Assembly (NCBI RefSeq): GCF_019649055.1 | Contig: NW_026570227.1 | Span: 806,001-870,000 of the forward strand | Reading direction: 5' to 3' | DNA: 64,000 nt | DNA from: Paramacrobiotus metropolitanus | Lineage: Eukaryota > Tardigrada > Eutardigrada > Parachela > Macrobiotidae | Shown: one piece after another, positions 1 to 64,000 of the stretch | How the letters are laid out: each line of letters starts with the position of its first letter | Position numbering within the stretch: position 1 is the stretch's first letter | The notes under the pieces: generated by a model | Databases searched by the model: none | What the model saw: the letters and a program-made list of their open reading frames with translations, nothing else | Told to the model about the DNA's origin: nothing | Translations under genes and position numbers: made by a program

Positions 1-103
1 GGACACAATGGTCACAGCATTATAGCTGAAGGATAAAGAATGGCAACAACAAGTCGCTCAGAAGAACCAAGAAGTCACAAGGCTGAATACCGAACTGCTG
101 GAG

Positions 104-2341
104 ATGACTACTACAGCACTGGCGAAGGATGACGAGTTGATTGCAATTAAGAATCAGTTGAGATCAGCCGCTAGAGAGTATCAGGAACTCGAAGGAGACG
201 TGACTCAGTTGACAGAGCACATTAAAAAGATGGAACAAGAAAACGAAAAGGTCATGCAGCAGGAGACTTTTAACCTGCACGAGCATTCTCGAAAGGTCAA
301 CTTGGAAAATTCCGATTTAAAGAGAGAGAAGGAAGAACTTCAGTTGGGAACTAAGCGATTGGAAGACGAGAACAAAGCGCTCAATATGTCGAACAAGCAC
401 AAGGATGAACAACTCCTACAATACGGAGTTAAAACAGTAACAGTGGAATCACCGCCGCCCAATTACAGTAAGGCACAGGAAACGGGCACGGGTAAAAGCT
501 TCCACTTTGAGATGCCGCTACGAACTGGCACCGGTAAAGGAAGTGTTAAAAATGAAAGAGATGGTGAAAAGGACAAAAACGACAAAGAGCCACCTTCGGA
601 AAGTTACCCGCATATGAGCCGAGGTGACCCTTCACAATTTCCCCCGCATATGGAAACGAACATCTTCATAGATGAAAGGCAAAGAGACAGACCGTCTAGC
701 CGACAAGAGCGCCCACGGAAGTCCCGTTACGGAAAAGCGAAACGAAATCAAAACGATAATGAAAGTAGCGAAGAAGAGGATGATCTGAAAGCAGAAAGGA
801 CAGCAGAGCAATTGACAAAAGCGCTCAATTCGATGGCTCGGAAAACACCCCTCATGACCTTTGACGGCAGTCGTGACACAGTGAGTGGTTGGACACGACT
901 GGTGAAAGAAACTCAAAGGACTTACCAGCTCACGGACGACCAAATCATGATCGAGATAGCCAGTGCAGTGAAAGGCCCTGCAAAAACTTGGTTTGAAGGA
1001 GAAAAGGACATCGCAGCAGAAGACGGGATTGAATACTCAATAACAGAGTGGATGGACAAATTCAAAGACGAATACGGTGATCGAGATGAAGAAGTCTTAG
1101 GCTTACGTGATGCCTATGCAAGGAAATTCGAACTCGGAAAAGAATCACTTGACCAGTATTACCAGGCGATGATGCGATTCAAAGCAAAACGGATTATCAC
1201 GGAAAAACAAGCAGTGGGTTTCCTAATTGAAGGATGCAGAGTGGACAATGAACTCTACAAGGCATTGCGCATACAGAAATGCAAGACGCCCACAGACGTG
1301 AAGGACTTCTTCCGACATTGGGCGACGGGAGAGGAAAAATACAAGGCGCCAAAAGGTCAACGTAACCAGGATTATGTGACAATCCGGTCTGGACAAGTTG
1401 AAAACGTGCCGCAACAGAGGATGACAGCGGCACCAGTCCAACAGCCAGTGGAATACCGTGTGGAAACCCCGGTCAGAGAGGTCACGGAAAAGGTGACCTT
1501 TATCGACAGTCAGACGGGGCAGCCGATAACTTATGCGATGGTAGCGGCGATAGAAGCGGCGGCTCAAGTGAGACCGGCACCCCAGAATGTAACCCCACCG
1601 GCACCACAGAATATGGCCCCTATGAATGTCGTGTTACCACAACAAGGAGGGGGTAACGGAAACTTCGGCGGAAATGGATACGGAAATGGAAACTGGAACG
1701 GAGGTCAAGGAAACTTTCAGAATCAAGGTCAAGGTCAAGGCAACTTCCAGCCAAATAGAGGAAACCAGAACTACCAGCAGAACCAAGGGTCACGAACGGA
1801 ATTTAAGTTTCAGATGATTGACGGATGGGTGGCGAACAATGTGCAGATGTGCCAGTACTGTATGTATGGCAACCATCAGACACAGGGGTGCAAATTCGCC
1901 AATACACCACCGGAACAGAATCCGAACCTGTTCGCCTTCAGGGAATGTCAACGACTGCGCGCCACAGGCGGCTGGCGCCAAGCAGTGGCGAATGGATATG
2001 ACCTGATTGCACAATGGTACCAGGCTAAGGCGAACTTCCAAAATCAACAAGGAAATGGAAACGGCAACTATGGAAATGGAAATGGCGGTGGCCAGAATGG
2101 CGGCTACGGCCGTGGTGGCTTCGGCCGCGGCGGCTTTAGAGGAAGGAACAGAGGCTATGGCCGCGGAAATTACAGAGGTGGTGGAAACGAAAGCGGAAAA
2201 TACCAACAGGGTGGTGGCCAATACAACAACGGCAATGGACAAAATCCCAACCCGGCAAATGATGTCGGAAAACAACAAGGAAATGTGCAGGGCGCGCAAC
2301 AAGGTGGAGCGCCGGTTCAGGGAAACGGGCAAGATCAGTAG
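104..2341 (+). CDS. gag: E1 Gag: coiled coil, capsid, CCHC knuckle, RGG tail
   Basis: Structural protein of the retrotransposon particle. The reading frame is open from position 26, after a TAG at 23-25, and its coiled-coil character continues to that point, so the ATG at 104 may not be the native start. Residues 1-100 form a Glu/Lys/Gln-rich coiled coil and about 100-240 are charged and disordered. About 244-408 match the retrotransposon Gag capsid domain (conserved Trp in WTRLVKE and ITEWMDKF). A zinc knuckle CX2CX4HX4C (CQYCMYGNHQTQGC) lies at about 583-596. The C-terminal part is Gly/Asn/Gln-rich with RGG repeats, typical of RNA binding. The TAG stop (2339-2341) lies inside a perfect hairpin. 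Confidence 0.9.
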   Translation: MTTTALAKDDELIAIKNQLRSAAREYQELEGDVTQLTEHIKKMEQENEKVMQQETFNLHEHSRKVNLENSDLKREKEELQLGTKRLEDENKALNMSNKHKDEQLLQYGVKTVTVESPPPNYSKAQETGTGKSFHFEMPLRTGTGKGSVKNERDGEKDKNDKEPPSESYPHMSRGDPSQFPPHMETNIFIDERQRDRPSSRQERPRKSRYGKAKRNQNDNESSEEEDDLKAERTAEQLTKALNSMARKTPLMTFDGSRDTVSGWTRLVKETQRTYQLTDDQIMIEIASAVKGPAKTWFEGEKDIAAEDGIEYSITEWMDKFKDEYGDRDEEVLGLRDAYARKFELGKESLDQYYQAMMRFKAKRIITEKQAVGFLIEGCRVDNELYKALRIQKCKTPTDVKDFFRHWATGEEKYKAPKGQRNQDYVTIRSGQVENVPQQRMTAAPVQQPVEYRVETPVREVTEKVTFIDSQTGQPITYAMVAAIEAAAQVRPAPQNVTPPAPQNMAPMNVVLPQQGGGNGNFGGNGYGNGNWNGGQGNFQNQGQGQGNFQPNRGNQNYQQNQGSRTEFKFQMIDGWVANNVQMCQYCMYGNHQTQGCKFANTPPEQNPNLFAFRECQRLRATGGWRQAVANGYDLIAQWYQAKANFQNQQGNGNGNYGNGNGGGQNGGYGRGGFGRGGFRGRNRGYGRGNYRGGGNESGKYQQGGGQYNNGNGQNPNPANDVGKQQGNVQGAQQGGAPVQGNGQDQ

Positions 2342-2362
2342 GCACCGGTGAGCCTACTGATC
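2333..2362 (+). promoter_or_regulatory. Perfect hairpin over the E1 gag stop codon
   Basis: An 11-bp perfect stem (GATCAGTAGGC at 2333-2343 with GCCTACTGATC at 2352-2362) closes an 8-nt loop. The gag TAG stop sits in the 5' arm. The -1 frame is open across this point into the next coding block. A structure at this place could act in frameshifting, readthrough or reinitiation between gag and pol. E2 has an unrelated hairpin at the same place (25691-25711). Confidence 0.7.
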
Positions 2363-2421
2363 GACCCGACCCTAAACCACCGGATAAAAGGGAAAGGTCA
2401 CCACTGCAGAATGGTACTGCA

Positions 2422-4008
2422 GTGAATGTGACCACTGCAACGGCTATAGGGATGCCGTCAGCGAAAAAGCAAAGTGGACCGGCTATATGGATGCCGCAAC
2501 CACAAAAAACGGCTAGATGGATGCCGCCACAGCAAAGAGAAACGGCTATATGGATGCCGTCATCGCAAAAAGAAAATGGAACGGTTATAAGGATACCGTC
2601 ACAGAATCAAAGGTCACCGCAGAATGGCACTGCGAGTGGAAACGTTCAAGTGGACAAAAGGTCACCGCAGAATGGTACTGCGAGTGGAAACGCGCAACGG
2701 GACCAAAGGTCACCGCAGAATGGTACTGCGAGTGGAAATTGTCGTGACGGTAGCGCGACACTGCAAAAAGTGCAGCAAAACGAAAGGTCACCGTACTGCA
2801 GCGAAGAAGTGTTAGCGCAACGACGCGCACAACGGAACGCAAAGATTAAACAGGCGCTGCTGAATCAAAAGAAACCGCAGAACGACACTGCGCAAGAAGA
2901 AAACGAGCAGCATGCGAAATTCCGAAAATTTTTGGCAGAAAACGACAAAGCGAACGAACCAAGTTGCGATTGTTACGGAGAGATAAAGCCAAAGTTCTGG
3001 AATTGTTCAGAGGACGAAGAAGAGAAGTTGATAAGGCAAAAATGGATGGAGCAGAATATCACTAACAGTAAAGATGAAAGGTCACCTTCTGTTGGAAAAG
3101 TCCAAGTGAAAGGTCAAGGAGTAAGTGTGAATGTTAAAGGTCACGGTGAAAGCGCCGTGTTAAAAGGTCAAGAAACAGACTTGACACTGCGAACAGCGCA
3201 GCAAAAGAATAGGGAACCGGCACAACAAAACTCCGACGACTCACTTGTGGATGCTGTGACATTGCAACGGAAGAAAATCTGGCGAAAAGTGGCCTACAGA
3301 CCGAATGGCAATCACGGGATGTGGGTACCCGTAACACCGAAAGCGAAGCAGAAAGCGAGAATGTCACAAGAGGATTACTGGGATATGCAACAGTTGAGAA
3401 CGCAATGTGAAAGAAAGCGATTAGGAGAGTTGGTTACCGGGAAACCAGCGCAAAACAACCCAGTCCCGGTATTCAATCCAGAGGAATATAAGAAGACATT
3501 CGCCGACTGGAATTACTCACGCAATGCTCCGCCACAGGATAAACCGCCGAATTATGGAGAAAAAGTCCCCATACAAAAGTTGACGGGCGGCGGATTTGTC
3601 ATGAAGCGCAACGAAAGGTCACAGGACTTAGCGCAAAACAAACAAAAAGGACGATCAAACGAGATGGCGCAAACGCAACAGAGTAACGCAGTCGAAAGGT
3701 CACGGGACTTATCGCAAGCACTACAGAAGGACGCTAACGACAAGTCACCAGCCCGAACAGACGGAATGTCTTCACAAATTGATCAGACGAAAACGAACAA
3801 TGAAGTGTCCGCGAAGGTGATCGAATGGATGACCGAAAAAGGATATGATATGATTACATATGAAAGGTCACCAGATGAGATGAAAGATAGTGAAGAAGAC
3901 GAATTGAAGCGAGCGGACCAAATAACAAGTGAAGTCATTGAGAAGCTGAGAGACAAACGAAATGAAAACCGTAAAGAGGACCTGATTCATCACGATAACG
4001 ATAAATGA
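2422..4008 (+). CDS. E1 gag-pro connector, low-complexity repeat protein
   Basis: An open frame of about 528 codons, in the -1 frame relative to gag and open upstream across the gag stop, so it is probably translated by frameshift rather than from its own start. I recognise no enzyme domain. It begins with WMP-type repeats and a 48-bp tandem repeat encoding RSPQNGTASGN, then becomes highly charged and disordered. ERSP, KGH and KGQ tripeptides recur because AAAGGTCA octamers are embedded in the DNA. It lies between Gag and protease, where gypsy elements normally have little sequence. It may be a spacer peptide of the polyprotein. Confidence 0.6.
   Translation: MNVTTATAIGMPSAKKQSGPAIWMPQPQKTARWMPPQQRETAIWMPSSQKENGTVIRIPSQNQRSPQNGTASGNVQVDKRSPQNGTASGNAQRDQRSPQNGTASGNCRDGSATLQKVQQNERSPYCSEEVLAQRRAQRNAKIKQALLNQKKPQNDTAQEENEQHAKFRKFLAENDKANEPSCDCYGEIKPKFWNCSEDEEEKLIRQKWMEQNITNSKDERSPSVGKVQVKGQGVSVNVKGHGESAVLKGQETDLTLRTAQQKNREPAQQNSDDSLVDAVTLQRKKIWRKVAYRPNGNHGMWVPVTPKAKQKARMSQEDYWDMQQLRTQCERKRLGELVTGKPAQNNPVPVFNPEEYKKTFADWNYSRNAPPQDKPPNYGEKVPIQKLTGGGFVMKRNERSQDLAQNKQKGRSNEMAQTQQSNAVERSRDLSQALQKDANDKSPARTDGMSSQIDQTKTNNEVSAKVIEWMTEKGYDMITYERSPDEMKDSEEDELKRADQITSEVIEKLRDKRNENRKEDLIHHDNDK
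2609..2752 (+). repeat. 48-bp tandem repeat, three units
   Basis: Three head-to-tail 48-bp units begin at 2609, 2657 and 2705, each starting with AAAGGTCACCGCAGAATGG and encoding RSPQNGTASGN. A diverged relative starts at 2393. Each unit carries one AAAGGTCA octamer. Confidence 0.9.
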
Positions 4009-4168
4009 AGTGACTAAAGGTCACGCGGATAGCACAAAAGCAAATGAGCAAGTGCAGGAAGCTGAAAAGGTCATCAGTGGTAAAATGGCTACAGAGGAGC
4101 AAACAAATAAAGAAAAGCCGCGAAAATATTACGATGTTTGAACTGACGTTCCACACAGGATTGATAAG

Positions 4169-6154
4169 TTGAGCGAAATACCGAAAGGTCATAGGACTCC
4201 AGTAAAAGGACAAGTGCTTCCCGATACGGATCCGGGACCAGTATCGCTCATCCCTGTGAAATGTAAGATTCACACATTGAAGATTCAAAACGGAAAATTG
4301 CCTAAAAGAATTGAAGCTTACACACACGAGGTGAAAGTGGGAGACATAAAGGTCAACGCAATGTTGGACACCGGCGCTGAGACGTCGCTGATCAGCAAAC
4401 CGTTCTGCGAGAAGAATGGACTTCATATGCTCCCACTACCACCAGACAGGCTGGTGAGAATAAATGGAATTAGTGGAGCGTCAGCATTCATGGTGGCGCA
4501 CTACTGTGTAGCACCAGTGACCTTAAGGAAGAAGACTAGCGAGCATTCATTTTACGTCCGACCGAAGTGTGACGACGTACAGGTGCTACTGGGATTCGAC
4601 TTCTTAGAGAAGAAGTTCGTATTAATGGATAATGAAGGCGAAGAAGAGAAAGAAGATGACCCGAAACCGATCGCCAAAGTTCAAGTCGGAAAGGTCACCG
4701 AATTCGTAAAACAGACGGGAAATGCTCAAATGGTTAATAAAACGCTAATCCTAGTACCAGAGGCACCGGGAAACGAAAAGAAAAAGATGACGCAAAAAGA
4801 ATTGTCACCATTTGAGCAGTTGCAAATGATTCAACAGGAGATTGAAAACACACTAGACCGGACAATGCTGACACAAAAGGGAAGAGAAAAGGTCATCCCA
4901 GTACCAGAGGCACCGGGAATGACGAGAGTGCAGCAGAACGAGCTTAGCCAACGGACAATCCCGGTACCAGAGGCACCGGAGAAGAAAAGTGAAAGTGGAA
5001 AGGTCAAAAAAGTCAACGAAAGGAAAAAGGAACCGCTTGCGCCAGACATGGATGAGGCGATCATATTTCTCCCGGACGGGAGAAGTATGATCGCTGATGA
5101 CTGTAAGCAAGGGGCCACAGAAAAAGATTGTGTTGAAAAAGTTATCCCAGTACCAGAGGCACAGGGAAAGAAAGATGAAAGGTCACCGGCGATAAGAGTA
5201 CCAGAGCGTACTCCGAATTTCTTCGAACCTCGATCTGCTACCCAAAATGAAAGGCTACCAGATGAAGCTAAAGAAAAAGCAACAGAACGTGAACCTCGAA
5301 AGGAACCCTTTTTTGAACCACACTCCGCTATCAATGACGAAAGGTCACCACCACTCGAAGAGATAGCCGCCACACAGAAAGAAGCGGCGGTCTCAGCGAA
5401 ACAATCGCTCGTGCCAGGCATGGAGTGGGCAAAGCCTATCCCAGTACCAGAGGCACTGGGAATAAAGACGGCTAAAGTGTGGAAGGATAAAAAGAGTGAA
5501 AGGTTACGGGTATTGAAACGAATAGCCGAAGAGGAACAGATGTTTACAAGTGAAATTCGTAACAAGGCGCTCGAACAGTTGAAAGGTCACCGAACACAAA
5601 AAGAACCAGAGGTCATCGAAATATCCTCTGAGGACAAAAGCGTGACTCCAATCGAATGTGAGGAAGATACCACAGCACAGGAAAAGGTTAAACCGCAAGC
5701 GAGTCAACGGATATTAACTTTAGACGAACGAGCCATGAGTTGTCACCACGGCTACTTTGAGGACCCGTGCAGAATACAACCACAACGGGAATGTGCAGAA
5801 TGTTGCGAGAATGCCTCCCAAGATGACCTTTCGCAATGGCCGAAATGTAATGCCGCAATAGCAGACCTTAAAGGTCATGCCCAAAAGGAAGTAAAAAGTA
5901 TCATGCGGACAAACGAAATGTGGAAACCACACATTGAGCGGTATCACTGTAACAGATACCGGACTTGGTTGTCATGCGTGAAGAGCTTCATTATCGGGAG
6001 AGGAGGATGGCTAAATCATTGGTTACAACGTGTCGAGAAAGGAATTCAAGATCCTCTCGATCCGGTAGCAACAGAAAGGAGATTTGAACGAGAGATAGAA
6101 GAGATGACCGAAGAAGGAGAAATGTGGGACGAAGCGAGAGTTGACCTTTTCTGA
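4169..6154 (+). CDS. pro: E1 aspartic protease with long repeat-rich C-terminal extension
   Basis: A retropepsin-type active site, LDTGAETSLIS, lies near residue 67 and is followed by the usual hydrophobic flap region up to VLLGFDFLE. The frame is open upstream to a TGA at 4139-4141 and beyond that back to about 4001, so the true N-terminus is probably supplied by the polyprotein. After the protease come about 450 disordered residues with at least five copies of PVPEAPG-like and two of FFEP(R/H)SA motifs, then a Cys-rich stretch near 5740-5810. The frame ends at TGA 6152-6154 and resumes in the same frame straight after it. Confidence 0.85.
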   Translation: MSEIPKGHRTPVKGQVLPDTDPGPVSLIPVKCKIHTLKIQNGKLPKRIEAYTHEVKVGDIKVNAMLDTGAETSLISKPFCEKNGLHMLPLPPDRLVRINGISGASAFMVAHYCVAPVTLRKKTSEHSFYVRPKCDDVQVLLGFDFLEKKFVLMDNEGEEEKEDDPKPIAKVQVGKVTEFVKQTGNAQMVNKTLILVPEAPGNEKKKMTQKELSPFEQLQMIQQEIENTLDRTMLTQKGREKVIPVPEAPGMTRVQQNELSQRTIPVPEAPEKKSESGKVKKVNERKKEPLAPDMDEAIIFLPDGRSMIADDCKQGATEKDCVEKVIPVPEAQGKKDERSPAIRVPERTPNFFEPRSATQNERLPDEAKEKATEREPRKEPFFEPHSAINDERSPPLEEIAATQKEAAVSAKQSLVPGMEWAKPIPVPEALGIKTAKVWKDKKSERLRVLKRIAEEEQMFTSEIRNKALEQLKGHRTQKEPEVIEISSEDKSVTPIECEEDTTAQEKVKPQASQRILTLDERAMSCHHGYFEDPCRIQPQRECAECCENASQDDLSQWPKCNAAIADLKGHAQKEVKSIMRTNEMWKPHIERYHCNRYRTWLSCVKSFIIGRGGWLNHWLQRVEKGIQDPLDPVATERRFEREIEEMTEEGEMWDEARVDLF

Positions 6155-6163
6155 GACTTTCGC

Positions 6164-8188
6164 GTGAACCACATGTATAAAGGTGAAGGGAGGACGATTA
6201 TTTTCCCGGCAGGACTTGGTACGCCTGTCTACGAATCACTCGAAGTATATTACAACGCGTTAAAAGAGGGGAACGAAGAAGTATTCCAAAAATACTGGAA
6301 TAAATTTGAAGAAGAGATCCCCAGATTTGACGTAAAAGAGATGCGAGAATTACAAGTAACCCGGAAAAGAAGGTTACCAGGATTAATGCAAAAGAAAAAG
6401 GTGAACTTTGCACTAGATCCAGATGGAGTGGACTACCCAGAACGAGGTGGCGACACATGGTGCATGTACGAAACGATTCCAGGTGATGACTGGGTCACCG
6501 AAGAACTAATGGCAAACTGCATCTTTGTTGGTCCCAAACGACCTAAAGGTTACGAAACAGTCCAACAGAATGAAGCTGACAAGGGGACTGTAGAAGAAGC
6601 GGACAAAGAGGAACCAGTTGAAGAGATAGTCGAAGGTGGATCGAACGAAACGGAAGAAAGTTCAAAGTCGGCTTTCGACATCGCACGGATGTTAACAGAT
6701 AGAGGTGAAATGTGGAAGAAGTTCAAAGAGGAAGTCGAAAGGATATCGAATGAACAACAAAACCCAGTAACTGAGGCAAAAAACGGGGAAAGGTCACTCG
6801 ATAACGGTGAGGAATGTCCGCCGGTCGAGTTGACCGAAAAGCCATTAACGAACCTCGAGAGAATAGAAAAGTCAAAATCGGACGAAGAAAGGTCAAACTC
6901 CGATCAATCAGAAAGGTCACCAACGAGAATTCGAGTAGCAAGGAGTCACCCAAGAGTCGCCGCACGAAATGGGCGAAAGGCAAAAGAAGGGGACAAACCT
7001 CTGCTCAAAAATTCGAAAGCGGAAAAACTTAGCGATTCGCGGGAAAACGAAAGTGACCTTTCATCAGAAGACGAAGGAGTTGGTGAGCGCCCACTCGAAA
7101 AGGTTGACAAAGGTCAAGCTACTGTACAGGAATATGAGAGCAGTAATTCGGATTCAGAGTGGACGAGTTCAAGTGATAACTCAACGACTTCGGAGGATTC
7201 AGGTGTAAGTGACCTTTCAGAACAAGAGGACTTACTGGATTTGGATGAAGATGACGAAGTGGATGAAGAAAAAGAAAAGGAGATTACAGTCAGAAGACTG
7301 AAAGTGGAAAAAGCTAGAATGTCAAAAGATGTGATTAAAGTTTACAGTGATCAAAGAATTAAATTGAAACCGTCAAACTGCACAAGGGTAAAGGTCAGGA
7401 TGGGAAAATATGCACCGGCCCAAAACAAGTTGATGTTTACACCGGTCCCACAAGTGGAAACTGAAGTGCAACCGTTGGCAGGAGTGACGGACCACAGAGG
7501 AAAATACTTCGAAATCGTCATTGCGAACCACAGTAGCAAATACCGCATTGTGAAGATAAATCAGCTACTCGGCTATGTTGAGCCGTATGAACATATGGAG
7601 AATGTAAAGGTCAACGCAGGGACAGTAAAAAACGTACTCGAAGACCCTGAGGTGGACGATACAACGAAAGCTGAACTGAAAAAGATAATCGAAAACTTGA
7701 AATTGGGACCTGACCTTACCCAAGAGCAGAAAAACGACGTGTATAACGCGTTCTGGGAATTTTGGAAGGTCCTACCGACATCAAAGAAACCGTATGGAGA
7801 TGTCAAAGGGGTCACTCACGTAATAGATACGGGAGATGCAAAGCCAGTTAAATGTAACCCGGCCAGAACGAGTTGGACAGGTCGTGAGTTCATAACGAAG
7901 CATATCGAGGAGATGCTAGCACAAGATGTAATTGAACCGTCAGATGCCGAATGGAGTTTTCCAGTCGTGCTGGCAGTAAAGAAAAACGGTGATGGAACAA
8001 TGGGAACCAGATTTTGTGTCAATTACATCATGCTTAATAAGTTAACGAAAAAAATTATCCGCTACCGAACCCAGATGAATTGCTCGACGCGTGCGCAGGC
8101 AATAAATATTACGGAAAAATGGACCTACAAAGTGGATTCTGGCAGATTCCAATGGATCCGGCGTCAATCAATAAGACGACCTTTGTAA
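6164..8188 (+). CDS. pol: E1 pol connector and N-terminal part of reverse transcriptase
   Basis: In frame with the protease ORF across a single TGA. The given start is GTG, so this is a polyprotein segment and not a free gene. Residues 1-400 are acidic and disordered with ERSP motifs. From about residue 440 the sequence matches the pre-RT region of E2 (LLGYVEPYE), and then the RT fingers (WSFPVVLAVKKNGDG, TRFCVNYIMLNKL). RT homology leaves this frame at a run of seven A (8048-8054) and continues in the frame of the next ORF. The last 45 codons are therefore out of frame. The break may be a mutation, a sequencing error or recoding. Confidence 0.85.
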   Translation: MNHMYKGEGRTIIFPAGLGTPVYESLEVYYNALKEGNEEVFQKYWNKFEEEIPRFDVKEMRELQVTRKRRLPGLMQKKKVNFALDPDGVDYPERGGDTWCMYETIPGDDWVTEELMANCIFVGPKRPKGYETVQQNEADKGTVEEADKEEPVEEIVEGGSNETEESSKSAFDIARMLTDRGEMWKKFKEEVERISNEQQNPVTEAKNGERSLDNGEECPPVELTEKPLTNLERIEKSKSDEERSNSDQSERSPTRIRVARSHPRVAARNGRKAKEGDKPLLKNSKAEKLSDSRENESDLSSEDEGVGERPLEKVDKGQATVQEYESSNSDSEWTSSSDNSTTSEDSGVSDLSEQEDLLDLDEDDEVDEEKEKEITVRRLKVEKARMSKDVIKVYSDQRIKLKPSNCTRVKVRMGKYAPAQNKLMFTPVPQVETEVQPLAGVTDHRGKYFEIVIANHSSKYRIVKINQLLGYVEPYEHMENVKVNAGTVKNVLEDPEVDDTTKAELKKIIENLKLGPDLTQEQKNDVYNAFWEFWKVLPTSKKPYGDVKGVTHVIDTGDAKPVKCNPARTSWTGREFITKHIEEMLAQDVIEPSDAEWSFPVVLAVKKNGDGTMGTRFCVNYIMLNKLTKKIIRYRTQMNCSTRAQAINITEKWTYKVDSGRFQWIRRQSIRRPL

Positions 8189-9489
8189 CACAAGATGGAA
8201 TGTACCGGTTTAAAAGAATGCCATTTGGAGTTTGCAACGGACCAGCAACATTCCAATTATGCATGGACAAAGTACTTTCGAAAGCGAAAAGAAAAGGATG
8301 CGTTTTCGGGTACACTGATGACGTTATCTTCGCTGGAAAAACTTGGGAAATTTTCATGCAGAATTTGAGAAATGTCTTAATGAGCTTGGTTGAAGCGGGA
8401 TTCACCATCAAACCAACTAAGTGTGAATTCGGAATGAGACAAATGGGATTCCTGGGCCATATACTCAGCGAAGATGGAATTCGAATGGATCCGGAAAAGG
8501 TCACCACGGTCTCAGAATTCAAACGGCCTCAAACAGAAAGGCAATTAAGGTCATTCCTTGGACTGGCGAATTATTATCGCAAGTTCATAATGGGATACGC
8601 ACAGAAGACTTGCCACTTGTATGAGTTGCTGAGACAAGATAAACACGTGAAAAAGGACTGGACAGCAGTACATGAGGAAGAGTTCAATAGCTTGAAAAAG
8701 TTGTTGTGTGAAGGTCCAGTACTGGCAAAGTTTGACCCAGCAAAACCGACTGTCATTGAATGCGACGCGAGCAAGGAAGGAATTGGAGCGGTACTGTCAC
8801 AAGATGGACATCCAATTGCATATGCAAGCCGCGTCCTGCATGGAGCCGAGAAAAATTACGGCGTAACGGAATGGGAATGTCTGGCAGTAGTGTTCGCTGT
8901 CAGGAAATTCAAGCCGTATATTGATTATGCGGAATTTACCGTAAGGACGGATCACCAGGCGCTGACTAACTTGCTGAGGTCAGAGACAAATAAAGTTGGG
9001 ATGAATCTGCGATTGACAAGATGGGCAATGGCATTACAAGGCCACCAGTTTAAAATTGAATACAAACCGGGAAAGTATTGTGACAACGCAGATGCGTTAT
9101 CAAGAGCACCAATCGAAGGTCCGACGTGTCATGAGGAGGAATTTGACGAGATTCCGAACTTCGACGACTACAAGAAGGAATTTGACACGAAGGAACCAGC
9201 AATTGAAATTGGACAGCTGTTTCTGCAGATGATGGAACAGAGAGAAAAACGATTAAAGGTCACTTCGGCTACGGCGAACGAGTCGGCTGAAAACGAAGCA
9301 AAAGTGAACCGAGTGAAAAGTTGGTTGCCCACCGTTAGCGACTTAAAGGTCACCGGACTTGACGCGGAATCCCAATTGCCGAATGAAAAGGTCACGGGAC
9401 TTGATGAAACAGCGGAGAATAGAGATGACCTTTGGGAAACGGACAAAGTTGCACAAGCGTTGAACGAGTGTCCGATCAGACTGCTTTGA
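8080..9489 (+). CDS. pol: E1 reverse transcriptase (palm/thumb) and RNase H
   Basis: Continues RT from the previous frame. RT landmarks are KMDLQSGFWQIPMD, MPFGVCNGPATFQ and the catalytic box YTDD (near residue 78), where most gypsy RTs have Y-V/L/I-DD. The thumb follows with FLGLANYYRKFI. RNase H of the Ty3 type covers about residues 225-345 (TVIECDASKEGIGAVL, TEWECLAVVFAVRKF, VRTDHQAL, DNADALSRAP). A linker of about 110 residues rich in KVT, absent from E2, follows and ends at TGA 9487-9489. The same frame is open again directly after this TGA into integrase. Confidence 0.9.
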   Translation: MLDACAGNKYYGKMDLQSGFWQIPMDPASINKTTFVTQDGMYRFKRMPFGVCNGPATFQLCMDKVLSKAKRKGCVFGYTDDVIFAGKTWEIFMQNLRNVLMSLVEAGFTIKPTKCEFGMRQMGFLGHILSEDGIRMDPEKVTTVSEFKRPQTERQLRSFLGLANYYRKFIMGYAQKTCHLYELLRQDKHVKKDWTAVHEEEFNSLKKLLCEGPVLAKFDPAKPTVIECDASKEGIGAVLSQDGHPIAYASRVLHGAEKNYGVTEWECLAVVFAVRKFKPYIDYAEFTVRTDHQALTNLLRSETNKVGMNLRLTRWAMALQGHQFKIEYKPGKYCDNADALSRAPIEGPTCHEEEFDEIPNFDDYKKEFDTKEPAIEIGQLFLQMMEQREKRLKVTSATANESAENEAKVNRVKSWLPTVSDLKVTGLDAESQLPNEKVTGLDETAENRDDLWETDKVAQALNECPIRLL

Positions 9490-9624
9490 TTCCCAAAACA
9501 GACGAAAAAGAGGTACAAACCGTTACCACGCTGCAAGGTCATCAAAGATTGGAATGAACTCAGTACAGCGACAGTCCGCATTGTCAACCTGCAGGGTGAC
9601 GAGGAGGATGTAGACGACTCCAAC

Positions 9625-11115
9625 TTGCAGTTGCGAAACAAACAGCTGAAAGACCCCCATCTGGCAATGATTATAGATGAATCGGAACATCTGCCAGACG
9701 CGGAGACAAGAACGAAATTTGAAGTACATTACCAGTTGTGGAACGGTATATTGTACCGAGTAAAGGATAAAAATGGGAAACTTGAAAGGTCATATGTGGC
9801 ACCGTTGTCAATGCGAAGAGCGATAATTCACGCATTGCACGACGAGAAAGCAGCAGGACATTTGGGATTTGAGAAAACACTGTCAGCAATAAGACTTCGA
9901 TATTACTGGGACAGAATGAGTACAGATGTGAAGAATTACATTCTTGCGTGCCAAGGTTGCCAGTTCCGCAAAACACCGAGAAAATGCCCACCTGGAAAAC
10001 TGCAAGAGATAAAGGTTGGACATCCGTTCTTTCGAGTATATGCTGACCTGAAAGGACCTTTGCTACCGACGAAGAAACGCGGATATAAGTACATAGCGGT
10101 GTTCATTGATCAACTGACGAAATACGTGATTGCGGTACCAATGAAGACGGCAACGGCTAAAGAATTCGCCAAAGTGTTTGTGAAGCACGTGATATTGGTA
10201 CACGGAGCACCGCACATCCTACATACGGATCGTGGACGACACTTTACAGCTGAAGTATTGGCAAAGGTCACCAATGTGTTTAAGATTAAACACACATTCG
10301 GAACGGCATATCATCCAGAAGGTCAAGGCCAAGTTGAAAGGCAGATGCAGACAATTGCGGATGGTTTGGCACAATATCTGAAGGCGGGAAATGAACGAAA
10401 ATTTAACAAGTATCTTCCATACGTGATTTCGGCAATGAACAGAGCCGTGCACGCCGCAACGGGATATTCAGCATACTATATGCTACACGGCAGAGAAATG
10501 ACAATGCCGGAAGATGTGGTTACGAAAACGAATATACCCGATGATTATGGGACTCCAGACGAATGGGTGGAGACCATGAAAAAGAACTTGACCTTTGCCG
10601 AAGAAATGGCGAGATGTAACATCAAAGACGCGTATGAGAAAAACGCGGAAATTTACAATAAGAAGAAGTCGGAACCGAACTTTAAAGTGGGAGATTTTGT
10701 ATTGATACGATTACCAAAGGATACGAAACAAGGGAAGAAAGAAAACCAATCGGACTTTGAATCGAAATACGATAAAGTGTGGAAGATTCTCAGTTTCCCG
10801 CGACCAAACGAAGCCGAGGTCATTGAGCAGAACCCGAAGACGGAAGCAGACTTAAAGGTGGTTTCGATCGACAGGTTGAAACCGTGGCACCCGCCATTAC
10901 CAGATGAGGAAAAGGTAACAGAGCGTACTCAAAAAGATTCGGAAAAATCTTTTTTCGAACCACCTCTGCTACCCGAAACGGAGAAAGCTAACGGAAAAGA
11001 AGACGAATCAGAGCGGAGTCCGAAAAATGACTCAGTCACACAACAAGCCATTTTTCGAACCACCTCTGCTACCCGAAATGGGAGAAGGCCAAACGAATGG
11101 GTTAAACGGAGATAA
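9625..11115 (+). CDS. pol: E1 integrase
   Basis: The frame is open from 9490. The zinc-binding HHCC domain shows HALHDEKAAGHLG and CQGCQFRK. The DDE core shows YADLKGPLL, HTDRGRHFT and AYHPEGQGQVERQMQ. A C-terminal GPY/F-like module (KVWKILSFPRPNEAEVIE) precedes a disordered tail with FFEPPLLPE. The tail overlaps the next ORF by about 90 bp in another frame. The FFEPPLLPE nucleotide repeat occurs twice here, once in each frame, which marks where the frame changes. Catalyses insertion of element cDNA into the genome. Confidence 0.92.
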   Translation: MQLRNKQLKDPHLAMIIDESEHLPDAETRTKFEVHYQLWNGILYRVKDKNGKLERSYVAPLSMRRAIIHALHDEKAAGHLGFEKTLSAIRLRYYWDRMSTDVKNYILACQGCQFRKTPRKCPPGKLQEIKVGHPFFRVYADLKGPLLPTKKRGYKYIAVFIDQLTKYVIAVPMKTATAKEFAKVFVKHVILVHGAPHILHTDRGRHFTAEVLAKVTNVFKIKHTFGTAYHPEGQGQVERQMQTIADGLAQYLKAGNERKFNKYLPYVISAMNRAVHAATGYSAYYMLHGREMTMPEDVVTKTNIPDDYGTPDEWVETMKKNLTFAEEMARCNIKDAYEKNAEIYNKKKSEPNFKVGDFVLIRLPKDTKQGKKENQSDFESKYDKVWKILSFPRPNEAEVIEQNPKTEADLKVVSIDRLKPWHPPLPDEEKVTERTQKDSEKSFFEPPLLPETEKANGKEDESERSPKNDSVTQQAIFRTTSATRNGRRPNEWVKRR

Positions 11116-11542
11116 ACCGAAAAAGAATAAAGGAAGAAAGCGGAAAGAGGATAAGGATTTCGAAACAGCAGTTACAGTCAAGTTGAACGCAGAAGCTGGA
11201 AATTTGGCAGAAAGGTCACCAGCTATCGGAGAAGAAATCGAAGTAGCAGAACGCGCTTCGCAAAAGGATTTTGAACCGAATCAAAAGCCTTTTCTCGAAC
11301 CACGCACTGCTACCGACAATGAAAATGACCTCATAGAAAAGCGAAAAGAGGAAATAGAGGCGGTCAAATCAAAAGCTGAACAATTGGGCTGCGATATAGC
11401 GAAAGCAATCAATGAGCGAAAGGTCAAGCAGAAGAAGAAGAATCCAACTCCTACGGAACTACTAACCCAAAAAGGCGAACCTGTGGACGCAGCCGAGCAA
11501 GACCTTCTTGATCGGATAACTAAAGGACGCGAAAACAAATAA
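11027..11542 (+). CDS. E1 C-terminal pol tail, out of frame with integrase
   Basis: About 171 codons overlapping the end of the integrase ORF in the +1 frame. It carries FFEPPLLPE and FLEPRTATDNE repeats like those after the protease, then a Lys/Glu-rich probable helix. No enzyme domain is seen. Most likely the natural C-terminal tail of Pol, reached by an indel or frameshift between 10920 and 11060, and not an independent gene. Confidence 0.55.
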   Translation: MTQSHNKPFFEPPLLPEMGEGQTNGLNGDKPKKNKGRKRKEDKDFETAVTVKLNAEAGNLAERSPAIGEEIEVAERASQKDFEPNQKPFLEPRTATDNENDLIEKRKEEIEAVKSKAEQLGCDIAKAINERKVKQKKKNPTPTELLTQKGEPVDAAEQDLLDRITKGRENK

Positions 11543-11625
11543 CCCACATATGATTAAGGGGATTTATGGCAATAAGAATAGGAGTAGGGAAGGTGTAAAA
11601 GAAAGGTCATCACCGCGCAAAAGTT

Positions 11626-11674
11626 AATCAAAATTGTTTCATTGTTACAGAAGGTAAGCTCAGTTATTGGACAG
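11626..11674 (+). promoter_or_regulatory. Splice-acceptor-like site before E1 ORF B
   Basis: A T-rich tract ends in TTGTTACAG at 11650, with a second AG at 11674 and a donor-like AAG/GTAAGC at 11651-11658 between them. It sits just before the frame of ORF B. Comparable pyrimidine-AG sites precede ORF C of E1 and both accessory ORFs of E2. Inferred to produce spliced subgenomic mRNAs. Confidence 0.5.
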
Positions 11675-14600
11675 ATTGGAACGACAGAATTCAGATAATT
11701 CCGATTCGGAAAGTATTGGAAACCCTCTAAAGACATCGACACCAATAAGAATGGAAGGGGAATACGGTTACGACACCTCATACGGTGAAGGATCGACGTC
11801 GTCAGTGGGAACGGCTCAGAATGAACCCGGAACAGTTCAAGGAGGTTACTACGGCGGCCAGAGGTATTACGTCTATCACGATCCAGGACAGCAGACGAAT
11901 TATCAGGACACGGTTAACTGGGTGCACCACGGCTCACCTGCCGGAACCCAGTATTCGGGACAAGCGATGGGCGCCCCCTATCAACCGTATCCGGGATCGT
12001 ACACCCCACCGGGATCATCGCAGGTGATAATGGGACCGGCAAGAATGCTGATGCCGCCACCACAACAGACTCCACCGAATCGATTTACGGGACAAGGAGG
12101 ATTCAGCGGAATGCTAGTGGCTCCAGTACAGTTACAAAGGTCATACCCGATATTACCGCCTTTTCCGGACACGGGAGGCTTGTCATTGTCGGACATAGGA
12201 ACGCCTCGCATGAGAACACCGCAGCAACTGGGAGCGCACCGTCCTCATCGTAATTCGCCACACAGAGGAGGAAGGCGACCGAGAGGCATTCTACCATCAC
12301 TGGGTCCCAACTTGGATCAGACTGGACCAGATGGCTTACGGCTTACGCCCCCAGGTGAACCCTCAATACACGAATACGCACCGAAGCTTCCTTTGGATTT
12401 GAGAGACGATGACCCGAACCTGAATTTAATTGTGGATAAAAAGGATAAACTAACGGAAACCGACTTAGAAGCCATTCGCGACTTCAATCGGAAATGCCGT
12501 GACCTTTACAGAATCCACGTGAGAGTTGAAGATGAACACGCATGGTACGGAAAGTTAATCAGTCTGGAAGCTGTCATCAAACCATGTCACATTCCCATGA
12601 AAGATAAAACGAAACAGGTTGAAGCAAAGCGTAAAGAATACGCAATACAAGTTGCATCGATGTGGCAATATCATCCGACGATAAAAGGTAGACGGTGGCC
12701 GGAGACTGTTGAAAAGATCCTTAGGTATCTCAAAGTGTTCCCGGAAATAAGACAAATGCCGACTACCAGCGTCGCGGGACCATCCAAACCCACAGCTGAA
12801 AAAGACGCCCCGGTCGATGAAATGACGGACGAGAACCTTTTGGCAACAAAGAAGAAGATAGATGCGGAATTAACTGAACGAGCAGAAAGGTCACGTGCCA
12901 GCTCGACCGCAGGATCAGTACGTGGGCGTACTAGTTCGGTTACAGAACCATCTAGCGGGACCACGAAGAGTGGAAAAAGAGTAAGGTCACCGACGACAAG
13001 CCCAAAAGAAACTGACAAAAAGGAGCAGCGTACTAAAAAGGTCACGACGACTGAAGCACCGCCGGCTAAGCCACAAGGCCCAGTCCCAGTGGGTAGAAAG
13101 AGTGCGCCACCCACGCCGGCTGGAACAGAAGGTCAGATTCGATTCCCGAAGTGTAGAAGTTTTACGGCCAAATACACTGGGACAAACCATAAAGAACGAA
13201 AGGTCACGGCGCGTATAGTCGATAAGAAAACGAATAAAGAGATCGACTCGTATAATCCCTTCGCGGATAAATCAGTTAAGGATGCCATTGGGGAAGAGTC
13301 GAAAACGGTAGTCAACGAGGCGTTACAGTTTGTTTCCCCAGAAGAACGTCACAATCCAAGAGTCCTCATTCAGATGATGAAGCACGTGGTATCTAAAGTT
13401 GCGACCGAAGAAGATGCATGGATCCGCATTAAAGTGGGCACAAATGATGACCACTTGGCATATACATACACCGTGGACGGCAAATTATTGACCAAAGAGA
13501 GGACCCGTTCAAAGCCGACGGCAGATCCAGACCCTAAGAAACGATCGTTAGATGATTATGAGTCGATCCTCAGATATACAGATGCGACAAGTAGAAAGGT
13601 CACCCTCAGACTTTTCGCTGGTAACGGAGAAGTTGTGGAAACCATAACTGCGGTGATAGTTGACCCAATAACAGGAGACCCGATTCCATATGCTCCATGG
13701 GATGTATCAGAAGAGAGCGCCCAAAATGCGAATCAGGCAGCCATTGAGCAGTTATGGAATCTGATACCTGAAAGTGACCGGGAAGATCCGGTAGCCCAAA
13801 CGAGCACATTGATCAGTATGATGAGGCATCGAGCGGAGATCGACGAAGCGCATTTCCGACTCACAAGACGAATGGAAAACGGATCGTACAAAACGGTGTT
13901 TTACGACGCTAAGAAAAACCCTTTGTGGGAGGTCGTCTCACAGGGACAGCTGAAAGAGACAGCGCACTTGGAAATTCAGCCCCCGGCACAAGAAGGCGGA
14001 GCCGGAGAGACGGAAGAGGCGCAGGGCACATCGGCAAACGTAACTGAAACTGGAGGCGCCAGACGATCGTCAAAGGAGGATGAATCAGACGAAGAAGAAG
14101 ACGACGATGATTCGGCAGGGGAAACAGCCGAGGAGGACGAAGAAACGGCCGATAAGCATAAAAAGCCCTCAAAAGTAGTCAAGCCGAGGAAAGCGCCCAA
14201 ATTGGAAGAAGCCATGAACCGCGACAAGGTTAAGAAAGGCGATTTTCTCAAAAAACGAAGGGAAGAAGAGGATAAGAAGAAACGACAGGAGGAAGAAGAC
14301 AAGAAGAAAAAGAGCGGTGATGAAAGCGATAGCACAAACACCGGGAAGAAGAAAAGGGAAAGGTCAAAGAAAAGAGAAGAACCAGCGTCTCATGATGTTG
14401 AAATACTGGATGAGTCAGTCGGCGAAGCTGAGGAAAGGCTACCGACACCTACAACTTCAAAGAAATTTGTTATCCAATCGGCTACGTCAGAGTCGTCAAC
14501 ACCTAAGGCAAAGGACTTGGCAGTGAAGCAAGCTGTCCCCATCGTCATTTCAGCATCCACGCCGAAAGAGCGCAAGGACAAACAGACGCGCGAGAAAGCA

Positions 14601-16592
14601 AAACGGGAGACGTCCCGTGAATCGGAAGCATCGGAAGCGAGTCTACCGAGCACTTTGACAGTTAGCACAAGGTCATATAGGGATGACCCGAAGACGGCAC
14701 GATCAAGAACTACTGAGCCAAGAAGCTTAGCGGACGCTTTGGATAAAGGGACTAAGGCAAAGAGCGAACCCGCTAAGACCAAAGGAAAGGGCAAGACAGC
14801 TATGAAAGTCGATGCATTGGCAATGGTCAATTACACGGAACCGGACGGAGAGAGCGAGTTGGACTTCACCTCGGATGAAGAATTTGATGGTCCAGACAAC
14901 GATGATTTGACCACGGTCAATGAAATCATCAACGCATATAACGGAGCGGAGAAAAATTTCACACGAATAAGGACAGCATCGGTGACATCGAAATTCAAAG
15001 CAGGCCTGAAGACTTATTTGAAGAAACAGCGTCGTAGCTTCACTAAACGAAAGTTCGACGTTGTATTGGAATTTGCACGGAGCGCAGGGAAACTTATCCA
15101 GAAGCACCCGAAATTTTCGTACAAGGCCAAGCTGTTCAGAGCAGCCAGTTCGGATAAAGCGCTGACAACTCCGAATGAAGCGGTCCCAATGCGAGTAGAA
15201 AGGGCAATCGCAGGAATGACAAGCCCGTTAGGGTCAACGAGTCATCGGATCAGCCAATATATTAACGCAGTCTGGAACGACGGGAATGGAATGATAAAGG
15301 AGATTGATACGGCAACTGAACGTGTATTGCCCAGGCTGATTAAACAGAACGTCCTCTCCACAACGAATGCAAACAAAGGACACCCAATTCGATACACAAG
15401 AGTTGGTCTGATACCACCGGAAAGACAGATCCACTGTCATATGTCTGACAGTCAAGATATGGAAAAGGTCACCGTCCCATTGAGCGGAGATCCGTCAACT
15501 CCGATATTGAATCAGATTGCGCAGAAAACGGCCGAAGAAGAAGCGGCCAGGCTGAAATCACAAGCCCCGAAAGTGTCGAAGATAAGAGGACGGATGGAAG
15601 ACGATTCGGAGGAAAGTGGTGACGATATCACGACATCGGCGCTCTCCGAATCTGTGACAGGAAAGGACGACCAGTCAAAAGGTCAAGAGACATCTGGAAC
15701 TACCGCAGAAGTTCAGCCGAAAGGTCACGAGACTTCGGACAAACAGGAGAAAGAAAAGGTCATGCTCCCGATGGATAAGGCAGCGGCAGAAGCTGAAGCG
15801 GATTTGGCGCGACAGGTGTTTCAGAAATCACTGTTCACGCCATTAAAGGAAGTCTTTGAGAAGGAAAGATCGAAGTCGGCTGGCGATCTGGAAGGTCAAG
15901 AGACTTTGCCGCAAGAGGAAAAGAAGACAGCAGAACCAAAATCGGCGGGGTCATCATTAGGATCATTGGCAAAGCTGAGGATCGACGAAACAGCGACAGC
16001 TGACCCAACGGACTCAGCATCCTCCCAGAAAAGTAGCGGTACACCAGTAAAGGAGGCTACAGACTACACGTTAGGGCCGGCATTGGACGTGAATAATCGT
16101 ACATGGAACGAAGTCCAGGCCGCGCTCCAGATCATTCGAGAAAAAGAAATGCTTGGTACAGATCTGAAAAGACAAGTTGCAATAAATTCGAACGGAAGGT
16201 CGTCACTTAACATGACTGAACGAGCCCTGAAACGAGCATATAAGGAAGGAAAGTTGGGATGTAAATACAACAAGGACAACAAAGTTGTCTACTACCTTCC
16301 GAAACAGGGTCAGGAACGAACGCCCAGACTGACAATGGAACTAGAGGCCTGGAAGATAGCCATCACAGACGTGGCTTTGGACGCCATCGGTGGTACCAAT
16401 AGAGCGTCATGGAATGACCTTTCGAACTTCATGGCCGTCCATTATGAATTGGGCGAGCTGAACATTGAAAGCGATAAAGAGTGGATTAAGAATGCCGTCG
16501 AAGCCTTGATCGCAGACGAAGTGCTTCATATTAATCCAGATGGCCGAGTTGACTTCAAGCCGTATAAACCACCGGCGAAGGAATCTGAGTGA
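11667..16592 (+). CDS. E1 ORF B: large accessory protein with tandem winged-helix domains
   Basis: A 1641-codon uninterrupted frame. The listed start is TTG. The E2 counterpart begins with ATG and the same MDR, so the original ATG may be lost; the next in-frame Met is near codon 29. Residues 1-220 are Pro/Gly/Tyr-rich. Residues about 498-757 hold two copies of a roughly 120-residue module (RKVT opening, DSYNPF/YAPWDV middle, AWIRIKV/AHFRLTRR end) that I do not recognise. About 805-1060 are acidic then Lys/Arg/Glu-rich. About 1168-1252, 1473-1547 and 1555-1634 look like winged-helix domains, the first resembling a linker-histone globular fold (VERAIAGMTSPLGSTSHRIS). Inferred nuclear or nucleic-acid-binding role. 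Not env: no signal peptide or membrane segment. Confidence 0.75.
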   Translation: MDRLERQNSDNSDSESIGNPLKTSTPIRMEGEYGYDTSYGEGSTSSVGTAQNEPGTVQGGYYGGQRYYVYHDPGQQTNYQDTVNWVHHGSPAGTQYSGQAMGAPYQPYPGSYTPPGSSQVIMGPARMLMPPPQQTPPNRFTGQGGFSGMLVAPVQLQRSYPILPPFPDTGGLSLSDIGTPRMRTPQQLGAHRPHRNSPHRGGRRPRGILPSLGPNLDQTGPDGLRLTPPGEPSIHEYAPKLPLDLRDDDPNLNLIVDKKDKLTETDLEAIRDFNRKCRDLYRIHVRVEDEHAWYGKLISLEAVIKPCHIPMKDKTKQVEAKRKEYAIQVASMWQYHPTIKGRRWPETVEKILRYLKVFPEIRQMPTTSVAGPSKPTAEKDAPVDEMTDENLLATKKKIDAELTERAERSRASSTAGSVRGRTSSVTEPSSGTTKSGKRVRSPTTSPKETDKKEQRTKKVTTTEAPPAKPQGPVPVGRKSAPPTPAGTEGQIRFPKCRSFTAKYTGTNHKERKVTARIVDKKTNKEIDSYNPFADKSVKDAIGEESKTVVNEALQFVSPEERHNPRVLIQMMKHVVSKVATEEDAWIRIKVGTNDDHLAYTYTVDGKLLTKERTRSKPTADPDPKKRSLDDYESILRYTDATSRKVTLRLFAGNGEVVETITAVIVDPITGDPIPYAPWDVSEESAQNANQAAIEQLWNLIPESDREDPVAQTSTLISMMRHRAEIDEAHFRLTRRMENGSYKTVFYDAKKNPLWEVVSQGQLKETAHLEIQPPAQEGGAGETEEAQGTSANVTETGGARRSSKEDESDEEEDDDDSAGETAEEDEETADKHKKPSKVVKPRKAPKLEEAMNRDKVKKGDFLKKRREEEDKKKRQEEEDKKKKSGDESDSTNTGKKKRERSKKREEPASHDVEILDESVGEAEERLPTPTTSKKFVIQSATSESSTPKAKDLAVKQAVPIVISASTPKERKDKQTREKAKRETSRESEASEASLPSTLTVSTRSYRDDPKTARSRTTEPRSLADALDKGTKAKSEPAKTKGKGKTAMKVDALAMVNYTEPDGESELDFTSDEEFDGPDNDDLTTVNEIINAYNGAEKNFTRIRTASVTSKFKAGLKTYLKKQRRSFTKRKFDVVLEFARSAGKLIQKHPKFSYKAKLFRAASSDKALTTPNEAVPMRVERAIAGMTSPLGSTSHRISQYINAVWNDGNGMIKEIDTATERVLPRLIKQNVLSTTNANKGHPIRYTRVGLIPPERQIHCHMSDSQDMEKVTVPLSGDPSTPILNQIAQKTAEEEAARLKSQAPKVSKIRGRMEDDSEESGDDITTSALSESVTGKDDQSKGQETSGTTAEVQPKGHETSDKQEKEKVMLPMDKAAAEAEADLARQVFQKSLFTPLKEVFEKERSKSAGDLEGQETLPQEEKKTAEPKSAGSSLGSLAKLRIDETATADPTDSASSQKSSGTPVKEATDYTLGPALDVNNRTWNEVQAALQIIREKEMLGTDLKRQVAINSNGRSSLNMTERALKRAYKEGKLGCKYNKDNKVVYYLPKQGQERTPRLTMELEAWKIAITDVALDAIGGTNRASWNDLSNFMAVHYELGELNIESDKEWIKNAVEALIADEVLHINPDGRVDFKPYKPPAKESE

Positions 16593-16944
16593 ACGGGACG
16601 AGTGTAATATGCAGCGAGTAATAAACCCTGCATATTACAGAACAAGCATAAAACAATACAAAACGAAAGAGAAAGTATTACGGCAATGGGAAAATGAAGA
16701 GTCTAACTGGAACAGTATTTAGACTAATAGAAAAGGTCACAGTAGTCAGAGAGTGCTGATAACGTGAGAAAGGTCACCACGTTACAGTGATAGAAAAGGC
16801 AGCAGGAGCTAGGCAAGTCTCAGCTCAGTAACGGAATAGGCGTAAAAATGATAGAAAGCCTTGATAACGGATAGGAATGGAAAGGATTAACGTGGAAAGG
16901 TTATTATGATGGATTGTTTTATAATTGCAGATTGAAGCGGAAAA
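16593..16944 (+). promoter_or_regulatory. E1 spacer between ORF B and ORF C with acceptor-like site
   Basis: Non-coding spacer of 352 bp. Two AAAGGTCA octamers occur at 16732 and 16769. A T-rich tract ending in TTTTATAATTGCAG (AG at 16929-16930) lies 14 nt before the ATG of ORF C at 16945, in the position expected of a 3' splice site. Confidence 0.5.
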
Positions 16945-17490
16945 ATGGCACAGAAATGTCAAGCCAATTCTAAACGTTCAGGAACAGCGGCAGAGATTGA
17001 TCGGTCTACGGGCTATAACCCAAAGTGTCCGGACTGTTTACGGAATAACAGAAAAGTCGATAAGAAATTCCCGTGCTACGCATGCATTCACAAGCTGGAG
17101 GACCCACATATTGTTTCACTCGTTGGGGTCTCGGAAGCCAAACGTGGGAACCTGGACGTCTTCCGCAACCTGATAAGCGCAAGGAATTACGGCAGCATCC
17201 CAGTGGTAGAGCGAATGTTACTTGAGGATCGTTACCGGGAAGCGATCCGGAACAACGAACCCGGTTGGGATGAGACCTTGGAGCCGTTGAAGTGTCCACA
17301 AACAGACGCGTATCGAAAGAAGTTCGAGGAAGATCAAGAGAAGATGCGAGTCCAGCAAATGGAAGATGAAATCCGAGCGAAGATTAATGCGGAAAATAAG
17401 AGAGCAAGCGAACAGGCTGCACGAGAGGCGCTGCCCAGAACGTCGAGTTCAGCTGTACCCACAGCCAGCCTTAACGAAGAAGAAGCGTAG
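16945..17490 (+). CDS. E1 ORF C, first part: four-Cys module
   Basis: A 181-codon frame beginning MAQKCQAN. It has a CxxC...CxxC pattern (CPDC near residue 28, CYAC near 43) suggesting one zinc site, then a helical region aligned by eye with E2 residues about 35-115 (NLDVFRN versus SLDAYRT, then a shared pattern of aromatic and Arg residues), then a Glu/Arg-rich coil. It ends with TAG 17488-17490, followed at once by a CTGAC-AC-GTCAG hairpin. The frame stays open past this TAG into the next ORF. In E2 the two parts are a single ORF, so this stop is either read through or a recent nonsense change. Confidence 0.7.
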   Translation: MAQKCQANSKRSGTAAEIDRSTGYNPKCPDCLRNNRKVDKKFPCYACIHKLEDPHIVSLVGVSEAKRGNLDVFRNLISARNYGSIPVVERMLLEDRYREAIRNNEPGWDETLEPLKCPQTDAYRKKFEEDQEKMRVQQMEDEIRAKINAENKRASEQAAREALPRTSSSAVPTASLNEEEA

Positions 17491-17502
17491 CTGACACGTC
17501 AG
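17488..17502 (+). promoter_or_regulatory. Single in-frame TAG followed by a hairpin in E1 ORF C
   Basis: The TAG is followed directly by CTGACACGTCAG (17491-17502), a 5-bp stem with a 2-nt loop. The frame is open on both sides and the E2 homologue has no stop here. Possible readthrough signal, or a plain nonsense mutation. Confidence 0.4.
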
Positions 17503-17523
17503 TCCCTCATCATTCAAATCGAA

Positions 17524-19680
17524 ATGTTAATGAAAGATCCAGCCGCTATGCCAGACGAGGTATTAAAAGCGCTGTTGCGGGAGAAAAAACGACTGCAAGA
17601 CGGATTCGCGCCGGCACCATACATAAGGAAGGAAGTCGAAAGACGTATGGACGAATTACGTAAATCTCGCCAAACTGAAAGTGGTGTGCTCCAGGCGCTC
17701 AGAAGTTTTAAACGGGACGAAGGCTTTATTCGACCTCGATCACCTCCGCATAGAGAAAGATCACGCGGACATTCACGTGAACATGAACGGACTTCTGAAC
17801 GACGGAGCGAAAGGTCACGCGAACACTCTCGTGAAAGGACACGTGACTACCGCAGCGAAAGGTCACGCGAACGCTCCCGCGACAGAGATTACCGTGGCGG
17901 AAGAGGATGGGTGCGCCATGGAAACGAAATAACAGAAATGAGTATTCAGAGGAAAATCGATACGGCAAAGATTTTGGCAGCGACGAGAGAACGAGAAGAA
18001 AAACGGCGTGCGGAGACATTCCGTACAGAACCTGAAAAGCAAGGGCATCAGGTGCCGATGGGAGTTGCATTCCGGAATCGCAAAGTCAGAATGTCAACAC
18101 CTGAAAGGTCATGGGATAAAAGACGCGAACATACGCGAAACCGAACGCCAGACCCACATGATAAGAGATGGCAAGAACGAACCAAGTATTATGCGGGTTT
18201 TGAATCTGGCGCGAGTAAAAGGTCATCGAGCGCGGAACGGGAAGATTCACCCCCGAAATACCAGCGAATGGAGTCCACAGTCCACGTAGTGGATCCAATT
18301 GTAAGCGCCGTTCAAGAAGATGACTCAATGGAAGGGGCCAGCTCGGTTGCAGAAGTGTCTCAAGACAACGTGACCCATCGGCGAAACGTAATTCTGGATA
18401 GTGACCCTCAACCATCCACATCGGCGAATAATGAACCGCCGCAGTCGGAGTCAGGAGAACGAAGTGGGCGAGAAGGTCATCGCGAACCGGATGAACGTCG
18501 TGCAACCGATCGACGAGCGATTTCTAGATTTGACAATCGCCGCCCCGATATTATCGATATGGAGTATAATATGAACGACACCGACGAACAAACAGCAGAA
18601 ATCTGTCGTTATATGGGCATCGAAGGTGATTCGGCGGAAGCGAACAAGATTCATACTATACTGAACCAGCTGCGCCAATTCTTACTCGACTCGGGATATG
18701 CCAGAGAGATTAGACAGGGTGTGGAAGAAGGACATTTCCATCGACTGTACATCCCTCGCGATTCTGCGCGAGATTGTTATCTCCCTATCCGACGGAATGG
18801 GCTACACAGTTTGGTGGAATTGAGTCTATTGGATGTGCCGCTGGATACGACTGACCCAGTTGGGATGACACAATTTTATTACACAGATTATCCCGAACGA
18901 CAAGAATATGTGGCTCAGTACGTTTTACGACATGTGAACCCAGCCTTCAAGTTGCTTGCAGCAAGAGCATCGATAGGACTACAGATGGATCCTAAGGACT
19001 ATGCCGCAAAAAGGATGGGGCAAAAGGTCTTTGCTGCGAGATTGGCACATTACAAGACACAGAATCAATTGGTGTCTAATACCATGAAGGACGATATTCC
19101 ACCGTTTTTCCGACCTCATGTGGCGAAACTGGGGGAGCCTATGGAACATATAGGAATTGCTCACACGGCCAGGAAGGCGCTAAAGAAATGCAAAACGCGA
19201 ATGGAAAAGGGCAACTTGACACAGCGCCATGCCTCCCAAGTTGAAGAGAGGATTAATAAGATCAAAGACACCATGGGAAGTGACTACGTTGAACCAGTGG
19301 ACGGAGTCGACACATATATCGACGAATTCCTAGTGAAGAAGAGTGACCGACGCCCAGAACGCGCTCCTAACCAGATAGGACGACGTGCCCTGCGGAACCA
19401 GCGCCTCCGAGATAATCTCGCTGATGTACAACGGCGGCTGGCGGATGACCCTAATAACCGAAGACTGCGGTTAGAAGAGAATGACGCACGCCATCAACTC
19501 GAGAGGGTTAAACGAAGTCGCCAAGGGAAAGGTCGTGGCCAGCGCGAAGTTGACCCGGCAAAGGTCATGGAAGTCGAACCCATGGAGCCAGTCGATCGAA
19601 TATCTGACCGTAATCAACCCGAAAGCGCTAAGAAACGCCCGCCAAGAGACGGCGAGGGCGATTCAAATGAAATGGAATAG
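17524..19680 (+). CDS. E1 ORF C, second part: RS-rich region and conserved helical domain
   Basis: 718 codons in the same frame as 16945-17490. Residues about 75-135 are a dense Arg/Ser/Glu repeat (RERSRGHSREHE, RSERSRERSRDRDYRGGRG) like the RS domains of SR splicing factors. Residues about 340-600 hold a mostly helical domain that aligns by eye with E2 ORF C residues about 375-650 (FLLDSGYAREI versus LLHTIGYDLRI; VQYVL/LLQFIL-type patches). The C-terminus is basic with RRALRNQRLRDN-type coils. I do not know this domain. Inferred RNA- or chromatin-associated accessory protein. Confidence 0.7.
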   Translation: MLMKDPAAMPDEVLKALLREKKRLQDGFAPAPYIRKEVERRMDELRKSRQTESGVLQALRSFKRDEGFIRPRSPPHRERSRGHSREHERTSERRSERSREHSRERTRDYRSERSRERSRDRDYRGGRGWVRHGNEITEMSIQRKIDTAKILAATREREEKRRAETFRTEPEKQGHQVPMGVAFRNRKVRMSTPERSWDKRREHTRNRTPDPHDKRWQERTKYYAGFESGASKRSSSAEREDSPPKYQRMESTVHVVDPIVSAVQEDDSMEGASSVAEVSQDNVTHRRNVILDSDPQPSTSANNEPPQSESGERSGREGHREPDERRATDRRAISRFDNRRPDIIDMEYNMNDTDEQTAEICRYMGIEGDSAEANKIHTILNQLRQFLLDSGYAREIRQGVEEGHFHRLYIPRDSARDCYLPIRRNGLHSLVELSLLDVPLDTTDPVGMTQFYYTDYPERQEYVAQYVLRHVNPAFKLLAARASIGLQMDPKDYAAKRMGQKVFAARLAHYKTQNQLVSNTMKDDIPPFFRPHVAKLGEPMEHIGIAHTARKALKKCKTRMEKGNLTQRHASQVEERINKIKDTMGSDYVEPVDGVDTYIDEFLVKKSDRRPERAPNQIGRRALRNQRLRDNLADVQRRLADDPNNRRLRLEENDARHQLERVKRSRQGKGRGQREVDPAKVMEVEPMEPVDRISDRNQPESAKKRPPRDGEGDSNEME

Positions 19681-19710
19681 TGCTGATCGTTAGGATCACA
19701 CTATTAAAAG

Positions 19711-19737
19711 GACGTCTACGGCACTTGTCGGTACGTC
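19711..19737 (+). ncRNA. Degenerate hairpin unit upstream of the E1 array
   Basis: A GACGT/ACGTC stem encloses CTACGGCACTTGTCGGT, a near match to the core of the units at 19872-20318. Possible ninth, diverged unit. Confidence 0.45.
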
Positions 19738-19871
19738 ACAAAGATAAAGAATGGTGTTGTATAAAGGGCGTGAAATGTGACATGCTTAACATTAATTGTA
19801 TTCGTGTATTGTTGTTTGCAGCGTTTATAGCACAGAATCAGAATGGTTAAAAAAAACCATGTGGAGTATTA

Positions 19872-20318
19872 TTGGGGTTGAAATTGATTCGGTCTATAAA
19901 GCCGGCCCCAAGGGAGTTGATACGGCAGTTAGCCGGCTCTCCTCTTTAAGCGATTCAGTGTTATAAATGCACAAGAGAAACTACGGTAATCAAGCCGGAT
20001 CTCTTGAAGACGAAGGTGGGCCACAAGCGGCGAAAAAGAGAAAGACAATAGGTGGAATATTGATGAGGTTAACTTAATGCGGCAACCAGCCGGCCTCATT
20101 AGAGTTACGGTAAACTATGCCGGCACTCTTTTTAAGCGATTCAGTGTTAAAATTAAACGAGAAAAACTACGGTAACCAAGCCGGATTTCTCGTAACAACG
20201 TAAGCCACAAGCGGCAAACAAGAGCAAAAGATTAAATGTGGAAATTTCATGGGGTAAACTCAATGCGGTAAATAGCCGGCCCCATCAGAGATGCTACGGT
20301 AAACTTGCCGGCACTCTG
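19872..20318 (+). ncRNA. Array of eight structured hairpins with a common CGG...GCCGG core (E1 3' non-coding)
   Basis: Units at 19872-19911, 19912-19942, 19972-20006, 20063-20099, 20101-20129, 20157-20193, 20249-20285 and 20286-20318. Each has an outer stem of 5-8 bp whose sequence differs between units but stays paired (TTGGGG/CCCCAA, CAAGAGA/TCTCTTG, ATGAGG/CCTCAT, AGAGT/ACTCT, ACGAGAAA/TTTCTCGT, ATGGGG/CCCCAT, CAGAG/CTCTG; the second unit is weaker, GGAG/CTCC). Inside is a conserved CGG, 7-10 nt, GCCGG. The units form a higher-order repeat of about 187 bp, three hairpins per repeat, with linkers AAGCGATTCAGTG and GCCACAAGCGGC each appearing twice. Co-variation argues for selected RNA structure, such as a packaging, export or protein-binding site. 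Not a CRISPR: no invariant repeat and no spacers. Confidence 0.8.
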
Positions 20319-21085
20319 GCCGCTCGAGGCATGTTGAAGTTGGATGTGAGACGGAAAGGCCAAATCAAGTCTTTACCAGGGAGGCAAGCAAAGAAGTGCT
20401 TGAAAGCTGCAGAAAATTGGCTCAGTTCCTCCATGGCCTTTAATGGAAGTCTGAACAGAAACTGGATGACCTTTGGGATCATCAATTGCCCAACAGAGTC
20501 ACCGTATCGGGATTCAAGTCGCATGACCTTTTGGGACCATTAACCCAAACGAGTCGCACATCTCAACGGATCATCTTAACAAAGGATGACCTTTACCAGG
20601 TAGGAAGCAAATCATGCTTGTCTTCATTGACGTCCCTCCATGACCTTTATGGATCTCATTTTGAAGTCGTACAATTGATACGCACCATATTCCAAAGATT
20701 GAAGCAGTATTCCTAAGTCGTACTTGATACGCACCTGATTCTCAAGCGGATTGTGATGAAAAGTCGCTTTATGGATGCGCAGGACTGCTCAAAAGAACGG
20801 AATGGGCCAATGTGCGGAAAACGGTGGATAGGACCTGTGACCCTTACGAGTCAGAAATGGAGGATCCTAGTCTACATTTGATTAATACTTTTGTTGATCT
20901 GTTCACTGTTGATCTGTTCCTAATGATTTGATAGTATTTTTATAATTGGATCTCTTTATTCACATTGTGTTAAATGGAATTGTGCCTTTATGGAATTGAT
21001 GTGATAAAATGGAATAAGAGAATTTGATGTTTTTGAGCACGCACAGACACCGGCGACCGTCGTTTTCATGGATTCGGGAGTGTGT
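20319..21085 (+). other. E1 3' non-coding region with reverse octamer cluster
   Basis: No convincing ORF. Four TGACCTTT octamers lie at 20467, 20524, 20587 and 20641, all in the reverse orientation to most copies in the coding region. The motif GATACGCACC also occurs twice (near 20678 and 20717). Becomes AT-rich after 20880. Confidence 0.6.
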
Positions 21086-21121
21086 CCAGCCTCACAGGAG
21101 CTCGGCATCCCCCCAGAGGCA
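21086..21121 (+). promoter_or_regulatory. Conserved block just before the E1 3' LTR (PPT position)
   Basis: Shares AGCCTCA, CTCGGCATCCC and GGCATGT in the same order and spacing with 36395-36433 of E2, where it immediately precedes the 3' LTR. The position is that of the polypurine tract, although it is not purely purine. Its conservation between two otherwise diverged elements suggests a plus-strand priming or integration-end role. Confidence 0.55.
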
Positions 21122-21500
21122 TGTGAGCGGGGGTTCACTAGCGTTCACGTCCGCAACGCTACGCCACTGGATTACGTGTCTGTGTTGTGTCTCGCCTCTG
21201 ATTGGCTTATGTTTTGTTAGTGGGCGCGGCATAGCACGTGCTGCACAGTGTTACACAGTGTGGAATTGGCTCTACGTTTTACGATCGAGCTGTGCCGATC
21301 AGTAGGTTGATTTCTGTTGTGCAGACTTTCAATATTATTAAAGTCAGCGATTACGGTGCGACGTTTTGTGTTTCCGCATAGCTCGCAATCCAGATCGTAT
21401 TGCTCACTCCACGGGATAGATTCCGTTTCTGTCTCCGTCCCTGGACCCATTCTGGATCTAGCATTAGACATGTATTCTAACTGGCTTGCGCTAATAAGTC
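21122..21500 (+). repeat. Putative 3' LTR of E1 (3' boundary unresolved)
   Basis: Starts TGTGAG after the conserved block, matching the TGTCAG start of the E2 LTRs. The 5' partner lies outside the window, so the end is only a guess. Contains no ORF of interest. Confidence 0.5.
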
Positions 21501-22068
21501 TATAAGTTCAGAAATGATTCTTACTATTTCCTAGTGATCATACATGCCCAAATCTCAAAACTTCGTTTTTCAAGTGACAACCGTAATTTCTAACTAGTGC
21601 GTGCTCAAGCAAAAATAAAGTCCTTTCATTTTGTGGAAATTTTGAACACATAAGTTACACATTTCGAAATCCGCATGTGACCAGTGATAATGCCACTCCT
21701 CTTTACGAAGAAAGAAGCTGCCGACCTGATATTTTCAACACGCCGCTTTTGTCACCATAAAAAGAGTACCCTACCCGTAGCTCTTTTACCAGAGTGACAT
21801 AATCGGAGGGAATGCATGGAAAAGCGCATTTTTAGGTCAGTTTTTGATTTCTCTAAGGATTCTTTAAAAAAGATTGTACCGATTCGGACCTCTTTTGACT
21901 ATTCAGCGAGCACGAGAGCGGAACATTCTTTCGAATACACTGCAGCGATCACGTGGGCAGCTGAGATCGCAGTCTGTTGTTGTGCCATCCCCTTTTACTG
22001 GAAATTTGAGGAAACGAGTGTAGCCAGATTTTGTGGCAAGCAGTTTTTCAAACATTATTTTGTACCAA
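21501..22068. other. Spacer between E1 and E2
   Basis: AT-rich sequence with no gene I can support. It may include the end of the E1 LTR. No clear target-site duplication for E2 is seen: the left flank ends ACCAA and the right flank begins CAACT. Confidence 0.4.
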
Positions 22069-22605
22069 TGTCAGAGTGTTGTGCATAGTGCACAGGATAT
22101 TGGCACGGACGCCTTACCATCATGGCTCGGCTTGCCATTTTTGCCATCCTGCACACACGCCAAAGCGTGTTTTGCCATTCGAGTGCCAGCAGCGGAATCG
22201 ACAACATCGATTCCTCTTGAGCTCTCTGATTTCATGCCCTTTTTCCCTTTAGATTTGTTTTGGTTGTCATCTTTCTAGTCTTTATTTCAAGGAAATAAAG
22301 TGATCTTTCGAGGAGTTGCGGTTTTGTTGTGTTTTCTCTATGCAGCGTGAGCGCTTCTCCGAGATGGTGGAGATGCCTCAAGATCCCTGTCATTCCCTCT
22401 AGTTTTGCACTCGATAACAGCGTTCTCTTGTAAACGCTGTAGCACGGGAGTTTCCTCCTTCTCAGTGGAGACCTCGGTCCACCAGCGATAGCCCACATCA
22501 ACCAGCAGCAGAAGAATTTCATCAACTGAAGCAAGGAGCGTCGCTGGTTCGGAAGGCACGCGGCCGCCAGCAAAAAGAAGAACCGAGGATCGTGTAAACC
22601 AGCGG
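22069..22605 (+). repeat. E2 5' LTR
   Basis: Begins TGTCAG. Contains hairpins GTGCA-TAG-TGCAC, CACGC-CAAA-GCGTG and a 9-bp stem at 22280-22300 whose 3' arm contains an AATAAA poly(A) signal. The right end is set by loss of identity after CCAGCGG; it lacks a clear terminal CA, so the boundary may be a few bases off. Confidence 0.93.
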
Positions 22606-23238
22606 TAGGTCAACAATCCTGAGCTTATAGGATTATTTCCTATCTCTTTTTTCTGAAATTATCAGACCAATTTCTATTTCATAAGTGAAGCGATCGCTTT
22701 TGAAAACGGGGAATAAGACGATCGATCGATCGTTTCGTTATCAATACAGATACTTTTTAACGAAAATGAAGAAGGTTTTAGTTGTTGTAGTGGACGGCAG
22801 AGTCGTCAGAGTTATCGTGACCGATATCCAGACAGTCTATCTAGACGATATCCTATTGTAGAAGAAGGAACGATCGTTCCACATTGAGATTGTTCTTCAA
22901 TTATTCGTGTTATTCCACAGTGGAAGTGTGTTCGTAACGGAGCGATGGCTCAGTGGAGCGGATTTCCCCGATTCAGTCTGAAAAGTCATGTCAAAGAACT
23001 AGCTGATTCTTATCAGCGATAGCCGTTCTTTTGTGTAAGTGTAGCTGCAGAACAGCTCAATAGAATTGCGCAGAGCAGGCCATTCATAGCCGCCTAGGCC
23101 AATTTTCAAAAATCGCACCAAGTGTAAGCTGCAAAGCAGCAATGGAAAGCCTTTAAAATTAGCCTTGAGTTCGAATACGACTATTACCGTTTGGCATTCA
23201 TAGGCCTCGATGAAAATAATACTGTAATTAACGGCATA
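22606..23238 (+). other. E2 5' leader
   Basis: No gene. Rich in palindromes: AAGCGATCGCTT (22688-22699), ACGATCGATCGATCGT (22718-22733), GGAACGATCGTTCC (22867-22880) and GCTGAT-TCTT-ATCAGC (23002-23017). No primer-binding site starting with TGG is evident next to the LTR. Candidate packaging and dimerisation region. Confidence 0.5.
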
Positions 23239-24747
23239 ATGCCTGTAAATCGTTCACCAGTAAGAAAACAACCAGCTATTGATCGGTTGAAACAGGGCGT
23301 AGAGGACGTGTTAAAATCGGCTAGCAAAGTTTTGAAAGGAATTACCGACGATCCAGCAAAGGCTGGTACGAGTGGCGCGACACAGCCGGACAAAGTCACT
23401 CGAAGTAAAACAAATCAGTTGAAGGAGGCAGGTGTGGAAATTACCCACAAAGTCCTCCAAGATAAAACCCGTAAACCGCGTAAAGCGACCGTAATGGATC
23501 AAGGAGATAATCTCCTTGATACACCTGTAATGGAACCGCCTGATCAGTTGTTTTTCAGGCCGCTAACTCCAGATAAAGTTCGACCGGTTAATCCCGATAA
23601 TCGGGAAGAAGTGCAGGCAGCTGTACCGGAACGCTCTGATAGTACCACAGAGTCAACGGCCACGACGGGGTCGTTTTCTCAAGTAAGCGAGAGTGAACTT
23701 AACAAGTCCGCAACGACGGACGAAGAAGAGGAACCTGTGACAGTGATACCGACTACTTTGCGTAAAACGCAATCGTATACAGCCAACTTGAATGAATTGT
23801 TAAATTCTGCGGCTAAGCCGGCAACAGGTTCCACTATTGTGGAACTGAAACAAGCGACCGAAACAATTTCGGCGAATCAGGTAGTGATGAAAGACTTGCA
23901 AAGAAAGCTAGAAGTAGCTGAGGACGAAGTCCAGCACCACAAAAATCAGTACCAGCACGCCCATAGCTCCTTTAAAAATATGGAGAAAATTGTGTTGGGC
24001 TTGCGGGCCGTAATAGGCGAAAAGGATGCGGCGATTGCCGAGTTAAAAGCGAAAGTAGATGAAGTTCGTGTCAGAAATTCCGAAATGAATCAGCAATTAG
24101 CTGAGAAGGACACCATGCTTGATCAAGTGTGGCAAGAAAATCAGCGATTAAAGACCAACAATTTTAATTGCACGACCGATCTGAAGAACGTGCAATCTAT
24201 GTTGCACGAAAGCCAAACGGCACACCAATCTCTTATTGGGAAATTTAATTCTTTAGCGAAAGATTACCGAGTATTGTATGACCGGCAAATGAACCCGGAA
24301 GCCGTGGAATACGGCGAGCGACCGCTCAGCAGGGCATATGCCGGTAATACTGGAGCAGAATCATCCCGTGTACAGCATACGCCCTCGGCAATGAACGAGA
24401 ATAACTCTCGGGAAATGCCGAGCGCTGATAAGCAGCAATATCTCCGCAGTATTTTGCGGGAAGAGATCCAACGAGCAGGCATCGTACAAAGCAGGACAGT
24501 TAGTCCTGTTAGAAAATCGGACTTGGCCGAAGTGATGCGACAGCCCGTACCGCGTCCCAACTACAATGATAGTAAAGAGGACATAGATAGTTTTATTATC
24601 AAATTCGAGCATGCGGCAACCGCAAATCGTTGGGTAACCGATGAAAGAAAGATTACCGAATTGGCGTATTGCCTCAAAGACGATGCCATTATTTGGTATA
24701 ACGGATTGATAACGTCGACAACACCGCCGACGACCTATAAGGAATGA
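23239..24747 (+). CDS. gag: E2 Gag, N-terminal part: coiled coil and start of capsid
   Basis: Start chosen at the first ATG (23239, MPVNRSPVRKQ); the open frame reaches further up but without ATG. Residues about 185-345 form a long coiled coil, an unusual Gag N-terminus shared with E1. From about 430 the capsid domain begins (DIDSFIIKFEHAATANRW). The frame stops at TGA 24745-24747, at a place where retrotransposon capsids, including E1 (ITEWMDKF), carry a conserved Trp. Capsid homology continues in the same frame directly after the stop. Confidence 0.85.
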   Translation: MPVNRSPVRKQPAIDRLKQGVEDVLKSASKVLKGITDDPAKAGTSGATQPDKVTRSKTNQLKEAGVEITHKVLQDKTRKPRKATVMDQGDNLLDTPVMEPPDQLFFRPLTPDKVRPVNPDNREEVQAAVPERSDSTTESTATTGSFSQVSESELNKSATTDEEEEPVTVIPTTLRKTQSYTANLNELLNSAAKPATGSTIVELKQATETISANQVVMKDLQRKLEVAEDEVQHHKNQYQHAHSSFKNMEKIVLGLRAVIGEKDAAIAELKAKVDEVRVRNSEMNQQLAEKDTMLDQVWQENQRLKTNNFNCTTDLKNVQSMLHESQTAHQSLIGKFNSLAKDYRVLYDRQMNPEAVEYGERPLSRAYAGNTGAESSRVQHTPSAMNENNSREMPSADKQQYLRSILREEIQRAGIVQSRTVSPVRKSDLAEVMRQPVPRPNYNDSKEDIDSFIIKFEHAATANRWVTDERKITELAYCLKDDAIIWYNGLITSTTPPTTYKE

Positions 24748-24807
24748 AAAAAACAGTTAATTGCCCGTTTTGGCGATTCGAAAAGAGCAGTAAATGCCCT
24801 CGCTGAA

Positions 24808-25158
24808 TTGGCAAATCGTACCTACAAACCAGGTCAAGAGACTCTGGAAACCTATTATCAGTCAATGATAACACTGCGCGATCGCGCAGGATTTAATGGA
24901 TCACCGGAACAAGTCGTAAACTTCCTTGTAAAAGGGTTGAAAACCCACGAGAAGTTGCACGATAAAATAGAGATAATGAGACCGCTAACACCAGAACAAT
25001 TTCTGGAAATAATTCGTTATTTATCGTCAAATAACCCTGAGAAATATGTAATCCCAGTCGGCAACGTCCGGCGTAAACAGGACCGCGATAGCGAGGCAGT
25101 GACCGTACGAACTGTACAAGTACAACCGAAGACTTACGCGGCGGCAGCCAAGCAGTAA
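24808..25158 (+). CDS. gag: E2 Gag, C-terminal half of capsid
   Basis: Same frame as the preceding segment, open from 24748. Contains the rest of the capsid domain (ETLETYYQSMITLRDRAGF, VVNFLVKGLK). Ends at TAA 25156-25158, next to a run of five A. Gag homology continues in another frame from about 25157. Not an independent gene. Confidence 0.8.
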   Translation: MANRTYKPGQETLETYYQSMITLRDRAGFNGSPEQVVNFLVKGLKTHEKLHDKIEIMRPLTPEQFLEIIRYLSSNNPEKYVIPVGNVRRKQDRDSEAVTVRTVQVQPKTYAAAAKQ

Positions 25159-25321
25159 AAACAGTGGAAAACCGAGTTACGGTAGTCGTAACAATAATAA
25201 TAATAATATTCGCAGTAATATCAGCAAAGCTGAGAGTAATGACAGTCGAATCAATCAGGATGATAACCGCGCGCCGTCTCGTAAGGAGCAATGGGCAAAT
25301 AACATTAATAGAATACAGGAA

Positions 25322-25696
25322 GTGACCGATCGGTCACCGGCCCTGCAGAAAACTCTGCGTGGCAACCGAGTGGTGAAGTATTGCCAGCACTGTGATTTGT
25401 GCGGGCATTACTTCCGTGAATGTCAGTTTCGCGATAAACCGCGATGTGAAAACCCAACTTACCTGGCCTACCATGATCCAGAGACTGGAAATCGGCGATA
25501 TGCCGCCGATTTCTATCAGCGCCGTAGCGGCAGTCAATCAGGAAGTGAGCCTAGTTCGCCGGCAAGGCCGAGGAGTAATTCCCGCCAGAGTGCTGGCCCC
25601 GTGGAAGATCGGGTACGCCCGACGCCAGGATCACCGTTACCGGATAATAACCCGTTCTTCGGTGTGGCCGATCAGGAAAACGAGGAAGGGCGGTAA
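25322..25696 (+). CDS. gag: E2 Gag, nucleocapsid part with CCHC knuckle
   Basis: The frame is open back to about 25157, through an (AAT)n tract encoding poly-Asn. Zinc knuckle CX2CX4HX4C (CQHCDLCGHYFREC) near the start, then a Ser/Arg/Pro-rich tail. Its TAA stop (25694-25696) lies in the 5' arm of a hairpin, and the protease follows in the -1 frame, the usual gag/pro arrangement. Confidence 0.85.
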   Translation: MTDRSPALQKTLRGNRVVKYCQHCDLCGHYFRECQFRDKPRCENPTYLAYHDPETGNRRYAADFYQRRSGSQSGSEPSSPARPRSNSRQSAGPVEDRVRPTPGSPLPDNNPFFGVADQENEEGR

Positions 25697-25711
25697 ATTC
25701 CGGCTTTACCG
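25691..25711 (+). promoter_or_regulatory. Hairpin over the E2 gag stop codon
   Basis: CGGTAAA (25691-25697) pairs perfectly with TTTACCG (25705-25711) around a 7-nt loop. The gag TAA is in the 5' arm. Same position as the 2333-2362 hairpin of E1 but of different sequence. Confidence 0.6.
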
Positions 25712-25764
25712 ACCCGATTCCACCCAAACCGCCGGACAAAACCGAAATAGTTACAATCAACGGA

Positions 25765-27462
25765 TTGCGTATCGTTGAACCCGATGAATCATCGGATAGT
25801 AGCAATGCTACTATTAACTTCTGCACTGCTGTAATTAATTACAAAGAACCTAGACGCGCACACCCGCTAATGATAAATGCAATTATAAACGGGCGCGAAG
25901 CGCCGATAATGATTGACACCGGAGCCGAGACATCCTTGATTTCAAGCGAATTTGCTAATGAAATCCATTCAGCTAAAATACCCTTAGTAAAAGCCTTGCA
26001 TATCCGCGGAATCGGCGGAGTACGGGGGTTTTTAGTTACTCACTATTGCCGTATAATCGTCAAAATTCGAGATTTCGAAGCTGTACACTCGGTGTATATT
26101 AAACCGACTACAGATGAAGTCCAGGTATTACTGGGCCAGGATTTTTTGCAGGACGTGCAGTATAACGTGAAAAATAACAAATTAACCTATCTGGACTACC
26201 GTCCAGCGGGAAAACCGCAAGTGCGGATATTTGATGAAATGGCACCTCCTGTAATACAGGCATTACATACCACAGAAATAGTAAATAGCTTCCCGATACC
26301 CGTGGCAACGGGAGAATTACAGGTTAATGAACCGATTGAATTAAAGCTAGCGAAAAATGAAATCGTACCAGCTGGGAGCAAAGTCTTCCCGATACCCGTG
26401 GCAAAAGCCACAATAAATAATGTAACACAGTTTAAAGAAATTCCCAACCGTAAATCGGTTCTAAAAAAATCGGGAAAAATCCGATTGGCCGCAAAGGCTA
26501 CGTTTCGCCGCCTTTGGGGCGAATATCGAGTGCTGGTTAAAGAAATCCAGGATTTAATCAAAGCAAAAGAAGAAGGTACAAATGTAATGTACCTGTTCAT
26601 GGATGAAGAAGTACCTGTACCGGGGATTGATTCTGCAAAGGCAGAAGAAATTGTCCGCAATCTAGCGAGACAATACAAAGCGGAATACTCCGCTCTAGAG
26701 GAAAAACAACGTCAGTTAAACGAAATATTTAGGCATTTAAAAATACCGCTGCCGTATGTACTACGGACACCTTTGCGCGTATTAACGCAATTAGAACGGC
26801 GTAAATTGCCAGTATTGCCGTACCAGTTGAACGAGTGTAAACCGCTCAACAATTACGTTAATGAAACGGATATAAAAACCGTAGCGAACCATAATCGGTC
26901 AGTCAGTTTTGCGCCGATGGCGCGGGTAGTTGAATTTTTAAAAGACGATCCGCCTATCGTAGTGAGTAATACCCTTAATACTGCCGCTACTAATGAAACT
27001 AATAATAATTTAATTAATCAAGCTAGCATCGAAGTAGTACCGGATTCTAATAATTTAATTATCGTAAATGCAGAATTGGTAGGGCCCACTGATTCTGCCG
27101 AGATCACTAATGAATCTCCGACTTGGGAATTTTCCCAGTCTCCGAACATTAACCCCACTTACCGCGGTACACGCGCTAAGCCTATCAAAGTATTCGCCGG
27201 CGAAAAACTACTAATTAATCCGGGTACTAATTGGGCGACAGTAAATGTCCAATTCGATGCGGATGAGCAGTTCGATACCGACAAATTTATATTTCTTCCG
27301 AGTCCGCACCTGTATATGGAACGGCAGATAAAACCGATGGAAGGTGTGGTTAAACCACTGAACAATAAGTTTGATATGGTATTTGTTAACTTTTACATCA
27401 GCGGCAGTCAATCAAAAAGGCCAATTTATTGGCTATTTAGAACCGTACGAGGAAATCCCTGA
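25765..27462 (+). CDS. pro: E2 aspartic protease and pre-RT connector
   Basis: The frame is open upstream across the gag end; the listed start is TTG, so it is entered by -1 shift from gag. Active site MIDTGAETSLIS near residue 52, hydrophobic end VLLGQDFLQ. PIPVATGE and PIPVAKA repeats echo the PVPEAPG repeats of E1. The C-terminal 100 residues match the E1 pre-RT region (YMERQIKPMEG), but homology leaves the frame near 27390-27415 at a run of five A and moves to the next ORF, which overlaps by 92 bp. Confidence 0.87.
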   Translation: MRIVEPDESSDSSNATINFCTAVINYKEPRRAHPLMINAIINGREAPIMIDTGAETSLISSEFANEIHSAKIPLVKALHIRGIGGVRGFLVTHYCRIIVKIRDFEAVHSVYIKPTTDEVQVLLGQDFLQDVQYNVKNNKLTYLDYRPAGKPQVRIFDEMAPPVIQALHTTEIVNSFPIPVATGELQVNEPIELKLAKNEIVPAGSKVFPIPVAKATINNVTQFKEIPNRKSVLKKSGKIRLAAKATFRRLWGEYRVLVKEIQDLIKAKEEGTNVMYLFMDEEVPVPGIDSAKAEEIVRNLARQYKAEYSALEEKQRQLNEIFRHLKIPLPYVLRTPLRVLTQLERRKLPVLPYQLNECKPLNNYVNETDIKTVANHNRSVSFAPMARVVEFLKDDPPIVVSNTLNTAATNETNNNLINQASIEVVPDSNNLIIVNAELVGPTDSAEITNESPTWEFSQSPNINPTYRGTRAKPIKVFAGEKLLINPGTNWATVNVQFDADEQFDTDKFIFLPSPHLYMERQIKPMEGVVKPLNNKFDMVFVNFYISGSQSKRPIYWLFRTVRGNP

Positions 27463-30400
27463 TACAAATATTCAAGTTAATGCCACAATGTTGGCAGAAA
27501 TGACACCAGAAGAGCAGGAAACCGTTAAAAAAGCTGTAGATGAGTTGAAAATCAACCCCAACTTAACGGAACAGGAAATTAGGGAAATCAAGGAAATTTT
27601 CCTTGAATATCCTGGCTTATTCGCCACAAAAAGTCGCCCATTTGGCGACGTACAAATCGTAAAGCATCAGATCGATACTGGCGATACTGCGCCAATAAAG
27701 TCAAAACCACATAGAACTTCATGGCGAGGCCGTGAAATAATTCAGGAACATGTGAACGACATGTTAGCAAAAGGAATAATTCGCAAGTCGAATTCACCGT
27801 GGTGTTTTCCTGTTGTGCTAGCGAGTAAAAAGAATCCCGATGGGACTATCGGCACGCGATTTTGCGTGAATTATATAAAATTAAACGACGTTACAAAAAA
27901 GAACAACTATCCGCTTCCTAACCCTGATGAACTGTTACAAGCAGTAGCAGATAATAAGTACTACTGTGGGTTTGATTGTAACGCCGGATTTTGGCAAGTG
28001 CAAATGCACGAAGATTCGATAGAAAAAACTGCGTTTATTACGCAGGACGGACTCTATGAATTTTTAAGAATGCCGTTCGGCGTCTGTAATGGCCCTGCAA
28101 CGTTTCAGGAAGCCATGAATAGGACACTATCGGACGTTCATAGCGAAAATATTTTCGCCTACTTAGACGATATTATCGCTGCCGCTAAAGACTTCGAAGA
28201 CCTTAAACGTAAAATACGTTTAATGTGCGAGTGCCTTTTAAAGGCAGGTTTCACATTGAAACCGAGTAAGTGCCATATTGGCGAGACAGAGCTGCATTTC
28301 CTTGGACATATTGTGTCCAAGGACGGGATAAAAACGGATCCCGATAAAATAGCGGCCATTGAGAAATTCCCGAAGCCAGAGACAGAGAAAGATCTGAGGT
28401 CATTCCTCGGACTCTGTAATTACTATCGTAAATTCGTTAAGGATTTTGCCGGTAGAACGCGCCGTTTATACGGCCTACTAAAAGGAGAAATCGATGTAAA
28501 ATCGAATTGGACCGTAGATCACGATAGTGAATTTGCTGATTTGAAATCAGCATTAATTAACGCACCAGTACTGGCGAAATTTGATCCAAGTAAACCAACC
28601 GTAATCGAATGCGATGCATCGACGGTAGGAATCGGTGCTATATTGCACCAAGACGGTCACCCAATCATTTATGCGAGCAAATTGCTCACAGACGCTGAAA
28701 AGAAATATCCAATTACAGAATTGGAATGTATGCCAGTAGTCTTCGCGTGTCGGAAATTTCGACACTTCATTGAGTACTCACACTTTTCAGTACAGACTGA
28801 TCATCAAGCTTTAACTAATTTATTGAGATCGGTTTCCCTTAAAGAGGGACTGAATGGCCGTTTAACGCGCTGGGCACTCCAGCTAAGCAGTCATAAAATG
28901 ACTATATTATACAGACCGGGAAAACAGTGTGATAACGCTGACGCGTTAAGTAGGCACCCGGTAGGACAAGCCACTGAATGCCCAGACGATGACTGGGATG
29001 AGTTTAAAGATTCTAAATTCAGTACTCCGACTATTCGTGTAGTAACGATAAGGGATGGAGCAGAACATGAGGAAGAGGAGGACAACTTTAAGTTTTATCG
29101 CACCGAACAGGAGAAAGATCCTAATATTGAACGCATAATTCACGCGTTAGAGGAACGCGTAGAAAGCGTCCATTTGCTTAAACGTCCCGGTTATTCCGGT
29201 TATGAATTGTGGAATGGTGTACTGTATAAAATATCGGAAAAAGATGGTCGTATTAACCGTCGATTTGTTGTGCCAAAGCACATGCGTGTGGATATTATGC
29301 ATGCAATGCATGATGCACTGGCTAGCGGTCATCTAGGCCGTGCTAAAACTTATCAGGCGATCGCCTTACGTTATTTCTGGGAGAATATGGTCTCTCAAAT
29401 TATCAAGTACGTAGATCACTGTTTTGCATGCCAGCACCGCAAGACACTGCGCAAAGCGCCACCCGGCAAACTACAGCAGATCGCTATCGGCGAGCCGTGG
29501 TTTAGAATGCAAGTGGATTTGAAAGGGCCATTGCCCAAAACAACACGGGGAAATACCTATATCGCTGTGGCGATAGATGAACTTACGAAATTCGTAATTG
29601 CAAAACCAATACCCGACGCAAAGGCGGAAACTGTCGCTAATTTGTTGATTTATGACGTGTTCCTGCCGTATGGAACACCACAAATTCTGAACACCGATAG
29701 AGGAACACATTTCCATAATTACTTATTGGAAGCAATAAATAAAAGGCTAAGAATACAGCACCATTTTGGTGCTGCGTATCACCCGATCGGGCGTGGACTT
29801 GTCGAAAGACAAATGCAAACAATTGCTGATTCACTCGCGATGTACGCCAGTGACGGCCAGGAACGTAATTGGGACAAAGTCCTACCATTTGTAATTGCCG
29901 GAAAAAACCGTGTAGCGAATAAAACGACAAATCTGTCGCCGTATTTTATGCTATACGGTAGAGAGCAGGTTATTCCTGCAGATACGGAAACAAAAACGAA
30001 CCTCCCGGTAGATCACGCGACAATTCGCGACTATATGGAGGAATTACGCTATAATTTGAGTCGCGCTCAGGATATCGCAGAATTGCATATTCGTAATGAA
30101 TTTGATAAAAACGCCGAGCGATTCGACAAAGGTCGGTCGGAAGACACCTATAATATAGGTGACATGGTTATGCTGAAAATTGAGAAGAAAAAAGGCGAAA
30201 CGGAGTCATTCCGTCGGAAATATGAGCTCGAACCGTGGGAAATCATTGGGTTTCCCTACACTAATGCCGTCGAAATTAAACGAATAAATTTCGATAAAAC
30301 AGAGGAGATACGAGTCGTAAATTGTGAACGGCTAAAGCCGTACAAAACCACCGAAGAAGATCGCAAGAGAGAAACCTTATTGGTTCAGGACTTGTTGGAG

Positions 30401-30646
30401 AATCATAAATTAAGGGAAACCCCTGCGAACGATGTGGTCCGTACCTCTGCAGATAATTCTGCGAGTAATTCCCCTGTAGCTGATACAGAAGAGTGGGAAA
30501 CAGTAGATAACGACGACAACGATAATAAGCGCAATACCGCTAATAAACCGGTACCAAGAAAGCGCTTTATGCTAAAGTTGCGCAAAAGCGCTAATGGATA
30601 TGTTAAAATTCATCGTATAACAGTAGGATCGAAGTACACAAAGTGA
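27371..30646 (+). CDS. pol: E2 Pol: reverse transcriptase, RNase H, integrase
   Basis: A 1091-codon frame. RT: FPVVLASKKNPDG, FCVNYIKLND, MPFGVCNGPATFQ, catalytic YLDD near residue 264, FLGLCNYYRKFV. RNase H: VIECDASTVGIGAIL near 413, TELECMPVVFACRKF, VQTDHQAL, DNADALSRHP. Integrase: HHCC (HDALASGHLG, CFACQHRK) near 645-690, DDE triad (QVDLKGPLP, NTDRGTHFH, AYHPIGRGLVERQ), GPY/F-like module near 955, then an acidic tail ending in a basic patch. All expected catalytic residues are present. Densely filled with inverted repeats at the DNA level (28203-28223, 28299-28323, 28534-28552). Confidence 0.95.
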   Translation: MIWYLLTFTSAAVNQKGQFIGYLEPYEEIPDTNIQVNATMLAEMTPEEQETVKKAVDELKINPNLTEQEIREIKEIFLEYPGLFATKSRPFGDVQIVKHQIDTGDTAPIKSKPHRTSWRGREIIQEHVNDMLAKGIIRKSNSPWCFPVVLASKKNPDGTIGTRFCVNYIKLNDVTKKNNYPLPNPDELLQAVADNKYYCGFDCNAGFWQVQMHEDSIEKTAFITQDGLYEFLRMPFGVCNGPATFQEAMNRTLSDVHSENIFAYLDDIIAAAKDFEDLKRKIRLMCECLLKAGFTLKPSKCHIGETELHFLGHIVSKDGIKTDPDKIAAIEKFPKPETEKDLRSFLGLCNYYRKFVKDFAGRTRRLYGLLKGEIDVKSNWTVDHDSEFADLKSALINAPVLAKFDPSKPTVIECDASTVGIGAILHQDGHPIIYASKLLTDAEKKYPITELECMPVVFACRKFRHFIEYSHFSVQTDHQALTNLLRSVSLKEGLNGRLTRWALQLSSHKMTILYRPGKQCDNADALSRHPVGQATECPDDDWDEFKDSKFSTPTIRVVTIRDGAEHEEEEDNFKFYRTEQEKDPNIERIIHALEERVESVHLLKRPGYSGYELWNGVLYKISEKDGRINRRFVVPKHMRVDIMHAMHDALASGHLGRAKTYQAIALRYFWENMVSQIIKYVDHCFACQHRKTLRKAPPGKLQQIAIGEPWFRMQVDLKGPLPKTTRGNTYIAVAIDELTKFVIAKPIPDAKAETVANLLIYDVFLPYGTPQILNTDRGTHFHNYLLEAINKRLRIQHHFGAAYHPIGRGLVERQMQTIADSLAMYASDGQERNWDKVLPFVIAGKNRVANKTTNLSPYFMLYGREQVIPADTETKTNLPVDHATIRDYMEELRYNLSRAQDIAELHIRNEFDKNAERFDKGRSEDTYNIGDMVMLKIEKKKGETESFRRKYELEPWEIIGFPYTNAVEIKRINFDKTEEIRVVNCERLKPYKTTEEDRKRETLLVQDLLENHKLRETPANDVVRTSADNSASNSPVADTEEWETVDNDDNDNKRNTANKPVPRKRFMLKLRKSANGYVKIHRITVGSKYTK

Positions 30647-30769
30647 AAAACCGTCAAACAGTATTAACTGTTTAAATAAAAATAACGAGCGTTATTTCAA
30701 CACCGTAATACCGTATCAAAAAATTTCACAATTAAATTGTGTAATTTTTCCATTGCAGATATTTTCGCA
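30647..30769 (+). promoter_or_regulatory. E2 spacer before ORF B: hairpins and acceptor-like site
   Basis: Contains perfect hairpins at 30656-30673 (7 bp), 30680-30697 (8 bp), 30727-30741 (7 bp) and 30750-30773 (7 bp, over the ORF B start). TAATTTTTCCATTGCAG, with AG at 30757-30758, is a good splice-acceptor match 11 nt before the ATG at 30770. Confidence 0.55.
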
Positions 30770-31264
30770 ATGGACCGCGATCAGCGACCGAACCGACCGG
30801 TTGGCAGAGGTAATCCTCGATTCTTCGCCCCACCCGTAGCGGGAAATCAAGCTTATCGCCCGACGCAGCGATTTGCTGCCCCGAATGTCCAGAACGTTCA
30901 AAATGCCGGTAATTTGCCCAATGTGGCACCAGAAGTAATTCCAGTGACTATGTCACGTAGCACGCAAACTGATCCAGTAATAGTGGCATCATATGCCGAA
31001 TATGAGCTACTGTTGCGCAGTAATCGGGAACGCGACTTGGCATCTTACAGACACTCGTTAGCAGCGACAGCTGCCCAACCAGAGGAAATAGCCGCAGTTG
31101 ATCAACTGCATATTACTCCGCCAGCAGAAAGAGTGGCAAAGGCCATGATAGCGCGTGCAAAGGCACAGAGTGATGCTGCAGAAGCCTCAAAAGAAGTTGA
31201 AGAAGTGCCGTACGAATCAATTGTAAAGAAACCTATTAAATCGCCTGCAAAAGCAGGAGTATAA
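30770..31264 (+). CDS. E2 ORF B, N-terminal part
   Basis: Begins MDRDQRPNRP, like the MDR start of E1 ORF B. Pro/Arg/Asn-rich then Ala/Glu-rich helix, ending in a Lys/Pro/Ala stretch (KKPIKSPAKAGV) reminiscent of linker-histone tails. Stops at TAA 31262-31264, five nt after a CCTGC-AAAA-GCAGG hairpin (31244-31257). The same frame continues directly into the next ORF, and E1 ORF B has no break, so this is probably one gene. Confidence 0.65.
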   Translation: MDRDQRPNRPVGRGNPRFFAPPVAGNQAYRPTQRFAAPNVQNVQNAGNLPNVAPEVIPVTMSRSTQTDPVIVASYAEYELLLRSNRERDLASYRHSLAATAAQPEEIAAVDQLHITPPAERVAKAMIARAKAQSDAAEASKEVEEVPYESIVKKPIKSPAKAGV

Positions 31265-31270
31265 ACAGCG

Positions 31271-33229
31271 TTGAAGGCAAAGCCTAAGCGAAACAGATCA
31301 CCGAAACCGCCGGCAGACGCCGACGAACGATTAGCAAAGCTGATCGCCGACCACGAGCAGCAAGAGGCCAGAGATAGGCAGCGTTGGGGACAATCCTTCA
31401 TAATGGAAGGTCCCTTTGCCCCGACGAAAACAGACGCCCCTAATGGGAAAGAACTCCGAGTAGTTACGATACCGCAGCATGTGTATAATACACCACAAGT
31501 TTTAACGCAAATACGGCCACAGTTGCAAGTGCAACCGCCCCCGGCGTTTTGGAAGGAGACTGGCTTAAAGCCAGCTGTAATCAGATTCCCTACTCCAATG
31601 GGAATGGTACAAGCACCGGTCGAACACCAGCAAATAGCTGGAACTCTTAAACGGGGTCCGAACCCGGTACGAATTAAGGAAGAACTGAGCTACATCATCC
31701 CGAAATTAACGGGATCGCGAACGCCGTCGCCAGCCGTTAGTGTTAGTGCGATATCCAGTAAGACGCGCCCTTATCGCGTGCAAAGCACGCCCTCACCAGT
31801 AGAGGAGGACAAAAAGCGTAAACTGGAAGAAGACAGAGAGGAGATCACTCGAAGGGTAGTCCAAGTCAGGGAAAAGCTGAGACATCAGCCATCGTCGTCT
31901 GATGACGATGAACAACCGCAGCTTGTCATAGACGAGCAATGTAGCGATATTGCCCAAAAAGGTAGCGAAGGAGACCCGATAAGAGTTTCTAGTGAATCCA
32001 ATGGACGGAATAATTCTCCGGAAATTCCGGAACCAAAGCCTGGCGGACCACCGCCCACACCAAGTCCCCCGCCGCCAGTAAAGACTGGAAAACCGCTTCC
32101 ATCGGTGTCTAGCGATAAAATCGCTGAAGTCACGAATGTGACTCTGGACATTATTAATAACGTCCGGAAAAAGGACAAGGTGGCGGCGCCAGCTTACCTT
32201 TTACAAAAGTACAGGCAGATTATAGCTCCTCGGTACATCGATACCGAGGAATATGCACTTATTGTGCAGGTAGCCTCAGAACGTGGGACGTTGGTAGAAG
32301 TTTACGAAAACTGGTCACCAACAATGAAGTACGCGATAACTGCAAGTCGTAAAGGTCGATATGTCGACTTGAGAGTTAATAACATGCAGGAAATGGTAGA
32401 AGCAGTGGCAATCGCCATTAGAGACATCCACAACGTTCGTGGATCGACTATTGATGAGATTGTTAGGTATATGTACTTAACAATGCCGTTAGACTCAGTC
32501 AATCCTGAGCAGCGTTATTCGGATGTTACTACTGCCGTCAATGAGGCAGTTGCCACAGGAATAATCGTAGACGCGGCCCTGGCCGGGAATAGTGGGCGAT
32601 ATGCCTTAGCGGAAACCAACCGTAAACGGATCACCGAGTTAACCGGCCAACATGTAGAAGAAGTACCGTATTCACCCGCGAAGCGTGTTCCATTCGGGCA
32701 AAGGCCCATAGCTTTGGATGAACAAAAAACCTTGTTGGCACAACCCTCGCGTAATGATTTGGCAATCGCCATATATAAAATTGAACAGAGAGGGGAAAAC
32801 CCCACAGCACAGCGGATAAGTGAGTATTTTGGCACTTATCAACCGTACGCCGTGCAATCTATGATTCGTGCGATGTACGAAGCCTCACAAATAACCCGTC
32901 GCTATAATGGCGAAACTTCGCCGTCCTATTATTTTGGTCGTAAAGGACTGTCCTTTCTGCAACGAGTGCAGTTCGAGAAAGTCCCCCAGTGGGATGAAAT
33001 CGTTATAAAAACGATTGCGGAAATTGGTGATCCATCAGGATCGTCGCCTGACGAAATCATACAGTATATTTCAACTGTATGCCCGGCAATAGCCGACCAA
33101 GTAGACGATGCCGTAACTTTAGCGATAAGTCGCTTAATTACTGATCTGAGAATTATCGGATTGAATGACCCACACCGCGGGATGGTTTTATCCGTAGTGT
33201 TAGATCACGTTAGCGAGGAAGATAATTAA
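31271..33229 (+). CDS. E2 ORF B, main part: four tandem winged-helix/linker-histone-like domains
   Basis: In frame with the preceding segment. Residues 1-15 are Lys/Pro/Arg-rich; about 130-270 are Pro/Ser-rich. Four winged-helix-like units follow at about 275-365, 372-453, 493-560 and 573-645. The second fits the H1/H5 globular pattern best: MVEAVAIAIRDI, RGSTIDEIVRYMY, VNEAVATGIIVDA and a closing GNSGRYAL. The fourth has SSPDEIIQYIS. A retroelement protein carrying linker-histone-like domains in tandem is not something I know from described Ty3/gypsy elements. Role inferred: binding of element DNA, RNA or host chromatin. HHpred or a structure model would settle the fold. Confidence 0.75.
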   Translation: MKAKPKRNRSPKPPADADERLAKLIADHEQQEARDRQRWGQSFIMEGPFAPTKTDAPNGKELRVVTIPQHVYNTPQVLTQIRPQLQVQPPPAFWKETGLKPAVIRFPTPMGMVQAPVEHQQIAGTLKRGPNPVRIKEELSYIIPKLTGSRTPSPAVSVSAISSKTRPYRVQSTPSPVEEDKKRKLEEDREEITRRVVQVREKLRHQPSSSDDDEQPQLVIDEQCSDIAQKGSEGDPIRVSSESNGRNNSPEIPEPKPGGPPPTPSPPPPVKTGKPLPSVSSDKIAEVTNVTLDIINNVRKKDKVAAPAYLLQKYRQIIAPRYIDTEEYALIVQVASERGTLVEVYENWSPTMKYAITASRKGRYVDLRVNNMQEMVEAVAIAIRDIHNVRGSTIDEIVRYMYLTMPLDSVNPEQRYSDVTTAVNEAVATGIIVDAALAGNSGRYALAETNRKRITELTGQHVEEVPYSPAKRVPFGQRPIALDEQKTLLAQPSRNDLAIAIYKIEQRGENPTAQRISEYFGTYQPYAVQSMIRAMYEASQITRRYNGETSPSYYFGRKGLSFLQRVQFEKVPQWDEIVIKTIAEIGDPSGSSPDEIIQYISTVCPAIADQVDDAVTLAISRLITDLRIIGLNDPHRGMVLSVVLDHVSEEDN

Positions 33230-33327
33230 AAGCAATATCTCCGAGGTGGTGAATGCATATAATATGCAATAAGATAAATGCCGTAGTTGCAGAATAATTT
33301 AATTAATTTAAATTATTTGCAGAAGGA
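33230..33327 (+). promoter_or_regulatory. E2 spacer before ORF C with acceptor-like site
   Basis: Contains TGCATATAATATGCA (33253-33267, nearly palindromic), GCCGTAG at 33280 and a T/A-rich tract ending AATTATTTGCAG, with AG at 33321-33322, six nt before the ATG at 33328. Same arrangement as the acceptor-like site before E1 ORF C. Confidence 0.5.
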
Positions 33328-35865
33328 ATGGAGGAATTACCGTACGCCTATGCGCCAATGCGCTCCTGCAGGCGATGCCAACATAACACTAATAATCGGA
33401 AATGTGTGGAATGCACACTGGGGCCGAATTTCCGATCGGAAAATCCGCAGGTTACCGTATCTCGTCTGTATGACGAAGTGCTGCTACGCAGCTTGGATGC
33501 CTACCGCACTATCACATTGCCAGAATACTGGACAATAGTCTGCGCCACGCCGTATTATTATCGTGGCGTTTTTGACAGCGCGGTGCAGTTTATCGGCGAG
33601 GGCACCGATGAGTGGTCCTATGCGATTCACCCGGAAAATTTCGGGCGATGCACAGTGGATTTGATGAAGCGCGTAACTGCGCCACCGAATCAGGTGAATT
33701 TACCTGTAATCAGCAATTGTGGAAATTTTGAGATATTTCCCTTGAATCAAGATATTCAGTACTTGCCGGGCAGGGATAATTCCCATAATTTGCAGAATTA
33801 TCCGACGAATGTCGGCGGACAGCAAATGCCGTCCCAGCAGCCAGCATATGGCCAATGGCAGCCGCCAGTTATGTTTTCATCACAGCAGCCATACCAGCAG
33901 CAAAGTCTGCCATCAATGGGATATCAGCAGCAACAGCCAGTTCGGTATACGAATATGGCATTACAAGTACCGCCGGGTGCTTTGCCACCGGAGCATATTG
34001 CTCATTTGCAGCAGAGTCTTCCCAGCGGAAGCTATCAATACGATCCGGAGACCAAAACCATAACACCGTGTCCATGGCCGGCTGGAACAGCACCGAAAGA
34101 GCCACAACAACGGCAAGCTAATCCGTTGTTAGCGAATCTTCCGCCACTGACCAGAAAACCGCCAGTGAATCAACAACCGCCTTTAGAGTTGCTGCGAGTG
34201 CAGCCTGCGTCTGTAAGTGAACCAGTTTTCGAATCTGAGCCGAACTCAGGCGCTAGTTATTCTAGCAACACTAGCAATGCTAGTGGTAAAACTCGACAGA
34301 AAATTACTTATAACTTACCGAATGTGGGGAAAACCCCAGATAACTCGTTTGTGGAAGGCGATATTATGCCCGGTAAGCTGAATGCAGCTGTTAAATTTCA
34401 GAGAAAGAAAACGCCGAACTGGAATGTCCGCGCAACGCGCGGTGAACCGGTTAAATATCAACCAGATGCGTCTGTATTATTGATGCCTGAACGACAGACG
34501 CATCCACAGTACATCCGCCGTGATATCGACGTTATTCGTCGAGACCTCGATCAATATGTTGATCGTGTCGTGTCAGTAGTTGGCACAGTTAATGCCGATC
34601 AGAGAACCGAAATTGGCAAAGCCATAACTGACACGTTGGACTTGTTACATACCATTGGGTATGATCTACGCATTAAGAATTCGATCAATATGTACAAGAT
34701 CGATTTATTTCGACAAATGGAAGTACGGCGATATGAAACGCCGCGCCGATACGGACTTCGAAGCGCGCTGGATATTTCCCAGCTTAAAGAGAAACTTATC
34801 GAAATCACCGTTGTGGACTGGGAATTAATTTCCCAATTTAAAATTTTATTTACTGAAGAGCCGGAGGAATGCCTCCTTCAATTTATACTACCGGACACGG
34901 ATCCAGCAAAGTTCTGGTTTTTCTGCCGTGCCGCTTGCGCTATGCAGCGTAAGATAGCTCCCATGAAAATTACATGGGATACGATTGCAATCGGATGGGG
35001 ACTTAAGAAGTATATTCTGGTCATCCTATCCGCGCTTATGGGCAATTGCCATGCTCATCATTATGCCCGGACATACCGGCAAGCTGAGCAGAATCGTCGA
35101 TTAAAAGGTTACGTTAATCGTATGGGAGAGCCTCTTAATGAGGAACAACAAGCGAAAGTCCTAAATGATATTTTGAGTGTTATGCAAGTCGATGGACTGA
35201 AGACCGAATCAATCCGTAATGGACATTACGACGGGATCTATGATCTCGTTAAAAGATTCGCCGAACGTCAGAGTCAGGGAAAGCGCAAAGTCGCTCCAAA
35301 TTCCCCCGACATTCCGTTAACCAGCAAAACAGTCCAACCTGGACTGAAGAAACCGATAGTGTCGATGGACACGGACGAAACGCCGCAGACAGCAAATGCT
35401 ACACCAATCGCACCGATTAATGCAGTAATCACTGCACCAGCAGTTGTTCCTGTGAACACAATTACTGCTACTGTACCGACAAGCGGAACGCCGCAAAATG
35501 AAGTGACCGCGTCAGTAGAATTACTGACAATTCAGGAAACTCCTGAGACATCGGAGCAAAAAGCTGTGATGGAGACGGACGAGAAGCCGTCGCTGGAGAA
35601 TAATTTTCTCTTCCCTTCCCGACAAGCTTTGCGGGAAAAACAACGAGAATTGTTGGACGTCAACGATAGGGAAAGGTCCCTTCTCGAATTGGACATCTGT
35701 GTAGTTCAAATACCGGAAAATGACAACGAACCGTTGTTTTTCCTCCCTGAGAGCGAAATTGACGCCGATATGTGTGAGGATAGTGGCGAAGTTAAAGCTA
35801 CGTCCACCGTACTGAGCGATGCTCTTAATGCGCTGAATGCAGAACCACAGGTACAAATGCCGTAA
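33328..35865 (+). CDS. E2 ORF C: four-Cys module, Gln/Pro-rich middle, conserved helical domain
   Basis: An 845-codon ATG-initiated frame. Residues 14-29 are CRRCQHNTNNRKCVEC, a CxxC...CxxC zinc-type module. The following 85 residues align by eye with E1 16945-17490. Residues about 150-310 are Gln/Pro/Ser-rich. About 375-650 are helical and correspond to the E1 718-codon ORF (LLHTIGYDLRI versus FLLDSGYAREI; HHYARTYRQAEQNRRLK versus the AHTARKALKKCKTRMEK region). The tail is acidic and Thr/Pro-rich. No signal peptide and no clear membrane anchor, so not an envelope protein. Function unknown; conservation in two diverged elements shows it matters to the element. Confidence 0.75.
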   Translation: MEELPYAYAPMRSCRRCQHNTNNRKCVECTLGPNFRSENPQVTVSRLYDEVLLRSLDAYRTITLPEYWTIVCATPYYYRGVFDSAVQFIGEGTDEWSYAIHPENFGRCTVDLMKRVTAPPNQVNLPVISNCGNFEIFPLNQDIQYLPGRDNSHNLQNYPTNVGGQQMPSQQPAYGQWQPPVMFSSQQPYQQQSLPSMGYQQQQPVRYTNMALQVPPGALPPEHIAHLQQSLPSGSYQYDPETKTITPCPWPAGTAPKEPQQRQANPLLANLPPLTRKPPVNQQPPLELLRVQPASVSEPVFESEPNSGASYSSNTSNASGKTRQKITYNLPNVGKTPDNSFVEGDIMPGKLNAAVKFQRKKTPNWNVRATRGEPVKYQPDASVLLMPERQTHPQYIRRDIDVIRRDLDQYVDRVVSVVGTVNADQRTEIGKAITDTLDLLHTIGYDLRIKNSINMYKIDLFRQMEVRRYETPRRYGLRSALDISQLKEKLIEITVVDWELISQFKILFTEEPEECLLQFILPDTDPAKFWFFCRAACAMQRKIAPMKITWDTIAIGWGLKKYILVILSALMGNCHAHHYARTYRQAEQNRRLKGYVNRMGEPLNEEQQAKVLNDILSVMQVDGLKTESIRNGHYDGIYDLVKRFAERQSQGKRKVAPNSPDIPLTSKTVQPGLKKPIVSMDTDETPQTANATPIAPINAVITAPAVVPVNTITATVPTSGTPQNEVTASVELLTIQETPETSEQKAVMETDEKPSLENNFLFPSRQALREKQRELLDVNDRERSLLELDICVVQIPENDNEPLFFLPESEIDADMCEDSGEVKATSTVLSDALNALNAEPQVQMP

Positions 35866-36394
35866 AAGCATTAAATGCTAAAATTAAAATCGCCGTAGTA
35901 TACAACGTATATATCGATATTTAATCGCCGTAAAAAGCCCGACGAGTGCACCAGATTGAATTTATTTCAATCATCAAAAAAGGAACCGCCGTAGACGCAC
36001 AAATCAGTGCACAAATCAGTTTCAGAATTGCCGTAGTGCACTAATTGCATTATAACAGATGAATAAAATTGCCGTAGATGCACTAAGTTGCAAAAGATGT
36101 CGTGGATCGACGCAGCAATGCGTATAATTGGAGGATAAATCTCCGGAAGGGAAACCTACAAAATTAACAAGGATTAACATGCGGGATTGGATATAACCGG
36201 AATGGAAATTTACCGGAATAATTTTACCGGTTTTTGTTACGAGTATAAACTCGTTTTGATTAACCTACGCCGCATTTTGCCGCGTTCTGTTCTCACTAAC
36301 TGTGATGGAATAAAATGGCACATTTTTTTAATAAGAGTTGCTCATTATGTTGCATTTAAAATGCATCCTTTCATTTTTTCTCATTCCTGCTTTT
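35866..36394 (+). other. E2 3' non-coding region with GCCGTA repeats and hairpins
   Basis: GCCGTA recurs at about 35868, 35892, 35927, 35988, 36030 and 36071, the last ones inside related blocks (TTGCCGTAGTGCACTAATTGC and TTGCCGTAGATGCACTAAGTTGC, each slightly over 20 nt, partly palindromic). Hairpins include AGCATT-A-AATGCT (35877-35889), an ATTAAA/TTTAAT-closed structure at 35883-35925 and GATTGAA/TTCAATC at 35954-35972. Functional counterpart, by position, of the E1 hairpin array. Confidence 0.55.
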
Positions 36395-36430
36395 GAGCCT
36401 CAAGGGGCCTCGGCATCCCGTCCCGTGGCA
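36395..36430 (+). promoter_or_regulatory. Conserved PPT-position block of E2
   Basis: Immediately precedes the 3' LTR. Shares AGCCTCA, CTCGGCATCCC and GGCATGT with 21086-21123 of E1. Absent before the 5' LTR, so it is internal element sequence. Confidence 0.6.
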
Positions 36431-36967
36431 TGTCAGAGTGTTGTGCATAGTGCACAGGATATTGGCACGGACGCCTTACCATCATGGCTCGGCTTGCCAT
36501 TTTTGCCATCCTGCACACACGCCAAAGCGTGTTTTGCCATTCGAGTGCCAGCAGCGGAATCGACAACATCGATTCCTCTTGAGCTCTCTGATTTCATGCC
36601 CTTTTTCCCTTTAGATTTGTTTTGGTTGTCATCTTTCTAGTCTTTATTTCAAGGAAATAAAGTGATCTTTCGAGGAGTTGCGGTTTTGTTGTGTTTTCTC
36701 TATGCAGCGTGAGCGCTTCTCCGAGATGGTGGAGATGCCTCAAGATCCCTGTCATTCCCTCTAGTTTTGCACTCGATAACAGCGTTCTCTTGTAAACGCT
36801 GTAGCACGGGAGTTTCCTCCTTCTCAGTGGAGACCTCGGTCCACCAGCGATAGCCCACATCAACCAGCAGCAGAAGAATTTCATCAACTGAAGCAAGGAG
36901 CGTCGCTGGTTCGGAAGGCACGCGGCCGCCAGCAAGGAGAAGAACCGAGGATCGTGTAAACCAGCGG
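36431..36967 (+). repeat. E2 3' LTR
   Basis: Identical to 22069-22605 except for two adjacent substitutions (GG for AA near 36935). Confidence 0.95.
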
Positions 36968-37661
36968 CAACTCGACTCACATAAAGATGAATCGATCTGG
37001 CTTAAACAAAATTTATTGATGGCATGTTTCCCGCGCCGATTAGATTTTTATTCAATTCTAATACACTAAATTGTACATTCAATAAAAGAACTTTGCGTAA
37101 ATACAGCAAAACAATTTTGATTAGCATTACATCCTCCAAGGAAACCAGCATTACAAGGAGGTAGCAGAGCATCTTTTGAGCGACTTATTTTTTTTAGAAC
37201 TTTATAAGCTTTTGGAGTGCTCTTTTTTCTTAAACTGAGAACAATCGAAGAAATAGAAATTCAGGATCCAAAGAAATTAAGGACTGTAATTTCTTTTCTG
37301 ATGATTTTGTGCCCATGCGTCAATGCGTCCATGCACCCTCATACCACTTTTTCAAAACATAACTTCGCAGATTAAGTAAGGAAGTATGGATTGCATTGGC
37401 ACATGGCAGTCCGGTTTATGATTAGAGCACTTCCCATAAAGGGTGCTTAACCAGACACTTACTGCTGCGATGATTGTTTTTTTCTTGTTATACTGGTGCA
37501 CCAAACACTTCCGCTTCACCGCATGTAACGCATGCAGTATAAAGCTAATGCCGTAAGATGGATAAAACAGATGTACAGTTTATTTTGTTACGTGTCCAGC
37601 TGCTGATCGCAGGGCTTTTACGGTACCAGACTTCCACGTGTGCGCACACAAAGAACTGAAG
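36968..37661. other. Intergenic; upstream region paralogous to 42320-42763
   Basis: No gene. From about 37200 the sequence resembles 42320-42763 (shared CTTCCGCTTC, GAAGTATGGATTGCATTGGCA and ATGGATAAAA blocks), so the gene at 37662 and the one at 42764 share a duplicated promoter. Confidence 0.55.
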
Positions 37662-38000
37662 ATGCAACGGAGTGTTTATCTCATTTTGCTAATCAGTATC
37701 TCCATCACCGGCCAAGCCAACAGCGGCGTTACCGTGGATCCGCAGCAGCAGAACACCAGCCACCAAATGGTCAGCGGCAACACCGGCATCCCTTTTGAAT
37801 CCATGTACAATTGCTTCCCGGACTTATTCAGGAAAGCCTACGCCGGTCTGGTGCAAAATATTAAGAGGTGTGATAAAAACTGTGATGCCAATGCAACGGA
37901 ACGGTGCAATAGTATAGCGGACCGATGTGATTGTCTGCCGGGATCAGCTCGCACGTCTGTTACAGGAAAATGTCAAGGTGGACTTACACTATTACTGTAG
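37662..38000 (+). pseudogene. Broken member of the secreted Asn/Ser-rich family
   Basis: Starts MQRSVYLILLIS, a signal peptide like that of the 42764 gene (MQRIAHLLFLIS). It then passes without the expected intron into ISITGQANSGVTVDPQQQ, the core motif of the family. After about 45 residues the family sequence ends and an unrelated Cys-containing tail follows (CDKNCDANATERCNS), running into a MITE. Looks like an internally deleted, chimeric copy. Expression as a small secreted protein cannot be excluded. Confidence 0.55.
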
Positions 38001-38136
38001 CCGCCCGCACAAGTTGCTCCATTGGCAGATCCGGCCGCTGCCTTCTCCCTGCACACACTGCGCTGAACAGCGAGCAATGTGAGGCCAAACATCCGTATAC
38101 CTCACTCTGTGGGGCAACTTGTGCGGGCGGCTACAG
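37995..38136. mobile_element. MITE with CTGTAG terminal inverted repeats, TA-flanked
   Basis: Ends 37995-38017 and 38114-38136 are perfect inverted repeats beginning CTGTAGCCGCCCGCACAAG; TA lies on both sides (37993-37994 and 38137-38138). 142 bp, no coding. Ends and TA flanks fit a Tc1/mariner-type non-autonomous element. Confidence 0.75.
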
Positions 38137-38558
38137 TACACAATTAAGTCAAAATCAACATTTAATTTGCAGTGTATATGTTTAGCATCCGTCCAGTATA
38201 GCGTTGGACTAGCTGTGGCTGAACTGTGCGGAAAACCGTTGTTATTCCAGTCTCACATGTCAAATTTCTCACATCCAATAATTCAAGAGTTAGCGGTCGT
38301 CGTGTGCTATCAAGTAAGTACAGTACGAAGTACAGAGTATTATGGCTGCATATGCACAGTATATAATTTCACATTCTGCTGTTTTGTACAATAACATGCA
38401 TACTAAGCAATAAGCCAGACCTTGCAATCGCCTTGCAGAATTACTGGTACCAGAAATTAAAAGTGAAGCCGAGAAAAGGGAAATGCCGAAAACAAACTGT
38501 AAATTAATAGGCTGCCGCTGCACGAATACTATAACGTACATGGTACTGGAATGATAAG

Positions 38559-38930
38559 GTGCCATGGGATCATGATGTAACATTACAGATCGAGCAATTA
38601 CTGAACAAATCCGGCGGCTTATCAGCTGGCCAGTATAGTCCCGGGTCGTGTTACCCCAGCAGCTTTTCCCCTGGAAAGGTGGTGACGAACGTCGGTCTGG
38701 CTTTCGTACCTGCTGCACGCGACGATAACGTTTCACCAGCGGAACTGGCCACGGCGCTGGGTACGGCGCTAAATAGCGATCCAGGCGCCGTTAGAGGGGA
38801 TGCCGGTGGACTCAGAGTGCGTCTGGCTCCGACGGACGGATTGGGGAGAGCTCCGGCCATTTCTCAGCCACCCTCCGTTGGTGGCAAAATACATGCTGAT
38901 TCTAACAGCGTAGAAAAACGCACTACATAA
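38559..38930 (+). CDS. Unrecognised ORF, possible exon
   Basis: 124 codons, more GC-rich than its surroundings, with a plausible folded stretch (VVTNVGLAFVPAARDDN, ELATALGTALNSDPGAV). I do not recognise it. It could be a relic exon. No good splice sites fixed. Confidence 0.3.
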   Translation: MPWDHDVTLQIEQLLNKSGGLSAGQYSPGSCYPSSFSPGKVVTNVGLAFVPAARDDNVSPAELATALGTALNSDPGAVRGDAGGLRVRLAPTDGLGRAPAISQPPSVGGKIHADSNSVEKRTT

Positions 38931-39247
38931 TATATACAAAAATTATCTGCATGGTTTTTGCTAGTATAAAAACTATTTTTTAATTCACAAATAGCCGTTG
39001 CTTTCTGCATGGTTGGCCTGTATGAAAATAATTTTGTCGTTTCAAGACAATTTTTTAGAACTGCTATTCGTGGCAGCATTCATATTCAAATCTTGCGTTA
39101 CGTGTTACTAACCGCAATCGCAATAATCACCAAACCATGTTACTTTGTCCTAGTTAAAATGGAGTGCGTATTGCTGCACTTCTGGACTGCTCAACGCTAA
39201 ACAAGGGAGCGAATACTGTCAGCGGTTCCACAAAAAGCAATATTATA
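38931..39247. other. Intergenic, nothing recognised
   Basis: AT-rich sequence without a supportable gene; ends at the left flank of the MITE at 39248. Confidence 0.4.
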
Positions 39248-39466
39248 CTGTAGAGTAACCCTGCACTTGACAGCTTTTTTTACAGCTCAGAGAGACGTAC
39301 GCTGTACGAGCACATTCACCATTTACATCTGCTGCCTGAGACTAGGCAGACAGCACATGTGAGTGCAGTGCAGTCGGCTCTGAGCCAGCTGAACGTTTGC
39401 CAGTACTACAGTGCAGTATAGCTCCTGTCGTACAAAAAGGCTGTCAAGTGCAGGGTTACTCTACAG
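39248..39466. mobile_element. MITE with 27-bp terminal inverted repeats, TA-flanked
   Basis: Ends 39248-39274 and 39440-39466 are perfect inverted repeats beginning CTGTAGAGTAACCCTGC. TA at 39246-39247 and 39467-39468. 219 bp. Shares the CTGTAG start with the MITE at 37995. Confidence 0.85.
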
Positions 39467-39629
39467 TACTTGTAAAGTGGTGAGCGTTGTACCGAAAACG
39501 GTTTCGTTATGGCCATTGTACTGTCCGTTTATACTGTATATAAGCCCCAGTCGCAGTTTTTACTTGAGCAGGTGTGCAACAACAAATTCGATGTCGGGAC
39601 CGGACGGGATTATAATTTTTTATCTCAGG

Positions 39630-39765
39630 TCACGAGCTCTGGAGGCCCTCCATGTCGATGTCCTTAACCCCGTGCGTCCTGAAACGTGGTTTTTCACATG
39701 AACAATGGACTCTTCTTACAAGGTCGGGAATTTTGTCCGCAAAACGTCGACGATTATCGATATAA
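39630..39765 (+). pseudogene. Serpin fragment
   Basis: Two frames together match part of the serpin at 44783: SRALEALHVDVLNP in one, [12 protein letters not shown] and VDDY in the other (serpin: [31 protein letters not shown]). A TATATAAG box lies at about 39536-39543. Frameshifted and truncated, so non-functional. Confidence 0.75.
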
Positions 39766-40039
39766 AGTTACAGTACGAGCAAGTACGAGTACGATCACTT
39801 TTAATCACACACAGAATATTATTGCTGTCGGCTGGTTTTCGGTCAGCATTCAGCGATTAGCAGTACATACATATTAATGCGACCGAATGGTGTTTCCGAC
39901 AGTACAGTGAAACCTCTCCTTAAATACACTTCTGTTTTACTTTCTATCCTCTATAACATTCAAATTTCAGACTGCAAGAAGCCGGATTGTCTCGTAGACT
40001 ACAGCGATTCTCTTTATAGCATTCACTTCTTTATAAGAG

Positions 40040-40102
40040 TTTGTGCATACTCTTTCGGCGGAACCGAATGTTACTCGGTTCCGCCGAAAGAGTATGCACA
40101 AA
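40040..40102. repeat. 28-bp perfect hairpin
   Basis: 40040-40067 and 40075-40102 are perfect reverse complements around a 7-nt loop (ATGTTAC). GC-rich middle (TTTCGGCGGAACCGA) in AT-rich surroundings. Could be a fold-back insertion, a tiny MITE or a small-RNA hairpin. Confidence 0.8.
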
Positions 40103-40655
40103 TATAATCTGTGTACTAGTGTAAGGAATCTCTGCTTAATATAATCTATATTCTCTTCCTGTTGCATTCAGTTACGTACAATTAACTGGATGCGATTTGA
40201 TGCATTCAAATCACAAAGTTCACAATTTCGAATAGTAACGAGCAACGTTGACGTTTAAAAGAATTTATCTACAATCGTAACTAGAAGTCAGGAAAGGCTC
40301 TGGTTACTTTTGACTATTTATTCAAAAAAACCCGTTAAAAAACGCAATGCACGTAAAAGTTCTCCTTATGAAGTTACACTAATTTTTTACTGTCATGTTA
40401 ATTTTCATGGTAATAAGAAAATAGTGCGCCGCTCCGACCCCCATATAGGCATATACATCACTGCAACGCGGCAGTTTTTCTTTATACAATACGCCCCGGT
40501 ATAATATACGGAATCGATGGAACCGTGCCTGTATTTTGTTGAGAAGTTTTTATATTCAGATAGCAAAATAATCCGTCACATCAAATTAGTTCTATGGGAT
40601 ATGTAATCTCACAGCGCGCAAGCAACAAGCTACAGAAATACAGAATATCAGAACT

Positions 40656-40718
40656 GAATATCAGAACAAAACTGCTGAATATCAGAACAAAACTGCTGAA
40701 TATCAGAACAAAACTGCT
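40656..40718. repeat. 21-bp tandem repeat, three units
   Basis: GAATATCAGAACAAAACTGCT repeated three times head to tail, units starting at 40656, 40677 and 40698 (one base over the quoting limit; see positions). Confidence 0.9.
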
Positions 40719-40829
40719 ATCTTTTCAGTAACTGCTACTTAAAAAAATGCTGCAGAAATTCATAAATCAAGACTAAGATATCGGGGCTGTCACAAATCAC
40801 AGTTTAGAAGATACGAGTACCGTATACCA

Positions 40830-41660
40830 CTAAACTCGTCTTCTTAGATTCGCCGGCAAAGCGGATGGCAACACAACAGACTGCAATTTTTGCTGTCCCC
40901 GTGATCGCACAAGCGAACTTATCGATGTCTTCCGCTCTCGTGCAGGCTGTACAGAAGGCGTTCTGCTCTTCACCGAAGCCAGCTTTGGTCCACTGCTGAC
41001 ACTCGGTGTATTGCTGGATGCCACAGCGTCAATCGGGCAGGCGCAATAGCAGTTCGAATAGAAACACCCAGGCGGACAAGGCGGAATTACGTCACACGTC
41101 ATGGGCGTGGTCGTTGTTATCGGATACCTGTTGACATTAGAATTAACGTTGTTGCTAATGCTAACGCCGGTGCCGTTGCCAGTAATTTGAGAGTTGCCGT
41201 TGACGGTTAATCCGTTGGAGTTGTCAGAGTTGCTGTGGTCGAGATTGTTGAGTGAGCCGGTGGCGGCGTTGCCGTTGGAATTGGCGTTGCTGTTGCCGCT
41301 GACCACCTGGTTGCTGGTGTCCTGCTGCTGCGGATCCACGTTGACGCCGCTGTTGGCTTGGCCGCTTATGGAGATGCCGCTTCCACCGGCGTTGTTCATC
41401 GATTGACTGTAAGTCGATGGCAGACCGTTGGTCCACGTCGACTGGCTCTGACTGTTCACTTGCGTGTGCCCCACGCCGGATGCGGCTCCACTCCCGTACA
41501 CGTAACCGTTGCTTCCGGGTTGACCTATACGAAAAATTAAGGTTTATCGTTAGATGTTACAGTAAAACAGACGTAAAAGGATCCACCTTTTGTTTAGCTT
41601 ACCGTGGACGAGAGGAGAGTATGCGAGAAGGGCGGCAATCAAGCTAGCGACGAGCGTCAT
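40830..41660 (-). CDS. Secreted Asn/Ser/Gly-rich protein, family copy 1 (two exons)
   Basis: Exon 1 is 41660-41603 (signal peptide MTLVASLIAALLAYSPLVHG), intron 41602-41525 with GTAAGC...TATAG, exon 2 41524-40830; 250 residues, phase 1 junction. After GQPGSNGYVYGSG the protein is a low-complexity Gln/Ser/Asn/Gly region (GISISGQANSGVNVDPQQQ, NSNANSNGNAATGS, QITGNGTGVSISNNVNSNV), then PITTTTP, a six-Cys cluster (CPPGCFYSNCYCACP) and a basic tail. The regular Asn/Gly/Ser spacing hints at a beta-roll. Same architecture as the copies at 42764 and 55843. Function unknown; a secreted matrix or cuticle protein is a guess. Confidence 0.8.
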
Positions 41661-42763
41661 GCTAAACCGTGCAGTAGTCTGGTTAACGGAATAAAAATGG
41701 AGCGGTGAAGATGTCTGTTCGCGGCCGGTATGAAGAGTGAACACCCGCATTTGCGCTTGTTCTTATTGTGGGCAGGGTGCGCTTGATGGCGCTGTTAGGC
41801 AATCTGGGCTCATTTGTATGCAGACGGAAATGTGTTCGACTTCACGCATAAATCACATACTTGTCAAACTGTCTAATATGTGTAAATGTTCTAGTTCAAA
41901 TCCATTGCAATTTGCGTCCACTTCCTTGTTTTTCGCTGTAAACAACAATATTTTGTCACAAGAGAAACATGCAGATCGAATTTCTTTATTGTACCGGCTA
42001 CCGCCAACAACTTTCAGGCTAGAGCGCATCTGCCGGGATCGCAAAATCAAATATTTGGCGTTAACCTTTTTTTCCTGCATCTATATGTGTACTCGATTCA
42101 TCCAGATATCTGAAAACGTCTGTAATTATACCTGTATCTGTATATTCTTTATCCTACCTGTATATCCCTGTATGTATACCTGTATGTCCCGCTAGATTCA
42201 CTTTTGTCAACATTCCTATCGGGTACCACTTTCCATTTCCACTTTCTTTGGACGCTCCACGCTTTTTAAATTTCAACCATTAATTTATCTTTGAGAAGCT
42301 AGAAATGAATAAACCTTTTGAGTGTACCATTTTTTTTGGGCTGAGAATGATCGAAGAAACGCAGATTCAGAATCCAAAGAAAGCAAAGAACTCTACTTTT
42401 TTTCTAATGATCTTGTACCTTTGCGTTCACCATCAAACAGGTTTTTACAAAACCATAACCGCACAGCGAACAGAGGAAGTATGGATTGCATTGGCAGTTC
42501 GGTTGCATTTCTAATTAGAGCACTTCTCATTAATGGGTGCTTAATTAGACATTAATTTAACATTGCGATTGTTGTTTTTTAGTTATACGAGTGCACTAAA
42601 ACTTCCGCTTCGGTGCATGTAATGAATACAGCATTAAGCCAATGTCGTACAATGGATAAAAACCAATGTAAAAGGGGTTATTTTTTTAAACGCCGAGTTA
42701 CTGGTCGCCGTAATATTAGACGTACAGTAACAGACTTGGAAGTGTCCGCATACCTTCGAAGAA
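41661..42763. other. Intergenic with short CCTGTAT repeats
   Basis: Only an imperfect CTGTATAC/CCTGTAT minisatellite at about 42128-42189 stands out. The 3' part (42320-42763) matches the upstream region of 37662. Confidence 0.4.
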
Positions 42764-43562
42764 ATGCAACGGATTGCCCATCTCCTTTTCCTAATCAGCA
42801 CAAGCGCCGTTGTTCGAGGTCCGTAGTACGTTTTTCTGTTGACCGCTGTTCCGTTTAAACAGGCATGTTAAAATTTTGCTCACTACCGTAGGTCAACCAG
42901 GAAGTAATGGCTACGTGTACGGAAGTGGAGCGGCGTCCGGAGTGGGAAACGCGCAGGTGAACAGTCAGAGCCAGTCGACGTGGAGCAACGGCCTCCCTTC
43001 AACGTACAGCCAGTCGATGAACAACGCCGGTGGAAGCGGCATCTCCATCAGTGGCCAGGCCAACAGCGCCGTCAACGTGGATCCACAGCAGCAGGACACC
43101 AGCAGCCAGGTGGTCAGCGGCAACAGCAACGCCAACTCCAACGGCAACGCCGCCACCGGCTCACTCAACAACCTCGACCACAGCAACTCTGACAACTCCA
43201 ACGGGTTGACCGTCATCGGTAATTCGCAGATCACCGGCAACGGCACCGGCGTCAGCGTCAGCAACAACGTTAACTCCAACGTCAACAAATATCCAATAAC
43301 AACGACCACGCCGTATAGTTGTGACGGTGTTCCTATTGCATGCCCGGCATTTTGCAGTTTTTCTGGATGTGGCTGCATATGCCCGATCTACGCTGAGGGA
43401 GCTGCAGCAGCGCCCAACACTAGTTCCAAAGGGTCATCGTTAGTCAAGGTGAAACGCCGCTGCAGCGAATCAGAGAACGCGGAAATACAGTTCCGCGTTC
43501 GCGTACAATGCAGCGATCGCAGAGCGTTAATCGTGCAGCTGCGTCTGGGATTGGGAATTTAA
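42764..43562 (+). CDS. Secreted Asn/Ser/Gly-rich protein, family copy 2 (chimeric)
   Basis: Exon 1 42764-42818 (signal peptide MQRIAHLLFLISTSAVVRG), intron 42819-42891, exon 2 42892-43562; 241 residues. Exon 2 is nearly identical to that of the inverted copy at 55709-55024 but diverges in the last 40 codons after a small indel (frame differs after SSLVK). Exon 1 and its upstream region instead resemble the 37662 copy. The gene is therefore a fusion created by the inverted duplication at 42898-44150. Confidence 0.8.
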
Positions 43563-44150
43563 GAAAACGCTCATAAATTTTTTAGTCCTTGTCAGTCAGT
43601 GGTTCTTTGTGATTGCCAGTGTTGCCACGCTTTCCAGTTAAATTTTGCACTGATTATGCAGTTCTTTGGGATGCGTGAGATTCTTATTTTAATAAATCCT
43701 ACCTTATTAGGTTTTTTAAGTTCGTACATTCAACTGGATTTTAGGCTTTCGAGAGGTACCAGTTCTCGTGCACAATGTAGGTTCACGTATTATAGTGTTC
43801 AATAGATTATGTATTCCGCATGCCATTCTGCGGTCTGTGCTTTTGAAGTTGAGATATCCACTGAAAACAGCGACACAGTAAACATAGCTATTACAGTAGA
43901 AGTACAGAGAGCAGATATGTTTTATTAATGCGTTGGAATAGGAGAAAATCATACAAAAATACAAATTTGAGCGGAATTTTACTGGAACACGGAGCAGCAC
44001 TGTACTGTACCCGCGCGAGTTTAAGGGACAGTAAATTCCCCTGGACCGCCCGCACTAGACGTCGGTTTCTTTGATATCTGTACCCGCGCGAGTTTAAGGG
44101 ACAGTAAATTCCCCTGGACCGCCCGCACTAGACGTCGGTTTCTTTGACAT
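42898..44150 (+). repeat. Left arm of inverted duplication (exon 2 plus 3' flank)
   Basis: Matches the reverse complement of 54408-55700 with high identity, from the start of exon 2 through 3' flanking DNA and into the 73-bp tandem repeats. The arms flank about 10 kb containing the serpin, the piggyBac element and two secreted-protein genes. Confidence 0.85.
44005..44150 (+). repeat. 73-bp tandem repeat, two units
   Basis: Units start at 44005 and 44078 (CTGTACCCGCGCGAGTTTAA...). The same unit, inverted, is present two and a half times at 54408-54600. Confidence 0.9.
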
Positions 44151-44782
44151 GGTACAGTAATATCTATCGCCTCTATAAATAGTCCTGCAATGCCTCGATC
44201 ATATTCTACGTATATTTTGGACCAGATTCTACAATATCTGCATGCGTCTATCTGCATCATTAACACTTCTTTTCGACAAACCACACAATTATTTCGTCAC
44301 GTTCTATGCCAGGAAATTCCTGACAGGAATGCAGATGACAATGCAAAGAAACGTGCCAGTGGCAGGCTTTGGTTGCGTTGGCTTCTACATAGCATTACCT
44401 CGTTTATGCGTCAGTTGGTTCTACTCTTCCACGTTCACGGATACCACATCTATCATTTATAACAGCTAGTTTGTTACGCAGTCACCACCCTGTCCAATTT
44501 CAGCTCATAAAATCCGGCTCAAACAAATGCCTATATGTTTCGTAATAAACGGATTTGTATCAGCCGCTCAAAGGAAATCAGACTCATACGATTGAAAATC
44601 GGCGTCGTAACCGGCTTTTCTCTCCTTTAGTCTCCAACCAAATTTCCACTAAAAAAAACCTCTCCACAGATGCATTCTGATTGCACATGTAAACGTGTGC
44701 GATACGGAGGTCACATGTCGTTTGGCAGTTTTTTGGAGGCTGTCTGACAGATTTCTTCATCATTTATGTAATAATTCTCCTT
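44151..44782. other. Serpin upstream region
   Basis: A TATA-like CTATAAATAG lies at about 44172. An open frame at 44242-44469 is Phe/Tyr-rich but matches nothing I know. A signal-peptide exon of the serpin could lie here but none is evident. Confidence 0.35.
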
Positions 44783-46129
44783 ATGATCTCGTACATTTTT
44801 GGCATCATGCGCAGCCCTCCTAGCATGCATACGGAGTACACCAACATGCTAACCCAAAACAGTCTTGAGCTTTATCACGCCGCCACCTCCGTCCACCCAA
44901 CCGGGAACCTCTTAATTTCTCCGACCTCCATCATGTACGCTGCCATGCTGCTTTACCTCGGCGCCGGCAACACCACGAAATCCAACCTCGACACGGCTCT
45001 CCACTTTGACACGGCCTTCCAAGGCAACAAGTCACGGGCGCTAGCGGCCCTCGTCCACACTCTCCATGACCTTTCCCCTGCCCATCCCGGCCGTGAGGTT
45101 CTCCGCATGAACAACGGGCTCTTCCTACAAAAAGGCCGTGAATTTCGTCTACAGTACATCGACGACTGCCTGGAACTGCTGGCAAAGGTGGAGACGAAAG
45201 ATTTCCGTAAACCGAAACAAGCTCTGAACGAGATTAACTCCTGGGTCGCCAATGCCACAGCCGGAAAGATCCCGGAAGCGTTATCCCCGGCAAATATCAA
45301 ACAAGAAACGATCGCGGTGTTGGTGAATACTCTATACTTTAATTCCCACTGGCTGAAACGCTTCAACCCCAAAGCAACGGTTACCAGAAATTTTACACTG
45401 TTGAACGGTGAAGAAGTGGAAATTCCCATGATGAAGATTAGTGGGAATTTCCCGTATGCGGAAGACGACAAAGTGCAGTATCTGGCGCTGGATTATGTTG
45501 GCAAAAGTGTGCGAATGATTATTATGCTGCCGAAGAAGAAAGACGGATTGCGGGAACTGGAAAAGAGTATTACGATTGGCGGACTGCAAAAAGCGTTCGG
45601 TGTGACCTTGAGGAAGCGGCTGATCCATGTGGCCCTGCCGAGATTCAAATTAGCCAGTGATGTGGACTTGAAAGCGGTGATGCGCCGGATGGGTGTTGCG
45701 GAGGCATTTAACGACAAGGCCAATTTCACGGAGATGGTGGAAGGCGACGATGTGCATGTGGGCACTGCCATTCATAAAACGTTCATCGGTGAGTCGAAAA
45801 GTTTGCAGTTGTGGTAAAGATTATGCGGCAATTAGATAGTTCTGGTATGGAATACGGTGCTCATACTTGTAATCACAGTTTATTGATAGTTCTAATAATT
45901 TATTTTGAATAATCCACGAATCTTATGTTATTGGATAGATGTAGATGAAAAGGGCACGGAAGCGGCAGCGGTGACGGTTTTATCGATGACACGTTCGGCG
46001 CGGCCTTTCTTTGTTCCCCGAGTGCGGCAGGTGTTCTTTACGGCCGATCATCCTTTCATGTTCGCCATTCAACATACGGCAAGCCAAGCCATTCTGTTCC
46101 TTGGACGCGTAGAACATCTCAAGGGGTGA
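44783..46129 (+). CDS. Serpin (serine protease inhibitor), two exons
   Basis: Exon 1 44783-45788, intron 45789-45938 (GTGAGT...GATAG), exon 2 45939-46129; 398 residues, normal serpin length. Serpin landmarks: [20 protein letters not shown] (helix B), [56 protein letters not shown]. The hinge of the reactive loop ([10 protein letters not shown]) keeps the small residues needed for insertion, so it should be inhibitory. The loop continues [12 protein letters not shown], suggesting an Arg or Ser at P1 and trypsin-like targets. C-terminus has the expected [11 protein letters not shown] and FLGRVE. No signal peptide at this start. Confidence 0.93.
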
Positions 46130-46932
46130 CCTTTCGCCATTATAAGTTTGAAAGCATCTAGATGCTACTCATCATGCTAGTGTCTGTCCTTGGCTGACAG
46201 TTAGTGCTTTGCTCGTTTACAAAATGAGCGAAGGTTATTTTTGATAAATAAAGACAATCAAATTTGTTGAATATCCCTCGATTCGTTGACGAAATGCCAA
46301 TTATGATGCTCGTCATTTGTGCATTATTACCAAATTATTTTCAAGGCTGCTGTGGGTTGCCAGATGAAAATTAAAAAATATCGCGGGCATAAACATGGAT
46401 GAATTTTGTTTATTTAACAGTCAACACACCAGGCGGGTGCCAAATAGGCAAAGGCTCTTTCTTATATCCCTAAGAAAGTTCTCATTATTTGTACGTCCTT
46501 CGAACCAGGACGTTTGATCCTAACTTTTTTCGCTTTATTTTTTAAACTTAATGTCGAAAACGATCAAAAGGATGGTCTTCGAGAAAATGGCTGGGCAAAA
46601 TTTAGTCGCTTTTCTACCGGCTTCCTTCGAGTGCGGATAACTCGACAACGACAGCAGTAAAAAAAAATCCCAAAATTCGTTCTGTACTAAAAATTATGGG
46701 CTACAAACCAAGATTGTGTACAGGAAAACTGAGCTACTGGTCTGTGTTTAGTGATCATTAAATCAATGGGAAGTAGCATGCAACTTCTCCCACGAAAACC
46801 AACACTTTTACAATCACTACAACGAACATCACCTGCTGCGCACTGTTACAGCTTCTAGATCGATTTGCGTCACATTTCAATTATTGACGGACCACGTCGA
46901 TTGGGTTCAATCTTCAAACTGATAATTTCTCC
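46130..46932. other. Intergenic between serpin and piggyBac
   Basis: No gene seen. The left end of the piggyBac element should lie here but I could not identify its terminal repeat or TTAA with confidence. Confidence 0.35.
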
Positions 46933-46980
46933 TCGACCTTTTTTTAAAATGCCGTAAGGTCGACCTTTTTTTAAAATGCC
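46933..46980 (+). repeat. 27-bp direct repeat duplicating the transposase start context
   Basis: TCGACCTTTTTTTAAAATGCC occurs at 46933-46953 and 46960-46980 (21 nt each, period 27). Both contain AAAATGCC; the second ATG (46976) starts the transposase frame. The first copy's frame is not used. Confidence 0.85.
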
Positions 46981-49470
46981 TAACGTTATTCGTACGAAAC
47001 GTGCAGTAGATGAAATTGAGTCTGGTAGCGAAGCCTATTCAAGTGACAGTGAATGTGTCGACACAGACAGTGACATATCTGATGCTGAACCCGAGGAGGC
47101 CGACTATCATTCAGATACGGTGTCGGAGGACGAAGACTTTGTTTATTCGTACACCTTCAGAGCGAAAAACAATGTGGAGTGGTCGACCGCGAGTGGTGAT
47201 ACCGGAAAGACAAGAACTGCGGACAAAATGACTGGAGTACCAGGCGTGCGGCCGCATGTGCGAGGAACGGTAGCCAAGCTGGTGGATGCTTTCAATGTTT
47301 TTTTCACCAAAGACATGAAAGCCGTAATACTTATCCATACCAATGTGAAGGGGAAACTTATGTTTCCGAAGTCGTGGACGGAACTGGATGCAGTCGAACT
47401 AGATGCATTTCTGGGCTTGCTGATTCTGCACGGCGTGAATCATGACAGCAAAAAGCCATTGTGCCAGCTGTGGAACGAAGCGAAGGGTCGACCCATTTAC
47501 AACGCCACCATGTCTCGAAATCGTTTTAGCGAAATATCTAGTGCACTCCGTTTTGACAACAAGAAGTCGCGATATCTGCGCGAACTTACTGATAAACTGG
47601 CACATATTCGGGAGTTGTTTGAATTGTGGGTACCAACGTTGCGAAATTCCTATCTCCCTGGTCCTTATCTAACTATAGACGAGCAGCTTTACTCGTTCCA
47701 CGGCCACTGTAAATTCAAGCAGTATATTCCGAAGAAACCCTCCAAGTACGGGCTGAAGAATTTTATCCTAGCTGATTCTGCCTCGAAGTACTGCTGCAAC
47801 ATACAAGTGTACACGGGAAAATCTCCGGGCGCACCTCCAGAAAGAAATCAAGGGCGCCGTGTTGTTTTGGATCTTGTGCAGTACCTAGGAGTCGACTCCG
47901 GAAGAAATGTGACGATAGACAACTTCTTCACTGATCTCGAATTAGGTAAATTGCTTTTACCTTTGTATAACTGCTTTTAGAAATGCTTGAAATTTTTTAT
48001 GAATTATCGCATTTGAATTGGGTCGACCCTTGTATCAACATTTACAGGTCTTGAGTTGCTGAAACGAAATATCACTCTAGTCGGAACGATGCGCAAGAAT
48101 AAGCCAGAGATACCAGCAGCCTTTTTGCCATCCAGAGAACGTGCCGAATTTTCCAGTCTTTTTGGTTTCACAAAGGAAGCCGCACTGGTTTCGTATGTTC
48201 CAAAAATTGGCAAAGCAGTTATACTTCTCAGCACCCACCACCGAGATGCTGTGGTTGAAACGACCACTGAGAAGAAACCTGTCATCATCACCACATACAA
48301 CGAAACGAAAGCTGGAGTCGACTCGCTGGACCAAATGGTTACCATGTACAGCGTGAAGCGTCGCACGCGTCGTTGGCCCGTAATTCTGTTCTATGATATG
48401 GTTGACATATCTGCGTTAAATGGATTTGTGGTGTGGATCGAATTAAACCCAGCTTGGAGCCGAGCAAAACACCGTAGACGACTGTTTTTAGAATCGCTAG
48501 CCGAAGAGTTGCTAGAAACCCATCTGCGTCGACGCCTGGACTTGAAGCACATCAGCGCCACAGTGCGCGGCACTATCAAAGCATTACTCAAGATTCCAGA
48601 GGAAACGGGTCGACCCATGCAGAAAATTCCTGCACCTCCATTTACTGGTCAGAAGCGCTGTAAAGTGTGCGCGAAGGGTACGGATCGAAAGACGACTAAA
48701 TACTGTGTTTTGTGCAGAGTTCCTGCTTGTGGTGAGCATACTTATAATATTTGTGTTAACTGTGTGAATAAAACAATCGGTGAATAAAATGTCAGTTTAT
48801 TTCACATTGCGTTCCGGCTAGTTACGGACAATCTTCACAACACAGAAATTTGGTGAAGGGTAATGGAAGGCGGTCCAAACTGCAAACAATCAAGTAAAAC
48901 GGAGTCGACTCCAGAATCAAGCACGTGTACATACGTCTTTGTGATGTTCTTCTCCAGGAAAAATCGCATTCATACACTGAACGAGTTCCTTTGGATAGAC
49001 AACCGATTTTGGCAGCGCCACACGTTTGGAATTCTGCAACATAGAAAGAATGAAATTTTTATCGCACTACCTTAGATACGATGGGTCGACCCGCGACAAT
49101 AAGATGACTCAATGTTGTTTACAGAAAAATGCCGTTTAGTTTGGAAAACATTCTAGTTGGTTTTTTACCTTGATTTTCGTCCATATCTGCCGATAGACTG
49201 AGTGCCTGGCACTCTTGCCAGTCAGACGCTCCCGCTGTACACTGTCCACGATATTTCCTAACCACGTTGGCGAATTTAATCTACAATTTAGTAGACACGA
49301 TGGAGACGACTCCTTAGTTTTCCGCTCAAGTGCTTCACAGTTCTTACCCAACGGAGGAAAAGAGGTTCTCTAATTCTTCATGCATGTCAAAGACAGGTCG
49401 GAGTTACGAAAGAACAAGGAGTCAAGCAGCAAGCAGTCCACGCTTTCAGCAACGATAAATGGGTCGACCC
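46956..49470. repeat. GTCGAC-centred palindromes in and around the piggyBac gene
   Basis: GGGTCGACCC at 47485, 48020, 48607, 49083 and 49461; GGAGTCGACTCC at 47888 and 48901; GAGTCGACTC at 48315; AAGGTCGACCTT at 46956; TGTGTCGACACA at 47054; GGTCGACC at 47181. They lie in CDS, intron and both flanks. Elsewhere in the window GTCGAC is rare and not symmetrically flanked. Confidence 0.85.
46976..48787 (+). CDS. piggyBac-family transposase (PGBD-like), two exons
   Basis: Exon 1 46976-47945, intron 47946-48047 (GTAAAT...TTACAG), exon 2 48048-48787; 569 residues, normal for the family, frames intact. An acidic N-terminus is followed by the DDE_Tnp_1_7 domain: LDAFLGLLILHGVN, RPIYNATMSRNRFSEI, catalytic Asp in LTIDEQL and VTIDNFFTDLEL, LVGTMRKNKPEIP, and the third acidic site around AGVDSLDQMVTMYS. 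The C-terminus has the Cys/His cross-brace typical of piggyBac (CKVCAKG, CVLCRVPACGEH, CVNC). Cut-and-paste DNA transposition at TTAA. Possibly still active. Confidence 0.93.
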
Positions 49471-50296
49471 AGTCCAAGCAAAAAAAGTCAAATTGAATCT
49501 AAGATATCGATCTAAGAAATATTTTGAAAATTGAAAATCATCACACTTTGTTCTAATGACTTAAATTTTAACACACTCCAGCATCGTTCTGTTCGAATGA
49601 GTTTTGCTCGATTTGTACCTAGGTGATGTTACACAGTGATTTATGCTAGCTAACTAGATTATCCGTATTTTTGAACCCGGGTAGAAAAGCCGACTCCGCC
49701 TCTTGCCTATTCTGTGCCCGCTTGGTGTTGGGACAAACAATTTTTCTTGGTGATTTAACTGTTAATGAAGTAATTAACAATCTGGAAGTCACAATACCAC
49801 AGCAATAACTCCCATTGAACTAGCTTGAAAGAAGAAAATATCTTCGTCGTCCGTCAAATTGTCGAACACCCGAAGGCAGACATATCATTACCTCTCTGAT
49901 TCTCCCTACTCATGCAGATGGGTTCCAGCATTGGCCACTTGATTGTAGGTGGTGGGTATTTGTGACTTTTGGTACACTGCTACACCGCGTCTCTCCCGGC
50001 AACTCTACTCAGTCTACTGTATACAAAATTTTAACTTACGGTATATATGTATTGATCTGTGGTCTGTTTTCTTGTGCAGTTTGAGTTCAAATATATACGA
50101 ATACATTTATCAGTTTGGACCATTATAAGTTTAGGCAATCAGTAAACCGCGGCAGATTGAGTGGGAGTGCTTGTTTGATTGCCTTATGGCTTTAGTCAGT
50201 CTGTAGTTTGTGCAAGCATTCGTTGAGCAAGCTGTCATACCGCGAATATCTTTTCGGTATTTTTATAATTTTCCCTTGAAGTATTAAAAAGCCACC
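48788..50296. other. piggyBac 3' flank and intergenic DNA
   Basis: Up to about 49470 it carries GTCGAC palindromes and is probably still inside the transposon. The rest shows no gene I can support. A clear TTAA-flanked terminus was not found. Confidence 0.4.
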
Positions 50297-51161
50297 ATGC
50301 ATCTTTTAAGTTTAACTGCGCTTTTGGCGGCCGGGGCCACCATCGCTGTGTGCAGCCCCTCCCCACCATCGGCAACGGTTTGTCCGTCAGACCTTTCCGG
50401 CCTATCGCATTGTGTTAACCCGCTGCTAGCGTACTTGGAGTCCAGTCCAGAAGGTCGCGAAGTGAGTAAACCCGTGTCCGAATTAAACGTCACCGAATCA
50501 CAGCTGAACAGTCTCTGCAGGTATCAACATGTTGTCGATTATTTTGTCCGAACTAACAGCCGAAATATTATGGCTTACCCAGTGTTTCGGCAACCTTGGT
50601 TACAGCCACACCCGTAGCGTGTTCCAGTGCGCCCAGACGGCCGCGACGCCCTGTACCGGCACCAATCCCGAACTGATAGAATTTCTGGCTGGTGTAACAC
50701 ACCTCCTGAATGCCTGTGATCGGCCGGATGCGTACAGCAAGACCCAGGTGGCCCTGCAGTGCTTCCGCACCCTCTTTCCATCCGCCACACGGTTGAACGC
50801 GTGTGCGGCACGGGCTCGTCGGCAGTTTTGGGTGTTGCAGGGTCAACCGGTGGATCCGTTGGAACTATCACGTACCGGCATCGTCTTGCGCCGATTGTGC
50901 TGGTAAGCGGCATAATCATGATGCTCTCTGAAATGAGAAGTATCAAAACTTTAATTCTACGGCTTTTGCAGTTATACGAAGGCCTATCACGCGTGCATTG
51001 GCACGGAAATTACGGATCGGTGTGGATCCGCAGCGCAACAGATGGCCGACAACGTCCGCGATGCAGTCCTAAACACGTTCCGGTGCGGTGGAGAACGTGG
51101 GAGGTCATGCGAAGCCTCACTCGCCGATGTTGACCCGACGAAAGACCGCATGCAAATATAA
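50297..51161 (+). CDS. Secreted Cys-rich protein, paralogue 1 (three exons)
   Basis: Exons 50297-50520, 50606-50902 and 50972-51161 with GT..AG introns of 85 and 69 bp; 236 residues. Signal peptide MHLLSLTALLAAGATIAVCS. Evenly spaced Cys: VCPSD, SHCVNP, SLC, QCAQTAATPC, NACDRP, QCFRTLF, NACAAR, LCCYTKAYHAC, DRCGS, FRCGG, SCEAS. The pattern of single Cys in amphipathic helices recalls nematode DUF19/T20D4.11-like secreted domains, but I cannot confirm this. Paralogue of the next gene. Confidence 0.75.
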
Positions 51162-51572
51162 CCCAGTGGAATGACTGAATGATGTTGATATTTCGGCGTT
51201 GTCGATATACCGATAACGGCATAGCGATATATGGGGTGTTGTCTCTGTGTTGTGTCTGTCGAATGTACAAGCAATGTGGAGCTCCAAATGTATCAGCGTT
51301 CTAGAATGTGATACGCAGCGAATTAAAAATGGTAGGAGGCCGCGAAAACCAAATTTTGAATTTCAGCGTATTAAAGCTGCCGCTTTTGCTGATAGGTTTT
51401 AAATGTAACCTTTCGATGGGCGACATAATAACCTCCCGTTTCTCACTGCATAATATGTAAACTTTGTTATTCGTTTTGTTGCGTTGCAATCGCCCGGAAA
51501 TTTCTTTCAATCATGTACGGTAGTTGAATGATCGGCAGTTCCTGCGATCCAAACAACGTAAGCCAATCACCT

Positions 51573-51580
51573 ATAAAAGT
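51573..51580 (+). promoter_or_regulatory. TATA box for the next gene
   Basis: CCTATAAAAGTCGC preceded by AGCCAATCA (CCAAT-like), 240 bp before the presumed start codon. Another ATG in the same frame lies at 51642. Confidence 0.5.
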
Positions 51581-51815
51581 CGCTAGTCATGACAGCTAAT
51601 AATCAATCCAAAAATCAGCAAAAAGTATTTTGATCTGATCAATGGATTACAGAGCTCAAGATACGCTGCCCAGGGTACTGTGGGAATACTGTGGAAAATG
51701 CGTCGATTTCTTTGTAATCTGTAAATGGTGCGGCAGTAGCAGTAGTCTCCTTTCCCTAAATACCGGAGTTCAGTGCCCGAATTTTGTTACCCGTTATTCA
51801 AGTTCTTTGTACACC

Positions 51816-53291
51816 ATGCTTCCTGTGGGCACCGTTATCGTGTTCCTGACAGTAGTTGTAATTGGTTCAGCCACACCGGTCTGCCACCATACGAGGGTCA
51901 CTGATTTGACTAACTGTGCCATGCATCTCATCACATACGTAACACTGAACCCGGAAGAATCAAAAGCAGTTCGGACCTCACTGCGTCGCAGCTTAGGAAT
52001 TTATGCAGGTAATTGACAACTAAGTACCTGGTATACGTATACGTGTTCTGTACTAGAAGATACACAAAAAACAATAATTAAGCAGTTAATACCTGCATTG
52101 GCAAACCGAGCCTAGCTACAAACTTTTTGCTGCATCAAGTCGTTTGACGGAGTCATAAAAAATCTCTGCTCTTATGGTTAGGGAATAGAAAATCTTCGAA
52201 CCTAAACGCCTGGCTGATTAAACAGCATCAGTGTGTATTTGAATGCTTTGCAACCGTTATGCCCATGAGCCAGGATTGGAACTACGGTGAAAAAGACACA
52301 CTCTGACTGGTTAAACATGGACGATAACATAAAGCCTTCTGCAACGAGATCCAAATATATTTACCATTTCTATAAAAATTGTGCACCTGCAGATTTGCTG
52401 CTTTTTAAACTGTTAACGTTCATAGCAGTGCAAACTGTGTAGATAATAAAATAGTGCTGCATAAAATCTGTCACTACGGGGAGCGTCGTGCTATTTAATG
52501 AATTGCAGCTGAATTACAAACGCACGAACCGAAAACAGATCCACTTGGGTACTGGTCAGGTTGCTAAGCATACCTACCTGACAAAGTCCCTAATGCCGCA
52601 GCGTCTAAGAAAAAAGGTCATGGCTGCTATCTTCGTAAGGGATACTAGTACTAGTACAGTAACAGCAAACTATTCCGTTAGCTATTGGTACAGACGACCA
52701 CCGTTACACTCAGTCACTTGAATTGACCCTTCCCCATAATGTTTTCAAATTGGTATTCACTTCTTTTCTTAGACTTACTCGTAGCGTGGTCAGCTGCGTG
52801 CAGAACGTCACGGCATCCTGCACCGGCATGGACGATTTGCGGGAGGCGATGACCGGCGCGTTAAGCCTGCTCGAGGTATGCGATCGACCCGACTTGGACA
52901 GTAACCACCGTGTGCTGATGCAGTGCGAAAAGACGTTAAACCAGACCATCGGTAGCAAATCACGCGCCTGTACTCATCGTGCCGAACGAGAATTTAAGCA
53001 GATTCAAGAACCTTTCAGTCCACTGGGACTTCTGGAAGTGTTCGAAGCCGAAAACGTACTCCATAAATTTTGCTGGTAAGCGAATCGGAGTATGCCTTTA
53101 ACCAAATACGGAAGTATTCGCATCTTTTTTGTAGCATCACAAAATACTATTATGCCTGCAGTGGAACGGAGGTGGCCGATCACTGCGGACCGGAAGCACA
53201 GAGGACAGCTGGAGCATTCCGTAGTGCGATTTTGGATGCCTTTAATGTAATGGACCACGTGGTGCGAACTGCCCGGCGTCGTTCCCGTTGA
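51816..53291 (+). CDS. Secreted Cys-rich protein, paralogue 2 (exons partly resolved)
   Basis: Exon 1 51816-52008 encodes signal peptide MLPVGTVIVFLTVVVIGSATP and CHHTRVTDLTNCAMH. Later exons at 52773-53075 and 53135-53291 match paralogue 1 (TRSVVSCVQNVTASCTG versus TRSVFQCAQTAATPCTG; LLEVCDRPD versus LLNACDRPD; YYYACSGTEVADHCG versus AYHACIGTEITDRCG). Exon 1 as drawn ends in phase 1 and the next exon needs phase 2, so a small exon is missing between 52009 and 52772 or the donor differs. Function unknown. Confidence 0.65.
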
Positions 53292-54130
53292 CCGCGGAAG
53301 ACGAACAGTCGACGGCTGACATAGGTAGCGCTCTAACTCAGCGCCTGAAGGACAGTTCCGAAGAAGTTAACTAAATCAAAGGGGAATGCGCCGGAGACAC
53401 CTTCGTGAAAGAATTGCAATGGGACTACCCATATGGCCAAATACGGTCGATAAGGAACCAAAAAAATAAAAAACTTCAGTCGTACAAATAACAATATGCA
53501 CAGGCAATTTAACAAAAAATATCGATACATATTCTCACTAATTAAAATGGCGGTTAAGATATTACAGTACTGACCTATCTGTAAGTCAAAGGATAAAAGA
53601 ATAACTAACAAGTACAACTACAACACATACCTACACTCCCGATATGCTATCCGAGTCCGGCAAGGTGCCCATATTACGCATAACTCGTTCCCGTTTTGAG
53701 TGCGAATGGTGACAGCCACTCCCGGATGTATTCATTGGCAATTCATCTGTTCTTAAGTCGTTTTTTTTACCAGTTTATCTATCTGCATCTGATGCAGAAG
53801 CTAACCACATAACGATTTGCCGCTGCCGAATTATAAATTTTTTACATAATTTATTCAGTCGAAAAGCTTTAAGTGCCCATATCTGTACATCCAAAAGAGG
53901 CAGTGAAGCATTTTAAAATGCACACCACGGAGAAATTTGCAACCATGCTAAAAAGACGGAAAGAACCACGTCGGAAAATAGTAGAGCAATGTTATGAAAC
54001 TCTGGATAATCTGATTAGACTGGAGCAAATCAGCATCCTGGATCTGTTACGTTTAACTTAAGGATTCCCGATAAAGTAACTGGGTAAACATCAAAACGCT
54101 CGGATACGGAGTGTCGCTATAAAAGTTAGG
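53292..54130. other. Intergenic; small ORF at 53873-54061
   Basis: The ORF (62 codons, MPISVHPKEAVKHFK) is basic and helical with EQCYETLDNLIRLEQ. No match recognised; it may be chance. Otherwise nothing is seen. Confidence 0.3.
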
Positions 54131-54407
54131 CTAATGATGACGAATGTTTCGGTTGTCTGCTCCGCGAGATCGCTGCACCGCATTCCGCTCCCGGCTTCTT
54201 TCCATGGGTTTGCTCTGCCGGCGCAGTGATGCCCTAGATTTGCTGTTCTCAAGGATTACCGGCCCAGGCGCGCAGACAAATTTACAGTTCACCAGAAAAC
54301 ATCCGTTAATGCACAAAGGTAGAAAGGTACAGAACGTACTCGTCGAAGGAGTCGTCGTGGTTATCTGGTACTGGTTCACGTTGGAATTAACATTGTTGCT
54401 GATGCTG
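54131..54407 (-). pseudogene. Truncated member of the secreted Asn/Ser-rich family
   Basis: Encodes the end of the family core (VSISNNVNSNVN), QYQITTTTP, a Cys cluster (CINGCFLVNCKFVCAPG) and a basic tail. It is cut at 54407 exactly where the 73-bp tandem repeats and the inverted-duplication arm begin, so the arm was inserted into this copy or arose by a break here. Confidence 0.75.
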
Positions 54408-54600
54408 ACTGTCCCTTAAACTCAAGCGGGTACAGTTATCAAAGAAACCGACGTCTAGTGCGGGCGGTCCAGGGGAATTTACTGTCCCTTAAACTCGCGC
54501 GGGTACAGATATCAAAGAAACCGACGTCTAGTGCGGGCGGTCCAGGGGAATTTACTGTCCCTTAAACTCGCGCGGGTATACTGTCCCTGTAAACTGTACA
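54408..54600 (-). repeat. 73-bp tandem repeat, about 2.6 units
   Basis: Units start at 54408, 54481 and 54554 (ACTGTCCCTTAAACTCGCGC...). Inverse of 44005-44150. Confidence 0.9.
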
Positions 54601-55700
54601 GTAAGTTCCGTGTTCAGTAAAATTCCGCTCAAATTTGTATTTTTGTATGATTTTCTCCTATTCCAACGCATTAATAAAACATATCTGCTCTCTGTACTTC
54701 TACTGTAATAGCTATGTTTACTGTGTCGCTGTTTTCAGTGGATATCTCAACTTCAAAAGCACAGACCGCAGAATGGCATGCGGAATACATAATCTATTGA
54801 ACACTATAATACGTGAACCTACATTGTGCACGAGAACTGGTACCTCTCGAAAGCCTAAAATCCAGTTGAATGTACGAACTTAAAAAAACCTAATAAGGTA
54901 GGATTTATTAAAATAAGAATCTCACGCATCCCAAAGAACTGCATAATCAGTGCAAAATTTAACTGGAAAGCGTGGCAACACTGGCAATCACAAAGAACCA
55001 CTGACTGACAAGGACTAAAAAATTTATGAGCGTTTTCTTAAATTCCCAATCCCAGACGCAGCTGCACGATTAACGCTCTGCGATCGCTGCATTGTACGCG
55101 AACGCGGAACTGTATTTCCGCGTTCTCTGATTCGCTGCAGCGGCGTTTCACCTTTGACTAACGATGACCCTTTGGAACCAGTGTTGGGCGCTGCTGCAGC
55201 TCCCTCAGCGTAGATCGGGCATATGCAGCCACATCCAGAAAAACTGCAAAATGCCGGGCATGCAATAGGAACACCGTCACAACTATACGGCGTGGTCGTT
55301 GTTATTGGATATTTGTTGACGTTGGAGTTAACGTTGTTGCTGACGCTGACGCCGGTGCCGTTGCCGGTGATCTGCGAATTACCGATGACGGTCAACCCGT
55401 TGGAGTTGTCAGAGTTGCTGTGGTCGAGGTTGTTGAGTGAGCCGGTGGCGGCGTTGCCGTTGGAGTTGGCGTTGCTGTTGCCGCTGACCACCTGGCTGCT
55501 GGTGTCCTGCTGCTGTGGATCCACGTTGACGGCGCTGTTGGCCTGGCCACTGATGGAGATGCCGCTTCCACCGGCGTTGTTCATCGACTGGCTGTACGTT
55601 GAAGGGAGGCCGTTGCTCCACGTCGACTGGCTCTGACTGTTCACCTGCGCGTTTCCCACTCCGGACGCCGCTCCACTCCCGTACACGTAGCCATTGCTAC
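54408..55700 (-). repeat. Right arm of inverted duplication
   Basis: Reverse-complement partner of 42898-44150. It contains exon 2 of the 55843 gene and its 3' flank, ending in the 73-bp repeats next to the truncated copy. Confidence 0.85.
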
Positions 55701-55843
55701 CGGGATCCCCTGTTAAAAATATGGACGTTTAGCCTTGCTCTGTTTCTGCGGTCGCGTTTTCTAGCGTACAAACCTTGGGAAACACGACATAGCAAGAATA
55801 CTGCAATCGTGATCGTCAAAATATAACGGTTCCGTGGGGTCAT
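55024..55843 (-). CDS. Secreted Asn/Ser/Gly-rich protein, family copy 3 (two exons)
   Basis: Exon 1 55843-55774 (signal peptide MTPRNRYILTITIAVFLL), intron 55773-55710, exon 2 55709-55024; 251 residues. Exon 2 starts GDPGSNGYVYGSG and carries the family core, PITTTTP, the Cys cluster CPAFCSFSGCGCICP and a basic Arg/Ser tail. Exon 2 lies in the inverted duplication shared with the 42764 gene, whose exon 1 is unrelated. This copy has the more natural C-terminus (RGNTVPRSRTMQRSQS) compared with the 40830 copy, so it is probably the donor. Confidence 0.8.
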
Positions 55844-56536
55844 GGTTATGTTTTAGTCTTCGAAGCGCTACGTTTGCAAAGAAAAGTGGAAATCGTTTCG
55901 ATTATCCGCACGGCATCTGTCTTATAGAATGCCTTCTTTTATTACTATTATGCTGTCATTGGCGGAAGTTGCGAAGTATCAAATTTTGCAGCTATGCAAA
56001 ACAACATGTCGCCGGTTATGATTTATTTTTCCTTCCTTATTATTCAGTAACGCGCTGAGCTTAAGCCAAAACCACAACAATGACTTCCTTGCTCGTAAAA
56101 CACAGGGGGGGGGGGCTAGTTTTAATTACCGGCTATAGCAGTATAGCTATACACAACATATTCCCATCGTCTCAGCATTGGCCACACAAATTTCAGCAAA
56201 TCGCTCATAAATCAAGATATCCATATTAAAGAATACACAGGAGCTGTCCCAAATAATTTCTTCATCGAAATAATCCAGTGTGTTTATAGCTATCCACTAA
56301 TCGTATCGAATAAGAACTGACCGACACACGAGGAAGTTTATTAACGCTGTACAAACGTAATGCAAAAATGCCGACAAATTTATTCACAGTAAAATATACC
56401 GTTCACTGCATTTCCGCCTGCATTCAAAATGAGCTTGTTAAAGCACAGCAGCGCATTAAACATTCAAAAGTATGCATTAACTGTTGATATTCTTTTTTTC
56501 GAAAACGGTGTCTCAGTTTCTATTCCTACTGCAATC
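55844..56536. other. Intergenic with poly-G tract
   Basis: A run of 11 G at 56105-56115. No gene seen. Confidence 0.5.
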
Positions 56537-57446
56537 ATGGCATTCTTGCCCTTTGCTATAGTGTTACTCTGCTTGTCTAATTGCATAAAAGGTCAGTATA
56601 AAAGGAACAATTTTAAGGGATTCCTTAATTTAAAGTGCCATATTTCGCGATTTTGTTATAATAACTAGCCATACTACTGTTGTGGCAAAACTGGTGGGAT
56701 TAACGCCTGTACAGGAGTACTTTTCTGACAATGTTCTTTCTCACACAGGTGATCCTGGCGGCACGGGTGGAACGAACGGTGGCGGCTCCGTCACCCACGG
56801 CACCGTCGGCCTGAACGTCCAATTGCAATCAGGCTTCACCAACGCTCTACCATGATCAAACAGCCAATCCATGAACACCGGTCGAGGCAGTGGGATCTCC
56901 ATTAGCGGCGAAGCCGACAGCTATGTTAAAGTGGATCCCTTGCAGGACATCAACGCCCCCAATCAGGTGTACATGGGGTTCAGTAGCGGCGGCTCCAACG
57001 GCAACGCCGCCACGGGAGCCCTCAGTAACCACGACCAGACCAATATTAATTCCGGTAATACGGTGCTGTACAGCGGAAGCTCCCAGATTAACGGCAACGG
57101 TACCCAGGTCAGTCTAAGCAACAACGCCAATTCGGGGGTCTCGCGCAGTCCCATTACCACGACGACGCCGTGGACCACGTCCATTGTGTACTGTACGTCG
57201 ACGCCGTACTGCGGGCCGCCGTGTGTGATGAACGAGGTGTGCTATTGTGCGTGTCCACCGGTGGCGTCGGTCCCGTTGACGGGCAGTGCGTTGTCCAAGA
57301 TGCTGCTGGATAATCATGCAACGGCGGCGCGAGAACGACCGGCGGTGGTTAAAGTACAGAAGCTAGTGTCGGGGCGATGGCGAGATGATCCGGTCAAATC
57401 CGTGTCGAAAGATGTTGCGCTTAAGAATTCTCGTATGCGAAGTTGA
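56537..57446 (+). pseudogene. Secreted Asn/Ser-rich family member with an in-frame TGA
   Basis: Exon 1 56537-56591 (signal peptide MAFLPFAIVLLCLSNCIKG), intron 56592-56748 (GTCAGT...CACAG), exon 2 56749-57446; the lengths keep frame. Exon 2 has GDPGGTGGTNGGGS, the diverged core GISISGEADSYVKVDPLQ, NGNAATGALSN, PITTTTP and a Cys cluster. A TGA at 56853-56855 interrupts it 35 codons into exon 2, where other copies read ...PSTYSQSMN. Everything else is intact, so the break is recent or the stop is tolerated. Confidence 0.75.
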
Positions 57447-57784
57447 AGTGCAGTCGATTCAGTATTACAGAAGTATATCATTTACATGGACATACAACAG
57501 TATTAATAATAAGTTTGTGAATGTGCGTACGCTGTAAATGAGCATGCCGGGGAAATGTCGAAAGCGCTGAGTATGTTTATTTGTCAAGTGCTTTTCGTGC
57601 TCGCTCTGCGTAATGCGTCCAGTATGGTGGAAAGGAAGTTAATGGACAATTTATATACACACTCATGATGGGCTTATTGCATACCACAATTATGCATAAA
57701 AATCGAATTACATAGATCTGGGGTATGTTATGGTTTTTGCCTATGATATCCTGAATAAAGATGTAATATCATCACAATATAATA

Positions 57785-59676
57785 ATGAGAACCAACATTT
57801 CTGCCTTCCGTAGTACTGTTTTTGGTTTCTTCCTTACTTTGTCAAACGCGCAATTCTTGACGACGGATACGAATATTACCCATGTTTTATTGGTTCATAA
57901 GCAAATTAACGAGAAAGTCATATCAATATCGAAGGAAAGCCTATCGCCGTTTGCGCAACGGTAAGTGCAGTATTTACATACAAGCGGTGCGCTGCATCTC
58001 CTTTTCCCAACATTTACTAATGCATATTTTTAACGAAAATGTAGATATTTTGGTTGTTTCCATTCGTCATGGAATCTGAACGCACGGGATATAACACAAA
58101 CACTGCAACATCCGCTAAAAGTGTTTCGGCTTTTAAAGCATCTGACATATGACTGGGATACGGTGGCTGCACGATATGGTCAAAGAGCTGCACGATAATT
58201 CGCTATCGGGTACATGCTGATTTACCAGTCCTATTTTGTTTGAATTTTTATAATTGTTGCTATAAAAACCACGACAAATAAATGTAGGCATCGGAAATTT
58301 GCGTAACTTCCATTTGTTTGCAGACTATACCCTGGCAGAAATAGAATCTACTCGAACGAGCTGCACGATTCCCCGGTTTAGATGACCTTGAGGCGATCAG
58401 CGAGGCCACTGGCCAGCTGCAGTCCATGTACAAGCTAAACATCCTGGATGTTTCCAGTGGCATTATTGCAAACTCCACTGAACAAATTTCACGATTAAAC
58501 GCCGAAGAGTGCCTGCTCATCGGATCGGCGCTGTTCAAAAACCATCGGTATGGTTTGGCGGCGGAATGGATGCAGGTATCCCAACAGCGTTTTGCTGAGG
58601 AAGGTCTGACTGATTCATCAGTTGTGACAACAACGCAAGCAGTGATCGAGATCGCCGTGCAGCATGCACGGAAGAACGCCACTGTAAATGCTGTGCGGCA
58701 ACTGACAACGGCCTATCACGAAGAGCTGTGCCGGAACGCGGATGCAAAGGTCACAATGTCTTGAAGACTCTGCACAAGCTTAATACATGTCGCCTTATTG
58801 CAGTGCTGTTTAGGGGGTCCTTAGCAGCTACTTGCGTTGTTACCACGAAACGTACGGCAATCCGTTTCTCCTCCTGCAACCACTGGAAATGGAGATCATT
58901 AGCACGAAGCCGTCGGTGATTTTTATCCATAGATTCTTGCGGGACGATCAAGCCGATCAACTAGTTGAAATCGGCCGGGAAAATGTAAGAAGGCCAAAGA
59001 GCACATACGGCGCCACAAATCGCACAAACACCGCAAAACGCCGGTTAGCCAAAAGGTACAGATACGGTAAAAACCGTTAAACATTTACAATAATTATAGC
59101 CTGTATTACATTTACAACATCAGGTACAGCATAGTTTTTTGCAATGAATTTGGGAAAGTTACCTCTGTCAAACTTCGTAGTGCAGCGCTTCGAGCAAATA
59201 CGAGCTCGTTCATTCAGCAAATCGACCGCTGGTCAGCCATGGCGACCGACCTAAATTCCCAGTATGCTGAATCATTACAAATCAAAAACTATCCTGTTGG
59301 CGGTGCGCTACAACTTCACTTCGACGTACTGCAGCAGGGCCCACTGAATTTCACCGCACCCGACAGAATGGCCACGCTACTGGTGTACCTGAACGATGTG
59401 GAACACGGTGGAGCCACTATCTTTCCCCTGTTGGATCTAACCGTCCCGGCGGTGAAGAACGGCGCGGTGCTGTGGTATAATCAGTATAAGGATGGGATTC
59501 CAGATGGACGGACATTACATGCCGGTTGTCCAGTGCTGTTGGGAACGAAATGGGTGACCATTAAATGGTTGCACAATATCGGCCACTGGAGGCAGCGTCC
59601 GTGTGGACTGCAGGAAGATAGCAAGAATGGGTTAACTGTTAGTCAAGTGCACGATTTATTTAAACCGTCCGGCTAA
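57785..59676 (+). CDS. Prolyl 4-hydroxylase alpha subunit-like, multi-exon
   Basis: ER enzyme hydroxylating proline in collagen-type proteins. Exon 1 57785-57960 (signal peptide MRTNISAFRSTVFGFFLTLSNA, then the P4Ha N-domain start QFLTTD). Exon 2 from 58045 to about 58162 (QTLQHPLKVFRLLKHLTYDW). Next exon from about 58344 (LDDLEAISEATGQLQSMYKL, then the TPR peptide-binding domain to EELCRN near 58740). Next exon about 58826-59056 (LRCYHETYGNPFLLLQPLEM). Last exon from about 59150 to 59676: catalytic HFD in LQLHFDVL, distal His in TLHAGCPVLLGTKW with the 2-oxoglutarate Lys, ending RQRPCGL. Fe(II)/2-oxoglutarate residues are all present. Inner exon borders are approximate. No ER-retention signal at the C-terminus, so a KDEL partner would be needed. 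Confidence 0.85.
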
Positions 59677-60271
59677 ATATACATTAGATGGTCTCTGATC
59701 AGGTGCATTTGTGCGAGCAAGCAAAGTGCTGTAAAAATGCAGAATTCTATAATAATAAAAGTATGTTGAATTTTATAATAATAAAAGTATGTTGAAATAA
59801 AATAACCTGCTTATGAGGCTGAAAGGGCCCCAAAACAATAATTTGTAATAAAAATCCGGTGAAAAATTTGTAATAAAAAATGACGAAAAATTTGTAATAA
59901 AAATCCGGCAAGCCAGACATAATCGATCCAGATGGAAAGCAATCCTATGCAGCGGTACAATGTAAGCAGCACCGAACCGATTACATTGCAGTTTGCCGTT
60001 CCGCAGTCCCACTGGAATATTAATTTACAGAACATACCAAGGGCTCTAGGGAACGGATGTGTGCGCTCTGAACGATAGATGTATATGTCAAAACATTATC
60101 CTTCTTCTCCACTTCCAGGCAGAACGTTGTTTGTACCAGTAGAAGTATCGACCACACCGATTCAAACTTTTCAATTAAAGATCAAGCTACCGGCGTAGAA
60201 AATCGGCGCCATTTCCGAAGACACCGCCCATACCAAGAACACAAATAAGTCGGAAATTTTCAGTTAACATT
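59677..60271. other. Intergenic with AT-rich tandem repeats
   Basis: Two 30-bp units around ATAATAATAAAAGTATGTTG at about 59749-59797, and three AAATTTGTAATAAAAA units at 59838-59904. No gene. Confidence 0.7.
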
Positions 60272-62030
60272 ATGCATGAGTCAGGAAGCAGTATACAACT
60301 GGCCCAAATGGACAGCAGCGCATCGTCCAGCCAATCACCAAAGGACGACGTCCCCGAGTCTCTCCCACCGGGTCCTTCCTTCTTAGCTTCCTTATTACGA
60401 CCCTGGTTTCTTATACTGAAAATAACCGGGTTTCATCCATTGTCATCCACCGGCAAATTTTCTTTTGTTAGTCCACCATACCAGCGTCTGCTACGCATCA
60501 TTTTGGACATCCTCGGTCTGCTGTGGTCCTCCGTCTTCGTCATCGGGGTCGTGCTGCTCTTCTCGGTCACTGTCATTCCCGCGGTCATCAAATCCCAATC
60601 CAACAGCACCAGCGACATGGTCCGGCAAGCCTGCCGTATCACGATACATATCGTCCTTTTAATCGGCATCCCGTACTACATCCATCTCTTTCGGGGACTC
60701 CACCTCTTCCTCCTGCAATCCCATCACTTCACATCGACCTACTTAAACCCCCCCGAACGCCGCCGCTTCCAACGCGTCCTCCTGGCGTTGAGCATCGTCC
60801 AAACCGCTATCACCATTACCCGCGTGGTGGACGCCATCTATATCCCGGTGAAACAGATGGAGAATGATTTTGTCACCAACCTCCTGTCGGTATGCGGGGA
60901 CTCCTCCTACACCGGACTGCGGGCGTTGGCCCGCGGCATCTTCATCATCGACCAGATCAACCAGTGTTCGTTATTCATCAGTCATTCGTGCTTTATCGTC
61001 ATCTGGTTGGTGCTGGGGGTGTGTTATACCCACTTGAGTGACCGGATGCGGGCGGGTGGCGGGGAGGAGGTGGACCGGTTGCTGGAGGAGCATGCAAATT
61101 TGAATGCGCTGGTATTGTCGCTGGAGCATAAGATCACGTATCTGACGCTGGCGTTGTATGTCAATGATCTGGTGTGTCTGCTGTATTTTATTGGTTGTCA
61201 TAAAGAGGATCGAATGAATCCGGAGTATATCGCTTATGTACCGAACATTACCGCGTCGCTGGTTATCTTTGCGTTTATGGTCATGCGGACGTTTGCGCTG
61301 ATTTATACTAGCGAGCAGGTAATTACGGCTGGATTAATTAAAACAGCCAATGACAGTATGATTTATTTTCGTTTACGAAAATAGTTCAATGCTTGTCACA
61401 CTTGGCGTACGTATTAGTCGATGTACATGCATAACAGTGTAACTAAAACGTTTGGTTAACGGCAACATTCAGAAAATGCCCATAAATATAACGCTGATGT
61501 CGTCAGTAATAATTTTCATATTTGGTTGCATTTTTATATTTGGTTGGTTGCATAAATTTTTAGGCGAATTCCGCTGTCCCTGTAATGCATACGGTGGCTC
61601 GAACGGAAATGTCAGCAACGCGCCGGATGGATTTATTCATGCAGCTATATCAGATGGAAACCACGCCGATGACCTTTAGCCTTGGCGGCATTATTGCCAC
61701 TAATCGCACCTTCATTTTATCTGTACATAAAATTATTAAGTATTTCCACTAATATTTAAGGATACGACGTTTATTCACTTAATTTTCTTTGAAGTACAGT
61801 ATACGCACTAAGTTGAAGCCTAGTATCATAGCATTAATACGTTGTATGGGCAGGTTGTTGGGTTAATTCTGACCTACGCTGTCGTCATCCTTCAGCTGGA
61901 CCAGAAAGATTCACCGGATCTAAATACTACTGAGTGGAAGAATTTGTTTAAAGATGCCTTGAGTGCCAGTAGACGCAATATTACTGAGTTGATTATTCAG
62001 CAGAATATCAGCATGTATGTGTATCTATGA
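60272..62030 (+). CDS. Gustatory-receptor-like (7tm_7) chemoreceptor, three exons
   Basis: Exon 1 60272-61318, exon 2 61564-61722, exon 3 61854-62030; all junctions phase 0; 460 residues, a normal Gr length. Long hydrophilic N-terminus, then ILKITGFHPLSSTGKF and about seven hydrophobic segments. Exon 2 gives the intracellular to TM7 lead (LFMQLYQMETTPMTFSLGG, IIATNRTFILS). Exon 3 opens VVGLILTYAVVILQLDQ, matching the TYxVxxxQ signature at the end of insect and other invertebrate Gr proteins. Short introns (245 and 131 bp) begin with GTAATT and GTACAT. Exon 1 alone would read on through a false tail to 61384. Ligand unknown. Confidence 0.82.
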
Positions 62031-62748
62031 TTCTATATCATTTTACCAGTTCATAGTTCCAGTACCTCTGAGAATATAATATTAATCAACTTTAATGCAC
62101 GGCTCAAGTTTGATACTTTCAAATTCCATAACCGCTCTACATTAGCCATGGGCTGACGCTAAACATAATCTAGAATATCAAGGAACCGCAAAAGAATTTG
62201 GCGTGGATTATTAAAAGAGAATTAATACTTTTTTTTTACCGCTGCTTCGCATGTAAAAGCTGTGTACATGATTACGTGGACTGTGTGAGCGCTGTAAAAG
62301 TACAGTACATAATAACTATTACCATAAAAGCATTAATTGAACTGATGGTCTTGTCCCGCTTAAAATGACATTAAGTTTTGGCAGCCGGCTGCATATGAAG
62401 CGTTTTAATTTTTCTGCAAGTTGCAGTTGGCCTCTACTGATGCGATTGAACAGCGATTCCATGAAAATGATCTGCAGTCAACTTGTACTGTATAATTAAG
62501 GTTTCACGTGAATAGCAAGTGATAATCCAGCACCTATATTTTCTAGATAATTTTTCAGAATTTTGCAACGGAGAAATCGCTGTGGTAATATCACCTGAAG
62601 GCATTTTCAGTTAAAACAGTCAAGCTTAAATTTACTGTTAACGCATCACGGCATTAGTGTCTGCTTCCGACAACACATAAATTTCGGCATCTCCATAAAT
62701 TACAGACACGCCAATCGGCTGCCAACCAGCAACCGGAACAAAGTCACC
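62031..62748. other. Intergenic, nothing recognised
   Basis: AT-rich without a supportable ORF, RNA gene or repeat. Confidence 0.5.
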
Positions 62749-63211
62749 ATGTTGGAGCACAGCCACCTCACTTTCCGTCTGGGCTTAGCCCTTCTGGCCG
62801 CCACCATCGGGACGTGGTTCCCGCACGGTCTCAGCATGTCGGCCCTGAACGTTCCGCAGTTTATTGTCCAAAATTGGATCCGCTCCGTGAAATGTCAGCG
62901 TTTCGGCGGCACCTTCCGCGGCAACTACACCGTTGGCAATATCACCAACACCACCAACGGCCCCGCCCTGGCGTTGTGGTGCAACGCTATCCCGGCGGAG
63001 GAGAAAGCGCGGGTGCTGAGCGAGAACACGGAACTGAACACCCTGTGGGCGCTGTTCTCCTCCTTGCTGTGCGTCGGCGCATTGATCGGGACGCTGCTAA
63101 CCAATACACTGATCCGGTGGGTCGGGGTCAAACGCTCGCTGATGTGCGGAGCAGGGGTGCTGGCTGCCGGGTGTATCATGTGCTCCTTCGCGCCGCTAGC
63201 AGCGGCATGGG
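62749..63211 (+). CDS. SLC2/GLUT-like sugar transporter, first exon only
   Basis: ATG in a good context (GTCACCATGT). TM1 (FRLGLALLAATIGTWFPHGL), an extracellular loop with N-glycosylation sites (NYTVGNITNTTNG), then TLWALFSSLLCVGALIGTLL (TM2) and IRWVGVKRSLM, a loose version of the MFS loop motif, and TM3 (GAGVLAAGCIMCSFAPL). A donor GTACAA follows at 63212. Later exons are not seen before the window ends, so it is partial or a relic. Confidence 0.65.
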
Positions 63212-64000
63212 GTACAATACGTGCGCTTCTGCTGCATCATAACCGCGCATTTCAGATAGCATACCGATATTTTCACTATAATATGTGTTGAAAGTGTGAA
63301 CTCCAATAAATTATTTTAAAGCGTAATGGTTGGTATTTGAAAGTCGTTGTTTTGCAAAAGTAATAGCAATCACAGCATTTTAAAGAATTATGTCCAAGCA
63401 CGACGCTGTGATTAGTTCAAATGGCCAAAATTTTGTGGAACGTTTATCTTTAACAAACCTACCCTACCCGGAGAAAATACAATTACCCCACAACAGAAAT
63501 TACTTTTATTTGTTCTAAACGAGATGCGCAAACATTTGCCACAAAAGGCGCTTCACAGTTCTTTTTGAAAATAATTTTTCTTAAGTTTGATCAAAGTTTA
63601 GAATTTCTAAAATAGTTGCAAATTGTTATTGATTTTGGAAACTGTTTTCTAAAAAATTGTTCAGGAAAGGGCGAAGAGCTTTTCTTGTACTGCTCTTCCC
63701 TTTCGTCTAACCGATTCTGCGTTGCAATGCCACCAAACTGATTGTGTGCACACAATAGCAAAAAATGCGTTGTAATTTAATCGGAAGTACTTATAAAAAT
63801 GCGTTGGCAGAACAAAAGTATTCATCAGGCGCTTTTGCCGTGTACCCTTACCGCCAATCCGAGATTAAAATTCTATGTAATCGATGATCTGTCAAAGCTG
63901 CCACAAGCGTCAGTAAAGCGTTATCCTACCTAAATTTATTTCAGAATTGCTGAAGGAGCGTAAGAAAGTAGTCTAAGGCATTATCGGATGAGTGAAGAAC
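63212..64000. other. Presumed intron or intergenic, nothing recognised
   Basis: No further transporter exon, RNA gene or repeat is evident. Confidence 0.4.

Follow-up and report, generated by a model that had tools for sequence, protein, structure and literature searches.

The window, by which we mean the whole 64-kb stretch of Paramacrobiotus metropolitanus DNA that was analysed, is occupied in its first third by E1, a 24.7-kb Ty3-type LTR element that starts 3,244 bp upstream of the window, its 5' LTR and the first 2.9 kb of its internal DNA lying before it (contig C7:802757-806000). The two LTRs (L021:4757-5103 and window 21122-21468) are 99.4% identical over a 347-bp match, and CATG, read by eye from the flanks, borders the element on both sides as a short target duplication. 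A candidate primer site 3' of the 5' LTR, also found by eye, is one which we take to be of the tRNA-Met type. Pfam domains follow in the order protease, RT-RNase H and integrase (ORFs 4142-6154, 8041-9489 and 9490-11115). With an LTR pair, a short target duplication and the PR, RT-RNase H, IN order, E1 is a Ty3/gypsy LTR retrotransposon. The interruptions of Pol in the window copy are absent from most other copies compared, and a search of the window against Rfam at gathering scores gave zero matches. The features are as follows.

1..21121, +: E1 internal region, in-window part (LTR pair; PR, RT/RNase H and IN domains)
26..2341, +: Gag-type ORF, named by place and make-up (no Pfam match above cut-off)
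247..20648, both strands: 72 exact AAAGGTCA (58 forward, 14 reverse), the in-window part of a 91-site array (exact search)
2393..3170, +: dense stretch, nine forward sites in 0.78 kb (exact search)
2609-2738, +: 48-bp tandem repeat holding three of the dense-stretch sites (repeat search)
4142..11115, +: Pol region, several ORFs (aspartic protease, reverse transcriptase/RNase H, integrase; ORFs, Pfam)
11658..16592, +: accessory ORF of 1,644 aa (no Pfam match), absent from the short-type copies seen, in which sites are kept
16936..19680, +: accessory ORFs, Cys-rich at the start and partly RS-rich (by eye); both sister clades, A and B, have a relative
20467..20648, -: 3' noncoding region with four reverse sites at intervals of 54-63 bp (exact search)
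21122..21468, +: E1 3' LTR, without AAAGGTCA

AAAGGTCA is enriched on both strands of E1

An exact search reproduced the 58 forward and 14 reverse copies of AAAGGTCA which a preliminary description of this DNA had counted between 247 and 20648, and it gave 6 copies in the other 43 kb, not "about four". The total for the window is 78, against a mean of 2.69 and a maximum of 7 in 100 dinucleotide shuffles, while the whole of E1 carries 91 (65 forward, 26 reverse), with 19 of them in the part before the window and none in the LTRs. The expectation of about 0.3 per strand was given earlier for equal base composition; the composition of 1-20700 predicts 0.79 forward and 0.09 reverse, and the enrichment is ~73-fold forward and ~155-fold reverse. 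Reverse copies are thus enriched more than forward ones, and the A-rich composition of the strand would by itself produce a bias steeper than the 4:1 observed. When 8-mers were tested, log10 P was -108 for AAAGGTCA; the top-scoring 8-mer reached -6.9 in E2, the element next to E1, and -12.2 in a control stretch. The 24 one-mismatch variants are together somewhat raised (41 forward vs ~17 predicted by composition), but each occurs only 0-6 times and they are far below the exact word in abundance.

The gaps between E1 sites range from 24 to 1342 bp (coefficient of variation 1.1), and the sites match AAAGGTCA exactly without a dimer spacing rule. Nothing clear was observed for phasing at 10, 10.5, 11 or 147 bp. 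Besides, an uncontrolled scan of site spacing returned a period 3 signal, as expected of coding DNA, and a weak signal at 185-200 bp.

As the preliminary description had it, the word is read in different frames, all three being used within ORFs (10, 22 and 20 forward sites; 3 and 7 reverse), and it also lies between them: 29/91 sites are outside the ORFs first counted, or 21 after removal of eight that fall in upstream ORFs, and these 21 include 11 leader sites and four at the 3' end. Every one of the leader sites is reversed. A second tandem repeat with sites is found at 17807-17882, and the peptides ERSP, KGH and KVT recur in E1 ORFs. RS dipeptides are encoded by AGGTCA in 25/52 cases in E1 vs 1/15 in E2.

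Conservation of the word points to selection on double-stranded DNA

The earlier claim that selection is on nucleic acid is strongly supported by codon shuffles and by other copies of the element. Codon-preserving shuffles yield on average 4.6 forward and 0.3 reverse AAAGGTCA, with maxima of 12 and 3, while 50 and 10 are observed. Copies were compared over 500-10400 and 6700-10800 of the window. In 20 other E1 copies (mean pairwise identity 90%), leaving aside the 27/860 site comparisons that are wholly gapped, the 43 window sites are exact in 746/833 comparisons (638/695 forward, 108/138 reverse), against 84,813/192,044 (44%) for other 8-mers. Differences at codon position 3 amount to 33/2,121 (1.6%) within AAAGGTCA vs 13,262/59,192 (22.4%) outside, so that third positions are 14 times less variable in the word than elsewhere. 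A profile built on the 37/60 site columns common to at least 17/21 copies shows variation of 0.4-1.3% in eight bases, 3.4% at the next base and ~6% beyond: the conserved block is 8 bp. In the noncoding leader of 10 other copies, 13/878 site bases differ vs 664/5,104 other bases. Short-type loci (n=7), from which most of two accessory ORFs is absent, carry 19-25 sites per 1.5-kb cut, exact in 752/861 comparisons.

This conservation is neither uniform nor exclusive. Pooled over comparisons, forward sites are exact in 12,422/13,687 cases and reverse sites in 2,250/2,761, which is somewhat lower; two window sites are poorly shared, 4999 being found in 3/12 and 5824 in 6/20 other copies. ACCAGAGG, which belongs to a peptide repeat and has 6 copies, is exact in 90%, and a number of 24-bp stretches are also nearly invariant.

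The conservation of reverse sites and of the noncoding leader indicates that selection acts on double-stranded DNA. It speaks against a packaging tag at the RNA level, one of the functions proposed in the preliminary description, that sites on the reverse strand are conserved too. More generally, a packaging, export or translation tag (AAAGGUCA) in the genomic transcript would fit the 65/91 sites on the sense strand and the somewhat better preservation of forward sites. However, the sense excess is below what A-rich composition alone predicts, and reverse sites, which read TGACCTTT in RNA, are conserved in coding DNA (108/138) as are the uniformly reversed leader sites; we consider an RNA signal very unlikely.

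It is hardly credible that repeated peptides, tandem duplication or a bias in codon use produced the array as a side effect. Some sites do lie within tandem repeats (2609-2738, 17807-17882), and ERSP, KGH and KVT are recurrent; yet column counts around 72 sites show a preference only adjoining AAAGGTCA, the shuffles peak at 12 and 3 against 50 and 10, third positions are held constant within the word, and sites occur in all frames as well as outside ORFs. As sole cause, these processes are ruled out by the column counts, the shuffles, the third positions and the RS codon usage.

Molecular drive, in which copies bearing the word would be preferred partners in template switching or gene conversion and the word would spread and be kept without helping the element, has also been argued for bacterial uptake sequences. 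It would account for a word that is kept while its neighbours drift, and 12 E1 copies are mostly about equally distant from one another, except for five that group more closely, as expected of a pool with recombination. Conversion would nevertheless drag the flanks along, and those adjoining the sites vary as the rest does (5.3% vs 5.5%, 12 copies), which leaves drive very unlikely indeed.

The word appears confined to the E1 lineage

A relative of E1 at C1:202498-219706, with 76% DNA identity in RT, has 87 sites over 17.2 kb vs 91 in 24.7 kb, mostly at other places than in E1. Site number may matter more than site place, the near-constant number being that of just one E1 copy counted fully and of one relative covered by its site positions and 551 bases. 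Samples from sister clades A and B, taken from a piece related to the accessory ORF region 16936..19680, are without the E1 density: they hold 0 sites in 901 bp and 1 site in 884 bp, compared to 4 in E1. E2 has no excess of AAAGGTCA in the 8-mer test, and eight other Ty3-type loci contain 1 copy in 12 kb. Candidates for a word specific to E2, GCCGTA (22 copies, both strands) and GCAAAGGC, did not exceed the level of a control stretch taken from the window; thus E2 shows no comparable word. Arrays of a 21-bp unit, AAAGGTCATCCACCTTTCTG, also exist. Like an uptake sequence, the word is exact, lies on both strands and is conserved against neutral drift; in the samples, and these arrays aside, it is restricted to its own kind.

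Candidate binding proteins

The preliminary description had also recognised AAAGGTCA as the NR4A/NGFI-B monomer site, and a passage in PMC4777543 matches it literally: the word is the NR4A monomer response element (NBRE), bound by a single receptor. An NR4A-like DNA-binding domain appears to be encoded in the genome, by an exon pair on contig C45 that is 83% (query residues 3-31) and 76% (24-72) identical to a vertebrate NR4A domain; the other 37 matches to this query are 31-64% identical. The A-box stretch of the query was not matched after the exon pair. We treat the host receptor as a lead, a candidate binder.

We propose that AAAGGTCA works in cis, as a dispersed word by which double-stranded DNA is recognised, and that its copies are probably additive binding sites for a DNA-binding protein. 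Such a protein would bind the 8 bp as a monomer, whichever way they face and with no fixed spacing; the ~90 copies per element would act jointly, each contributing a little, and elements losing sites would leave fewer offspring. Indeed, copies with lost sites seem to spread rarely, judging from the conservation. The binder could be one of the host's monomeric nuclear receptors, of the NR4A type; to this we give somewhat less than half of our belief. The step served would be to keep chromatin open and transcribable over the 24.7-kb provirus or else to import the long, receptor-bound cDNA into the nucleus. The enhancer or anti-silencing function raised in the preliminary description may apply; the LTRs themselves have no copy. 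Protein binding, additivity of effects and an NR4A-type binder are what we infer. Counted against this reading are the LTR without a site, the lower conservation of reverse sites, the rarely shared sites 4999 and 5824, and the conservation of ACCAGAGG as well. Besides, if the host factor were of general use, an E2 without excess and 1 site in eight other Ty3-type loci would be odd.

This confinement, seen in E2, the eight Ty3-type loci and the clade A and B samples, would be expected if an accessory or Gag-like protein encoded by E1 bound AAAGGTCA in its own cDNA, the NR4A match being coincidental. The protein would sort, condense, protect or import the cDNA, so that E1 enzymes serve E1 DNA only. 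The accessory ORF of E2 has a linker-histone match (PF00538), and DNA-binding accessory proteins thus occur in such elements. In the E1 ORFs scanned, however, no DNA-binding domain was recognised except the integrase's own zinc-binding domain; the C-terminus of the 1,644-aa ORF found no match in a PDB sequence search at E 1, and its AlphaFold2 model is unusable (mean pLDDT 36). Moreover, short-type copies keep sites though the accessory ORFs are lost, so a self-encoded binder would need help in trans. We regard it as an unlikely, if serious, alternative to the additive binding sites.

Comparison with known systems

What is known of transposable elements is a few binding sites in their promoters, or a single insulator block; in E1 much of the coding sequence, whatever the frame, is bent to accommodate one DNA word in ~90 exact copies. 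At stake is how a large retroelement marks its own DNA, stays open in chromatin or imports a 25-kb cDNA, a vague question that becomes testable with the word known, the number known and array-less relatives in the same genome. Were NR4A the binder, a stress-responsive receptor would link an animal famed for surviving stress to its transposon load. Among the titles and abstract starts examined, mostly of open literature, none reports this array, and the text of the P. metropolitanus genome paper (PMC11191345) is without words beginning transpos- or retro-.

Four systems resemble E1 in part. In enhancers, NBREs work one at a time or a few together. The NBRE is the same 8 bp, letter for letter, as the E1 word and is bound by a single receptor, according to a passage in PMC4777543. 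E1, a mobile element, differs in having ~90 of them distributed along its coding body.

The Su(Hw) sites of gypsy lie in the leader, are confined to one block and are degenerate. This Drosophila insulator is described as a cluster of 12 sites in PMC5825117. Gypsy is a Ty3-type element with sites for a host DNA-binding protein, and E1, of the same type, has 11 sites in its leader as well; in contrast, E1 sites are exact and spread over leader, genes and 3' region, and with 80/91 sites outside the 5' leader a gypsy-type insulator block does not describe them.

Alu elements have few receptor sites per short element and are not known to carry an array. Like E1, they are retroelements spreading AGGTCA-type nuclear-receptor sites, and selection on Alu copies is not mentioned in the titles and abstract starts of the two reports (PMC1785376, PMC3252374).

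Altogether, these data suggest that E1 is recognised by a DNA-binding protein, perhaps in proportion to the number of tags. We raise tentatively, thinking it rather doubtful as a joint claim, that ~90 copies of an 8-bp double-stranded word, selected for number and not place and gained after E1 split from the sister clades, let a protein tell E1 DNA from other DNA; bacterial uptake sequences would then have their first counterpart in a eukaryote. The DNA uptake sequences of Neisseria and Haemophilus are many exact short words on both strands, inside genes and kept against mutation, and in each of these respects E1 is alike. We know of no uptake for E1; uptake sequences belong to bacterial genomes with uptake machinery, whereas E1 is a eukaryotic retroelement.

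An exact octamer is spread through the E1 element

E1, an LTR element of the Ty3 type, matches Pfam domains for protease, reverse transcriptase/RNase H and integrase, and its large accessory ORFs gave no Pfam match above cut-off. Protein searches found relatives of its integrase and of two accessory ORFs among P. metropolitanus proteins, and CATG, read by eye, flanks it on both outer sides.

C7:802757-803103 (contig C7, on which the window sits) and window 21122-21468: E1 LTR pair, 347-bp match, 99.4% identical
Window 22068-36729: E2, the second LTR element, terminal repeats identical over 300 bp

Over its total 24.7 kb E1 holds 91 exact copies of AAAGGTCA (65 forward and 26 reverse relative to its sense strand), none of them in the LTRs. 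Forward sites predominate in coding DNA; the 11 sites clustered inside 0.5 kb of the leader and the four of the 3' noncoding part are all reversed. The window has 78 exact copies against 2.69 expected (100 shuffles, largest 7), 72 of which fall at 247-20648. On the forward strand the word was counted 58 times against 0.79 expected, while its 24 single-mismatch neighbours together reached 41 against about 17.

The preliminary description had placed selection at the nucleic-acid level, and this was borne out when synonymous codons were shuffled 1,000 times within each ORF with amino acids unchanged: the observed 50 forward and 10 reverse sites exceed every shuffle (means 4.6 and 0.27, largest 12 and 3). 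AGGTCA encodes Arg-Ser in 25/52 cases in E1 versus 1/15 in E2, and AAGGTC encodes Lys-Val in 22/59 versus 0/12, with little difference for Lys-Gly encoded by AAAGGT (14/31 versus 4/11). Chance or codon usage as the sole source of the array is ruled out by the neighbour-word counts together with the codon shuffles.

The sites are conserved among E1 copies

A search with 1.1 kb of reverse transcriptase (RT) yielded 387 candidates. Of these 40 were scored, namely the copy in the window and, at 88-93% identity, 39 more. The first set compared was the window with 11 excised loci (12 copies in all); 4/1,535 bases differed in motif columns, picked for site presence in at least six copies, versus 378/7,105 in the 20-bp flanks. 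A second set consisted of 9.0-9.9-kb pieces from 20 of the 39 other copies (nine of which belong to the first set as well), any two pieces being 84-97% identical. Here the window-copy sites were kept exactly in 638/695 forward and 108/138 reverse comparisons, as the preliminary description required of a selected motif, while other 8-mers were exact in 84,813/192,044; 27 of 860 window-site comparisons, wholly gapped, were excluded. Third codon positions differed at 33/2,121 within sites versus 13,262/59,192 outside. With sites drawn from each copy in turn, 12,422/13,687 forward and 2,250/2,761 reverse comparisons were exact, against 378/815 for the backwards word used as control.

Each of the 21 pieces (window plus 20 copies) contains 36-47 sites. 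A site occurs in at least one copy at 60 columns, of which 37 are common to at least 17 of the 21 and the remaining 23 show gains and losses. Around the 37 shared columns variation forms an 8-bp trough of 0.4-1.3%, with 3.4% at the next base (a weak shoulder) and about 6% beyond. Ten hand-picked leaders among the 39 others carry 10-13 sites each, with 13/878 bases differing in sites versus 664/5,104 elsewhere. Conservation extends to reverse sites and to a noncoding array in which every site is reversed, so whatever reads AAAGGTCA should recognise double-stranded DNA, or either DNA strand; the RNA-level tag proposed earlier, taken as a purely RNA signal, does not fit these same features.

E1 also has conserved DNA beyond AAAGGTCA, including some nearly invariant 24-bp stretches. 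At window 4888-5460 the peptide IPVPEA(P/L/Q)G is repeated (DNA GTACCAGAGGCAC), and its 8-mer ACCAGAGG, in six copies, is exact in 90% of E1-copy comparisons. Blocks and CTGCAGAATGGTACTGC-type repeats at window 2332-2425, around the gag stop, and 2665-2760 are nearly invariant and are perhaps a readthrough or frameshift signal; the 15-base context of the gag stop is alike in 21/21 copies.

Site number may be selected more than site position

Seven short-type loci (L001, L002 and L004-L008; L003, with no match to the window, was excluded) lack most of window 11,600-19,800, hence most of the 1,644-aa and 729-aa ORFs. By our own count from position lists, they have 15-25 sites between the flanking E1 matches, versus 19-20 in the corresponding 8.2 kb of E1. 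Their 1.5-kb cuts hold 19-25 sites, exact in 752/861 comparisons, with 2.5% of bases differing in sites versus 8.1% in others; the longest open stretch in the three loci translated is 130 aa.

The diverged relative E1b (C1:202498-219706), known from position lists and one 551-base piece alone, has an RT 76% identical to that of E1 in DNA and 81% in protein. If this cluster is a single element, it bears 87 sites over 17.2 kb; like E1 it has reversed sites close to each end, but most of its sites are placed differently. At the RT level 35/40 scored places are 82-100% identical to it, and in our own reading of the lists 8/21 such places on contigs C1-C83 have a dense site array, at 18-24-bp spacing, 3.9-4.2 kb downstream. 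The few elements behind these counts suggest a near-constant number of about 90 sites per element, and suggest that number is selected more than place.

Among the elements sampled, only the E1 lineage has the array

E2 has no word comparable to AAAGGTCA, and two stretches of its accessory ORF match the linker-histone domain. A single site was present in 12 kb from eight further Ty3-type integrase loci (1.5 kb each, picked from 150 scored). Over the 729-aa ORF, identity to E1 is about 51-53% for sister clade A, and clade B is about 55% identical to clade A; the clade A sample (901 bp) contains no site and the clade B sample (884 bp) one, against 4 in E1. With both strands counted, a clade B match at C1:98370 shows 6 sites within 32 kb, with about 3 predicted by the backwards control. 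Given the low density in other families and in both clades, it was probably the E1/E1b branch that acquired the array.

Across the 169.8 Mb searched, AAAGGTCA occurs 42,562 times versus 15,522 for the backwards word; the excess of about 27,000 equals some 300 elements at 90 each, as arithmetic and not an element count. Tandem 21-bp arrays of AAAGGTCATCCACCTTTCTG and near variants lie at C19:172594, C19:184670, C48:163733, C78:366794, C78:382662, C7:416445 and C1:566902, with letters read at C1, C7 and C19; those at C48 and C78 were assigned by their 21-bp step or their matching length. In some places a forward array lies to the left of a reverse one. The extracted loci lack this array; its carrier may be a different transposon that also employs AAAGGTCA.

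Elsewhere in the window, the palindrome GGTCGACC has 7 copies at 45000-59000 versus 0.14 expected, and GGGTCGACCC has 5 copies within 37-64 kb. Inverted 73-bp tandem units lie at 44005-44147 and 54408-54578, and also at L021:3081-3229, in a locus that includes an E1 5' LTR.

A host monomeric receptor is the leading candidate reader

PMC4777543 gives AAAGGTCA as the NR4A monomer site (NBRE), and PMC12941274 counts 42 C4-type zinc-finger proteins in P. metropolitanus. An exon pair on C45 is nearest to NR4A (83% and 76% identity; the other 37 matches, 31-64%), and no A-box was found at this pair. We consider it fairly likely that the sites would be bound additively, as double-stranded DNA, by a protein for which a host monomeric receptor is the leading candidate. 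The AAAGGTCATCCACCTTTCTG arrays elsewhere in the genome possibly count for such a host reader; confinement to E1 counts against it. A protein encoded by the element itself could instead bind the word, which we regard as rather unlikely. No candidate domain was found in the E1 ORFs scanned, and the one structure model made was unusable.

Relation to known systems

Bacterial uptake sequences are nearest in pattern to the E1 array, and we know of no eukaryotic element that spreads about 90 exact words through its genes under selection. The titles and abstract openings listed for AAAGGTCA in retrotransposons or transposable elements, tardigrade LTR elements, uptake-like sequences and receptor half-sites mention no such array. 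Among retroelements, the nearest known systems are the gypsy insulator, with 12 Su(Hw) sites (PMC5825117), and the receptor sites that occur in Alu elements (PMC1785376, PMC3252374).
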